From Mugil cephalus (lineage: Eukaryota > Chordata > Actinopteri > Mugiliformes > Mugilidae), in contig NC_061789.1 of the NCBI RefSeq assembly GCF_022458985.1, positions 10,670,357-10,734,356 on the forward strand: a stretch of DNA of 64,000 nt, read 5' to 3'. Shown one piece after another: positions 1 to 64,000 of the stretch; positions within the stretch are counted from its first letter, which is position 1, and each line of letters starts with the position of its first letter. Made by a program: the position numbers and the translations under genes. Below the pieces are notes generated by a model. That model was not told where the DNA came from, searched no databases, and saw only the letters and a program-made list of their open reading frames with translations.

Positions 1-3000
1 CCTAAAGCGGTCAGCGTCTTTTTCAAAGAGCTGATCAGGGAGTTTGGCGTCGGATACAGCGACACTGCCTGGATCTCTTCCATACTGCTGGCCATGCTTT
101 ATGGCACAGGTATGCTACTGTTTCTAATCATCATTCACATATCACCAAAAGCTCTGAAACTATGCCATATTTTAGTTTGAAATCACCCAGCTTGACTACG
201 TTGCTCTTTCTCCAGGTCCTCTGTGCAGCGTACTGGTGAACCGCTTCGGCTGCCGACCGGTGATGATGGTGGGTGGTCTCTTTGCGTCTCTGGGAATGGT
301 TCTAGCCTCATTCTCCACCAGCATCATCCACATCTACCTCTCCACTGGAGTCATTACAGGTGAGTAATACACCTACACACCTACATGCTTTATAATGGCT
401 ACTCTTTTTCGGTTTGGTAAGACATTAGCACATGTTAGCTGCTGAGTTCACTCTGATTACTCGCGGTTATGTTGCAGTAATACACCAATAGAAATGCCTG
501 TTAGATGGTTGAAGAAAATCTAAATCCTCTCTCCCCAAACATTTCCACTTGTCAAATAAGCAGCGTTCTTCTGGTGATTTCTGCAGCTTTTCAAACAACA
601 ATCTGGCATTCACACCAACTTTATGCATCCATTGGCGGGTGGTGAGGAGGTGACAAAGTGACAATCTGACTGAAAGTGTCTGGCATTAAATCCACATTTA
701 AACAATTAACACATTGGACACTTTAGTTTGTGGCCAGCTTTCATCTCGCCATCTGCACAGACGTACATTTGTTTATGGGTTTTATGGTGAGGGTTAGATC
801 CCCAAATATCTGATTCACTCTTTGGACAAGAGGTCCTCATGGACTCACACCCACCTCATGACCTCATGGGCCTTCTGAGGGTGTCTGATAAAAGTTAGTC
901 CTGTGGGCTGAGGGGACGGGCCTCTTTCATCCCTCAGATACTTGATAAGTTTGGGATCTAGTAAATTTGGAGGCCAGGTCAACATCTTTTGGTGTTAATC
1001 AGCGGTCAGTGGTTTTAATGTTGTGGCTCTTTGGTGTAAAATGTTCTTTCCTGTTTTTCCCAGGTTTGGGGCTGGCCCTGAACTTCCAGCCGTCTCTAAT
1101 TATGCTGAACCGCTACTTCAGTGAGAAGCGTCCTCTGGCCAATGGCCTTTCAGCGGCAGGGAGTCCTGTGGCCCTTTGTTGCCTCTCCCCACTGGGCCAG
1201 GCCCTTCAGTACAAGTATGGATGGAGGGGGGGCTTTCTCATCTTAGGGGGCCTTCTGCTTAACTGCTGTGTCTGCGGGGCCCTTATGAAGCCTCTGGTTG
1301 GCCCCAAGTCCCTTAAGGCCAAGGACCCGGAGCAGGACAATGACAAGGAAACAGAGAGCATAGAGAAGAAGAAGCCCAAGGCCAAACTGCTCGACTTCTC
1401 CGTCTTCAAAGACCGCGGCTTTGTCATCTACACAGTGGCCGCTTCCATCATGGTCCTGGGGCTGTTTGTGCCTCCGGTGTTTGTCGTGAGCTATGCCAAG
1501 GAGCTGGGGAATGAGGACACCAAATCTGCGCTGCTTCTCACCATCCTGGGCTTCATTGACATGTTTGCGCGGCCCGTGTGTGGCGTGATTGCCGGACTGA
1601 AATGGGTTCGGCCTCGGTGCGTCTATCTCTTCAGCTTTGCTATGATCTTCAACGGAACGACCGATCTGGTCGGCTCGCAGGTGGGTAGGAGAGATTCAAA
1701 ATGTTCAACACGTTGATGCAAAATCTAAACATGCCATTTTTGTCTTCCTTCATAAATGTTGTAATTATTCCTACAGGCCAAAGACTACCCGTCTCTGGTG
1801 GTCTTCTGTATCTTCTTTGGCATCTCCTATGGAATGGTGGGTGCGCTGCAGTTTGAGGTCCTCATGGCAATAGTTGGTACTGAGAAATTCTCCAGTGCCA
1901 TTGGCCTGGTCCTGCTCATGGAGGCCATTGCTGTGCTGGTAGGGCCACCTGGTGCAGGTCAGTAAGAACAATACACGTGTCCAACCAAAGGACACTGTCT
2001 ATTAGGGTCTTACTTCTATCCGATGTCTAAGAGTGCCCTGGATTGTGGCTTGCAGCTTTATGAGAACTGTGTATCTAAACGTCTGTGAAGGTTCTTAGTC
2101 ATCCAAGTCAGGGTATATGTCTGAAACTGGTCTCAACCACTCTTCAAATCCACTTCTTTGGTGTTTTTGGACATTCAGTTCAATGCATCCTTAGGTTCTA
2201 ACACACCTGGCACAATATACGTACAGTTTTGAAGCTAATAATGCTAGGTGTTGACCTCCCCCAAAGGTCATACTTAGGATTAAATCACGACAAAAAGCAG
2301 ATCTACACTATATTTAGACGATGACTAGCTTAACCGTTGCACAACTTCTTCTTGCGGCGATCTGCTCTCAAGAGTATCAAAGCAGGGATTGTAACAGCAA
2401 AAGAAACCACATGGTTAAACAACTTGCCTCCCTTAAAAGGGTCTCCCTACTATGTCCCCTTACAGTAACTCACACACCTCCCAGACCTCAACACCTTGAC
2501 AAACAAGCTAACTGGCTGATCCGTTTGAGGTGATTTCTGCCATTTACGTTTCCCTTTCTCATCTTTTTCCTTTCATTTCTTTCCTCTGCCTTAGGCCGGC
2601 TCCTTGATGCCACCAAGAACTACATGTACGTCTTCCTGCTGGCAGGAAGCGAGGTGGTCCTCTCAGCCGTGGTTCTGGCCACGTGCAACTTCCTGTTCAT
2701 TAAGAAGAAGCCTGCAGCGCCAGCGGACAAACTTGAGAGCCTCGCGGTGACGGATGACACCAAGGCGGAGGCGTGCGGCAAACCTGCAGACCTGAGCGAG
2801 GAGGAGGAGAAGGGAGCCAGGGAGGTGCAGGAGAAGGAGATGATGATGAAGAAGGATGCGATGAAGGAGTCAAAAGAGGAGGAGACAGACAAAGAGGAAG
2901 CAGATGAGGTCAGACCGAAGAGTGTAACCGTGGACTCACAGGAAGTGGAAAGGTTCTTGAAAGAGCCGCAGCTAAATGGTGAAATGTCCAGCAGTCCTGA

Positions 3001-3013
3001 AACATGCCTGTGA
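1..3013 (+). CDS. slc16a3: Monocarboxylate transporter 4 (3' part, N-terminus outside window)
   Basis: Proton-coupled lactate/pyruvate transporter of the plasma membrane (major facilitator family, 12 helices), mainly exporting lactate from glycolytic cells. Coding exons read as 1-109, 216-359, 1064-1680, 1777-1957 and 2595-3013, all with GT-AG borders and matching phases; 489 residues lie in the window. The first exon opens with [16 protein letters not shown], which in MCT4 follows transmembrane helix 1, so roughly 40 N-terminal residues are missing to the left. [15 protein letters not shown] and [12 protein letters not shown] are close to human MCT4. The Asp and Arg important for transport in MCT1 (helix 8) are kept in GFIDMFARP. 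The C-terminal tail after the last helix is long, acidic and lysine-rich, and ends in EVERFLKEP...SSPETCL, like the MCT4 tail (EVEHFLKAEP...PETSV), which separates it from MCT1 and MCT2. Confidence in MCT4 is high. Confidence 0.93.
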
Positions 3014-4265
3014 GAAGGGTGGGATAATTAACCAGGCAGCTGTGTGAAGAAGTGTACTAATAAGTAACTGGTTTGATGGTAATGCTTTTCCCATAAATAA
3101 GTGTCTAATCCAGGTGTTTATGTACATGTACGCTGCCTCACTGGTGCCACTGCCATATGAAAAAGTTAGTAATATTTTATCACTAGATGTTTTTAAGTGT
3201 GGCTAATAATGCATAAAACAATAGAGGTAATCGGTTAGAGCACTGCCGTGTGAGTAAGGTTTTTTATCAAAAGTTAAAATGTCTGTGCTTTTGGATGTTG
3301 CCACCAGCAAATAATGTCGAGGGATAATTTTGACAATATTCTGTCTTCTTAGCCTCAAGAAATCACATGAAAAGGAGGGGCACAGCAATAAATCAAGTTC
3401 GTCCAAATTCAACAAAGATGGATTATTAGAGGTATTATTTCCCAAATGCTCTGTATAACACCAAATACAACAAATACATGCATCATTTCCATCTCTTATA
3501 TTAATATTTGAGCTACAGTGCGCAGCCTTTTTAGGAAGTTACGAAAAAAAAAAGACATCTCTTAATGTTATCATTAAGAGAAGTACAGAATCATGTCAGG
3601 CTTATCCTTTGAAAAAAAACTAAAGACTGCTTTTTATGTCAGCTCGCTATAAAGAGTCAGAAAAAGCTCTGTTGTATGTGCAGAAACATCCCTTTTCTAT
3701 TCAGGCTTAAAATGGTGAGTGTTTGCAGTGATTAACCTTGAAAAGGATCATAATCAAAGCAGGTGATGTCTTCCCACGTGATTTTTTGCAGCCACGTTTG
3801 AGACCGTAGTTTTAGTAAGAAGAGATTTATCAGAACTAAATAGTTGCTACAATCACGGCGTTGCTTGGATAAGAAGCAGCGCCCAAACACTGTCCACGCC
3901 ATGTTGTTCTTTGTGGATTTTGACGTCTTAAAGTCAGAAGTGTGACGTTTTCAACTAAAGTCTGAAGTGATTTTGTTTGACAGTACACCGCAGTGCTGCA
4001 TCACTCGACACGACTTTTAAAAGCACTGTGCCCTGATGTTGTCAAGCTTGTGTACACTGTGTGCGCTTGTCCCCAAAGAACACTATATTCACACTAAGAG
4101 GAGACATTGTGTCTTTTTTGAGGACCAAAGTGTGTGAGAAGAGAAATGATGTAGAGATTAAAAAAGTTTGATGAAAGCCCAGTTAGCTAGATATGACAAA
4201 ATGTTTTTGCTTGATGTCTGCTTTGTATTGTCTGGACTGTGTCAGTAAAACAGAATATTAAAGGA
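3014..4265 (+). other. Probable 3' UTR of slc16a3
   Basis: No coding potential is seen here. The stretch is AT-rich and probably transcribed as the long 3' UTR of slc16a3, ending near an ATTAAA-type signal at about 4256-4261. It contains a stem-loop at 3558-3581 (see that entry). The end of the transcript is inferred. Confidence 0.45.
3558..3581 (+). other. Short perfect stem-loop in the slc16a3 3' UTR
   Basis: The arms tctcttaatg and cattaagaga pair perfectly (10 bp) around a 4-nt loop (ttat). It lies about 550 nt after the stop codon, so it would be in the mRNA. The function is unknown; it could be chance in AT-rich sequence. Confidence 0.5.
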
Positions 4266-4859
4266 TTATTATTTTTTGTTATTTAATAACTTGGCTTGTT
4301 CTTACATCTGTACATCGAATCGTATTTACTAGCAATGTTAATATTAAGCTTCTTCACCTTGCGTATTTAAACTTATTTATGTTATCAGTTGCTCTAATGA
4401 ACATGTGCAACTTTAAAAAGGTGTCCCCGAGGTCCCCTTCCGTTTTACTGTCCTTGGGCTCCTTTGTTTTGGTTTTACTCTTGTTTCAGTTCAGTCTTAT
4501 GTTTTTCATTTCCCTTGTTTCCTGGAGCAACAGACAGCTACAAGAATGTGTGAATGTGAATATAATGGGTCGTTCATTCACCAACTAAACGACTAAAGAG
4601 GCTGACCTTTTTTAAGGAGCTGGTGGAGACCAAAAATAGAGCTAAAAGTCAGTAAATACTAATAATACTTCCCTGCAGGGGCCAAATCCAAGTCTAAATA
4701 AATTATAATCAGCTGATTCAGATTCCTACATGACTAAACTCACAACTTCCAGCATGGCCGCAAATGTGTGCACGGTTATTAGCCATAAAACAACACGAAA
4801 TATAACACAGCAGCTGGGGGAGCGAGGGATCTGTAAGTATCCATGGCGATGAATAATTT

Positions 4860-4860
<1 letters not shown>

Positions 4861-4911
<51 letters not shown>

Positions 4912-4927
4912 GAGATAGAGAGATAGA
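4861..4927. repeat. (GATA)n microsatellite
   Basis: About 16 tandem units of the tetranucleotide agat/gata, with two interruptions (gagatagag) near the right end. It lies between slc16a3 and dus1l, just upstream of the presumed dus1l promoter. Confidence 0.95.
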
Positions 4928-4989
4928 TGTGTGTAAGTTGTATAAAGTAATATACGACTCACCACTCGGTGGCGATAACGCTCCGCCTG

Positions 4990-5096
4990 GCTGAAGTTTC
5001 AGGAAGTAGAGAGTTTCCGCCCGGCGCTATTTCGCTGTTACACATAGTTGGAAAGTGCTGCGCCAGGAACACTCTCCAAATCTCACAACATTACAG
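4990..5096 (+). promoter_or_regulatory. Probable dus1l promoter and noncoding exon 1
   Basis: A GC-richer patch (ccgcccggcgc near 5018) is followed by a good splice donor after ttacag (5096|gtaaaa). No start codon follows in frame with the protein. This fits a 5' UTR exon spliced to the coding exon at 5875. The transcription start is not determined. Confidence 0.45.
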
Positions 5097-5876
5097 GTAA
5101 AACAGCAAACTATCCACACATTTATGAACACGTAGAGGTGGTGAATGGCCGCAGCCGCCTGCGAGGCTGTGTCGGGAATATTATTGCGGTATTTTTTCAG
5201 TCAAACCCGCTGTGTAACTTACTGCTGAGGGGCATCATGTGCTACATGTCCACTGTAGCTACATGGTGGTTACAGCACAGCTAACTGTAACAAAGCCAGA
5301 AACTGTTGAAGGAGAGACGCTAAAAAAAAAGTTAGACGTACTAAAAGCACACACAAAAAATTAAACTGTCAACTTGGCTGTTGCTAAGGTTCACAACAGT
5401 GTGAGTGTGCACTGGACATAGTTATCAAAGTTTGTCACTCAGATACATCTAACTTTATACATGAAGAGATTTAAACAAAATATAATCAGTGGTATTTAAT
5501 GGTTAAACGAGTTATCTGTAGAAAAAAGGCAAATGACGTTAGCTTAGACAGAAGTACCGGCTGCTAGTGTGAACTTAAATAGCAAGAAAGAGAGTTTATA
5601 TTATTTTATCCTTTGTATATGAATGATATATGATATTTTGATTTAGGGTATCCATTGAAATACCTTAGAAGACTGTTTTACTTTTCTGAAATGTTTCAAT
5701 TTTTTAATGAGTTTACTGTATATGGCTCCTTGTAAGTGGTAAACAAATGCAAACATGTATTCAGACAATTAGAGCATGGCCGATCGGATTCAGTCAAGAT
5801 ATGTTTTACCTGTCATGTCACCTTTTGTTTCATGTCTTCGCTCCGACAACTGTAATGTTTGTTCTCCCCCCAAGTG

Positions 5877-8800
5877 ATGGCCAAGCTCCAGGGCTTTGAG
5901 TTCTGGAGCAAGACCCTGAAGGAGGCGCGCTTTGTGGTGGCCCCCATGGTGGATCAGAGCGAGCTGGCCTGGCGCCTGCTGAGCCGCCGACACGGCGCTC
6001 ACCTCTGCTACACCCCCATGCTGCACGCCCAGGTGTTCGTCCGCGACGCCAACTACAGGAGAGAGAACCTCTACAATGAGGTCTGTGAGGAGGACAGGCC
6101 TCTCATCACGCAGGTGAGGGCAAAACCTTTTCCTCGTAAAGCCGTAATCTACCCTTAGGGTTAGGGTTAAAGGTTAGCATCTTCAACATGGAGAACTGTG
6201 TACAGGCAAAGCTGGAAGGAATCTGGTTTTAATAATGACACATTAATCTCCCCCAGAAACCTAACATTAATATATATTGTTCCTCGTGTAAATTAAAGTG
6301 CTCTGTTGCCTGTGTGTCAGTTTTGCGCCAATGATCCGGAGGTGTTCCTTCAGGCAGCTCTGCTGGCCCAGGACTACTGCGACGCCATCGACCTCAACCT
6401 GGGCTGTCCGCAGATGATAGCTAAGAGAGGTACACAAAAGGATCTTACGTAAATGAAACCCTGAATGCCAGAAATAACTCTCACAAACCAACAAAGCGGA
6501 AGGAGAACTGACGCGTTTTTGTCGTTTACTTCAAGGACACTACGGGGTTTTCCTGCAAGATGAATGGGAGCTGCTGGAGAAAATGGGTACGTCTCGGTAG
6601 ATTGCTTTCTCTCCTTTTAGCGCGGTCGCGCCACTAAAGTTTCCCACCTTCATCTGTCAGTCAGGTTAGCCAACGAAAAGCTCTCGGTGCCAATCACGTG
6701 CAAGATCCGCGTGTTCAACGAGGTGGAAAAGACGGTCCGCTACGCCCAGATGCTGGAGAAAGCTGGGTGCCAGGTACGATCTCGGTGGCGATTCAGAAAG
6801 CGCTAGAAAACGAACGAGTTCCGCGTTTCTGAACGTGCGTCTGTTTCTCCAGCTGCTGACAGTTCACGGCAGAACCAAAGACCAGAAAGGGGCCATGACG
6901 GGCATCGCCAGCTGGGAGCACATCAAGGCAGTACGGTGAGAATCTTCACGCCCCTCAAACCTCAGTCGGATATTCTGCTAAAGCAACTATTATTTAAACC
7001 TATGTCTTTATTTTTTTATGGTGTAATTTCCCCACAGGAAGGCCGTAAATATTCCAGTGTTCGCTAACGGCAACATCCAGCACCTGAGTGATGTGGAGCG
7101 CTGCATTCAGGAAACAGGAGTGCAGGGAGTTATGAGCGCAGGTCAGTAACATCATTGTAGTTTTCGTGCGCTTGTTTCCAAACGCATCGGTGTTAATGGG
7201 AGACATCCATGTCCTAGAGGGGAACCTCCATAACCCAGCCCTGTTTGAGGGCCGCAGTCCACCAGTGTGGGAAATGGCCGAGGAGTATCTGGAGGTGGTG
7301 AAGCGCTATCCTCCCTGCACTCTGTCCTACGTGCGAGCCCACCTCTTCAAGCTCTGGCACCACACGTACGTGTCCCGAAAACAGCTTGATTTTCAAACGT
7401 TTGGTTGAGGTTATTTGTGACGTGGTGACGAAAACCTGTGTTCTGTGTCTAGGCTGCAGATCCACCAGGACCTGAGGGAGGAGTTGGCCAAGGTGAAGAA
7501 CCTAGAGGGTTTGGCGGAAGTCAGCAAACAGCTGAGGCTGCGCTGCCAGGTACAAAACAGACAAATTGCATTTTAAAGTTATTCATTTTAAAGGTTTGCC
7601 CCTGCACCTGCTTTGAGATTCAATCACAATGTGAAACAGATCGTCTCCACGTGCAGCATCCGCACAAAAGCAGTGCAGATGCTTTTAAGGTACATATCGT
7701 GTTCTAATATCAGGTGGAAATTGGACTCCGAGTTATTCATCAACATGTATGTTTCATACCAATAGCTGGATGAAAAAGACTGTAACTTCCTGGCCTGTGG
7801 TCAGCACACACACGCACAGAGATGTAGGGTAAAGTTTGCTACGGTTTAGCTCGCTAATTTATTACGGCCAAGTCAGCAAACATGTTGACGTTTCGCCCTC
7901 GTGGCTCTGATGACGGTCGCTGGGCAGCGGCTGAGTAGCCACAGCTGTGTCTTCCTGGATCAAATTCATTGGATAAGCTGATCACACTGGTCGGACCATT
8001 TAGCAAGTTTCTAAGTGTTCTGTTTTGGTGGTTAACTTCCCCTCCAGGATGAGCAATTCTGAATATTTTTTTAGTAATCGTTTGGACTGAGAAAAAAAAA
8101 AAAAAAAAATCTCTTAAAAAATTATAATAAAAATAAAATTTGTGTTGAATTATACACTGTACTTATTTAAAAATTTTAGAATTCATCCACCGGTGGAGCT
8201 TATGACCTATACTGCAGCCAGTCACCAGGGGGAGCCCTACTTATTTTTGCTTCACTTTAGACCCATTCTTTAGAGGAGTAGACACATATTTATACTCTCT
8301 GCCTCAGACAGGTCCTTGAGGATGTATTACAGTGGTTGTCTCTGTGTTCCTACAGGAGGAGATAGCCAAAGGAAAGGTTGTAGATGAGAAAGAGAGTGGT
8401 CTTCCCTTCCCACACTGGATCTGCCAGCCGTACGTCAGACCGCCGTGAGTCCCTTCCTCTTCACTTTCCTACAGTCATCACACAGCAGTGTTACTCAGCA
8501 AAATAATCCAACATCAACATTACATTACAAGTCCCAAGAACTCGAATCCTGGGGAAAAATCCTCACAAGTAAGTCACCCTGTTGTGGACTAACCCTGGTT
8601 TACAGGCCAAAGGAGCCGGTCGCCAACGGTAACAGCCAGGGGTCGGAGGTGAAGAAGACGGTGTGTCAGAAGAGGGCGCTGGAGGACTCTGACGGGACGG
8701 CTGACTCTCTCTCGAAAAACAAGCAAAAGAAGAGATCCCGCAACCCCCACAAGAACTTCTGTCCCGAGCAGAAACGTGAGTTAAACCCGGTACAGCTGTC

Positions 8801-9731
8801 AAATAAATAAGTAAAACCAGAAATCTGACGGCGTGTCCTCCTTCTCTCCTTCTGCTACAGCCAAGTACATCAAATGTGAACAGTGCGGCAACCCGAAGGT
8901 AAGTAGTCAGTTACGTGTTCATCAGAGGATCAGAAATATGGACGAATGCGCTTTTTATTGCGCTTGTTTGATATTTGTTTTCTTTTGTCCTGCAGGGAAA
9001 TAAATGCGTCTTCAACTTGTGTCGAGGCTGCTGCAAGAAGAAAGCTTTTAAAGAGGTGGCGGACTGTCCAAGTCAGTACACGCGCTCATGATGCGTCTGA
9101 TTTCTTGTGTCATCTTTATATATGAATCCAAGAAACAGTTCAATAATTTCCTCCACTGCAAGTTTACGTTTGAGGCAAATACACCGATCAGCCACAACAT
9201 TACGACCACTGACAGGAGAAGTGAATAACATCGACCATCTTGTGATAATACAATGTTTTGCTGGGGAACCGTTGGACCTGGCATTCATTCGTGTGACATG
9301 TAGCACCCACCTAGACCAGACCAGGCACCCCCCACCCCATAGCAGTGACTGCAGCCTGACGCAGACACACACAAAAAATGGTTTAGGAAGAACTCAAAAA
9401 ACACGTAAAAACATCACAAGGTGCTGACCTGGCCACAAAATTCACTAGATCCCAAATTCCTCATCCACATCATTTAAAAATACCACAATGGGTTTCAAGA
9501 GAAGCGCACGCTCAAGGGTTGAAAGAAACTGATCGGTAATAAAAAACTGTGTCTTTCGTGCAATTGACAGGTCACGGGCTAAAGTTCAAGACCAAGGCAG
9601 AGAAACGGAAAGCGGAGGAGGACGAGCAGAAGGGCGACGGGCAGACGGAGAGAAGCGGCGGCTCTCCCCAGCCTCCTCCAGATCCAAGTTCGGAGCTGCA
9701 GGAGCCGCCCAAGGCTCAGCTGGTGCTATGA
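5877..9731 (+). CDS. dus1l: tRNA-dihydrouridine(16/17) synthase, DUS1L
   Basis: Flavoenzyme that reduces uridine to dihydrouridine in the D-loop of tRNAs. Thirteen coding exons: 5877-6113, 6321-6429, 6536-6586, 6661-6773, 6853-6935, 7038-7141, 7218-7365, 7453-7549, 8356-8444, 8606-8775, 8861-8898, 8996-9071 and 9571-9731. All phases agree and give 491 aa (human about 473). The N-terminal TIM barrel carries [12 protein letters not shown] (FMN site), [16 protein letters not shown] with the catalytic Cys, TCKIRV with the conserved Lys, and TVHGRTK. A basic linker ([15 protein letters not shown]) leads to a Cys-rich C-terminal motif [12 protein letters not shown]...CRGCCKK, a likely zinc site typical of DUS1L. 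The start [11 protein letters not shown] is chosen because it aligns with human [11 protein letters not shown]; an upstream ATG at 5859 lies in the intron. No defect is seen. Confidence 0.95.
9180..9538. mobile_element. Inverted-repeat DNA element in the last dus1l intron
   Basis: It starts tacaccgatcagccacaac and ends near actgatcggtaa, giving short inverted ends. It matches, in its first roughly 60 bp and its gaccagaccaggcacc core, a second copy in cln3 intron 2 (from 44323). Shorter relatives with the same ends lie downstream of every protease copy. It is probably a non-autonomous DNA transposon; I do not assign a superfamily. Confidence 0.55.
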
Positions 9732-9862
9732 GCAGGACTGTGGCTGTCTCTGCACGCACCAACCTCTTAATCACGCCCTGAGTCGCCACGCGTCGAGTCG
9801 AGTTGAGTCGACCGGGTACAACCGCTGCTGACATGACACCCGGGAGAATTTTTTTGTCGTAC

Positions 9863-9868
9863 AATAAA
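9863..9868 (+). terminator. dus1l polyadenylation signal
   Basis: A canonical aataaa lies 132 nt after the dus1l stop codon. It is the only one close to the gene end. Confidence 0.7.
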
Positions 9869-9884
9869 AGTAGGCTCACACAAT

Positions 9885-11390
9885 ATTCCAGCCGCGTTGT
9901 GTGAACCTACTCTGATTTATTCACCTGGTGGTGGAGACTTGAAGGACAGACTGTTGTGCGTATTGGACGATAGAAAGTTGCGATCGGAAGCTGCTATGAA
10001 AGATTAGTGATTAGTCGGGACATAAGTGTAGGCACAGCTGCTAAGTAACCTCGCTGTCTTCAGGGAGAGACTGATGGTGTATTGAGTGACAGATCAAAAC
10101 TATAAAAGCGGATTTTTTAGATGGTTGATGTGGACTTCTTGGACAATAAGTAGCTGCGACTGGACTCATGAAAAATGGAAAAATAGTTCTCATCTGGGAT
10201 TTTTATCTCAGATGCTGTTTTGGGTAGAGCTGTTACCGAGTCGGCAAATGGAAAATATTCAGCAACTGAACGAAGTCATACCTGGAAACGATGGCTGCGG
10301 TCGACTTTGGGGGAGGTGGCTTGCTGTCATGGCTTACTGGGGCAGTTAAAGAAACATAGCAATTTTTAAGGAAACGCATCTAATTTTCACTCTTTCTTGG
10401 TATCATGGGTCAAAATTCCTACTGGTAAAAAAAAAGCTCCATTGTTCCTCACAGATTTGAATCCTTTTAAGGTCATGGTGTTAAGATTAGATATAAGATG
10501 CTATTTATTTTGGGGGAAAGGTTTGCCTGTACTGCATTGACTCACTGTGTGTAAGTATGTATGTGCCTTTTAATGATCAGTACCACTGCCTATCCATATA
10601 TGGACTTGAGCACATGAGAGGGCAAAAAGGGAAAGAGAGCGCTGCTCCATCTGCTGTTGACTAAGTGCATATACAGTCCAAAAGATAAAGGTAATACCCG
10701 CCTGTGTAACTTATAGGAACACTATGACATTGAAGGAAAAGGTGTCTTTTTTGTCATTGTATTATCTCGTTAGAAGCTCCATAATATGTAAAATATTTTT
10801 TTAAAGTCCCCATGAAATCATTAAGTGTTTATAGGTCACATGTCTTGATCTGGTGCATCAGTTAAATGATTTTAATGGTGTTTTAGAGACCATCAAACTC
10901 CTGGAAAAGGAGGAAGAAAATGTGATGACTCATCCTGCATTTGTGGGTGTGCACTCATTTTGCATCCAATGAAATCCCTTCTTGAGTTTTGACGTCTAAT
11001 GTGTCTCTGAGGGGCGTGGCCTCTTTTCCTCTTAGCTCAATTTTTACAAGACGCATGTTTCGTTGGGACTTTAAACTCATAAATAAAGGCATAATTATGA
11101 AAAAAGTGTCAATTGGGCTCTTTGATGACTAGCTAGCCAAAAAGACAAGATAGCTTTAACAATATTGATGAATGCTAGCATTCATCAATATTGTGCTAAG
11201 CTAGCATCACAATGTTCAGTTTCTCTAGTGAAGTTTGTTTTTTAAAGATTCTCATCTAAAAGTTGCCCAAATTCTCAAAGTAATCAATCTTTTTTTTTTT
11301 TTATTAACAAATTTTGGTCAATACGATATTTTAACTCAACCCCAGACGACTATTTGTGGCTTTAAATGTCACACCTTGTTGGATTTTCCC
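9885..11390. other. Intergenic, no gene seen
   Basis: AT-rich sequence without exons that I can recognise; the open frames are short and have no coding character. The only notable structure is a perfect 34-bp palindrome at 11160-11193. If an older protease copy once lay here (see 11395-11920) no exon of it is recognisable by eye. Confidence 0.5.
11160..11193. repeat. Perfect 34-bp palindrome
   Basis: The half caatattgatgaatgct is followed directly by its exact reverse complement with no spacer. It could extrude as a cruciform or be the remnant of two abutting inverted copies. The flanks contain further ctagc words (ctagctagcc at 11130, aagctagcat at 11198). Confidence 0.95.
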
Positions 11391-11394
11391 TGGT

Positions 11395-11920
11395 TTTACT
11401 GGTGACAACTACAATAAACATGAATATGCGTTTTGTTTTGTTTTTTAACCAAGGTGTTTTAACATTTATTTAAATGTCAGATTAGCAGCTCATGCAAGGT
11501 TTCTTTGTGGTGTTTCATAGCGAGCTGGGTCATCACTGCTAACAACATGCAAAATTAATATGTTTCTATGACAATAAAAATCAATATAAAAAACAACAAA
11601 AAAACAAGGCTGTTCATTTACAAATGTCACATGTTTACTCAGTTTTTTTGACCTTAATGAATTACATGCTATTCCATTGATCAACAGGTAAGTATAGGTA
11701 TAATAGTATAATAGTAATATAATATAGTATAATAGGTAAATATTACGTAAAAAATACTTAGTATACTTTTTTCTAATCACTGGGCATCGTCATTTTTTGT
11801 GGCCAATAGAGCAATGCACTTGTTTAATTTTTCTGGACAGAAAATATTGAACTAAAGTTCACAAAATCTGTAATATATTCTTTGATTGAATATGTTGGAT
11901 TAAAAGAATAATATCCAATG
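11395..11920. repeat. Relic of a protease-array unit boundary
   Basis: At 11398-11450 the text ggtgacaactacaataaac followed by atgaatatgcgtttt and T-rich sequence resembles the 5' flank of the protease genes (for example 19945-19990). At 11869-11920 the text tgtaatatattcttt and aaaagaataat resembles the start of the spacer between units (for example 25333-25385). Their order is the same as at a real unit boundary. Similarity is by eye and moderate, so this is a worn remnant at best. Confidence 0.4.
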
Positions 11921-12019
11921 TGCCTTGGACATTAACAAGTTGAGAAAATTAATAACAAAGTGTCTTTTTAAAAAGGTTACTCCTAAATTACATCTGAACA
12001 CATTATCCAATTGTTTTAG

Positions 12020-13175
12020 ACTACACAATGGTGGAAAAAAAGTTTTTGGGCACCCCATGCGTTTGTGAAATATTGCATTAAGAATCACTCTTAGGTCCTA
12101 AAGCACAGTTTCTTTTGGTACATTCATAGACAAAATACTCAATAAATGCAAAAACAGCCATTAAAAACTTAAAATTAATTGGTTCCATAAAAAGAAATAA
12201 GACATTTTGAGTATTGGAGCATTCTGGTACCAGTGATGCACTAATGAAGGCTGTGCTTTTTATTAAAAGACACATTTTTCTGTTGCCGTGCTTCGTGTCT
12301 ATATAAAGTCAGTACATTTGAAAGGTCTTTCTGAGACTAAAATGGCTGAAACAAGGAAACTAACACGGAAACACGCCTGAAGATACAGATTCTCAGCGAG
12401 GAAGGGTGCAGCTGCCGCCAGATCATCAAGAAGTGCAGATGCAGTCCCGAAACAGTTGAATACACTCTGCAGACGAACCAACAGCTTGCAAGACAAACTG
12501 AGATCTGGCGGTCCAACAGTTTCTTCAGCAAGAAATGACCACATCCTGAGCCGCATTTGTATGGTAAACCTCTGAATGACATCACAGGAGCTCCAACAGC
12601 AGTGGTCAAACCAAACTGGCGTCCAGCGATCCACCTGCACTGTATCTGGCCAACTTTTAGATCATGGATTAAGCTCCTTCAAGGCTATCAAGAAGGTCCT
12701 GATCAATGAGAGACAGAGGTTAGCTCGGCGTTGTTGGGCCCAAACACACATGAACTGAACAGTCAGGAAGTGGAAGAAAATTCTGTGGTCAGATGAGTGC
12801 AGTTTCCAGCTTTATCTTCCTGCTGCTAATGTGAGGGTACGCAGAAGACCAGGCGAAGCATTATCTCCAGCATGTACACTACCTACTGTCAAACATGGTG
12901 GAGGCGGTATCATGGTTTGGGGATGCATGAGTGGTGCTGCATCTCACTGTCTGTGATGGCACATTGAACTCTGTGACCAAATATTGTGCCATTCTCCAAA
13001 CCCACATGCTCCCTTCTGCACGTGCTCTGTTCTGTCGAGGTCCAAACTGGATGTTTCAACAAGATAATTTCCATGCCACACATCCAGGACCAGTAGAACT
13101 TGGCTGCAGGAGCACAGTATCCAGGTCTTAGAGTGGCCAGCTCAATCCTCGGACATGAGCCCCACTGGAAATCTG
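12020..13175 (+). mobile_element. Degraded Tc1-like transposon
   Basis: It begins with tggtggaaaaaaagttttt, then carries a plus-strand relic of a Tc1-type transposase. Recognisable pieces are an N-terminal region near 12340-12560, tactgtcaaacatggtggag (Tc1 TVKHGGG) near 12885, and ggatgtttcaacaagataat (MFQQDN, around the second catalytic Asp) near 13050. Frames are broken several times, and the expected right inverted end was not found. A related fragment lies in a cln3 intron at about 47683-47930. Confidence 0.75.
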
Positions 13176-13283
13176 TGATTATCAGAAGGCCTGTTTTAAA
13201 GCACAAACCAAACAATTTATAAGAATTAAAAGTAGTAACACAAAAAGAACAGGACAAGATTAGCCCTCAACAAAACAAATGGA

Positions 13284-13760
13284 GTTCTCATTATCCGATT
13301 GAGACACCCAGATAATGCAATTGAAATTCGATTTTCTCTGGCATGTATACAGTGAATTAAAGTTTTCAATCGGATAATGCGTGTGCGTATGCGCCACCAT
13401 CACTGCGCTGGCATGTGACCCCGGAACAAAAGCCAGTTGTAGAAGAAGAAGAAAATTAACAGAGCCGCTAGAAGAACCGTCTGAGGGATAGCGCGCATCT
13501 TACCTGCACCAGGAGTAGCTCAAACATTACGTACGAGATTTAAAAATGCACCATTGCCCCTATGGTTGTTGTTTAAATGCCGTCTGCCGCATGAACGACT
13601 CGTTTATTATATGATGCAATACGTCAACTGGAAAGCAAGCTGTTTTAACGTGGTATTATCTTGCTGAAAAGACACGTATCGATTTTCTTGCGCGCAGTAA
13701 ACTGGGACTAGGACTGTAGTCAGAAAGTCAAAGATTGAGCATATCTCGATTAAGCTGTGC
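13284..13760. repeat. Repeat-like stretch with inverted tcggataat motifs
   Basis: Inverted words ttatccgattgag (13292) and caatcggataat (13366) flank about 60 bp, and catgtaaacgcactg occurs near 13760. This looks like part of a fish DNA-element family that I cannot name. The stretch has no coding content. Confidence 0.35.
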
Positions 13761-14049
13761 ATGTAAACGCACTGAGTGTAAAATGCAGTTTTGAACACAC
13801 TCTCTGTTATTTTGTTGACTTTGATACCTATAATGTTGAGAACTGACATATTGAAGAATTTAATTTTGTTAGTTTTTCTTGTAAACAGCAAACCGAATAA
13901 ATATAATTTGTATTTGTCTGTGTCCGTCTAATGCAGCCACAGCTTTTGAAACACACACACACACATATACACACAAAAAAATCAAGATAATATTTGAGAA
14001 TGTATAAAATGGTAATGGCGTCCGGCTAATCTTTTTTCCTACCACTGTT

Positions 14050-14775
14050 TGTTGAAAAACTGATATAGATCTGACATATAAATAGACTGATGGACACACT
14101 TCCTTATCAGCATTATAAATAAACTGACCCTGATTAGAAGCGAGAGAACTGATAAAAATCTGACCAAGCGTCGATAGTCGACCTCAGCGTCAGGACACTT
14201 ATCTTAACACAAAATGAAGCCTTTAAAAGTTTAACTTGTGATGAGTCACTTCATTACCGACATGTTGATTGCACTGATGCTTCAAGCTTTTTTCTGTATT
14301 GCTCAAGTGCTGTTCCCGTAAGCAGAAGCATTGTTTGACTACTAGTATAATATTTCCCATATACACAAATAAAGACAAACTATTATTAGCTGTACCCTTC
14401 CCGAGTCTCCTGCAAATCTTGTGCAAAGAGGGAAGTTGTTGAGTAGTGGTTAGAGCGGTCCCTGGTTCTCCTCATGAGAAAACATCAAACCCCCCAAATG
14501 GCTCCTCAATGGCGGTGGTCTAATCAAAGTTGTAGCGCATCTAGAGAAAATAGCCATTGCTCTAATTGTGCTTTCAACCAAATTCAGTGTCACATTTGCA
14601 TCTATGCCAGAGTTAGGTTGAAATGCACTCACAACCTTAAAACATATTAGCCTTTTTATTGATATTGTAACAGTAAGTCAAAACAAGTGTCTAGTTTGTC
14701 TTTCCTGGACCATTGGGGAACCACAGAAGAGGCCACTGCTAATGTAGACATAAAGGATTCTCTTTAAGCTATAGG
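14050..14775. repeat. Older copy of the spacer of the protease array
   Basis: The text gacatataaatagactgatgg, ataaactgaccctgattag, gaagcgagagaactga, gcactcacaaccttaaaac and tttgtctttcctggaccatt occurs in the same order as in the spacers at 25550-26040, 31560-32010, 36215-36650 and 39365-39830, with visible divergence. It sits left of copy A as the other spacers sit left of their genes. Insertion of a Tc1-like element at about 14.98-16.55 kb then separated it from the rest of unit A. Confidence 0.7.
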
Positions 14776-14980
14776 TCTTCAACAGGGGGTCTGCAACCCC
14801 TAAGGGGTCTTTGGAAGTACTGCAGGGAGGGCTGCAAAATTTTTGGTTGATTAGACATTTTTAATTTTTGTTTTTAATTCCCCCCACAATTTTGCTCAAT
14901 TTCTTTGAATACACATGAAGAATCCAAGATATTTTAGTATGCTAGTATTCAGCTATATTTAAAGTTAATGACAAAAAAAA

Positions 14981-16545
14981 AAAGCCAATTGTCCAAGATT
15001 TCCCACTTAGAAAGATGAGAGGCCTGTAATTTTCATCGTAGGTACACTTCAACTATGAGAGACAGAATGGCGGGGAGAGAATCCAGGAAATCACATTGTA
15101 GGATTTTTAATGAATTTATTTGCAACTTATGGTGGAAAACAACTATTTGGTCAATAACAAAAGTTCATCTCAGTACTTTGTTATATACCCTTCATTGGCA
15201 ATGACAGAGGTCCAATGTTTTCTGTAAGTCTTCACAAGGTTTTCACACACTGTTGCTGGCATTTTGGCCCATTTCTCCATGCAGATGTCCTCTAGAGCAG
15301 TGATGTTTTGGGGCTGTCGTTGGGCAACCCGGACTTTCAACTCCCTCCAAAGATTTTCTATGGGGTTGAGATCTGGAGACTGGCTAGGCCCCTCCAGGAC
15401 CTTGAAATGCTTCCTACGAAACCACTCCTTCGTTTGCCCGGGCAGTGTGTTTGGGATCATTGTCATGCTGAAAGACCCAGCCACGTTTCATCTTCAACAC
15501 CGTTGCTGATGGGAGGAGGACGAAAATTTCACGATACATGGCCCCATTCATTCTTTCCTTTACACGGATCAGTCGTCCTGGTCCCTTTGCAGAAAAACAG
15601 CCCCAAAGCATGATGTTTCCACCCCCATGCTTCACAGTAGGCATGGTGTTCTTTGGATGCAACTCAGCATTCTTTCTCTTCCAAACACGACAAGTCGAGT
15701 TTTTACCAAAACGTTCCATTTTGGTTTCACATGACATTCTCCCAGTCCTCTTCTGGATCATCCAGATGCTCACTAGCAAACTTCAGACGGTCCTGGACAT
15801 GGCTTAAGCAGGGGGACACGGCTTAAGCAGGGGGACACGTCTAGCACTTCAGGATATGAGTCTCTGGTGGCGTAGTGTGTTACTGATGGTAGCCTTCGTT
15901 ACTTTGGTCCCAGTCTCTGCAGGTCATTCACTAGGTCCCTACGTGTGGTTCTGGGATTTTTGCTCACTGTTCTTTTGATCATTTTGACCCCATGGGGCGA
16001 GATCTTGCGTGGAGCCCCAGATCGAGGGAGAGTATCAGTCGTCTTGTATGTATTCCATTTACTAATAATTGTTCCCACAGTTGATGTCTTCACACCAAGC
16101 TGCTTACCTATTGCAGATTCAGTCTTCCCAGCCAGGTGCATGTCTACAATTTTGTTTCTGGTGTCCTTTAACAGCTCTTTGGTCTTGGCCGTAGTAGAGT
16201 TTGAGGACTGTTTGAGGTTGTGGGCAGGTGTCTTTTATACTGATAACGAGTTCAAACAGGTGCCATTAATACAGGTAACGAGTGGAGGTTGGAGGAGCCT
16301 CTTAAAGAAGAAGTTACAGGTCTGTGACAGCCAGAAATCTTGCTTGTTTGTAGGTGACCAAATACTTATTACTTATTTTACTAAGGAATTTACCAATTAA
16401 TTCATTAAAAATCCTACAATGTGATTTCCTGGATTCTTTCCCCCCATACTGTCTCTCACAGTTGAAGTGTACCTATGATGAAAATTACAGGCCTCTCTCA
16501 TCTTTTTAAGTGGGAGAACTTGCACAATTGGTGGCTGACTAAATA
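14981..16545 (-). mobile_element. Tc1-like transposon, near full length, inactive
   Basis: Long terminal inverted repeats of about 130 bp (14981-15118 and about 16405-16545) share the words gatgagaggcctgtaatttt and tcacattgtaggattttta. Between them, on the minus strand, lies a DD34E transposase: a helix-turn-helix N-terminus ([16 protein letters not shown]...KTSTVG), the GRPR-like [34 protein letters not shown] with the second Asp, and [14 protein letters not shown] with the Glu. The reading frame is broken: one base is missing around 15905 (LQRLGPK then stop) and at least two further frame changes follow. A 19-bp word, ggcttaagcagggggacac, is tandemly doubled at 15801-15838. Older than the A/B duplication, since it lies outside it. 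Confidence 0.9.
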
Positions 16546-17640
16546 CTTTAGTCAGCCACTAATATATATATATGTATATATATATACATGTATATATGAC
16601 AATAATTGACAGATTGACAGTTTTAACTTTAAACATATGGTTTTGTCATTAGGGGAACTTGACTTGAGGCAGTCTGTAATATGCGGCGTACAGAAGCGAT
16701 AGGAGCGGGGCTTCCTGTTTTTGAATTAAAAAAAAAAGAGATATTTGAACATATATTTAATACTAAATTAAAAATCTGCTAATATAACTAGCTAAATCCT
16801 TCACGTTGGCCCTTTAAAATCTTGATTTTCAATTAAAACTCATATGAAGTTTCTTGAAATGAAGGCGTATTTCACATACTTATGCTTTATTCACCTTGTT
16901 TGTCACTACTATAGGGAGGTTGCGCCGGGGTTACAGTAGTTTGCATTGTTTAATTCACATTTCAACTAGGTTTTGTATTTCTAATACGCAGTAAAACAGA
17001 GTTATATCACATTCGTGTCTATCCTGGAGCGTTTTCCTTGACTAATAATTGCATTCAGTAAAACAAAGGACGTGCAAAACTACAAAATACCACTCGTATC
17101 TTGACTTGTATTTGAATATCCTGTCTATATGAGCTAAGCTGTCATACATCTTCATGTTTTGCAACCTCTATTATTTAGCGAGGAGGTATATTTTTAATAT
17201 TTTTGAAGCTCTTTTCTGTTCAAATAAGGTTATATATGTGGTTATATATTAAATTTAATATAAATAAATTGAAATTTAGGGCAGCACAGGAAGATCAATT
17301 GTGAAGTAAAATTACTAGTTCAACATTACTGTGTAATATGTAAAATCCCTGTATTTAACATCCTACTTAAGCACCTGTAATGTTGAATATCGTCCCCTGT
17401 GACTAACATACTGTATATGATACTGTAAACACACTGTTAATACTGACAAATCAACATGTGAGATGCATCCTGTTTGGGTTGACAATATGTAATGGATTTT
17501 TTTGTGAATGAGATATAACTAAGTGCTTTTCACATGGAGGAAGATGTTGCCTTAGAGGTGAGGTGTCTTTTTTTGTCTGTTTCTAGCATAAGACAAAGAA
17601 AAAAAAAATACACACAACACCAACTGTGATGCTTGAAAGC

Positions 17641-17646
17641 TTTAAT
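17641..17646 (-). terminator. Polyadenylation signal of copy A
   Basis: On the minus strand this reads attaaa, about 295 nt after the stop codon, and is followed by a GT-rich stretch (ttggtgttgtgtg), as expected downstream of a cleavage site. The attaaa is conserved in the other units (for example 21962, 32500, 37079). Confidence 0.55.
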
Positions 17647-17696
17647 GCAAAGAAAGTTACTCAGCAAACCAGAGTTTATAATCAGCATAAAACACT

Positions 17697-17873
17697 TACA
17701 CCGATCAATCATAACATTATGACCACCTTCTCAATGTTGGATCAAGGAGTGTTGTTGCTATGGGCTAAATCTACACTAGTAAAGTGTCCCAGCAGAACAT
17801 TATATTGTCACCAGATGGTCAATGTTGGTCACTTCTCCTGTCAGTGGTCATAATGTTATGCCTGATTGGTGTA
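17697..17873. mobile_element. Small inverted-repeat element in the 3' UTR of copy A
   Basis: It starts tacaccgatcaatcataac and ends atgcctgattggtgta; about 28 bp at each end are inverted copies (core cataacattatgaccac). It lies between the stop codon and the attaaa signal, so it would be transcribed and could fold into a hairpin. It is a probable non-autonomous DNA transposon inserted before the array expanded. Confidence 0.7.
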
Positions 17874-17939
17874 GCTATGAAGAGGAAGGCAGGTTATCAG
17901 GTGAGTAGAATGAGCAGTTCGGAGCATCTGTTTGGAGGT

Positions 17940-19802
17940 TCAGACATCATCCGAGGCTTCATCAGGCAGGTTGATGTAATACTTGATGAAATCCAGATAC
18001 TTGGACACCTGAGCGTAGGCGACAGGACGGCCTCCACCACTGCAACTACCAGGACCCCCGTAACTCATGACTCCGACCAGGGTAGGGCCTGTGGGTCCAC
18101 GACAGACCAGCGGGCCACCATAGTCCCCCTGAAGAAGTGAAAACAGAACAGTCATGTCTTTCAACCCTGGATTTGTTCCCAAATGTCTTTTACCTGATGA
18201 ACAGATCAATACAATCATCCACAGGCGTTGCCAATGACAACGACACTTCTCAAAACTTCAGTCAGAGAAGTCATTTTGGATGTTTTTGTGCCTAAAGCCA
18301 CTCAAAATAGTTGATAATCATGTTTTATTTCGTAAAATATTAAACTACAACAAAACTACAACTATAAATCTCAAGTAAGTAGTAACTGAACAAAATCCAA
18401 CCAGTACTTCTGAGATGTAACCTCAAGTCAGAATGAATGTACGAAATGTACTCTTTACTTTATGGAAGTGAACTGTGAACTCACATCACATGCGCCTTTG
18501 TTTCCAGATGGCTCGGCACACAGCACGGGCATCAGGTGAGAATACTCATCCGCACAGTGCTTGTTCGATATGATGGAAACCTTCAGCTGCTGAAGGGTTT
18601 CCGGGTCTGGGAGGGGAACTGCATGAGCAGAAGAGAATAAAGATATATATCAACCACTAACAGATTTATTATCAGTGTTGTAAGGATTTCAGAGCAGGTT
18701 TTGACATTTTTCAATACACGTGTGGGCATTTTCTAGGCCGCTTTAAGTGCTGGACATACCACCATTCCCGATCTCGCCCCAGCCGGTGATCCAACAATCA
18801 GACGATCGATCAATGGGGCCATCGTTCGCAGGCAATCTAATCGGAGTAATGTTGTCTGAGTATTCCACCCTTTTAGTCAGCTTGAGCAGGACAATGTCGT
18901 GTTTGTAGCCGTTGCCTGTGTTGACATATCGTTGATCAGGGGGGTAGACGGGATAGACCAGGTTACGGAAACGCTCAGCCCCTTTTTTCAGCTGGTAGGA
19001 GCCGATCCAAACCCCCGTTCGCCTCATGTCTGGCTTAGGGTCCCTGCCAACAAAAAACAACACACATGTAAGTTTAGAATAGGTAGAAAGATGCCAAATA
19101 AAAACAAGACCATACACACTGGAGCATTTAGCAACTTTAAGAAACAGACACTGGTGGAGACCAAACATGGAGCTAAAAGTAGGGTCGCATTTTATTATTT
19201 TTATTTATTTATTTATTTTATCAGACTAAATAAAAATGCTGCTTGAATGAGTGAGGAAATGCCTTTCGAGAAAACCAGACAAGTTTGAAAATAAATGTTT
19301 TTGAACTGCCAAACATGACTGCCTTTTTTTTTTAGTAAAGTTTATTTTCCAAGTATTTTTTGTAGGATTATATTGACACCTTTTAATATCAAAGAAGGAA
19401 ACTGCATAATCATGGAAACACACACTTACTTATCTAAGCAGTGTGCGGCGGTCACCACCCACTGGTGGTTGAGGAGGGCACCGCCACAGCGCCACCTTTT
19501 CGAGCCGTCAGCAGTTGTGATGTTGAGGTGAACCATCCACGGCGAGCTGTCCCTTTTAGCATCCTGCCCGCCAATGATGGAGCTCTTCACCTCAGCTCCC
19601 AGCACACCTAAAAATAAATTTAAAAAAGTTATCAAAATTAGATGTTTGGCTGGAGACATTTGACAAATTAAAAGCCACATTTGATTTTTGGGTCCCTCCT
19701 TCTCTAATTGTGAACAAACCAACCCGAGACTATGCATTTGTTTTTCTCACCTGCGGTGTAACAGAGCAGTACCAACGCAGTGAGCAGTTTGGTGAAAACC
19801 AT
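17940..19802 (-). CDS. Tryptase-like serine protease homologue, copy A (S195Y, predicted inactive)
   Basis: Five exons on the minus strand: 19751-19802, 19430-19607, 18760-19043, 18485-18618 and 17940-18128; phases agree and give 278 aa. Signal peptide MVFTKLLTALVLLCYTAG, a short propeptide ending EVKSS, then the mature start IIGGQDA (residue 28). His57 is kept in VVTAAHC (residue 73), Asp102 in KHDIVLLKL (126), and the eight cysteines for the 42-58, 136-201, 168-182 and 191-220 bridges are present. The catalytic Ser is Tyr: GACDGDYGGPLVC, Tyr219, codon TAT at 18120-18122. Position 189 is Gly, and RPVAYAQV has Val where Gly226 is expected. The residue before IIGG is Ser, not Arg/Lys. N-glycosylation sites: LNIT and DNIT. 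Family placement (tryptase/prostasin-like S1A) is by similarity; loss of proteolysis is inferred. Differs from copy B by very few residues. Confidence 0.87.
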
Positions 19803-19863
19803 GGCTGCGATGGAGCACAGTGTAGGAGCTGTGACTCTGCAGCCTGCGAGTGAACAGTGCAGC

Positions 19864-19894
19864 TTTATATACTCATCCAGGGAGATTATAATCT
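19864..19894 (-). promoter_or_regulatory. Core promoter of copy A: TATA box and 12-bp palindrome
   Basis: On the minus strand tatataaa (19864-19871) lies about 62 bp upstream of the ATG, so transcription should start near 19835 with a roughly 35-nt leader. Directly upstream, at 19883-19894, is agattataatct, a perfect palindrome. It contains two TAATC half-sites as bound by bicoid/Otx-type homeodomains (inference). The same arrangement with the same 31-bp span occurs in copies B, C, D and F. Confidence 0.7.
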
Positions 19895-20035
19895 GGTCAG
19901 CACCTCTTCCTTCCCTCTCAAACCAGCCTTACATTTGTCATTGGTGACAACTACAGTAAACATGGATATGTGTGCGTTTTTTTTTTTTTTGTTTTTTTAT
20001 CCAACACCAGATTAATATGAGGAGCAGAGCTGTCA

Positions 20036-20930
20036 ACTGATCACCACCTGGTTTTGAGTTGGATCAGATGACAAAGGCAGACTTGGCAAGGTCCAAATGA
20101 GTAGGGAGGGTCTGCTGGGAATGCCCAGTGGAAGAACCTGTCAATATGGTCTTCAACTCCCAACTCCAGCAGAGCTGGTCGTGACAGCAACACCCAAACC
20201 CGTACGGAGCCATCAGTCTGGAGAAAGAGGCCTTCAGGGCGTAGTTGGTCTGTGGGTCTCTGGAAGCAGCTGACCAGTACCAGATGATTAGGTGGTCTGC
20301 AGCCAGGGTAGTCGATGAGGCAAAAACTCGGATGAGGGAGGAGTTCGATGACGCTATGGAAGAAGACTATCAATCGGCTCCGAAGAAGTTCTGGCAAACC
20401 AGAACCAGAACCAAAAGGGAGGTGGACCGCAGTTCATCCACAGCGTTTTCAGTGGGAGCACGGAGCTGCTCGCATCAACTGAGCATATCGTCAGGTGGTT
20501 TGAAGGAATACTTTGAGGAGCTCCTCAATCAGACCATCAAGTATTCCATAGAGGAAACAGAGTCAGATGATGGTTGGACTGTCCAATCTCTGGGGAAGAA
20601 GTTGCAGAGATAGTGTAAAATTCCACAGCGATGTAGCTCCAGTGGCGGATGAGACCCGCCCTGGGTATCTTAAGGCTCTGGATATTGTCAGGCTGTCCTG
20701 GCTGACATGCTTCTGTGACCAAAATGGGTCTCCTTCAAAGGGTGACCAGACTCAGTCTTAGACGTAGGGGAAAGAGCTCAGACACTTAAGAGGAGCTCAA
20801 AGTGGAACTGCTTCTTCTCCACGTTGAGAGGAGTCAGTTGAGGTGGCTAGGGCATCTGGAGGTGTTCCAGGCATGTCCCACCAGAAGGAGGCCTCAGGAT
20901 GTAGGGAGTATCGTTAGCCTCATAGCATAA
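20036..20930 (+). mobile_element. LINE fragment upstream of copy A
   Basis: Plus-strand relic of a fish non-LTR retrotransposon. It encodes EEFDDAMEEDYQSAPKKFWQT and LKEYFEELLN (region before the reverse transcriptase domain), then skips to a 3' part (ggtggctagggcatctggag). The reverse transcriptase core is missing. The same truncated copy sits upstream of B, and shorter versions sit upstream of C and D, so it inserted before the array grew. Confidence 0.7.
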
Positions 20931-22017
20931 TATGACAATAATTGACAGATTGACAGTTTTAACTTTAAACATATGGTTTTGTCATTAGGGGAACTTGACT
21001 TGAGGCAGTCTGTAATATGCGGCGTACAGAAGCTTCCTGTTTTAGAATTTAAAAAAAAAGAGATATTTGAACATATATTTAATACTAAATTAAAAATCTG
21101 CTAATATAACTAGCTAAATCCTTCACATTGGCCCTTTAAAATCTTGATTTTCAATTAAAACTCATATGAAGTTTCTTGAAATGAAGGCGTATTTCACATA
21201 CTTATGCTTTATTCACCTTGTTTGTCACTACTATAGGGAGGTTGCGCCGGGTTACAGTAGTTTGCATTGTTTAATTCACATTTCAACTAGGTTTTGTATT
21301 TCTAATACGCAGTAAAACAGAGTTATATCACATTCGTGTCTATCCTGGAGCGTTTTCCTTGACTAATAATTGCATTCAGTAAAACAAAGGACGTGCAAAA
21401 CTACAAAATACCACTCGTATCTTGACTTGTATTTGAATATCCTGTCTATATGAGCTAAGCTGTCATACATCTTCATGTTTTGCAACCTCTATTATTTAGC
21501 GAGGAGGTATATTTTTAATATTTTTGAAGCTCTTTTCTGTTCAAATAAGGTTATATATGTGGTTATATATTAAATTTAATATAAATAAATTGAAATTTAG
21601 GGCAGCACAGGAAGATCAATTGTGAAGTAAAATTACTAGTTCAACATTACTGTGTAATATGTAAAATCCCTGTATTTAACATCCTACTTAAGCACCTGTA
21701 ATGTTGAATATCGTCCCCTGTGACTAACATACTGTATATGATACTGTAAACACACTGTTAATACTGACAAATCAACATGTGAGATGCATCCTGTTTGGGT
21801 TGACAATATGTAATGGATTTTTTTGTGAATGAGATATAACTAAGTGCTTTTCACATGGAGGACGATGTTGCCTTAGAGGTGAGGTGTCTTTTTTTGTCTG
21901 TTTCTAGCATAAGACAAAGAAAAAAAAAATACACACAACACCAACTGTGATGCTTGAAAGCTTTAATGCAAAGAAAGTTACTCAGCAAACCAGAGTTTAT
22001 AATCAGCATAAAACACT

Positions 22018-22194
22018 TACACCGATCAATCATAACATTATGACCACCTTCTCAATGTTGGATCAAGGAGTGTTGTTGCTATGGGCTAAATCTACACTAG
22101 TAAAGTGTCCCAGCAGAACATTATATTGTCACAAGATGGTCAATGTTGGTCACTTCTCCTGTCAGTGGTCATAATGTTATGCCTGATTGGTGTA
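22018..22194. mobile_element. Small inverted-repeat element in the 3' UTR of copy B
   Basis: Same element as at 17697-17873, carried along by the A/B duplication. It has the same length and one substitution (cacaagatgg for caccagatgg) visible in the centre. Confidence 0.7.
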
Positions 22195-22260
22195 GCTATG
22201 AAGAGGAAGGCAGGTTATCAGGTGAGTAGAATGAGCAGTTCGGAGCATCTGTTTGGAGGT

Positions 22261-24114
22261 TCAGACATCATCCGAGGCTTCATCAGGCAGGTTGATGTAA
22301 TACTTGATGAAATCCAGATACTTGGACACCTGAGCGTAGGCGACAGGACGGCCTCCACCACTGCAACTACCAGGACCCCCGTAACTCATGACTCCGACCA
22401 GGGTAGGGCCTGTGGGTCCACGACAGACCAGCGGGCCACCATAGTCCCCCTGAAGAAGTGAAAACAGAACAGTCATGTCTTTCAACCCTGGATTTGTTCC
22501 CAAATGTCTTTTACCTGATGAACAATCATCCATAGGCGTTGCCAATGACAACGGCACTTCTCAAAACTTCAGTCAGAGAAGCCATTTTGGATGATTTTGT
22601 GCCTAAAGCCACTCAAAATAGTTGATAATCATGTTTTATTTCGTAAAATATTAAACTACAACAAAACTACAACTATAAATCTCAAGTAAGTAGTAACTGA
22701 ACAAAATCCAACCAGTACTTCTGAGATGTAACCTCAAGTCAGAATGAATGTACGAAATGTACTCTTTACTTTATGGAAGTGAACTGTGAACTCACATCAC
22801 ATGCGCCTTTGTTTCCAGATGGCTCGGCACACAGCACGGGCATCAGGTGAGAATACTCATCCGCACAGTGCTTGTTCGATATGATGGAAACCTTCAGCTG
22901 CTGAAGGGTTTCTGGGTCTGGGAGGGGAACTGCATGAGCAGAAGAGAATAAAGATATATATCAACCACTAACAGATTTATTATCAGTGTTGTAAGGATTT
23001 CAGAGCAGGTTTTGACATTTTTCAATAGACGTGTGGGCATTTTCTAGGCCGCTTTAAGTGCTGGACATACCACCATTCCCGATCTCGCCCCAGCCGGTGA
23101 TCCAACAATCAGACGATCGATCAATGGGGCCATCGTTCGCAGGCAATCTAATCGGAGTAATGTTGTCTGAGTATTCCACCTTTTTAGTCAGCTTGAGCAG
23201 GACAATGTCGTGTTTGTAGCCGTTGCCTGTGTTGACATATCGTTGATCAGGGGGGTAGACGGGATAGACCAGGTTACGGAAACGCTCAGCCCCTTTTTTC
23301 AGCTGGTAGGAGCCGATCCAAACCCCTGTTCGCCTCATGTCTGGCTTAGGGTCCCTGCCAACAAAAAACAACACACATGTAAGTTTAGAATAGGTAGAAA
23401 GGTGCCAAATAAAAACAAGACCATACACACTGGAGCATTTAACAACTTTAAGAAACAGACACTGGTGGAGACCAAACATGGAGCTAAAAGTAGGGTCGCA
23501 TTTTATTATTTTTATTTATTTATTTATTTTATCAGACTAAATAAAAATGCTGCTTGAATGAGTGAGGAAATGCCTTTCGAGAAAACCAGACAAGTTTGAA
23601 AATAAATGTTTTTGAACTGCCAAACATGACTGCCTTTTTTTTTTTAGTAAAGTTTATTTTCCAAGTATTTTTTGTAGGATTATATTGACACCTTTTAATA
23701 TCAAAGAAGGAAACTGCATAATCATGGAAACACACACTTACTTATCTAAGCAGTGTGCGGCGGTCACCACCCACTGGTGGTTGAGGAGGGCACCGCCACA
23801 GCGCCACCTTTTCGAGCCGTCAGCAGTTGTGATGTTGAGGTGAACCATCCACGGCGAGCTGTCCCTTTTAGCATCCTGCCCGCCAATGATGGAGCTCTTC
23901 ACCTCAGCTCCCAGCACACCTAAAAATAAATTTAAAAAAGTTATCAAAATTAGATGTTTGGCTGGAGACATTTGACAAATTAAAAGCCACATTTGATTTT
24001 TGGGTCCCTCCTTCTCTAATTGTGAACAAACCAACCCGAAACTATGCATTTGTTTTTCTCACCTGCGGTGTAACAGAGCAGTACCAACGCAGTGAGCAGT
24101 TTAGTGAAAACCAT
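22261..24114 (-). CDS. Tryptase-like serine protease homologue, copy B (S195Y, predicted inactive)
   Basis: Exons on the minus strand: 24063-24114, 23742-23919, 23071-23354, 22796-22929 and 22261-22449; 278 aa. It has the same architecture as copy A: signal peptide, EVKSS before IIGG, His57, Asp102, four disulfides, GACDGDYGGPL with Tyr encoded by TAT at 22441-22443. The clear protein difference from A is LTKKVEY instead of LTKRVEY. The introns are also nearly identical to A, so the pair arose recently or has been homogenised by gene conversion. Both copies look able to be expressed, since the promoter, splice sites and attaaa signal are all kept. The function of the protein is not known. Confidence 0.87.
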
Positions 24115-24175
24115 GGCTGCGATGGAGCACAGTGTAGGAGCTGTGACTCTGCAGCCTGCGAGTGAACAGTGCAGC

Positions 24176-24206
24176 TTTATATACTCATCCAGGGAGATTA
24201 TAATCT
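24176..24206 (-). promoter_or_regulatory. Core promoter of copy B
   Basis: TATA box tatataaa at 24176-24183 and palindrome agattataatct at 24195-24206, with the same spacing as in copy A. Confidence 0.7.
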
Positions 24207-24359
24207 GGTCAGCACCTCTTCCTCCCCTCTCAAACCAGCCTTACATTTGTCATTGGTGACAACTACAGTAAACATGGATATGTGTGCGTTTTTTTTTTTT
24301 TTGTTTGTTTGTTTGTTTTTTTATCCAACACCAGATTAATATGAGGAGCAGAGCTGTCA

Positions 24360-25254
24360 ACTGATCACCACCTGGTTTTGAGTTGGATCAGATGGCAAAG
24401 GCAGACTTGGCAAGGCCCAAATGAGTAGGGAGGGTCTGCTGGGAATGCCCGGTGGAAGAACCTGTCAATATGGTCTTCAACTCCCAACTCCAGCAGAGCT
24501 GGTCGTGACAGCAACACCCAAACCCGTTGGGAGCCATCAGTCTGGAGAAAGAGGCCTTCAGGGCGTAGTTGGTCTGTGGGTCTCTGGAAGCAGCTGACCA
24601 GTACCAGATGATTAGGTGGTCTGCAGCCAGGGTAGTCGATGAGGCAAAAACTCGGATGAGGGAGGAGTTTGATGACGCTATGGAAGAAGACTATCAATTG
24701 GCTCCGAAGAGGTTCTGGCAAACCAGAACCAGAACCAAAAGGGAGGTGGACCGCAGTTCATCCACAGCGTTTTCGGTGGGAGCACGGAGCTGCTCGGATC
24801 AACTGAGCATATCGTCAGGTGGTTTGAAGGAATACTTTGAGGAGCTCCTCAATCCCACCATCAAGTATTCCATAGAGGAGACAGAGTCAGATGATGGTTG
24901 GACTGTCCAATCTCTGGGGAAGAAGTTGCAGAGATAGAGTAAAATTCCACAGCGATGTAGCTCCAGTGGCGGATGAGACCCGCCCTGGGTATCTTAAGGC
25001 TCTGGATATTGTCAGGCTGTCCTGGCTGACATGCTTCTGTGACCAAAATGGGTCTCCTTCAAAGGGTGACCAGACTCAGTCTTAGACGTAGGGGAAAGAG
25101 CTCAGACACATAAGAGGAGCTCAAAGTGGAACTGCTTCTTCTCCACGTTGAGAGGAGTCAGTTGAGGTGGCTAGGGCATCTGGAGGTGTTCCAGGCATGT
25201 CCCACCAGAAGGAGGCCTCAGGATGTAGGGAGTATAGTTAGCCTCATAGCATAA
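24360..25254 (+). mobile_element. LINE fragment upstream of copy B
   Basis: Duplicate of the relic at 20036-20930, with EEFDDAMEEDYQ and EYFEELLNPTIKYS still readable. Confidence 0.7.
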
Positions 25255-26675
25255 TTGCCTAAGTCATATTTCAACATTTTTAGAAAACAAGTCAAAAAAT
25301 GACATTGGTGATTATGTCATTGGGCTAATCATATGTAATATATTCTTAATTTTAATATGCAGGATAAAAAGAATAATGCCAAATTTGCAGCTGATACCAG
25401 ACACTATATAGTGGACTCAGAGGGTATCGACTGTTTCACCATCAACCTTCACTGATAATCCATAATGACAACATATAACACGTTTGCAAATTTAGAAAAA
25501 TTGAAAGTAAAGTAAAAGTACAACAGCATACATACATTTATAGGGATCTGGCATATAAATGGGTTGGCTGAGACTCTTCCTTATCAGCGTGATAAATAAA
25601 CCGACTCTGATAAGAAGCGAGAACTGACTAAGCATCGATAGCCGGTGTCAGTGTCCGGGCGCTTATCTTAACACAGAGTGACGCCTTTAAAAACATTAGA
25701 TGTAATCAGTCATTTCATTATCGAATGATAGTAATGATAGTGTTTTTCCTGTTTTGCTCAAATGCTGCTCCTGTAGCAGAAGTATTGTTTGACTACTAAT
25801 ATATTATTCCAATATAAACAGATGGCAGAACATACGTCTTCTAGGGTTAGGTAAAAATGCACTCACAACCTTAAAACTTCTGTCAGTGCCCAATGACATT
25901 TTCAAGGTCCAGTGTGGGAGAGTTTGCTTGAAAGAGAAAAAATATTTAAAGCAAGTGTCTAATTTGTCTTTCCTGGACCACTGCGGAACCACAGATACCT
26001 CTTTGTTGAAGAGGCCACTGCTAACGTAGTCGTGAAAGACTCTCACTAAGCTAACAAAAACTGTTACTGAACCCCTAAAGAAAACACAAAAAGTAACACT
26101 AAATTCAAAATCTGCTAATACAACTAGCTTAATCCTTCACAGTCTTGATTTTCAATAAAAACTCGTATGAGGTTTCTTTAAATGAAGGCGTGTTTCACAT
26201 CACTGTTAAACTCTAACATGTTATGTTTACTACTTGTATATTCTTTCTCATTTCTTTTATTGCATCAACCTGCGCATGCACCGCAGATGAAAATGAACCT
26301 TCTGTCAAAATATGAATGAGTCATATCACATTCCTGTTGATCCAACCTGTTTTCCTTGACTAATAAGTGCATAAAGTAAAATAAAGAACATGCAAAACTA
26401 CAAAATACCACCCTTATCCTGACATGTATTTTAATAACCTCTTTACACAGTTTAAGGTGTTAGGTGTCTATATGTTTTGCAACCTCAAAAAATAACATTT
26501 AAACTAACATATAGATATGATTTTGTGAACATGTAAGTAGCATTGTGTTTGCTTAGGCATAGGCACAGAGTGTGTAATGGAAATTTTACTGAATGATATC
26601 TTTTTTCGTCTGGGTGTTTGTAGCATGCAAAAAAAAAAAATGAAAAATGAAATAAAATACCCACAACGCAAAAAG
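25255..26675. other. Spacer of unit C, no gene
   Basis: AT-rich sequence repeated, with modest divergence, at 31345-32500, 35995-37090 and 39267-40270, and as an old copy at 14.05 kb. No exon is recognisable. It includes the words gtaatatattcttaatttt, actatatagtggactcagag and cactcacaaccttaaaac, which mark the unit in each repeat. Confidence 0.7.
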
Positions 26676-26805
26676 TGGTTGGATCAAGGAGTGTTGTTGC
26701 TATGGGGTAACTTATACCCATGTATTGAACATTATATTGTCACAAGATGGTCAATGTTGCTCACTTCTCCTGTCAGTGGTCATAATGATATGTCTGATCG
26801 GTGTA
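26676..26805. mobile_element. Partial inverted-repeat element downstream of copy C
   Basis: Same element as at 17697 but without its left end. The right end tgtctgatcggtgta and the middle ttggatcaaggagtgttgtt are kept. Confidence 0.6.
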
Positions 26806-26879
26806 GCTATGAAGAGTAAGGCAGATTATCAGGTGAGTAGAACGAGCAGTTTCATCAGTACGGAGGTTCACACATCTGG

Positions 26880-28707
26880 GGCCTCATGTATCAAAGTTGC
26901 TCGCACCCAAAAACGTGGCGTACGCCCACGTCCACGTCAACGTTCAGACGTATCAAAAGTGAAATGTCCTGGAAATACTATACACTACATCTTGTTCATC
27001 ACTGATTTCATAGTGGGTGTTAGTGGTGGTGTGCTGCATTATATTGAGAAAGGAACAGTTTGAAATACATCAATATATTGGCTACTGAGTATATAATTAT
27101 GTTAGGTATTAATACACCCAGATTGAGCTATGTGATGTCTGTGTTGAAATATTACTACTATCTGTCCTTTGTTAAGGCCAGCAAGGTGTCTTGGACAGTC
27201 CAGCTCAGCGGAGCCAGTACCAGTACAAGTCCAGTAACACAGTCTGACGAGATGCATCTGTTGCACAGAATGACTCTTTTGGGTTAGATGGGCTGAAAAA
27301 TAATATAATCTACCTGTAACTTACTGTAATGTAGTACAAACACCAGCAGTGAATTGGCAGTGTGCTTATACATCACTATCATCAGTTGCGTCTATCTTCT
27401 CTACATTCTGATTTGGTAGCAAATGACACACAACTAATCAGGGATGAACACAGGATATTTTATTGCAATGTACAGAAAAAAAAAAGACTTTTGTATCCGG
27501 GCAGTAGCAATAGTTTCCCCCAACAAGAATATGTTGTTCATTTAGTTCCCATGTATAGTGGGCAGTGGTGGGGGTAACGCGCTACAAATCTAACGCGTGA
27601 CCGTAATATATTACGTTTAGGCAGTAACGGAGTAATATAACTCGTTACTAACTATATTTTAGAAATTTTATTACAGTTACTGAGTCCAGTAACGCGTTAC
27701 AATCCGAGCTGTCGCACAGGCGGAAGTTTCGAAAAAACAACACAGCCGTAAATAAAGAGGAGAAGAAGACGGTTAAAAATCACCAGAAGAAGAAGAAGAA
27801 GAAGAAGAAGAAGACGGCAACGTAGCAACACCTGAATGTTTTCTAAGTGGTTACACTCGCACTATTTTGAATTTGTCACAGAATTGGATAAAAACCTCAC
27901 AGTAATGTGCACTTTATTTTCTGGTTAGAGGCCGAGGAAACTGTTTACGGCTAAAAATAGTACAAGTAACCTCTCTAATGATATAACGTTAGTCCCATTG
28001 TTAAGGTATAAAAACATTTCCACAGATAGTTAATTTAAGATGAGACACTACAGGTGGTGTTACAGTGCTCAAAAATGAGACTGTGTGTGATAATGAACAA
28101 AGCTCCAACTAAGAAAAAATATAGGTAGAAATATATAAAGTTATGAGTCACTAGAGATTTGTGTCTCAGTGTCTGAAGAAAAATCATTCACGGAAGACAA
28201 CCTTTAAAACTATGCAATGTAACTTGCAACTCATATACTTGTAGTAGATTAAAAGAATACAAGTGAAAATATTAAAAGGGCTATTCGCCATGACAAAATA
28301 TTGCCTTCATTTTGCAATGCGTTGTCCTAAATGTTTATTTTGGTGAAAGTAACTAATACGTAATAAGTAACTTATTACTCTACACAGAAGGTAATATTGT
28401 AAAGAAACATATTACTCTCAAATGCAAGTTACTTGTTATTTTTATGAGAAAGGAATTTTCTGTTAATTTACGGTATTTTTTTGGCGCCCCAGCTGCCAGA
28501 AATGTACTGTTTTTTTGTTGTTGTTTTTTTTTTAAACTGTGTACATGTGCGCTCAATTCCACGTTGATTGGGATGTACATAGGAAAGGTGCTTGGATCCA
28601 TGCGAATGCACACTTTGATACGTCTGATTTTTTTGGGCGGATGCCAGTTTCTGGATTTTAGCACACGCCATGTTTCCGTGAGAAAGCCACGCAAGTCTTT
28701 GTACATG
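26880..28707. mobile_element. Transposon insertion at the stop codon of copy C, with a second element inside
   Basis: Compared with the other copies, about 1.83 kb is inserted inside the last exon. The left end is ggggcctcatgtatcaaag and the right end is close to its inverse (tacatgagggct). The word catct flanks both ends, a likely target-site duplication. Nested inside, at about 27562-28440, is another repeat beginning gtgggggtaacgcgctac and ending with gtaactaatacgtaataag-type sequence, resembling hAT-like non-autonomous elements of fish. A (gaa)n run lies at about 27785-27815. No transposase could be read, and the superfamily of the outer element is not assigned. Confidence 0.65.
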
Positions 28708-30985
28708 AGGGCTCATCTGAGGCTTTATCGGGCAGGTTGATGTAATAGTTGATGAAATCCAAATACTTGGACACCTGAGCGTAGGCGACAGGGCGCCCTG
28801 GACCACTGCAACCACTAGGACCCCCGTAACTCATGACTCCGACCAGGGTAGGGCCCGTGTGTCCATGACAGACCAGCGGGCCACCATAGTCCCCCTGAAG
28901 AAGTGAAAACAGAACAGAACACACTCATGTCTTTCAACTGTAGGTTCTTTTCCCAGATGACTTTAACCTGTTGAGTTGACACAGAGCAGATGAAAACAAT
29001 CATCTGTAGGCGTTGCCAATGACAACAAAACTGATTTTTCAGGTTGCCATCTTAATAACAACAGTGGTATACAGTACTGTGATTCCCTCAGGTTAAAATT
29101 ATTAATCTGATTATCAGTCAGGGAAGAAATGGGGAAAACAAACTTATATTTGGGATGTTTTTGTGCCTGAAGCAGTTGCATCTCGGACATGCTAGCAACC
29201 TCCTAAAACGTGACATGTGATGATGAGATCCAGCTTTTACAGTCCACATCGTTGAGAATCATGTTTTTTTTCCAAAAAATCTTCAACTATAACACGATGA
29301 AAGTGTTTTTACTTTATGGAAGTGAACTCACATCGCATGCTCCAGCATGCAATCCTCCAGCTCCATCCCCAGCACACAGTATCTCAGAGGTCAGGTTTGG
29401 GTATGCTGCCTTACAGCGATCCTTCGATATGATGGACACCTTCAGCTGTTTAAGGGTTTCCGGGTCTGGGAGGGGAACTGCATGAGCAAAAGGGAATAAA
29501 CAAGCAGTATACACCAGTCAGTGTACTTTACTGATGTGTGTGCATTTTCTAGGCCGCTTTAAGTGCGGGACATACCACCATTCCCGATCTGGCCCCAGCC
29601 GGTGATCCAACAAATAGACAATGGATCAATGGGGCGGTCGTTCGCAGGCAGACTAATCGGAGCAATGTTGTCTGAGTATTGCACCTTTTTAGTCAGCTTG
29701 AGCAGGACAATGTCGTGTTTGTAGCCGTTGCCTGTGTTGACATATCGCTGATCAGGGGGGTAGACGGAATAGATCAGGTGACGGAAACGCTCAGCCCCCT
29801 TTTTCAGCTGGTAGGAGCCGATCCAAGCAACCGTTCGCCTCATGTCTGGCTTAGGGTCCCTGCCAACAAAAAACAACACATATGTAAGTTTAGAATAGGT
29901 AGAAAGGTGCCAAATAAAAACAAGACCATACACACTGGAGCATTTAGCAACTTTAAGAAACAGACACTGGTGGAGACCAAACATGGAGCTAAAAGTAGGG
30001 TCGCATTTTATTATTTTTATTTATTTTTTTTGTCAGACTCCAAATAAATGCTACTTGAATGAGTGAGGAAATGCCTTTCGAGAAAACCAGACAGGTCCAG
30101 TTGCCCATTTCTTTTCAACTTGTAAGAGTCTTTTAAATCTATTTTGCAGTCTATTAGAATATTTGAAAGCAGGCGTCTGTGGAGACAAGTTAGTGATTTG
30201 TGATCTTACAGAAAGCAGTCCACTTTCTACCATCTTTGAAATGAAATTCAAAAACACACTTATATCAATAGATGACACCAAAGAGAACAAGAAATTAAAG
30301 CATCGAGCTTTCTACTTTGACTACTGCAACATATGTGAGCTCTGCATCCATATTATGTTATATATATATATGATCAAAGCTTCGTGACAGATAGGGCCTG
30401 ATATAATGTATCTAGATGTGTATACTGAAAAATAATCATAAGAAACATTTTTACCGTGAGAGATACTTAATATCAAAGAAGGAAACTGCATAATCACGGA
30501 AACACGCTTACTTATCTAAGCAGTGTGCGGCGGTCACCACCCACTGGTGGTTGAGGAGGGCACCGCCACAGCGCCACCTTTTCGAGCCGTCAGCAGTTGT
30601 GATGTTGAGGTGAACCATCCACGGCGAGCAGCCCCTTTTAGCATCCTCCCAGCCAATGATGGAGCTCTTCACCTCAGCTCCCAGCACACCTAAAAATAAA
30701 TTTAAAAAAGTTATCAAAGTTAGATGTTTGGCTGGAGACATTTGACAAATTAAAAGCCACATTTGAATTTTGCTCCAGCATCCCCTGCGACCCTAGGGCA
30801 GGATTAAGCGGTATGGAAGATGAGATGAGATGAGACTTTCATGTTTCATACATATGTTAAAAATATCCAGGCAGGTCCCTCCTTCTCTAATTGTGAACAA
30901 ACCAACCCGAAACTATGCATTTGTCTTTCTCACCTGCGGTGTAACAGAGCAGTACCAGCGCAGTGAGCAGTTTGGTGAAAACCAT
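28658..30985 (-). CDS. Tryptase-like serine protease homologue, copy C (S195Y, new C-terminus from a transposon)
   Basis: Exons on the minus strand: 30934-30985, 30512-30689, 29576-29859, 29332-29477 and 28658-28894; 298 aa. His57 (TAAHC), Asp102 (HDIVLLKL) and the four disulfides are kept. Tyr replaces Ser195 (GDYGGPLVC, TAT at 28886-28888). The mature N-terminus reads IIGWEDA instead of IIGGQDA. Exon 4 is 12 bp longer than in A (CAGDGAGGLHAGACD) and looks closer to ordinary tryptases. The normal end (DEASDDV) is lost: after KASDE the frame runs into the inserted element and adds PSCTKTCVAFSRKHGVC, including three cysteines, before a stop. The original 3' UTR and attaaa signal now lie about 1.8 kb further away, so transcript ending may be changed. 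Whether it is expressed is unknown. Confidence 0.78.
30770..30840. repeat. LINE/SINE tail insertion in intron 1 of copy C
   Basis: The stretch cagcatcccctgcgaccct, ggattaagcggtatggaaga and a (gatga)n run match the common 3' tail of fish retroposons. It is absent from A, B and F but present in D (35030-35097), so it marks C and D as sister units. Confidence 0.65.
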
Positions 30986-31046
30986 GGCTGCGATGGAGCA
31001 CAGTGTAGGAGCTGTGACTCTGCAGCGTGCGAGTGAACAGTGCAGC

Positions 31047-31077
31047 TTTATATACTCATCCAGGGAGATTATAATCT
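31047..31077 (-). promoter_or_regulatory. Core promoter of copy C
   Basis: TATA box at 31047-31054 and palindrome agattataatct at 31066-31077, with the same 31-bp layout as the other copies. Confidence 0.7.
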
Positions 31078-31214
31078 GGTCAGCACCTCTTCCTTCCCTC
31101 TCAAACCAGCCTTACATTTGTCATTGGTGACAACTACAGTAAACATGGATATGTGTGCGTTTTTTTTTTGTTTGTTTTTTATCCAACACCAGATTAATAT
31201 GAGGAGCAGAGCTG

Positions 31215-31345
31215 TCAACTGATCACCACCTGGTTTTGAGTTGGACCAGATGGCAAAGGCAGACTTGGTAAGGCCCAAATGAGTAGAGAGGGTCTGCTGG
31301 GAACGCCTGGTGGAAGAACCTGTCAATATCTATTCCATAGATACA
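31215..31345 (+). mobile_element. Short LINE remnant upstream of copy C
   Basis: Start of the same LINE fragment (tcaccacctggttttgagtt) up to gaacctgtcaatat. It then jumps to ctattccatagatacatatg, which in unit D lies about 400 bp further on. The middle was deleted in this unit. Confidence 0.65.
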
Positions 31346-32515
31346 TATGTAATATATTCTTAATTTTAATATGTAGGACAAAAAGAATAATGCCAAATTT
31401 GCAGCTGATACCAGACACTATATAGTGGACTCAGAGGGTATCGACTGTTTCACCATCAACCTTCACTGATAATCCATAATGACAACATATAACACGTTTG
31501 CCAAGTTAGAAAAATTGAAAGTTAAGTAAATGTACAACAACATACATACATTTATAGGGATCTGGCATATAAATGGGTTGGCTGAGACTCTTCCTTATCA
31601 GTGTGATAAATAAACCGACTCTGATAAGAAGCGAGAACTGACTAAATTCTGACGAAGCATCGATAGCAGGTGTAAGTGTCAGGTCGCTTATCTTAACACA
31701 GAGTGACACCTTTAAAAACATTACACGTAATCAGTCATTTCATATATGTAATGATAGTAATGATAATGTTTTTCCTGTTTTGCTCAAATGCTGCTCCTGT
31801 AGCAGAAGTGTTGTTTGGCTACTAATATATTATTCCCATATAAACAGATGGCAGAACCTACATCTTCTAGGGTTAGGTAAAAATGCACTCACAACCTTAA
31901 AACTTCTGTCAGTGCCCAATGACATTTTCAAGGTCAAGTGTGGGAGAGTTTGCTTGAAAGAGAAAAAAATATTTAAAGCAAGTGTCTAATTTGTCTTTCC
32001 TGGACCATTGACAACTAGCTAAATCCTTCACAGTGGCCCTTTAAAGTCTTGATTTTCAATTAAAACTCATATGAAGTTTCTCTAAATGAAGGCGTGTTTC
32101 ACATCAGACTGTTAAACTCTAACATGTCATGTCTACTGCTTCTATAGTCTTTCCTGTTTCTTTTATTGCATCAACCTGCGCATGCGCCGCAGATGAAAAT
32201 GAGCTTCCTGATGAATATGAATGAGTTATATCGCATTCATGTTGATCATGGGATGTTTTCCTTGACTAATAAGTGCATGAAGTAAAATAAAGAACATGCA
32301 AAATTACAAAATACCACCCTTATCCTTGTATTTAAGAAGCCTCTTTAATTTAAGGTGTTATGTGTCAAAAATAACGCTGAAACTAACACATGTACAGAGT
32401 GTGTAATGAAAACTTTACTGAATGATATCTTTTTTTCATCTGGGTGTTTATAGCATGCAAAAAAAAAAAAAAAAACCCAAAAAGTGATGCTTGAAATCTT
32501 TAATGCAAAGAAATT
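31346..32515. other. Spacer of unit D, no gene
   Basis: Repeat of the spacer seen at 25330-26670, with small indels. No coding content is seen. Confidence 0.7.
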
Positions 32516-32517
32516 AT

Positions 32518-32709
32518 TACGATTTAACCATGACATTATGACCACCTTGCTACGTGCTGCTATGTTGGATCAAGGAGTGTTGCTATGGGGTAACATCTAC
32601 AAGAATGCCAGGTCCAAAAGTTTCCCAGCAGAATATTGTATTGTCACAAGATGGTCAATGTTGGTCACTTCTCCTGTCAGTGGTCATAATGTTATGCCTG
32701 ATCGGTGTA
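32518..32709. mobile_element. Small inverted-repeat element in the 3' UTR of copy D
   Basis: The left end is worn (tacgatttaaccatgacatt); the right end is atgcctgatcggtgta. It is 15 bp longer than in unit A, with ctacgtgctg inserted near the left side. It is transcribed if the attaaa at about 32500 is used. Confidence 0.6.
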
Positions 32710-32771
32710 GCCATGAAGAGTAAGGCAGGTTATCAGGTGAGTAGAATGAGCAGTTTCATCATTTTGGAGGT

Positions 32772-35245
32772 TCAGACATCAGCTGAGGCTTCACCAGGCA
32801 GGTTGATGTAATAGTCGATGAAGTACAGATACTTGGACACCTGAGCGTAGGCGACAGGGCGCCCTGGACCACTGCAACCACCAGGACCCCCGTAACTCAT
32901 GACTCCGACCAAGGTATGGCCCGTGGGTCCACGACAGACCAGCGGGCCACCGTAGTCCCCCTGAAGAAGTGAAAACAGAACAGAACACACTCATGTCTTT
33001 CAACTCTGGATTCTTTTCCCAGATGACTTTAACCTGTTGAGTTGACACAGAGCAGATGAAAACAATCATCTGTAGGCGTTGCAATTGACAACAAAACTGA
33101 TCTTTAAGGTTGCCATCTTAATAAGAACAGTGGTATACAGTACTGTGATTCCCTCAGGTTACAATTATTAATCTGATTATCAGTCAGGGAAAAATTTGGG
33201 GAAAACAAACTTATATTTGGGATGTTTTTGTTTCTGAAGCAGTTGCATCTCGGACAAGCTAGCAACCTCCTAAAACGTGACATGTGATGATGGGATCCAG
33301 CTTTTACAGTCCACATTGTCGAGAATCATGTTTTATTCCAAAAATTCTTCAACTATAACACGATGAAAGTGGTTTTACTTTATGGAAGTGAACTCACATT
33401 GCATGCGCCCTCGTTTCCAGCTCCATCCCCAGCACACAGTATCTCAGAGGTCAGGTTTGGGTATGCTGCCTTACAGCGATCCTTCGATATGATGGACACC
33501 TTCAGCTGTTTCAGGGTTTCCGGGTCTGGGAGGGGAACTGCATGGGCAAAAGGGAATAAACAAGCAGTATACACCAGTCAGTGTACTTTACTGATGTGTG
33601 TGCATTTTCTAGGCCGCTTTAAGTGCGGGACATACCACCATTCCCGATCTGGCCCCAGCCGGTGATCCAACAAATAGACGATGGAGCAATGGGGCGGTCG
33701 TTCACAGGCAGACTAATCGGAGCAATGTTCTCTGAGTATTCCACCTTTTTGTTCAGCTTGAGCAGAACAATGTCGTTTTCGTAGCCGTTGCCCGTGTCCC
33801 GATATAGATGATCAGGGGGGTAGACGGGATAGACCGGAGTACGGTAACGCTCAGCCCCCTTTTTCAGCTGGTAGGAGCCGATCCAAACCCCTACTTGCTT
33901 CATGTCTGGCTTAGGGTCCCTGCCAACAAAAAACAACACACAGCAACACAGCAAGCACACACAGTCAAAGACCTCACGTTCGCCATGAGTTTGTATTTTA
34001 CATTCTTAAAATTAATAATTTATTAAACCCCAACACTGTTCTGCGTATCTGAGTTATCAGCGGTAACATACACATACGGCTACTGCAGGTTTGAAGGTGT
34101 ACTGTATTGTGGATGTATTTGAAATTTTTTTTTTCTCAAAATTTCAACTTTCTTCTCAAAGTGTAGGATGAAAAAAAAACCTACGTCCTTTTTTTTTTTT
34201 ACCTCATGGGTGCCCATAATACTCTTCCGTAGGTTCAGGACATGAAACCTTTGCATTGTTTATTTAAAAAAATGATATCAGCTGTTGTATGTATTGAAGC
34301 AGCAGTGGACTTTCTTTCAGGATTTTCATTGAACATAAATCTGTTTAGTCATTACCTGTCACCAAATGAGATAAAAAGAGAATTATTGAGCTAATGCTCG
34401 ACTGACAAAAATATGTCAAAGGCGTAGTTCTTATTTAAAATATATGAAAGCAGGCATCTGTGGAGACAATCCAAGGTTAGTGATATATGATCTTACAGAG
34501 AGCGGTCCTCTTTCTGCCACGGATGATCTTTGAAATTAAATTAAACAAAAAACACAGTTATCTCCATAGATGCCACCAAAGAGAACAAGAAATTTAAGCA
34601 TCGAATTTTCCACTTTGACTACTGCAACATATCTGAGCTCTGCATCCATATTATGTTATGCCACATTATCCAATATATGATTCTAGATGCTTATATTGAG
34701 TAATAACCTCTCTGCCATGCGAGACATTTAATGCCAAACAAGGAAACTGCATAATCACGGAAACACTTACTTATCTAAGCAGTGTGCGGCGGTCACCACC
34801 CACTGGTGGTTGAGGAGGGCACCGCCACAGCGCCACCTTTTCGTCCCGTCAGCAGTTGTGATGTTGAGATGAACCATCCACGGCCACCTGCCCTTTTTGG
34901 CATTATGACCACCGATGATGGAGCTCTTCATCTCAGCTCCCTTCACACCTAAAAATAAAATAGAAAAAAGTAATCAAAGTTAGATGTTTGGCTGGAGACA
35001 TTTGACAAATTAAAAGCCACATTTGAATTTTGCTCCAGCATCCCCTGCGACCCTAGGGCAGGATTAAGCGGTATGGAAGATGAGATGAGATGAGACTTTC
35101 ATTTTTCATGCATATGTTAAAAATGTCCAGGCAGGTCCCTCCTTCTCTAATTGTGAACAAACCAACCCGAAACTATGCATTTGTCTTTCTCACCTGCGGT
35201 GTAACAGAGCAGTACCAACGCAGTGAGCAGTTTGGTGAAAACCAT
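32772..35245 (-). CDS. Tryptase-like serine protease homologue, copy D (S195Y, predicted inactive)
   Basis: Exons on the minus strand: 35194-35245, 34771-34948, 33636-33919, 33398-33537 and 32772-32960; 280 aa. Signal peptide as in A; the propeptide differs (VKGAEMKSS) and the mature start is IIGGHNAKKGRWPWMVHL, with the usual WPW of active S1A enzymes. His57 is in TAAHC and Asp102 in ENDIVLLKL. Exon 4 ends AGDGAGNEGACN, so position 189 is Gly and 192 Asn. Ser195 is Tyr, here TAC (32952-32954), unlike TAT in A to C. It keeps GWG (ITGWGQIG) and all cysteines. It is nearly identical to E through exons 3 to 5 and the introns between them. It is probably the donor of the D/E duplication or its sister. 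Confidence 0.85.
35030..35097. repeat. LINE/SINE tail insertion in intron 1 of copy D
   Basis: Same insertion as at 30770-30840, with the same (gatga)n run. It is shared by C and D only. Confidence 0.65.
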
Positions 35246-35306
35246 GGCTGCGATGGAGCACAGTGTAGGAGCTGTGACTCTGCAGCCTGCGAGTGAACAG
35301 TGCAGC

Positions 35307-35337
35307 TTTATATACTCATCCAGGGAGATTATAATCT
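35307..35337 (-). promoter_or_regulatory. Core promoter of copy D
   Basis: TATA box at 35307-35314 and palindrome agattataatct at 35326-35337, in the same layout. Confidence 0.7.
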
Positions 35338-35474
35338 GGTCAGCACCTCTTCCTTCCCTCTCAAACCAGCCTTACATTTGTCATTGGTGACAACTACAGT
35401 AAACATGGATATGTGTGCGTTTTTTTTTTTGTTTGTTTTTTTATCCAACACCAGATTAATATGAGGAGCAGAGC

Positions 35475-35995
35475 TGTCAACTGATCACCACCTGGTTTTG
35501 AGTTGGACCAGATGGCAAAGGCAGACTTGGAAAGGCCCAAATGAATAGGGAGGGTCTGCTGGGAATTCCTGGTGGAAGAACCTGTCAATATGGTCTTCAA
35601 CTCCCAACTCCAACAGAGCTGGTCATGACAGCAACACCCAAACCTGTTGGGAGCCATCAGTCTGGAGAAAGAGGCCTTCAGGGCGTAATTGGTCTGTGGG
35701 TCTCTGGAAGCAGCTGACCAGTACCAGATGATTAGGTGGTCTGCAGCCAGGGTAGTCGATGAGGCAAAAACTCGGATGAGGGAGGAGTTCGATGACGCTA
35801 TGGAAGAAGACTATCAATCGGCTCCGAAGAGGTTCTGGCAAACCATCCGGCACCTCAAGGGAGGTGGACCGCAGTTCATCCACAGCGTTTTCAGTGGGAG
35901 CACGGAGCTGCTCGCATCAACTGAGCATATCGTCAGGTGGTGGAAGGAATACTTTGAGGAGCTCCTCAATCCCACCATCAAGTATTCCATAGATA
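35475..35995 (+). mobile_element. LINE fragment upstream of copy D
   Basis: Here the relic frame is better kept than upstream of A and B: KRFWQTIRHLKGGGPQF and VRWWKEYFEELLNPTIKYS are in one frame. It ends at ccatagatacatatg, where the spacer of the next unit starts. Confidence 0.7.
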
Positions 35996-37095
35996 CATAT
36001 GTAATATATTCTTAATTTTAATATGTAGGATAAAAAGAATAATGCCAAATTTGCAGCTGCTACCAGACACTATATAGTGGACTCAGAGGGTATCGACTGT
36101 TTCACCATCAACCTTCACTGATAATCCATAATGACAACATATAACACGTTTGCAAATTTCGAAAAATTGAAAGTAAAGTAAATGTACAACAACATACATC
36201 CATTTATAGGGATCTGGCATATAAATGGGTTGGCTGAGACTCTTCCTTATCAGCGTGATAAATAAACCGACTCTGATAAGAAGCGAGAACTGACTAAAGA
36301 CCATCGTAGCCGGTGGAAGTGTGAGGCGCTTATCTTACACAGAGTGACGCCTTTAAAAACATTAGACGTAATCAGTCATTTCATTATGTAATGATAGTAA
36401 TGATAATGTTTTTCCTGTTTTGCTCAAATGCTGCTCCTGTAGCAGAAGTGTTGTTTGACTACTAATACATTATTCCATATAAACAGATGGCAGAACCTAC
36501 GATCTTCTAGGGTTAGGTAAAAATGCACTCACAACCTTAAAACTTCTGTCAGTGCCCAATGACATTTTCAAGGTCAAGTGTGGGAGAGTTTGCTTGAAAG
36601 AGAAAAAAATATTTAAAGCAAGTGTCTAATTTGTCTTTCCTGGACCATTGACAACTAGCTAAATCCTTCACAGTGGCCCTTTAAAGTCTTGATTTTCAAT
36701 TAAAACTCATATGAAGTTTCTCTAAATGAAGGCGTGTTTCACATCAGACTGTTAAACTCTAACATGTTATGTCTACTGCTTCTATATTCTTTCCTGTTTC
36801 TTTTATTGCATCAACCTGCGCATGCACCGCTGATGAAAATGAGCTTCCCGATGAGTATGAATGAGTTATATCACGTTCATGTTGATCATGGGATGTTTTC
36901 CTTGACTAATAAGTGCATTTCAGGTGTTAGGTGTCAAAAATAACGTTGAAACTAACACATGTACAGAGTGTGTAATGAAAACTTTACTGAATGATATCTT
37001 TTTTTCATCTGGGTGTTTATAGCATGCAAAAAAAACAAAACAAAAAAAAAACAACCCAAAAAGTGATGCTTGAAATCTTTAATGCAAAGAAATTA
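35996..37095. other. Spacer of unit E, no gene
   Basis: Another repeat of the array spacer. Relative to unit D it lacks about 60 bp near 36918 (aagtgcatttcaggtgttag joins directly). No coding content is seen. Confidence 0.7.
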
Positions 37096-37096
37096 T

Positions 37097-37288
37097 TACG
37101 ATTTAACCATAACATTATGACCACCTTGCTACGTGCTGCTATGTTGGATCAAGGAGTGTTGCTATGGGGTAACATCTACAAGAATGCCAGGTCCAAAAGT
37201 TTCCCAGCAGAATATTGTATTGTCACAAGATGGTCAATGTTGGTCACTTCTCCTGTCAGTGGTCATAATGTTATGCCTGATCGGTGTA
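37097..37288. mobile_element. Small inverted-repeat element downstream of copy E
   Basis: Same form as in unit D, with a worn left end (tacgatttaacc) and right end gcctgatcggtgta. Confidence 0.6.
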
Positions 37289-37350
37289 GCCATGAAGAGT
37301 AAGGCAGGTTATCAGGTGAGTAGGATGAGCAGTTTCATCATTTTGGAGGT

Positions 37351-38497
37351 TCAGACATCAGCTGAGGCTTCATCAGGCAGGTTGATGTAATAGTCGATGA
37401 AGTACAGATACTTGGACACCTGAGCGTAGGCGACAGGGCGCCCTGGACCACTGCAACCACTAGAACCCCCGTAACTCATGACTCCCACCAAGGTATGGCC
37501 CGTGGGTCCATGACAGACCAGCGGGCCACCGTAGTCCCCCTGAAGAAGTGAAAACAGAACAGAACACACTCATGTCTTTCAACTCTGGATTCTTTTCCCA
37601 GATGACTTTAACCTGTTGAGTTGACACAGAGCAGATGAAAACAATCATCCGTAGGCGTTGCCAGTGACAACAAAACTGATCTTTAAGGTTGCCATCTTAA
37701 TAAGAACAGTGGTATACAGTACTGTGATTCCCTCAGGTTACAATTATTAATCTGATTATCAGTCAGGGAAAAATTTGGGGAAAACAAACTTATATTTGGG
37801 ATGTTTTTGTTTCTGAAGCAGTTGCATCTCGGACAAGCTAGCAACCTCCTAAAACGTGACATGTGATGATGGGATCCAGCTTTTACAGTCCACATTGTCG
37901 AGAATCATGTTTTATTCCAAAAATTCTTCAACTATAACACGATGAAAGTGGTTTTACTTTACGGAAGTGAACTCACATTGCATGCGCCCTCGTTTCCAGC
38001 TCCATCCCCAGCACACAGTATCTCAGAGGTCAGGTTTGGGTATGCTGCCTTACAGCGATCCTTCGATATGATGGACACCTTCAGCTGTTTCAGGGTTTCC
38101 GGGTCTGGGAGGGGAACTGCATGGGCAAAAGGGAATAAACAAGCAGTATACACCAGTCAGTGTACTTTACTGATGTGTGTGCATTTTCTAGGCCGCTTTA
38201 AGTGCGGGACATACCACCATTCCCGATCTGGCCCCAGCCGGTGATCCAACAAATAGACGATGGAGCAATGGGGCGGTCGTTCACAGGCAGACTAATCGGA
38301 GCAATGTTCTCTGAGTATTCCACCTTTTTGTTCAGCTTGAGCAGAACAATGTCGTTTTCGTAGCCGTTGCCCGTGTCCCGATATAGATGATCAGGGGGTA
38401 GACGGGATAGACCGGAGTACGGTAACGCTCAGCCCCCTTTTTCAGCTGGTAGGAGCCGATCCAAACCCCTACTTGCTTCATGTCTGGCTTAGGGTCC
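37351..38497 (-). pseudogene. Tryptase-like homologue, copy E: 5'-truncated pseudogene
   Basis: Only exons 3 to 5 remain: 38215-38497, 37977-38116 and 37351-37539. Exons 4 and 5 are almost the same as in D (GNEGACN, GDYGGPLVC, Tyr codon TAC at 37531-37533). Exon 3 has lost one G in a G-run at about 38390-38397 (ggggg against gggggg in D), which shifts the frame after YPVYP. Exons 1 and 2 and the promoter are absent: intron sequence homologous to D runs to about 39266 and then joins the spacer of unit F. The single-base loss in a homopolymer could be an assembly error, but the missing exons cannot be explained that way. Confidence 0.88.
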
Positions 38498-39266
38498 CTG
38501 CCAACAAAAAACAACACACAGCAACACAGCAAGCACACACAGTCAAAGACCTCACGTTCGCCATGAGTTTGTATTTTACATTCTTAATATTAATAATTTA
38601 TTAAACCCCAACACTGTTCTGCGTATCTGAGTTATCAGCGGTAACATACGCATACGGCTACTGCAGGTTTGAAGGTGTACTGTATTGTGGATGTATTTGA
38701 AATTTTTTTTTTCTCAAAATTTCAACTTTCTTCTCAAAGTGTAGGATGAAAAAAAAACCTACGTCCTTTTTTTTTTTTACCTCATGGGTGCCCATAATAC
38801 TCTTCCGTAGGTTCAGGACATGAAACCTTTGCATTGTTTATTTAAAAAAATGATATCAGCTGTTGTATGTATTGAAGCAGCAGTGGACTTTCTTTCAGGA
38901 TTTTCATTGAACATAAATCTGTTTAGTCATTACCTGTCACCAAATGAGATAAAAAGAGAATTATTGAGCTAATGCTCGACTGACAAAAATATGTCAAAGG
39001 CGTAGTTCTTATTTAAAATATATGAAAGCAGGCATCTGTGGAGACAATCCAAGGTTAGTGATATATGATCTTACAGAGAGCGGTCCTCTTTCTGCCACGG
39101 ATGATCTTTGAAATTAAATTAAACAAAAAACACAGTTATCTCCATAGATGCCACCAAAGAGAACAAGAAATTTAAGCATCGAGTTTTCCACTTTGACTAC
39201 TGCAACATATCTGAGCTCTGCATCCATATTATGTTATGCCACATTATCCAATATATGATTCTAGAT

Positions 39267-40270
39267 CAACCTTCACTGATAATCCATAATGACAACATAT
39301 AAAACGTTTGCAAATTTCGAAAAATTGAAAGTAAAGTAAATGTACAACAACATACATACATTTATAGGGATCTGGCATATAAATGGGTTGGCTGAGACTC
39401 TTCCTTATCAGCGTGATAAATAAACCGACTCTGATAAGAAGCGAGAACTGACTAAATTCTGACGAAGCATCCGTAGCCGGTGTAAGTGTCAGGTCGCTTA
39501 TCTTAACACAGAGTGACACCTTTAAAAACATTACACGTAATCAGTCATTTCATATATGTAATGATAGTAATGATAATGTTTTTCCTGTTTTGCTCAAATG
39601 CTGCTCCTGTAGCAGAAGTGTTGTTTGACTACTAATACATTATTCCCATATAAACAGATGGCAGAACCTACATCTTCTAGGGTTAGGTAAAAATGCACTC
39701 ACAACCTTAAAACTTCTGTCAGTGCCCAATGACATTTTCAAGGTCAAGTGTGGGAGAGTTTGCTTGAAAGAGAAAAAAATATTTAAAGCAAGTGTCTAAT
39801 TTGTCTTTCCTGGACCATTGACAACTAGCTAAATCCTTCACAGTGGCCCTTTAAAGTCTTGATTTTCAATTAAAACTCATATGAAGTTTCTCTAAATGAA
39901 GGCGTGTTTCACATCAGACTGTTAAACTCTAACATGTTATGTCTACTGCTTCTATATTCTTTCCTGTTTCTTTTATTGCATCAACCTGCGCATGCGCCGC
40001 AGATGAAAATGAGCTTCCTGATGAGTATGAATGAGTTATATCACATTCATGTTGATCATGGGATGTTTTCCTTGACTAATAAGTGCATTTCAGGTGTTAG
40101 GTGTCAAAAATAACGTTGAAACTAACACATAGACAGTACAGAGTGTGTAATGAAAACTTTACTGAATGATATCTTTTTTCATCTGGGTGTTTATAGCATG
40201 CAAAAAAAACAAAACAAACAAAAAAAAAACCCCAAAAAGTGATGCTTGAAATCTTTAATGCAAAGAAATT
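39267..40270. other. Spacer of unit F, no gene
   Basis: Array spacer starting in the middle of the repeat (atcaaccttcactgataatc), directly after the deletion junction of copy E. No coding content is seen. Confidence 0.7.
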
Positions 40271-40272
40271 AT

Positions 40273-40455
40273 TACGATTTAACCATGACATTATGACCAC
40301 CTTGCTAATGTTGGATCAAGGAGTGTTGCTATGGGGTAACATCTACAAGAATGCCAGGTCCAAATGTTTCCCAGCAGAATATTGTATTGTCACAAGATGG
40401 TCAATGTTGGTCACTTCTCCTGTCAGTGGTCATAATGTTATGCCTGATCGGTGTA
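40273..40455. mobile_element. Small inverted-repeat element in the 3' UTR of copy F
   Basis: Same family as at 17697 and 32518. It lacks the extra ctacgtgctg piece seen in D and E. Confidence 0.6.
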
Positions 40456-40517
40456 GCCATGAAGAGTAAGGCAGGTTATCAGGTGAGTATAATGAGCAGT
40501 TTCATCAGTTTGGAGGT

Positions 40518-42743
40518 TCAGACATCAGCTGAGGCTTCATCAGGCAGGTTGATGTAATAGTCGATGAAGTACAGATACTTGGACACCTGAGCGTAGGCGA
40601 CAGGACGCCCTGGACCACTGCAACCACTAGAACCCCCGTAACTCATGACTGCGACCAAGGTAGGGCCCGTGGGTCCATGACAGACCAGCGGGCCACCGTA
40701 GTCCCTCTGAAGAAGTGAAAACAGAACAGAACACACTCATGTCTTTCAACTCTGGATTCTTTTCCCAGATGACTTTAACCTGTTGAGTTGACAGAGAGCA
40801 GATGAAAACAATCATCCGTAGGCGTTGCCAGTGACAACAAAACTGATCTTTAAGGTTGCCATCTTAATAAGAACAGTGGTATATAATACTGTGATTCCCT
40901 CAGGTTACAATTATTAATCTGATCATCAGTCAGGGAAGAAATGGGGAAAACAAACTTATATTTAGTAATGTTTTAGTTTCTGAAGCAGTTGCATCTCGGA
41001 CAAGCTAGCAACCTCCTAAAAGGTGACATGTGATGATGGGATCCAGCTTTTACAGTCCACATTGTCGAGAATCATGTTTTATTCCAAAAACTCTTCAACT
41101 ATAACACTATGAAAGTGTTTTTATATTTCGGAAGTGAACTTACATTGCATGCGCCCTCGTTTCCAGGTCTATCCCCAACACACCGTAAGTCAGGGGTCCA
41201 GTACTCATAATATGTCGGACAGCAAACGTCCCGATAGATGATCACCTCCAGCTCTTGAAGGGCTTTTATGCTGTTGAAGGGAACTGCATGAGCAGAAGAG
41301 AATAAACAAGCAGTATACACCAGTCAGTGTCGTGTACTTTACTGATGTGTGTGCATTTTCTAGTGCTGGACATACAAACTCTCTCCATCGGGGGGCCGGT
41401 GATCCAACAAATAGACAATGGATCAATGGGGCGGTCGATCGCAGGCAGACTAATTGGAGCAATGTTCTCTGAGTATTCCACCTTTTTGCTCAGCTTGAAC
41501 AGGACAATGTCGTTTTCGTAGCCGCTGCCCGTGTCCCGATATACATAATGATAGGGGATGAGGAGATGGAACAGACCATGGTTTCCTCCAAACTCCTTTT
41601 TCCTGTAGGAGACGATCCAAACCCCTACTTGCTTCATGTCTGGCTTAGGGTCCCTGCCAACAAAAAACAACACACAGCAACACAGCAAGCACACACAGTC
41701 AAAGACCTCACGTTCGCCATGAGTTTGTATTTTACATTCTTAATATTAATAATTAATTAAACCCCAGCACTGTTCTGCGTATCTGAGTTATCAGCGGTAA
41801 CATACGCATACGGCTACTGCAGGTTTGAAGGTGTACTGTATTGTGGATGTATTTGGATTTTTTTCTCAAAATTTCCACTTTATTCTCAAAGTGTATGTCC
41901 CTAATACTCGTCCGTAGGTTCAGGACATGAAGGCTTTACATTCTTTATTTAAAAAAATGATATAAGCTGCAGTGGATTTTCATTATTATTGAGTTAATTG
42001 TCGACTGACAAAAATATGTCAAAGGCGTAGTTCTTATTTAAAATATATGAAAGCAGGCATCTGTGGAGACATTCCCAGGTTAGTGATATATGATCTTACA
42101 GAGAGCGGTCCTCTTTCTGCCATCTTTGATATGAACTAAAAAAAACACAGTTATCTCCATAGATGACACCAAAGAGAACAAGAAATTTAAGCATCGAGCT
42201 TTCCACTTTGACTACTGCAACATATCTGAGCTCTGCATCCATATTATGTTATGCCACATTATCCAATATATGATTCAAAGCTTCATGACAGGCAGGACCT
42301 GATATATTGTATCTAGATGCTTATTTTGAGTAATAACCTCTCTGCTATGAGAGACATAGCATAATCATGGAAACACTTACTCATCTAAGCAGTGTGCGGC
42401 GGTCACCACCCACTGGTGGGCGAGGAGGGCGCCGTCACAGTACCACCCTTTCGAGCCGTCAGCACTTGTGATGTTGAGATAAACCTTCCGTGGCCACGCG
42501 CTACCGATGATGGAGCGCTTCACCTCAGCTCCCAGCACACCTAAAAATAAATTTAAAAAAGTTTATCAAAGTTAGATGTTTGGCTGGAGACATTTGACAA
42601 ATTAAAAGCCGCATTTGATTTTTGCTTATTACTTTCATGTTACATGCATATGGTTAATAAAATCGTTCTGGTCTCTCGCCTGCTTTCTCACCTGTGGTGT
42701 AATAGAGCAGTACCAGCACAGCGAGCAGTTTGCTGAAAGTCAT
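40518..42743 (-). CDS. Tryptase-like serine protease homologue, copy F (most diverged, S195Y and G193R)
   Basis: Exons on the minus strand: 42692-42743, 42381-42540, 41376-41653, 41144-41283 and 40518-40706; phases agree and give 272 aa. Signal peptide MTFSKLLAVLVLLYYTTG. Exon 2 is 18 bp shorter in frame and reads EVKRSIIGSAWPRKVYLNIT, with YCDGALLAHQWVVTAAHC (His57 kept). Asp102 is kept in ENDIVLFKL. The usual GWG after CWITG is replaced by PPMERV. Exon 4 is strongly changed (IIYRDVCCPTYYEYW). The active-site loop is ACN-RDYGGPLVC: Tyr at 195 (TAC, 40698-40700) and Arg instead of the oxyanion-hole Gly193. So this copy lacks two catalytic features, yet has no stop or frameshift in 819 coding bases. 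It sits at the right end of the array. Confidence 0.8.
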
Positions 42744-42783
42744 GACTGTGATGTAGCACCTGTGTAAGAGGGAACTGTGCAGC

Positions 42784-42814
42784 TTTATAGACACATCTAG
42801 AGAGATTATAATCT
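42784..42814 (-). promoter_or_regulatory. Core promoter of copy F
   Basis: TATA box (tataaa, 42784-42789) and palindrome agattataatct at 42803-42814. The flanks differ from the other copies (acatctagag for ctcatccagg), while palindrome and spacing are unchanged. Confidence 0.65.
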
Positions 42815-42849
42815 AATCAGCACCACCATCTTTCCCTTTACCTCTCACG

Positions 42850-43540
42850 CCAACCTTAGAAAATTTGCCCAAGTAATATTTCTGTGACATTTAAGAGATT
42901 TGCTTCAGATTTACTATGCATTTCATCAAGTACTTTGCAGACATACTGTATGTCATGCATCTTCAAATTGTCTCTAGTTGACAGAGCCCAAGGGCGTTCA
43001 GTAAGGTGTTAAAGTACTGGAGCTGCCACTGAATGAATCTGGATGATTTAGATACAAAAAAGGCCAGAAACTTCAGACTCAAGGTGTGAACAGGGATGGC
43101 AGGTGGTTTGAAGAGCAGTAAAGGAAAGCTGTCTATGCAAAATTGTCCTGGGGAGGTGGACTGAGACGTCATTGGTCACAGTTAAGACACTGTTTCTGGA
43201 CATTAAATTGTTATTAGAGCACCGTACTGGGGGTAAACATGATCAGACAGAGTCCCCCATTTACAGGTGAGTATCTGGTTGTAATCAGACCTAACCTCAT
43301 GTCAGATACAGGTGGACACCACACACAGATGTTCCTATGTAAAGCCTGAACTTCATTTAGCTACCATGTAACAGAATAAGCCAGGGGGATGAATTGGGGG
43401 TGTAATGGTTTCAGCTTAGTTTTTTTTTTTTTTTTTTTTTTTTGATAATATACCATAGTTTGAATAAATACTCCATTGCACTTGAGCAATACAGGAACGT
43501 AGTACGCGGTTGGTTTGTTTCCGCTGGGGTTTATTACTAT
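42850..43540. other. Intergenic between the array and cln3
   Basis: No gene is recognised. A run of about 23 T occurs near 43420-43443. The array repeat does not continue here, so this is the right limit of the cluster. Confidence 0.6.
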
Positions 43541-43553
43541 GTAACACCGCGTA

Positions 43554-43566
43554 TCATGTGACGTCG
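43554..43566 (+). promoter_or_regulatory. M-box/CLEAR-like and CRE-like sites upstream of cln3
   Basis: tcatgtgac (43554-43562) matches the M-box/E-box bound by MITF/TFE factors, and overlaps tgacgtcg (43559-43566), a near CRE. They lie about 215 bp before the cln3 ATG. TFEB-type control of lysosomal genes is established; its use here is inference from a short match. Confidence 0.35.
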
Positions 43567-43774
43567 CCGAAGAATGCAAGTTTAGTAAGAAATCAAAGCC
43601 GCAGCGGAAGAATTTACAAGTTTTTATTGAAAACTGCACCCATGCAAGTTTGTTGAGCTCCTTAGCGTCGAGTTCAACGATGTCCCCTACGTGTTTTTGT
43701 AGCTTTACGTGTTTTTTTAAGCGCTAGACGGGCAGTTTGCTGTCATTTCATTTAACCTGGGCTGGTTTGTAAAC

Positions 43775-46700
43775 ATGGAGCGGACAAGCAGCGTCAACGC
43801 AGATCTTCCGCACAGCCCGGACTCCGGACACAGTGAGTTTGTCACTTATCTGCATTTGTTTATAAATATATCTGAACTAGAGAATTATAATTTCGAGTGG
43901 TTTGACGGTCGTTTTTTATATGTATATATATGTAATTACAGGTCGCTGGGCACCTTGGCGCAACTGGATTGGATTCTGGTGAGTTATAAATGAGATGAAG
44001 GTGTATTTTTCAAAACCCCACCTACGCACGTTATATATCCTGTTTATACGTAGCCGGATAACGAAACTAGCTGTCAGCTGTTAGCAAGTATCATGAAACC
44101 AAGCAACAGCTTCCTCTTAGTGCTTTTTTCGTTTGCAGGTTTCACTCAGATCCACTCTCCTTGTTGTCTCTATTTGAGACAAGTTTACTAAAAAATAAAA
44201 AATAAGTTCAGTGACTGAAACTGTTGCCAGTGTACCAACTTGTAATTATTATTAGTTATTTATTGCATTTGTTGCAAGTGGGAATAAGAGATATTAAAAA
44301 TGGGGTTGTTTGCTAGTAAATATACACCGATCAGCCACAACTTTAAGACCACTGGCACTGAAATGAATGGCACTGACTATCTTGTAACAATACTGGGAAT
44401 AGCTGGGAATTATTTCTGTTACTTAGACATGTGGCACCCAGGTCGACCAGACCAGGCACCTCCCATCCCTATAGCAATGACACTCAACGATGTCAGCAGC
44501 CATCCCCGGCAGGATGACACAGACACACACACACACACAAAAACAGTTTAGGAAGAACTCAAAAAAAAAAAAAAAATAACATGAAGAACAGCACAAGGTG
44601 TTGACCTGTCCTCCAAATTCATTGGATCCCGAACTGATCAAGTGTCTGTGGGATGATCCGCAGTGGGACCCTCCCCTCAACCCACGGGACTCAAAGGCCC
44701 CCACTAACAACACGCTTTGCTGTAAATAAGCTAGCTAGCTAAGAACTGACGCATTGGCAACATACGCTTACACGCATCTTTTCTTTTTGAGGAACTTTGC
44801 AGCCACTTGTCTCGTTATCAGTTTCATACTTCTGAATCTGCGTGTGCTCTGAATATGTCCTCAGGGTCCTCGGATTGTGCAACAACTTCGGTTATGTGGT
44901 TATGCTGAGTGCTGCTCATGACATCCTGAAAACACAAGAGTCAGGAAACGGCACAGCATCTGTAAGAAAGTCAATTTATGTGAAAATATTTAAAGTTGTG
45001 AGGCGTCTGCGTAGTCATGAAATGATTTAACTGTTTTCTTCTTTGTATTCTAGACTTCAGCAACGCTCACGGTGGCCGTCCATGGCAACAGTAGCAACAG
45101 CAGTAGCTATGACTGCAACCCTGTCTCTACTGCGGTAAATGGGCGATTCACAACACATATGGAGAATTAATAGTTTCCCAGTGTGAGGTTTTGGCCCCGA
45201 AGACAAAGGGATTATGTTGTGCAGATTTGTAGTGGTTTCCTGGGCCGTTGTCTCGCAGTAAACTTCCTTTTAAGTGTTGTTTTTTAACAGCAATAATCGC
45301 CAAGTTAACAGGAACTGAATCTAATTATTAACACGACAACTCTAGAAATGACAGCAGGAGAATCATTCGTAAAGAATCCTGAATACGTGACGACATTAAG
45401 TAGTTTAACAAAAGAAAACACCCAAGAAAAACAGGCTGTTACAGACATGTGCGTTTTAATACAGTTAAAATGTTTTTGCCCTTGTTAGAACTTTCTTCAT
45501 TTCTGCATAAAAATGGCTCAAAAGAATCAGTGGATTTTCACACAGGTCATGATAAAGTGCATTTTTTTCTGGGTTTTCTTCAGGATTCATGTGAAAATCC
45601 ACCTTTTTTTTTTAGCCATTTTTGTGCAGGAAACGCAGACAGCTGTGGAGGGATCAAAAACTTTTAAGCGGCCCTGCATGTTAAAGTTACCGGCGGTAAC
45701 TACAAATGCTACATCTAACAGAACATTTTAGTAGAAAAATCGTCATGTAGTTGGCTTTTTTAGTCAGCTGTTAGCAGCCGTGATCAGATGTTTTGCGCTA
45801 AGCTAACGTACAGTTCCACATGTGTTTTTCTCGGTAAAGACACTTTTACTGGAAACCTCGTTTGTTTGCATCTGCACGAAACCTCAATCGACTCTTATTG
45901 ACTTTTTAACTGCCACACATTCTGAAGAGAGCACATGTCTGTTTAAGGAGGGGGACATGTCTTGTATTGTTGCTGTTTTTAGAGCTTAGAGAGTCTTTTC
46001 TTTGCAGGCTGTGCTGTTAGCCGACATCCTCCCAACGCTCGTCATCAAGCTCCTCGCTCCCTTTTTTATCCACAAAGTGCCTTATGGGTAAGAGCATGAT
46101 CATTAAATGTAGCAATTCACTTTCTGTCTCTCAAGGCGGAAAAATTTCAAGCTGAATATGCACAGTTTTCGTGAGAACAGCTGCTTTCGATGCATGTGTA
46201 ATATGAGTATAGAGGTGGTAGAAAAGCCAGCGAATAAAGTTTTATTTATTTATAAAGTGTACTCAACAATATCGTGCGCATTTATTAAATTTTCTTCAGT
46301 ACTCAGACAGGTTAACACGCATATTTCAGTGCACTGAAAAGCCTCTTGACTAATTCCTTTTTTAAATTTCAGTTTCAGGGTGCTGCTCTGTGTCGCCCTG
46401 GCTCTGGCGAGTTTCGTCCTTGTGTCCTTGTCCTCGGCCGTCTGGCTGAGTATTTTCGGTAAAGGCAGCCGTCGTCGATCTCAGTTCCATCTTTCGTTGG
46501 CGGCTGAACGGGCTCAAGTTTGAGAAATCAGATGATCAGACTAATCGGCTTATCAGATAAAAGCCTGAAGCCCTCTGCCTCGGTTTCGTTTCCTCTCGTC
46601 TCGTCTGTTTGTAGCAGACGTGCGATATCTGTCACCGCACTAAGGCTGATGAGCGAACTGGATACCGTTTATCACAGCATTTATCAAAATATATAAAAAT

Positions 46701-49700
46701 AAAACCTAAAGATGTCTTTTCAAATCATGTTCAGGTCAACTCATCTACTGGATCAGATACTCTGATTGTATACTGGTTATATACTATCATGGTACATTCA
46801 GTGGTAACCACAGCAGCAGCCTGCTGCGTGTTTACTATATATACATGTATGTATTATTAACAATAAGACAAAAGTCTGGTCTCATTTTACATACAGAGCA
46901 TTTAAAATGTGAGTTGCATGTTGATATTACTTTGACTATGTAGCCCTCGTTCAGACCTTTCGTCCATCACAAAAAAAAAAAAAAAAAGTTGGTTGGATGC
47001 TTGATTCTTTCTCCGTCTCCAACGAAATAATAAACTTCTCCGGTGCTGTGTTTGCAGGAGTGATTTTTGCCAGTGCGAGCGCAGGACTCGGAGAGCTGTC
47101 CTTCCTCTCTCTCAGCGTCTTCTTCAGCAGGTGAGCACTCGTTCCTTCAGGTATTTCATTTGGTATTGACAACTTTTCACCACTGTAGCTTTTACCTCAC
47201 CTCTGGAAACGAGCTACACACATATATATATAGTATATTATCATTTATTTGTGGTCATATTATGACAGTAAACACAAACCAGTGGGTGGCTGTATAATTG
47301 ATAGTCTAACAAACCATTTGTATGTATGTACTTCATGTGAGTGCATCTCTTAGGTGATATAATGCAACCGGTTTTCTAACAATTGTTTCCAACCTGCCAC
47401 AGAGATGTACTGGAGGGTTGGGGCTCAGGCACTGGTGGCGCTGGTGTTGCCGGAGCGCTGGTCTATGCAGGCCTTATCCAAGCCGGCATATCAGCCCGGG
47501 TTACACTTCTTATCATGCTGGTCATCCCCGTGGCCATGATGATTAGGTGAGTGTGGAAGTACAAAGATCAGAGATATCTCTATTTGCCTGTTTGTAAGAA
47601 GATAAAATGTAGTTTTTCTCGCTAGGAGCTAGTCAAAACTAGTAAAAAAAAAAAAAAAAATGTCACCACATTTGGCCTCAAAAATGTACAGTGGTGGAAA
47701 AAAGTTTTTGTACACCTCATTAAGAGTCACTCTTAGGTCTTCAAGTGTAATTTCTTTTAGTGCAGTCACGGACAAAATACTAAACAAATCCTTAAACAGC
47801 CATTAAAATAACATTTTTCTGTTGCCGTTCCTTGTGTCTATATAAGTACATTTGAAAGTTCTTCAGAGGCTGAAACAAGGAACCTAACTCAGGAAAAACA
47901 CACCTGAAGATACAGATTCTCAGCCAGGAAGTTTACTAATTAATTGAATAATTGTGTGTGCTTGTCCCAGCTACTTTTTCCTGCTAGTTCCTCCACCTTC
48001 ATTACCTCAGTGGAAGAGGGACGAGACGGGGTACACAGCTTTGGGCTCGGAGGAGACTCGGAGGATCATCGACGGTTCAGACGAGGAGGAGCAGGAGAAC
48101 ACGGCGGGTAAATTATGGCACGCATTACTTAATTAAATAAATAGAAACTGGAATATAAACTTACATGTTTTGTTAGTTGGAGAAGCCTCCTAATCCAGCT
48201 GGAGTTGTGCAATACATTCATTTGGAAGGTCAAAGATCGCTGCTTCGCTCTAATCTAATCAGAAGTTGGTTGAGACGTTTTTCCATTAAAGTCGGTGAAA
48301 GGATAAAGCTTTATCTCAATTTAGTTGCACGGTGAGAAACAAAATGCTTTAGTTTTTTCTTATGTGTCTTTAAAATGAGTCGTTACTTGACATGTGAGAT
48401 CTATCTGTGTCCTCTGCAAGTTTGATCTTTGGTTTTTCGTTGGAGGAGATTGTGTTCAGATCTGTGTGTGTGTTTGCATTGGAAACGTTAGAGATTTTCC
48501 GGTGAAATAGTTTACATAGTGTTTTCATGTTTGATATTTATATCATTTCAGCTTGGATGCAAAGATTTTACATAAAGCTAAGCTAGCAGTCCGTCTCTCT
48601 TGAACTGTTTCTTTAACCTCCTGAGAGCATACGTCCTCATGTGAGGACATCAGGTTTTAAGCTATAACGCTTGCAAAGCCATGTTCAGTTTTATATTTTG
48701 TTACATTTTGGTGACTTATACAGTGGAATAGTCCCCGTGTCCACATGTGAGGACGTAACTTTTTCCAAAAACAACTTCCTGTACAAAGATGATGCTTATT
48801 TATTTATTTTTTTACTTCTTCAGTCCTACTAATCCCAAATATCTATATATCTAAATATATATATATCTATCTATATAATCAGCTCAAAGAGGCTAAAATG
48901 CACCTCAGAATCTAATCAGTCACAAATTCATCCTCTTTGTCACTTGAATTTTGGGACGTGCGTGATCGTTGGGTTGAATCCGCAAAATATGGAGGAGCCC
49001 CACTCTCTGTCAGTCGACTCAGTCAGATACGTTATAGAAATGCCATTGATTCGCTCTCCGCCGCGCGGCTGATGTCATTAAAGAGTCATTTTAAAGCCCT
49101 GCTGTTTGTTGTCGAATAATTACACAGGCCATATTCTCTTCCCATTCAATGTAACAGAGGTCAGGTCCACGGGACCTCTCACGTGTGCAGAAAGACTGCA
49201 TATCATCAAAGTAAGTGCACTCTGAGCTCAACTCGCATATTTGTTTTTCAGTATCCATCAGCTCACATCATCATTATTATTATTATTATTATTGTTGTTA
49301 TTATACTCTTGTGGGTAGGGCTTGCTGAGGTTTGTGTTTCCCCTGGGGCTCGTCTACTTTGCTGAGTACTTCATCAACCAGGGTTTGGTGAGTTCTTGAT
49401 GCCCTCTGGCGTCACGCTCAGTTAACCTCAAGGCTGCGTGGGAATAAAAGATATGAAAACTGAGAATGTATTTTTATTTTTTTTTCCTCCTCCAGATGGA
49501 GCTCCTGTTTTTCCGCAACTTTTACCTGTCCCACGCAGAACAGTACCGCTGGTCAGTACGGTGATGCTTGAATTTAGACAGATGTGCAGCTAGATGACAC
49601 CGAGCTCTCTTTGCTTATTCTTAATCTGTGTCGCCAGGTACCAGACTCTGTACCAGGTTGGCGTGTTGATATCTCGGTCGTCCCTGCGCTGTGTGAAGAT

Positions 49701-50866
49701 TAAGAAGCTGTGGATTCTCGCTTTGCTACAGGTGAACTATAGAGAATAAAATCATCAGAAAACAGATGTTTCTAATTAAAAGTATTATAATTTATTAGTA
49801 TATGTCTTTTATACTACGATAGTGAATGTATGCCCCTTTTTTTTTATTAATTTAGACTGACATCTGAGGCAGGGGCATCACATATTATCTTGTTAAGTGT
49901 GTAGCTTTTGAAAATAGATTCTGGACCTAAATCAATAATGTTTTTATCATTATTATGTGGAAAGACGTTTGCGGTAAACGTGCTGTTTTTCTCCTCTGCT
50001 CTCCACAGGTAGCGAATGCTGTGTTTCTCCTGTTCGCCGTACGCTACCAGTTCCTGCCCAATGTTTGGATTGTGTTTGTTATCATCCTCTATGAGGGTCT
50101 GCTGGGCGGAGCTGCGTACGTCAACACTTTCTACTCGATCAGCAAAGAGGTAAAGTCGTCCTCTATGTCTCGGGAGTTGTTGAGGGTCATTAAAAACAGC
50201 CGTCTGCTTCTAATGCTGATCATTTTGTTTAAGGCAACAGTGCGGGGCTTTAAAATATAAATGAATGTGTGTTAGAGTCAAGCCCTTCGCTTCATCAGTT
50301 AACACAGTACTGACTCATGCACCGGTAACAATGTGTTCTACTTCAACCAGCTGCTCTATGTTTTGTTTTTGTTTTGGAAGAGCTGAGGATCAGAGTAAAG
50401 GACACATTGAGTTCCGAGGAGTCTGTGGCAGAGAAATGAGATGAGAGTTACAGATGTAACCTTGGTTCTATGAATGAATCAACTCATAGTCAGGAAAGAA
50501 GGAGATTTTGCAAAGGAAATGTCCGAGTTAAAGTTTCTGAACCTTTTTTTTCCTCATCAAATGGGGTCCAAACGTTAAATAATGTGACAGTTACACATTT
50601 TTATTCTTCTGGGTCAACATTTATTTACTCTAGACTGAAGTGCAGAGTCACAGCTTTAATTTTAGCAAGTTTACATCAACAGAATCATGTGTTTACTGTT
50701 GATTTATGTCCCCTCGTCCTTTTTCTGATGTCTCTCGTTTCTCCCACAGACTGAAGACAGACACAGAGAGTTCGCCATGGCTGCTGCCAGCGTGGGAGAC
50801 AGTCTGGGCATAGCTCTGGCTGGAGCTGTGTCTTTCCCCGTCCACAGGTACTTCTGTTCCCTCTGA
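43775..50866 (+). CDS. cln3: Battenin (CLN3), lysosomal membrane protein
   Basis: Multi-pass protein of late endosomes and lysosomes; loss in humans causes juvenile neuronal ceroid lipofuscinosis. Fifteen coding exons: 43775-43832, 43942-43978, 44865-44961, 45054-45134, 46008-46087, 46373-46458, 47058-47130, 47403-47546, 47971-48107, 49158-49210, 49319-49387, 49496-49551, 49638-49731, 50009-50149 and 50750-50866. All phases agree; 440 aa (human 438). Diagnostic stretches are [72 protein letters not shown] and [15 protein letters not shown]. The cytosolic loop is acidic ([11 protein letters not shown]). The C-terminus ends RYFCSL, one residue short of the CQLS prenylation box of the human protein. 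Exon 10 (49158-49210) is the least certain. Introns carry mobile-element fragments. Confidence 0.95.
44323..44725. mobile_element. Inverted-repeat DNA element in cln3 intron 2
   Basis: It starts tacaccgatcagccacaact and carries gaccagaccaggcacctccc, as in the dus1l intron copy at 9180. The right end is uncertain. It contains a short (ca)n run and an A-run. Confidence 0.5.
45507..45632. repeat. Imperfect inverted repeat in cln3 intron 4
   Basis: The left arm has aaaaatggctcaaaag and gtggattttcacac. The right arm carries gtgaaaatccac and agccatttttgt, the inverse of those words in the opposite order. Arms of about 40 bp flank about 40 bp. It may be a small DNA element or a foldback sequence. 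Confidence 0.6.
47683..47930 (+). mobile_element. Tc1-like fragment in cln3 intron 8
   Basis: Left part of the same family as the element at 12020: gtggaaaaaagtttttgtac, aagagtcactcttaggt, ctgttgccgttccttgtgtc and cctgaagatacagattctca. It is shortened by internal deletions. No transposase frame is left. Confidence 0.75.
49271..49305. repeat. (TTA)n microsatellite
   Basis: About ten units of att/tat in the polypyrimidine-poor tract just before cln3 exon 11. The acceptor after it is gtgggtag. Confidence 0.85.
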
Positions 50867-52645
50867 ACGAGCCCACGCGCCGCCAGCAGGACGAATACCC
50901 ATTGCTGACTGTTGGCATCAAAGAGGGGATGGATCTGCGGATTAAAAATCACCTCTTACTGATTTATGACGTCTCAAAAATTGATTACACACAGGCAACG
51001 TGTATTTGCTTGTGCGAACTGCTGTGAAAAATATCCCCGTGGCTGCTTCGTTGGAAACCCCTTCCTGTGGCTCAGCGTGACAGCGAGCCAGGACATGTGA
51101 ACAGAAGTATAATAATAACATTTATTTTAAAGATTGGTTTTATTTGTAACTGAAAGAACAATTGAAGAATAACACTTACTGTATCTTTATCTTGTCATGA
51201 AGTTTTCTAAAAAGGTCCTTTTGATAACTGGCAAAGTAGGAGCTGACAGTGGACAGCAACACTAGAGCTGATTAAACCCTAACTCTAACCCTGGAGGTGT
51301 CGTGGGCCTAACTTAAAGGCAGGGTATGTAAAATCTGTGCTGCCCCACGTCCTCCCGGTGAACGCTCTTAAACCCAGGCTCTTTTTCGGAGTGAAAACAG
51401 GTCAAATAAGGTGTTTTTTCGTTGATCAGACCGGTACAGAATGTGGCTTCAACACTAACACCTTCCAGTGGCTGTGTCAGCATGGAGAAGTCCACCGTTG
51501 AGCCTTCGCTAGTAACAGGATGTGAATGCACATCGACTTACGTAGAGTAACCGATAGGAACAACCAAGACAGCGACACTCCGTAAAATAGCCTGTGATTG
51601 GTGGAAAAACACTGTCTGAAGCCTTTGGACAAAATGACAGCAAAAATAAATGGCATGCCCTGCCTTTAATGAAACATCTGTGTTTAGCCTGAGATCTTGG
51701 CACAAGGGATTATAACATCTTATCCTCTGTATTTAGGAAAGCTGTTATTTTCCTGACAATGCAAGTGTTTGTCAACCGTGGGTTATGGTAACGTGTAATT
51801 ATAAGATACAAGAATATTTATATGCTGATGTCATGGGATATTTCATCTCTGTTATATCATCATTTTAGTTCCCTCAGTCTTGGGACATAACCAAAGAGCC
51901 CATCATCTGATTGCTGACACTATTACAGCATCTACTCTCTAAAGGATAGTAACATGACTAGGGTGCCTTACTGTGGTTAGAACATGTTTAAATCAGGTTA
52001 TTGCTAAACTAACTGATGTTTATTGTTACTTTTGTTAAGCTTTTTAATCAGTAGGTACACCTGTGACCAAAAAAGTACTAAATTGTAAGTTTCTACCACT
52101 TTTATGATGCAGATTAACTTTATATTTTAGATAATTTAGCAGTATCGAATACAAGACAAACCCCAGAGCATTAATTACAAATTGTTTCTAATGTATGTAT
52201 ATAAAAAAAATCTTAAATAGCACCAGTGAAAAGGTTTCATAAGAACTTTCACTTTTTTTTTTTTTTTTTTGCACAAGTTGCTCTTTTTTAAAGTAAAAGC
52301 TTGGTTTTAAATGGTTTTTTTTTCATGTTGTACAAGCCTTAAAGATACAAACACATTTAATTTCCTTGTGTACTTGGACCATGTCCCCTGTTTTTCTCCC
52401 ATATGTGTCTTGAACATGAACTAATGTGCACATTCCTACTGAAAATTAAACCACCATGTTTTGCTATGTCTGGTTTTGTCATAACTTTGTTACAACTTAT
52501 TAGAGTTTTTAAAGTCTGCGCTTGCTTTGTTATAGTTTTTATTAAATAAATAAAAGATGTTTACCATTTATTTACAAGGGCAAGATGCAATGCTATAACT
52601 GAATTGTCCCCGGCTGTAAAATAAAACTTGATGTACATGTTGATT
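50867..52645. other. cln3 3' UTR and intergenic DNA, no gene
   Basis: No exon is recognised. Several possible polyadenylation signals occur (aataaa near 52545 and aataaaa near 52620), so part of this is likely cln3 3' UTR, but its extent is not clear. Confidence 0.4.
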
Positions 52646-52649
52646 GTGT

Positions 52650-53757
52650 TGTGATTACTGCTCTTGGTATTTTCAAATGGCTTAGGGCAGTGGTATATAG
52701 ATCACACCTTGGAAAATATAATTGGCTCTCTCATGTCATACGCAAACACAATCTTAGTTACCATATTTATGCAGATGATTCGCGACTTTACATTTCACTA
52801 CACCCGGATGACTTATCACCCATAATATCCCTCACTCAGTGTAGCAACGATATTAATCAGTGGATGTCAGAAAACTTTTTACAACTAAACAAAGACAAAA
52901 CAGAAATAATCATCTTTGGTGCACAGGCTCAGAGACTCTCTCTCTCTTGACAGCAAAACTGAAGCAAGGAACCTGGGCATAATTATCGACAGCAATCTAA
53001 ATTTCAGAAGTCATATCAATCACATTACAAGATCGTCTTTTTATCATCTCAAAAATATCTCCAAATTCAGGGGCTTTCTGTCAAAATCAGATTCGGAAAA
53101 ATTAACCCACGCATTTATAACAAGTAGATTAGATTACTGTGATGGTTTATTCACTGGATTCCCGAATTCAAGTATTCAGAGGTTACGACTAATTCAAAAT
53201 GCAGCTGCACGTATTCTCACTGGTACCAAAAAATAAACAAATCCACACATCACACCTGTTCTTAAATCTTTGCACTGGTTCAAAATACTGCTCCTGGTTT
53301 ATAAAGCACTACATGGTCTTGCACCTCAGTACATCACAGATATGCTCATCACTTACACCCCAGCAAGAACAGGGAGGCAGCTTTTAGTGTATATGCCCCA
53401 CAAAGATGGAACACCTTGCCTGACACAGTTAGACATGCCACATCAGTAGCCATCTTTAAAAACAGATTAAAAACCTATCTTTTTTCAACAGCATTCTGCT
53501 GAGCTGTGTGTGTGCATGTGTGGTTGTGTGAGTTGGTACGCATGTATGAGTTATAAGTTATGAGTTTAAGTGTGTATGTGGTGAAAATAGCACACATATG
53601 ATTGTTTACTTGCACTTATACCTTTCAATTGATTCCAAACTGATTTTTATGTAACTGTTTGTATTATAACTGTGTTTACCTCTTGTAAAGCACATTGAGT
53701 CTGCCTTGTGCATGAAACGCGCTTCATAAATAAGATTGAATTGAATTGAATTGAACT
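52650..53757 (+). mobile_element. L2-type LINE, 5'-truncated relic
   Basis: Plus-strand end of a reverse transcriptase: YHIYADDSRLYIS (catalytic YADD, near 52770), INQWMSENFLQLNKDKTE, RNLGIIIDSNLNFRSHI, ITSRLDYCDGLF and IQNAAARILTGT. The frame changes once at about 52920 and is broken again after 53236. The 3' end is typical for L2: tgtaaagcacattgagtctg followed by a (gaatt/attga)n tail at 53735-53755. The 5' end is missing. Confidence 0.85.
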
Positions 53758-54004
53758 TTGTTTGCAAAACAAGACAATTTTGTATACAACAGAAAATTGA
53801 AGGAAAATTAATACTTTCTCAATAGTTTTTTTTTTTTTTTTACAATCAAGTGGTTTCCTCCTTGTATTCAATTTTATTGAGGAGCATCGTTTCTTTTTTT
53901 AATTGAAATAAAACCATTTCAATCATAAAATTTCAAGGATATATTCATTTTAATTGACCTACTAAGAGCTGGTGACTATCTGTAGCAGTGAAAGATGTGA
54001 TGTT

Positions 54005-54590
54005 ATCAAACGAGTCAGTCTTTTGAACGGCTCGGTTTTGCAGTTGCGAGCCCGTTGTTTGCGAGTCGTGCTCAAATTGCTTACGCTTTCTTCACGTGTC
54101 ACCGGTGTGTCCCATGAGTCTGCGTTGTACACGCTGCCGTCACATGAACGACTAATGACATCTCAGAGTGCGAGGTTTCTACAGTGCGCTCCATTCACGT
54201 AAACACGGCTATATACACGCAGCTATTAGCTAACTAATGCCAATGAGGAGTGTGATTAGACTGACAGGGTATTGGAGCGCACCCAGATTTACATGTTTAT
54301 CATGTCCTAATTTTTATTCTAGTTGTGTTTGTTTATTATGCATACATATTTTGTATTCTTATTTGTTGTTTTTATATTTTTCTGTATCGTTAAAATGTAA
54401 AGTTGTTTTACATGGAAGTTATGTAATAGTGATTTCACTGTCAGAGCATGGGGATATGGCACCACCTTGCTACAAGTGACTGTTTCCTTGATAAAACGAG
54501 TTACCCCTGGTTGACTTATAATTGATTTTAACAAGGAGCCAATGAATCTTCTGAGCGACTCTTTGAAAGGAACGGCTCCTCAAATCCCAG
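54005..54590. mobile_element. Possible hAT-like non-autonomous element
   Basis: Near the left edge gagtcagtcttttgaacggc, and near the right edge gcgactctttgaaaggaacg. Such gaacggctc/gagtc words are typical of hAT-like repeats in fish. The two ends are not a clean inverted pair, so limits and class are tentative. Confidence 0.3.
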
Positions 54591-54650
54591 CTCCCTTCAA
54601 AGACCCATAAATCCCATCCTCACTGGACCTGAGCAATGCGCGTTCCCGAC

Positions 54651-54824
54651 ACCGGAAGTCACTGCCTGGTCGTCGCTTGCGTTCATGAGCTCGACGGGAG
54701 TGAACCGGCAAAGACGGCACAGGGGGGAAGAAGAGGGGCCGGCAGACGGCGAAAGAACCGACGATCCACGGAATGAAACATATTAATGTGGGCTCATCGA
54801 AATCCTGCTATCACTAGCTTTACG
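54651..54824 (+). promoter_or_regulatory. ppp4c promoter and noncoding exon 1
   Basis: accggaagt at 54651-54659 is a strong ETS/GABP site in a GC-rich patch, usual for housekeeping genes without a TATA box. A noncoding exon probably ends at 54824 (tttacg|gtaact) and splices to the exon starting at 55440. Confidence 0.5.
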
Positions 54825-55619
54825 GTAACTACTCCCACTTTTGTTTCCACCGGTTAGCGGCGGTTCGTTTTTTTAATGTGTGTTGCTAACGGAATTAGCC
54901 GAGAGGCGCTAACCAGTGTTGACGCCGTATGTTGGAACAACGTACAGCGTTCCGCCACTAAACTAATATCGCTTTTGGTATTTTATCGCCTCGCGGGGTA
55001 TATGTCGTTTTTAAAAAATTAGAAGACGGGTATTTTGACAACCTTTTAGGTCAAACTCCCCAACAAAATGGTTGGCTAAGTTATCAAAGAACCGGTCGTT
55101 CGCTGACGTCGTTAGCAGTGATGTAAGCTGCATGCTAATGGCTACATCGGCTAAGTGCTAAGCTACGCCCCTAGGCCTCACGTTCCTGGAAGAATAGCGT
55201 CAGTTTTCTGCTTTAAACTGGTCATCTGTGTTTAGTGTACACAAATAGATAACTTAACGCGACGTCTGTTTTATTTTGACGAAGCTGCTGTTTAATTAGG
55301 AACCAATTTGAGGGAAAATCAAACGCAACAACCCTTTCTTTTTCTAAACAGGGTTACCACTTACTTTTGTGTTATTTCGACGATTTGTATGAGTTCGATT
55401 GAGTTCCTTAACTGTACTTTTCCCCCCCTTCTCATTCAGAGTGAAAGCCTGGCGTACACTATTTGAGGACCCCCCCTCGTCCCCTTTCGAGGAACTCTGT
55501 TGTGTCTGACTCCTTCACTGTTCTCGGGGGGCAGGAGTCCGATATCCCAGTCGCGGTGCGAGAGGAAGAGGAGTGTGTGTGATCATAGTTTGTGAACCGC
55601 TCTCCCTATGTGTGTGACA

Positions 55620-58600
55620 ATGGGGGACATCAGTGACCTGGACCGACAGATAGAGCAGCTCAGACGCTGTGAGCTCATCAAGGAAAATGAAGTCAAAGCA
55701 CTGTGTGCCAAAGCCAGGTAAAGGATCACAATGTCTCCTGTATACTGACAAACAAAACAATTAAATGTGAAATACATTCTCAGTCCACTTTATTAGGTGC
55801 ATTACATGCTAGTACACACATGGGCTTTGTTTTTACAGCCGCTTTTTGGCATAGATTCAGCAAGGTGCTGGAAACATTCCTCAGATATTTTGGTCTGTAT
55901 TGACATGATAGTGTCTGGTAACTGTGGAGGCTGTTTGACTACAGCGAACTAATTTCCATGTTCAAGAGACCAGGCTGAGATGATGTGAGCCTTGTAGCAG
56001 GGCACGCTATCCCGCTAAAAGTAGCTGCCAGAAGCAGTCCAGTTTCTGTGAATTTAGTGATCTTAGCTGTCACATACTTCTGTTTAGAGGCTCAAAGTAG
56101 TGTGTGTCTGTGCAAAGAGACTCTTCTCTGTCTTCTGTGTATTTTTGTTCAAATGAGTGGTTGTTTTTCTATGAGCTGAGCCAATCGGGTTATTCTTCTT
56201 CGATATCTTGCATCAACAAACCATTTTCACAGAAAGCCCGTTCCCTGTAAAGATAATAGATCAGCAGTTTGAAAAACTCAAACCAGCCTTTGCAACCTTT
56301 TACAACCATGCTGCGTTCAAAGTCACTCGAATCACATTTTGTTCCCATTCTGTGCTGGGTTCGCACTCGGAACATGTTGCCCCGACCTACATTTTTCTCC
56401 CACATAATTGACTGATTAGATATTTGCTTTGACAAGCAGTTTTACACGTGTACCTATCTGCCGAAAGCTGAAAATATATGCAAAGAGTTTTAACTGAACT
56501 ATTCACAGTATTTACTGTTTCGTAATGTTTTTTGTTTGTTTTTTTTTTGGAGATACTGCAGTGTAGTGGTGTGCTTACTTTTAAAGTGTGTTATGTTGGT
56601 AGGTTAGTTGTTGTTTTTCAAATTATTTGCAGTGTATAATTACAGGAATTCTCATAATTTGTTTCTCAAAAATCTTCAAAAATTATGATCAACAAAAGGA
56701 CATTTTTAAAGAAATAAAGGCAGATTAAATATCTGCAACATAAACGATGTCCATTAACCATACTTAATTCCCTGTCTTTAACTTTTACCACTTATTCTTT
56801 TCTATTTTATCATTCTTTGTTGTTGTTTTTTTGACTGTCAAGCTTCTGTTCAATATTCACATTTTGATGCAGGGATTAGAACATGAAAGACATGAATTCA
56901 GTCCAACGTGTAATTATTACACATTTATTTAATGAAGGTATCTAAAGTAATGCAGATTTAAAAAAAACAAAAAAAAGATTCAGGTGTGCGTTTTAAACTG
57001 CTCTGCTTTCTAATTGTGTTGTTTCAAATGTAAATCTCTGTTTGGACATGACTGACAATTCAGAGCATTAATCCTGATAGTAAACTGCAGTTAGCATGCG
57101 TTAAATAAATATTCTTTAAAACTATTTTAGGCCTTAGAGTTTTTTTGCTTTTGTACGATTGTCCTGCCAGATGCCTTGTTTTGCTTTTTGGCAGCTGCAC
57201 TGATGAGCACCTGCTTTATGCAACAAAAACAGGAAGGCGAAATTATTACAACACACAAGGTTGTCGGCCCTTTTAAGTACTGCTTATGATGCGTCTTAAT
57301 CGTGCTCTTTAGTGTCGTGTTAAAATATCCAATTGCTGCTTGATATTGGCACGAACCACTTTGATGGTGACGTTGAGCCCGGGAGCTCGGCCCAATTCTT
57401 AATTAGGTTTTATGTAAATAGATTTATGTACAGTGTTTTGGTTTTCAAAAAGTCAAATCATCCGTGCAGATGACTTGGTGACTCAGACGTTGTGCTGGTT
57501 TCACCACTAAAATCAGATGCATACAAGAGTTGGTTTGTCATTGGTTCTTTTCTTTGCTGTCTGCTAATGTAATGCAACAAAAGTGCAACCAAGGAATATG
57601 TCTACAGCCAGCAAATATAGCAAGTCACTTCCTTTATGTTCTGCTGTACAGAAGTCTGTGTGGTAACCTTCAAAGTCATAAATTAATGGATGTATGTGGA
57701 TGTATTTTCAGAGAGATTCTGGTTGAAGAGAGCAATGTCCAGAGAGTAGACTCTCCAGTCACAGTAAGTAACATCTACCGACGCTTTTCTCCTCAGAATT
57801 AGACTGAGAGCCAGTTAACTGTAATAATAAGTTTTCTCTGTTTTTTTTTTTTCCTCACAGGTTTGTGGTGATATACATGGTCAGTTCTATGACTTAAAAG
57901 AGCTCTTCAGAGTAAGTTTCAATTCATGTGTTGTTTTTGTTTGTTTGTTTTTATTTGACTCTAAAATTGGCTTGTGGTGTCTGGACTGAGACGGACACAT
58001 TATCCAGACTCAACATGCTGAATTTACATTAGTAAACACAACTCCTGAAGCGCACTTTGTACAGTCTGTTCCCGGTGTCCTAGCATGTTTTACTGTGACG
58101 ATTGTGTTAAAAAATATTATCTTGCACTTTACCGACGAACATCTCATTGTCAACAGTCCATACAGTTTCCTGTGTGTTTTTATTATTTTATTTTTTTGTG
58201 TGGTCTGATAATTTCCTGTTTTTGCTGCGGTGGAGTTCTGAGCCAGGAAGTTGAGACTATATAACCAAACAAGCTATTGACTCTGTTTGACAATTAAGTT
58301 CTGTAAAGCTATACTTCAAAACAAACTAGTCTAGCCGGTGTGATGAACCAGCAGTTCTGTCACTTTCACACGACACAGGCCGACTCAATTCAAACCACTT
58401 AACCAGAAAGACGAGCGTTGTGTCCGTATCTGGTCCTAATTTGTCCTGAACGGTTATTTCAGATGACCACACATGGAGGCACAGGGCTATTCTGTCTAAT
58501 GGCTGCAGACCAGTCAGAGGGAAATCCGTTTCCTTTGTTGACCACTAGGGGGCATAGTCTGTTTATCACATTGAATTGTAGATACCAAGCACAGCTGTGT

Positions 58601-60285
58601 GGTATTACCATCAGCTCTGCCCTAACACACACACTCTTGAATAAAACAGGTGTTTTAAACACCTGTTGGATGCCAAAGCGCTTCTTGCAGTTAATTTTAG
58701 AAGCTTGTTAGATATTTTGGTGTCATTGTTCGCATTGCTCGCTAGATGCCTTGTGTTTAAATCATATTGAACAAAGAGGAGCACAAGGAGCTGTCCCCCC
58801 CGCCCACGTTGCGTGTTTTTTTCCAATTTAAAATAACATGCAGTCACTGCCTGTTGCATGACGAATGTCTACAGGGTGGTGGGTGTGGAAATTCTGGTCC
58901 CATTTGCATAAGATTCACAGTGAACCCCCCTTTAAAACTACTTTGTGTAATGTTTCCCCTTGACAGGTTGGTGGAGACGTCCCGGAGACAAATTATCTCT
59001 TCATGGGCGACTTTGTGGACAGAGGTTTCTACAGTGTGGAGACTTTTCTTCTGCTGCTAGCTCTTAAGGTACACATGAATCTGTGTCCTAGTTGGCGCAG
59101 ATGGAAGGATTGATTTATTTATTTGAAGAATTTAGATGAAAGCAGGGGACTCTACATCTTAAAGTCCTGCATCTTCACCTTTTACGTCTGATGCGCTCAA
59201 CAGGTGCGTTATCCAGACAGGATAACCTTGATCCGGGGTAACCACGAGTCCCGGCAAATCACCCAGGTCTACGGCTTCTACGACGAGTGCCTCCGCAAGT
59301 ACGGCTCAGTGACTGTCTGGAGATACTGCACTGAGATATTCGACTACCTTTCCCTCTCCGCCATCATCGATGGCAAGGTAAGAGACATCTGTCTCTACGT
59401 TCTTTCACCTTTTTGAAAACGTTCCTGTTTCTCATCACGTCCCTCCGTTACCTTCAGATCTTCTGCGTGCACGGCGGATTGTCCCCCTCCATCCAGACAC
59501 TGGACCAGATCCGGACCATTGACAGAAAACAGGAAGTGCCTCACGACGGGCCCATGTGTGACCTCCTGTGGTCGGACCCTGAAGGTTTGTACAGATTTTT
59601 TTTTTTAACATACTCACGTGTTTCTGATTATTGAACGTAAGAAGAAGAAAAAAAAAGCACACGTGTATATTCGCCTGACTTGTTTCGTCTCCCTCCTCCA
59701 GACACCACAGGGTGGGGGGTGAGTCCCAGAGGTGCCGGCTACTTGTTTGGGAGCGACGTGGTGGCTCAGTTCAACGCCGCCAACGACATCCACATGATCT
59801 GTCGAGCGCATCAGCTGGTGATGGAGGGCTACAAGTGGCACTTCAACGAGACGGTGCTCACCGTGTGGTCGGCGCCCAACTACTGCTACAGGTACCGTAG
59901 GCTTATTTACATTAAACTCAGTTAATCATTTATGTTTGCATGTATTTAAATGATGTTAGAGCCACAGAGATGAGGCATGTACTACACTTCATACCAGCAG
60001 GTGGCAGTAGTCATTTAAAATACACAGCGTTCCAGCACCAGGGAACATTTAAACTCATTTAGTTTTTACTGTAAGAGCTACCTGTTTTATCTTGGTGCTG
60101 GTAACAAAAAATGCAGATGTCCTAACCAGCTGTTGGTGTCTCTTCCGTCAATCAGATGCGGCAACGTGGCGGCGATCTTGGAGCTGGACGAGCATCTACA
60201 GAGGGAGTTCATCATATTTGAGGCGGCGCCACAAGAGACCAGAGGCATCCCCTCCAAGAAGCCAGTAGCCGATTATTTCCTGTGA
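55620..60285 (+). CDS. ppp4c: Serine/threonine protein phosphatase 4 catalytic subunit
   Basis: PP2A-type metallophosphatase that works with PPP4R1/R2/R3 subunits in DNA repair, centrosome maturation and signalling. Eight coding exons: 55620-55717, 57712-57763, 57861-57911, 58967-59068, 59204-59377, 59458-59584, 59702-59891 and 60156-60285. They give 307 aa, the exact length of human PPP4C, with very high identity. Metal-binding motifs: GDIHGQ (53-58), GDFVDRG (81-87), RGNHESR (112-118), HGG in [11 protein letters not shown], and CRAHQ. The C-terminus PVADYFL keeps the leucine that is carboxymethylated in this family. The start [10 protein letters not shown] aligns with human MAEISDLDRQ. One small difference is [10 protein letters not shown] where human has DIDMICRAHQ. 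The exon with the ATG begins at 55440, giving about 180 nt of 5' UTR. Confidence 0.97.
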
Positions 60286-61160
60286 AGTTTTTGAGCAGAC
60301 AGCCATGATTTTTTTTTTCTTTTTTCTTTTTTTTCTTTTTTTTTTTTCTTCCTCTCTTTGTCTTCAAAAACTCCGCTACCATTTCACACCGGCTGCCCTC
60401 CATCCTGCTGCTGGACGGTTCTGTCAGTCTGAACTCTCAGCAGTTAGATAGAAAACCCGCCAAACCCTGCAAAGCTCTCCCGACGGCTTCGGCTTGAAGA
60501 GCTGGATTTCTGCCGCGCTGCAGAAGCCTGACAAAGCAGTCACTGTGAAAGGTGTCAGGAGGGCGGGGGTGGATACTGGACCCATGACTGTCGTCTCCTG
60601 TGTTCAGCTGTATAAGATGGCCATTTTCCTTCTGCCCTCAGCCTCCTTCCATTTCCATCTGTTGTCTGTAGATAAGCTACAACACTTTCCCTTCCTGACT
60701 CTTTCCACCCTCTTAGTATATATGTATTTTTTTATGACAACCATTGTCATTTAGTTTTATAAGTATTTGGAAGGAGTTAAATGTTTTTTTGTTTTGTTTT
60801 GTTTTTTTCCTTTTTCAAAAAATGTGCAGATGTAGGAAATTTTACAATTTAATGAATTCCTTCAATGCATATGTTGTTTTTTTGGTTATTTTCTTTTGTA
60901 TAATTGTTGCTGCAAAGATTAAATACAAAATGCCCCATTCTCTTCTCCTCTCTCTTCCAATTATTTGCTCTTATGTTTTTTTGTTTTTTTTTTTGTTTTG
61001 TTTTGTTTAATTGTCACCTGCGTTGCTATTTAACACCGGAACCAGAAATGTAACGGCTCTCTACAGGGGTCACCATAGTCACTATCGTTTATTAATTCCT
61101 TTTAATCTACAAATCTCTGTAGGTCTGTCAATTTTGATATTGTGAGAATAAAGTTTTTGT
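60286..61160 (+). other. Probable 3' UTR of ppp4c
   Basis: T-rich, non-coding sequence ending at a canonical aataaa (61147-61152) followed by a T/G-rich stretch. It contains several (gttttgttttt)-like runs. It is assigned to ppp4c by position. Confidence 0.6.
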
Positions 61161-61665
61161 ATCAATGCTGATTCACTGGCTTTTCTGGGGTTTAATGTCA
61201 CGTACAAACACACAGACTATGGGCACAAAGGCACATGGGGTCAAAATGAATCCATGAAATCGATTAATGTGATTAATTCTGGAGATCCACTGTGTATGTG
61301 TTGATTAAATCTGGAAAAAAAAAACGATTACACTATTAAAGGGGCAAATAAATTCACTCTTACCCTTGAGCAAGGCACTTAACCTTAATCTTTTCTAAGT
61401 TAACCTGCTAACAGGTGAGGGGGTTTGACACGTGAGCTTATTTTTTTATGAATGAAAATGTATCTTCGTGAAGGTAAAACGAAATCAAAAGTGGGGATAC
61501 ACGTCCAGAGTTCCCAGTAACCGAGAACCTTTACCCTTTTTCTCTCCCTCACCTGACAAGTTTTCAAGGCTAGTTTTTCTAGCTCGGCCTCCTCCCATTT
61601 CCAGATACTCCAAAAGTTGGGTAACACCCGGAAGAGTGTGGCACTAACTTTTTTTTTTCCCAGCT
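61161..61665. other. Intergenic between ppp4c and the ALDH3 gene
   Basis: Nothing is recognised. It probably contains the promoter of the aldehyde dehydrogenase gene near its right end. A good splice donor after ctctacaaaccg (61728|gtaaac) suggests a noncoding first exon at about 61665-61728. Confidence 0.4.
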
Positions 61666-62592
61666 CTTGCGCGACCGGTCACAGGACCGAAAGCCCGAGT
61701 GAGGACACACACACGCTCTACAAACCGGTAAACGTATTAATTTTGTTTCTCTTTCTGTTCCGTTTGCATGGAGAAAATAAATGTTATAAATAAATGCTAG
61801 TTCACGCGGATGAAAATCTCAAGCCTCCATAGGAGTTTTCTTGAATTCCGTAGAAAATAATTTTTTTCTCTACTTGCTAACACGATTTGCGTTTATCTCT
61901 CGCATTTCTAGCCCACACAGTTCCAAAGTTGCATTTATCATCAGCGAATTAATCAATTAGCTCAAATAAATTAGTTGAAATCCTCCGCGAGCTTGTCTGC
62001 ACGCCTTTTCTCTCGCGGTGCAATTACGGATGCACGCGTGCGTTGTTTGTCGACAGCGGCGTGCGAAACTCCCTCAAAGAAATGGCCACTTTTATATATA
62101 TCCTCGTTTCCTCAAACTTTAGCCGGAAAAAGCCATGTCCTTAACATGAAATCTTAAAATCTGAAAAATTCGGCGTACAGCTATTGCAGAATGGCGTCAG
62201 GTGCGTGCCTCGATTAACATCGGGTGTAGTTTGACGGATGAGATTGGCAGTGATTTCAAGGAATCATTTCTTGAACAAACAGTCCGCTAGCTAGATTTGC
62301 TCGTTTATTTCTTCTACGGGTTTCCTGTTTTAATAGTCACCAATGGGTTTCTGCCATGATGTCCTCTTGCTGAGTCATTTAGACAGGCCTTTCTGGTTTT
62401 AGGGGGGGTGTCACAACTGCAAAGCTTTGTCAAGTATCAAACATTTTAACTTTAATATTTCCATTTATCTTATAGAATACCAGCATCTTTTGCCCATTTC
62501 AGCTCTTCAAATGGGGGCTTTCTTTTGTAGTGTATTGTGCTTTTTATTGAAAAGCTGAGATTTATTTGTGTGTGTGTGTTCTAGGTGAAAGA

Positions 62593-63969
62593 ATGGACAA
62601 CCATCGTGAGGTCGTGGAAAGGTTGAGGTCAGCGTTTCGTTCAGGCGTCACAATACCAGAGCAGTTTCGCCGAGCGCAGCTGACCAAACTCAAGTCCTTG
62701 CTCAAAGACAACGAGGAGCAGATTGTCAAGGCGCTGCACGAAGACCTTGCTAAGGTACAAGGCCGTGCTCTGACCTTACACACAGAGGATGCACGTGTAG
62801 TCACAGTAACTCCCCCAGACATTATTACGCAATTGGAGCTTAAAGGGTTTATTTGTGTGGCTGTTCTGACGATGTCGCAATCTCCATGTCATTTCTAAGC
62901 CTCTAACACGTACCTGTCTGACTTCTGTGTTCGTGCATCAGCCTAAATTCGAGGCCATCATAGCTGAAGTCGACCTGGTGATGAATGAGTTGCACTACGC
63001 CATCGATAACCTCCCAAGCTGGATGCAGCCGGAGTATGTCGGCAAAACCTGGTAGGTTCGAGATTTATTAACACTAAGTGTACTTTACGGAAGTCGGCGT
63101 GTGACGGCTTTTAGCTGGTTTGTCTGGCCACCTGAACCAAATATGTGATGTCACTCCTCACACAAGTTGATTATCATGTGTGCAACGTCAATACTCGCCC
63201 CCTTTTAAAGCCACATTAAGCCGTATTTTCCACCTTACTGCGCACACAACTTTTTTTTTGAGAGTTCTTCATGCTGTTTGGTTTTTCTATGTGGTGTCAA
63301 AGGTAATCATGGAGGCTAAGGGTTGCTTCTTAGCGATTGGGGTCATTCAATATTGAATGTGTCGAATAACTAATTTGCCTTTGCATTTAAAAAGAGGCCA
63401 AGGTCTGTGTGTCTGTGTAAACTGCATCTTGAAACCCTCTATATTGCTGTATACAGGCCACAAAGCTGGACGACTGCTTCGTACGGAGGGAACCTTTAGG
63501 GGTTGTGCTGATCATCGGGCCGTGGAATTACCCCCTGCAACTCCTTCTCACGCCCTTGGTTGCTGCCATTTCTGCAGGTGCATACATATTTAGTTGAAAA
63601 TGCTGCATATTGGGGCCAATGTCTGCGTCATTGTGGGTTTCCTTGGACTCTAGAGTCAGCAAGATTCTGCAGAAGGAACTGGCTAATACAGGAAACATCC
63701 ACTTTTTTTTTTTCTTTTAAATCCAATGAAACTCTTGAGAATCCGTCTTCGCAAAATGTTATAGCAACTTCTCTGTCGTGAATTGAGTTTAGAGTACTTT
63801 TAACAACCGTAGAAATGTGCAAATGCTGCTACTGTCAAATGAAGCTCCCGTGTCTTTGGTGACTGGCTGATGTCTCCAACCAGGAAACTGTGTGATTATC
63901 AAGCCGTCAGAGGTCAGCGCCGCCACAGACAAACTGGTAGCGGAGCTCATACCCAAATATCTGTCTCAG
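62593..63969 (+). CDS. aldh3b1: Aldehyde dehydrogenase family 3, 5' part (aldh3b1-like), cut by window end
   Basis: NAD(P)-dependent oxidation of fatty and aromatic aldehydes to acids. Exons read as 62593-62754, 62942-63051, 63457-63577 and 63884-63969; the rest lies to the right. The N-terminus [18 protein letters not shown] is followed by [14 protein letters not shown] and LHEDLAKPKFEAI, typical for ALDH3. [15 protein letters not shown] matches ALDH3B1 (ATQLDSAFIRKEPFG) better than ALDH3A2, and [30 protein letters not shown] carries the Rossmann-fold region with the conserved WNYP and KPSE. The catalytic Cys is outside the window. One oddity: exon 2 ends in phase 2 (ACC TG) but exon 3 must start in phase 0 (GCC ACA AAG), so one base seems to be missing at this junction. 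Family is firm; the B1 member is likely, not certain. Confidence 0.75.
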
Positions 63970-64000
63970 GTAAAGCAGCTTAACGTCCGCAGGAAAGTGA

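What the first reader, a model, noticed from the sequence alone, without database searches (positions are those of the whole stretch)
17940..42743. Tandem family of six serine protease homologues, all with Tyr in place of the catalytic serine
Every copy reads GDYGGP or RDYGGP where active S1A proteases have GDSGGP. His57, Asp102, Asp194 and all four disulfides are kept, so the fold should be intact. Five copies have open frames over five exons with good splice sites and promoters. HGF is a known vertebrate case of Tyr at 195 (Gln-Asp-Tyr), where the domain became a ligand. An amplified, array-borne S195Y tryptase-like family in a fish is, as far as I know, not a described system; possible roles are binding, decoy or immune recognition (inference).
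Basis: partly seen in the sequence, partly recalled or inferred. Interest (0 to 1): 0.88.

Follow-up and report, generated by a model that had tools for sequence, protein, structure and literature searches.

The report
Tandem array of dead tryptase-like proteins
A probable fish genome carries six side-by-side copies of a gene for a secreted, tryptase-like protein whose cutting machinery looks switched off, five of them with open reading frames and one of those changing fast in its coding parts, which points to a binding rather than a cutting job.

Summary
Six S1A-type copies lie on the minus strand at 17940-42743. All six have Tyr at position 195 (TAT or TAC). Five (A, B, C, D, F) have five-exon open frames with GT-AG introns. 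The sixth (E) lacks exons 1-2 and has a frameshift. His57, Asp102, Asp194 and four disulfides are kept in the five open copies.

The propeptide (Lys-Ser-Ser|Ile-Ile-Gly in A-D) resembles the two-step tryptase type. The Tyr195 copies most simply share one ancestral event. No close Ser195 relative was found in this genome.

Copy F is odd. Its exons 3 and 4 differ from copy D by 16% and 33%, while introns 3 and 4 differ by 5%. dN/dS against D is 1.8-1.9 and the frame is open.

Best reading: a secreted serine pseudoprotease family used for binding, with weak constraint in A-D and fast, probably diversifying change in F. Partner and tissue are unknown. Serine pseudoproteases are a known kind (HGF, MSP, haptoglobin, scabies-mite paralogues), so this is a new variant. 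Whether other fish carry it could not be tested here.

The parts
17940..19802 (-). Copy A, five exons: 19802-19751, 19607-19430, 19043-18760, 18618-18485, 18128-17940; 278 aa; Tyr195 = TAT
   Evidence: tblastn and GT-AG model; Pfam Trypsin 1.6e-50 (on a draft with one extra Gly)
22261..24114 (-). Copy B, five exons: 24114-24063, 23919-23742, 23354-23071, 22929-22796, 22449-22261; 278 aa; one residue different from A (duplicated unit, 98.3% over 4.35 kb); Tyr195 = TAT
28658..30985 (-). Copy C, exons 30985-30934, 30689-30512, 29859-29576, 29477-29332, 28894-28658; 298 aa; IIGW in place of IIGG; different C-terminal tail after a 3' breakpoint; Tyr195 = TAT
32772..35245 (-). Copy D, exons 35245-35194, 34948-34771, 33919-33636, 33537-33398, 32960-32772; 280 aa; Tyr195 = TAC
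   Evidence: best solved relative human tryptase, E 1.7e-38
37351..38497 (-). Copy E, pseudogene: exons 3-5 only (38497-38215, 38116-37977, 37539-37351), exon 3 with a 1-nt deletion relative to D; Tyr195 = TAC still readable
40518..42743 (-). Copy F, exons 42743-42692, 42540-42381, 41653-41376, 41283-41144, 40706-40518; 272 aa; Gly193 to Arg (RDYGGP), 6-residue gap after IIG, Trp141-Gly142 segment replaced; exons 3-4 hypervariable; Tyr195 = TAC
19863..19871 (-). TATATAAAG starting 69 bases upstream of the ATG of copy A; the same at -69 in B, C and D
   Evidence: sequence match only, not shown to be a promoter
41376..41653 (-). Copy F exon 3: 44 of 278 aligned bases differ from D, mostly in two blocks (70s-90s region and 140s loop)
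41144..41283 (-). Copy F exon 4: 46 of 140 bases differ from D, between introns that differ by 4.6% and 4.8%

Best explanation
This is a tandem family of secreted serine pseudoproteases descended from a tryptase-like S1A protease. An ancestor most simply lost the catalytic serine (Ser195 to Tyr) and the basic-residue pocket (Asp189 to Gly, Gly226 to Val) before the array expanded. The fold core, signal-like N-terminus, disulfides, a glycosylation sequon and a cleavable-looking propeptide were kept. The most likely mode of action is binding. The mature domain, possibly switched by removal of the short propeptide so that Ile16 can pair with Asp194, would present the former active-site rim as a binding face. 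The partner could be a receptor, an inhibitor or a foreign molecule. Shown by sequence: the lost residues, the kept residues, the open frames, the clade and the exon-limited change of F. Inferred: loss of proteolysis, secretion, processing and binding. Partner, tissue and purpose are unknown.
For: Tyr195 is found in 6 of 6 copies. Gly at 189, Ala at 190 and Val at 226 are invariant in A, C, D and F (read against tryptase) and present in B and E, so two separate functional sites are lost. His57, Asp102, Asp194 and eight cysteines are kept in A, C, D, F. Full Trypsin domain, E 1.6e-50. The propeptide Lys-X-Ser|Ile is kept in all five open copies. A-versus-D dN/dS is 0.60 (95% 0.40-0.92). Random substitution at the estimated number would leave no stop in about 2% of trials for the A/C/D tree and about 3% for the F branch. 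Exon 5 differs by 8.5% between A and D where intron 4 differs by 39%. In F, changes against D fall at codon positions 1/2/3 as 61/51/24 of 272 each, and exons 3+4 differ at 90 of 418 bases against 25 of 523 in introns 3+4 (Fisher p 3.6e-15). The five open copies form one clade with full support on a long stem (14 rows, E not included).
Against: There is no transcript or protein evidence. dN/dS of A-C (0.43-1.12) and C-D (0.47-1.25) has intervals that include 1, so relaxed constraint is possible; C-F (1.32, 0.92-1.91) also includes 1. For F exons 3-4 alone, 7% of neutral trials stay free of stops. Copy E is already a pseudogene. C and F have changes next to Ile16 (IIGW; IIG plus a 6-residue gap), which speaks against a shared propeptide switch in those two. 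Loss of catalysis is inferred from residues; no assay or model was made.
Confidence: 0.66

Rival explanations
1. A decaying gene cluster: once a protease lost its serine, the copies kept duplicating without function and are on their way to pseudogenes; E is gone, C and F are damaged and still open by chance.
For: E is truncated and frameshifted. dN/dS of A-C and C-D cannot be told from 1. C has a changed activation motif and a new C-terminus after a breakpoint. F lost the Trp-Gly of the 140s loop and 6 residues after Ile-Ile-Gly.
Against: Five copies keep start, GT-AG introns and frame; the no-stop chance is 2-3% for each of two largely separate sets of changes. The net length differences of exons 1-4 among the five open copies are multiples of three. 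A-D dN/dS is below 1 (0.40-0.92). Decay would not make F's exons 3-4 change 3 to 7 times more than the introns between and beside them.
Confidence: 0.22
2. The excess of change in F exons 3-4 is not selection but conversion from a diverged paralogue, limited to exons because only exons were alike enough to pair. (This concerns F only and does not exclude the pseudoprotease reading.)
For: The array is a mosaic with several breakpoints. A/B against C/D shows exons 3 and 5 more alike than introns 2-4, which exon-limited exchange can give. F exon 4 still looks like an S1A exon. Synonymous change in F exons 3-4 (0.174) is also above the introns (0.049).
Against: No donor was found: outside F, the best matches in the own genome are other array copies (68% in exon 3, 37% in exon 4); outside the array nothing is better than E 0.14. 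The change is at codon positions 1 and 2 rather than 3. The replaced protein segment is continuous across intron 3, yet that intron is little changed.
Confidence: 0.25
3. An enzyme with a changed mechanism: Tyr195 with His57 and Asp102 still does some chemistry on small substrates.
For: His57 and Asp102 are kept in all five open copies, unlike HGF, where His57 is replaced (recalled).
Against: The pocket has Val226 and lacks Asp189; F has Arg at 193, in the oxyanion hole. No S1A peptidase with a Tyr nucleophile is known to me (recall).
Confidence: 0.03

Closest known systems
Mast-cell tryptase (TPSAB1 type, S1A)
   Same: Best solved relative of copy D (E 1.7e-38); a basic residue three positions before Ile16 and a non-basic residue at P1 (Lys-Ser-Ser|Ile against Arg-Val-Gly|Ile in the alignment).
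   Different: Ser195 is Tyr and the pocket triplet 189/216/226 is Gly/Gly/Val in place of the Asp/Gly/Gly given for tryptases in PMC4646688 (passage). In the tree it does not group with tryptase; it sits alone on a long stem.
HGF and MSP beta chains (serine protease homology domains)
   Same: Protease fold without activity and used as a ligand (PMC13194640 and PMC9348577, passages seen). Tyr at 195 in the same GDYGGP motif is recalled, not from a call.
   Different: Here there are no kringles or other domains (five-exon gene), and His57 is kept. Multi-copy tandem array.
Scabies mite inactivated protease paralogues (SMIPP)
   Same: A family of inactivated S1 proteases, named among serine pseudoproteases in PMC13194640 (passage). 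That they are multi-copy and act on host complement is recalled.
   Different: Arthropod lineage; lost residues differ (recalled). No test of common origin was made.
Snake venom serine proteases with segment switching in exons (ASSET)
   Same: Short exon segments replaced on the protein surface while the rest stays (PMC2711939: outline with abstract and two sections read).
   Different: Those enzymes keep the catalytic serine. Here one copy of a pseudoprotease in a probable fish, with introns as an internal yardstick.
Haptoglobin and azurocidin
   Same: Vertebrate S1A proteins that lost catalysis (haptoglobin binds hemoglobin: PMC13194640 passage; azurocidin named as enzymatically inactive in PMC4646688 passage).
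   Different: Other replacements, and not known to me as large tandem arrays (recalled).

Membership tests
Chymotrypsin-fold domain (Pfam PF00089 Trypsin) | Full-length match above the curated cut-off | tested here: met
   Copy A: 172.4 bits against a cut-off of 20.6, positions 1-220 of 220
Active S1A peptidase | Catalytic triad His57-Asp102-Ser195 | tested here: not met
   His and Asp present in A, B, C, D, F; Tyr at 195 in 6 of 6 copies
Active S1A peptidase | Gly193 (oxyanion hole) and Asp194 with a free Ile16 | tested here: inconclusive
   Asp194 in all six; Gly193 in A-E but Arg in F; IIGG in A, B, D, IIGW in C, IIG plus a gap in F; a free Ile16 cannot be tested here
Mast-cell tryptase | Asp189/Gly216/Gly226 pocket | tested here: not met
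   Gly189, Gly216, Val226 in A, C, D, F
Mast-cell tryptase | Propeptide with a basic residue at P3 and a dipeptide before Ile16 | tested here: met
   Lys-Ser-Ser|Ile in A-D, Lys-Arg-Ser|Ile in F; processing itself not tested
Mast-cell tryptase | Groups with tryptase in a tree | tested here: not met
   The five array rows are one clade (100/100), stem drawn as 1.56; tryptase groups with own-genome loci L119, L121, L122 at 80/86 (14 rows, L119-L125 as joined exon pieces)
HGF/MSP family | Kringle domains and Tyr195 | tested here: not met
   Tyr195 present, but the five exons hold only a signal-like N-terminus and one protease domain
HGF/MSP family | Binding of a receptor through the pseudo-active site | not testable with these tools
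   needs binding assays
Serine pseudoprotease | No proteolytic activity | not testable with these tools
   inferred from lost residues only

The most novel reading that the evidence does not exclude
A vertebrate pseudoprotease array that works as a fast-evolving recognition system: secreted Tyr195 domains, switched by a tryptase-type propeptide, whose active-site rim is rewritten by diversifying selection segment by segment (copy F), as in venom proteases but outside venom and without catalysis.
Probability: 0.2. Interest if true: 0.78.

Novelty: new variant of a known kind. Interest (0 to 1): 0.52.

Why it matters
Inactive proteases that became ligands or decoys are known one by one. A tandem array with several open copies, one of them with exon change far above intron change, gives a natural series in which to ask what a dead protease domain is selected for. 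If diversifying selection on F is real, the changed segments (the 70s-90s region, the 140s loop and the 160s-170s, by my alignment) name the likely binding face.

Tried and rejected
Relatives outside this genome: one scan of genome contigs gave 39 loci, all 39 with bacterial titles; long matches at 23-34% identity, short ones up to 61%, so ordinary bacterial trypsin homologues. One scan of viral contigs gave 38 pattern matches and no confirmed relative. No fish collection is on hand, so 'when did Tyr195 arise' could not be answered.

Papers: ten searches, all used. 'GDYGGP': 0 papers. serine protease homolog/tyrosine/catalytic serine/teleost/tryptase, 4 of 5 terms: 0. pseudoprotease/serine protease homolog/fish/tyrosine/HGF, 4 of 5: 14 listed, none on such a fish family by title and start of abstract. 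tryptase-like/teleost and others, 4 of 6: 22, of which 15 listed, none on it by title and start of abstract. 'replaced by tyrosine' set: 1, the PRSS23 paper. 'tryptase-2-like' with fish: 2, on shrimp and cattle. Tyr673/Gln534 set: 1, on TMPRSS13. pseudoprotease with teleost: 3, none relevant by title. The segment-switch search (8 of 488 listed) and the propeptide search (8 of 36 listed) served for comparison. A reference title seen (Wolters 2001) says that dipeptidyl peptidase I is not essential for tryptase activation in mice, which weakens any claim about the processing enzyme.

Donor for F exons 3-4: none found. Rfam: 0 matches in the window at gathering scores. Structure prediction was not used: the spliced products are not letter-for-letter translations of one stretch, as that tool asks.

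Six independent changes to Tyr: rejected, since the five open copies form one clade and E is nearly identical to D. A rise of divergence over all of gene F: rejected, because introns 2-4, exon 5 and the aligned 3' flank differ from D by only 1.5-5%. But exon 1, intron 1 and exon 2 of F belong to an older segment (14-20% in exon and intron alike), so only exons 3-4 carry the argument. The smaller exon excess of C against D (39/424 against 21/534, p 0.001) is not used: it sits in the first part of exon 3, next to an intron 2 that differs by 33%, and looks like a breakpoint.
Full report
What is there. The window lies in a 634.8 Mb assembly of 24 contigs (contig C20:10670357-10734356). It is probably a teleost; that is my inference from size, contig number and the Tc1/Sleeping Beauty-type element at 15.2-16.2 kb, not tested. 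Six copies of an S1A-type gene lie head to tail on the minus strand between 17940 and 42743. I modelled them with GT-AG introns. A, B, C, D and F have five exons and open frames of 278, 278, 298, 280 and 272 residues. E lacks exons 1-2 and has a single-base deletion in exon 3 relative to D, with which it is otherwise identical over that exon. Copies A to D share a nearly identical 140-base upstream stretch with TATATAAAG starting 69 bases before the ATG; in F, by eye in the same output, CTATAAAG lies at about -46.

The Tyr. All six read Asp-Tyr-Gly-Gly-Pro: TAT in A, B, C and TAC in D, E, F. The codon pattern for GDYGGP occurs 11 times in the assembly, five of them in this array (F has an Arg codon first and is not counted). 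The reversed control pattern occurs 22 times, so the pattern is not rare as such; its clustering in S1A frames is what matters. None of the other six places reads as an S1A domain. With exon 5 of A as query, 73 places match at E up to 1: six array copies at 85-100% and 67 others at 51% or less. I read 24 of those 67 and all 24 have GDSGGP. With copy D (263 of its 280 residues) as query, 113 places match at E up to 0.001; outside the array the best is 36% over 165 residues and no listed exon match exceeds 53% (145 of 319 candidates were scored). So no near Ser195 sister was found in this genome.

What else is lost and kept. In the alignment of A, C, D and F (B differs from A by one residue), the columns for His57, Asp102, Asp194, Ser214, Gly216 and the eight cysteines of the disulfides 42-58, 136-201, 168-182 and 191-220 are invariant. 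So are Gly at 189, Ala at 190 and Val at 226, where tryptase has Asp, Ser and Gly (alignment); E has the same three. The numbering is mine, by alignment. The cut-specificity pocket is therefore changed as well, which makes the case for lost proteolysis independent of the one Tyr codon. The propeptide is Ala-Glu-Val/Met-Lys-Ser-Ser|Ile-Ile-Gly in A-D and Lys-Arg-Ser|Ile in F. Human tryptase has Arg-Val-Gly|Ile. Two own-genome relatives (L119, L121) have Asn-Thr-Arg|Ile, the plain tryptic type. A two-step removal is thus suggested, not shown. An Asn-Ile-Thr sequon is invariant.

Selection. Nei-Gojobori dN/dS is 0.67 (A-C), 0.60 (A-D) and 0.75 (C-D), with bootstrap intervals 0.43-1.12, 0.40-0.92 and 0.47-1.25. 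Only A-D excludes 1. Exon 5 of A and D differs by 8.5% against 39% in intron 4. If changes were random, about 2% of trials with the number of changes on the A/C/D tree, and about 3% with that on the F branch, would leave no stop. For F exons 3-4 alone the figure is 7%. Together this is moderate, not strong, support for constraint. Conversion between copies disturbs all such figures.

Copy F. Against D, introns 2, 3, 4 and exon 5 differ by 4.2-5.1%, the aligned 3' flank by 1.5%, exon 3 by 15.8% and exon 4 by 32.9% (intron 2 also has many gapped columns). For exons 3+4 against introns 3+4 the counts are 90/418 and 25/523, Fisher p 3.6e-15. E against F gives the same picture, 90/417 and 21/523, and C against F 113/418 and 34/523. 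C against D shows a weaker excess (39/424 and 21/534, p 0.001), which I set aside because it lies in the first part of exon 3 beside a strongly diverged intron 2 and looks like a breakpoint. In F the change falls in blocks: the middle of exon 3, and a segment that is continuous in the protein (end of exon 3 and start of exon 4) but interrupted in the DNA by the little-changed intron 3. Over the whole frame D-F dN/dS is 1.94 (1.28-3.26) and C-F 1.32 (0.92-1.91); over exons 3-4 D-F is 1.82 (1.13-3.25), with dN 6.4 times the intron figure. Synonymous change in those exons (0.174) is also above the introns (0.049), so something besides protein-level selection, such as clustered mutation or exchange, may contribute. 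No donor was found in the genome. In the tree the F branch is 0.66 against 0.011 for D, so F is the changed one. Exon 1, intron 1 and exon 2 of F are from an older segment and are left out of this argument. One more thing in F: Gly193 is Arg, six residues after Ile-Ile-Gly are missing, and the Trp-Gly of the 140s loop is replaced, so F is the least protease-like copy.

What it is likely to do. The combination of lost nucleophile and lost pocket with a kept domain, kept cysteines and kept reading frames fits a serine pseudoprotease. A 2026 paper (PMC13194640, passages seen) sorts such proteins into receptor ligands (HGF, MSP), cofactors or decoys (protein Z among others) and scaffolds (haptoglobin). 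For HGF and MSP it places the binding face at the pseudo-active site. The segments changed in F lie by my alignment near that rim (140s loop, 160s-170s). I therefore commit to a binding role, with F under diversifying change, at 0.66 for the array as a functional pseudoprotease binding family. The ligand, the tissue and the purpose are open. Segment replacement in exons is described for snake venom serine proteases (PMC2711939, outline with abstract and two sections); its authors say the molecular mechanism is not yet understood.

Relation to known families. Copy D is nearest to tryptase among solved structures, copy A to plasma kallikrein. In a 14-row tree (five array copies, seven own-genome loci as joined exon pieces, two human proteins) the array is one clade with full support, stem drawn as 1.56, without a supported sister. 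It is not a tryptase by the pocket and the serine, and not an HGF by domain make-up. A survey of fish granule proteases leaves the mast-cell tryptase locus out as beyond its scope and adds that the origin of such trypsin-related clusters is often hard to identify (PMC4646688, passages); I saw passages of it, not the whole text.

Limits. No fish sequences besides this genome, no transcripts and no structure model were available. Papers: open-licence full texts only.

Noticed in passing
window 41144-41653: Copy F: exon-limited hypervariation against near-identical introns (see main text); the strongest single oddity in the array.
   Followed up: yes
window 28658-28712: Copy C reads past the usual stop into unrelated sequence and gains a 17-residue tail with three cysteines (PSCTKTCVAFSRKHGVC).
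   Followed up: partly
window 16594-25255: A 4.3 kb unit is present twice at 98.3% identity, holding copies A and B; their coding sequences differ by four bases.
   Followed up: partly
window 949-7405 and 59641-62895: Flanking exons: a major facilitator transporter (PF07690) and a dihydrouridine synthase (PF01207) on one side, a calcineurin-like phosphoesterase exon (weak, PF00149, below cut-off) on the other. By eye, recalled and not tested: SLC16-like, DUS1L, PPP4C and an aldehyde dehydrogenase.
   Followed up: partly
window 15173-16234 and 52603-52947: Remains of a Tc1/Sleeping Beauty-type transposase (PF25787, PF13358) and of a reverse transcriptase (PF00078, below cut-off).
   Followed up: no
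G000 whole genome: The GDYGGP codon pattern was found at no HGF- or MSP-like place, although human HGF and MSP have the motif (recalled); either this species' genes read otherwise or the stretch is not held.
   Followed up: no
G000 C20:7.72-7.79 Mb and C16:19.7-20.2 Mb: Two further clusters of S1A matches; the few genes read there (L121, L122, L038) have GDSGGP, and L121 and L122 the Arg|IVGG type of start.
   Followed up: partly
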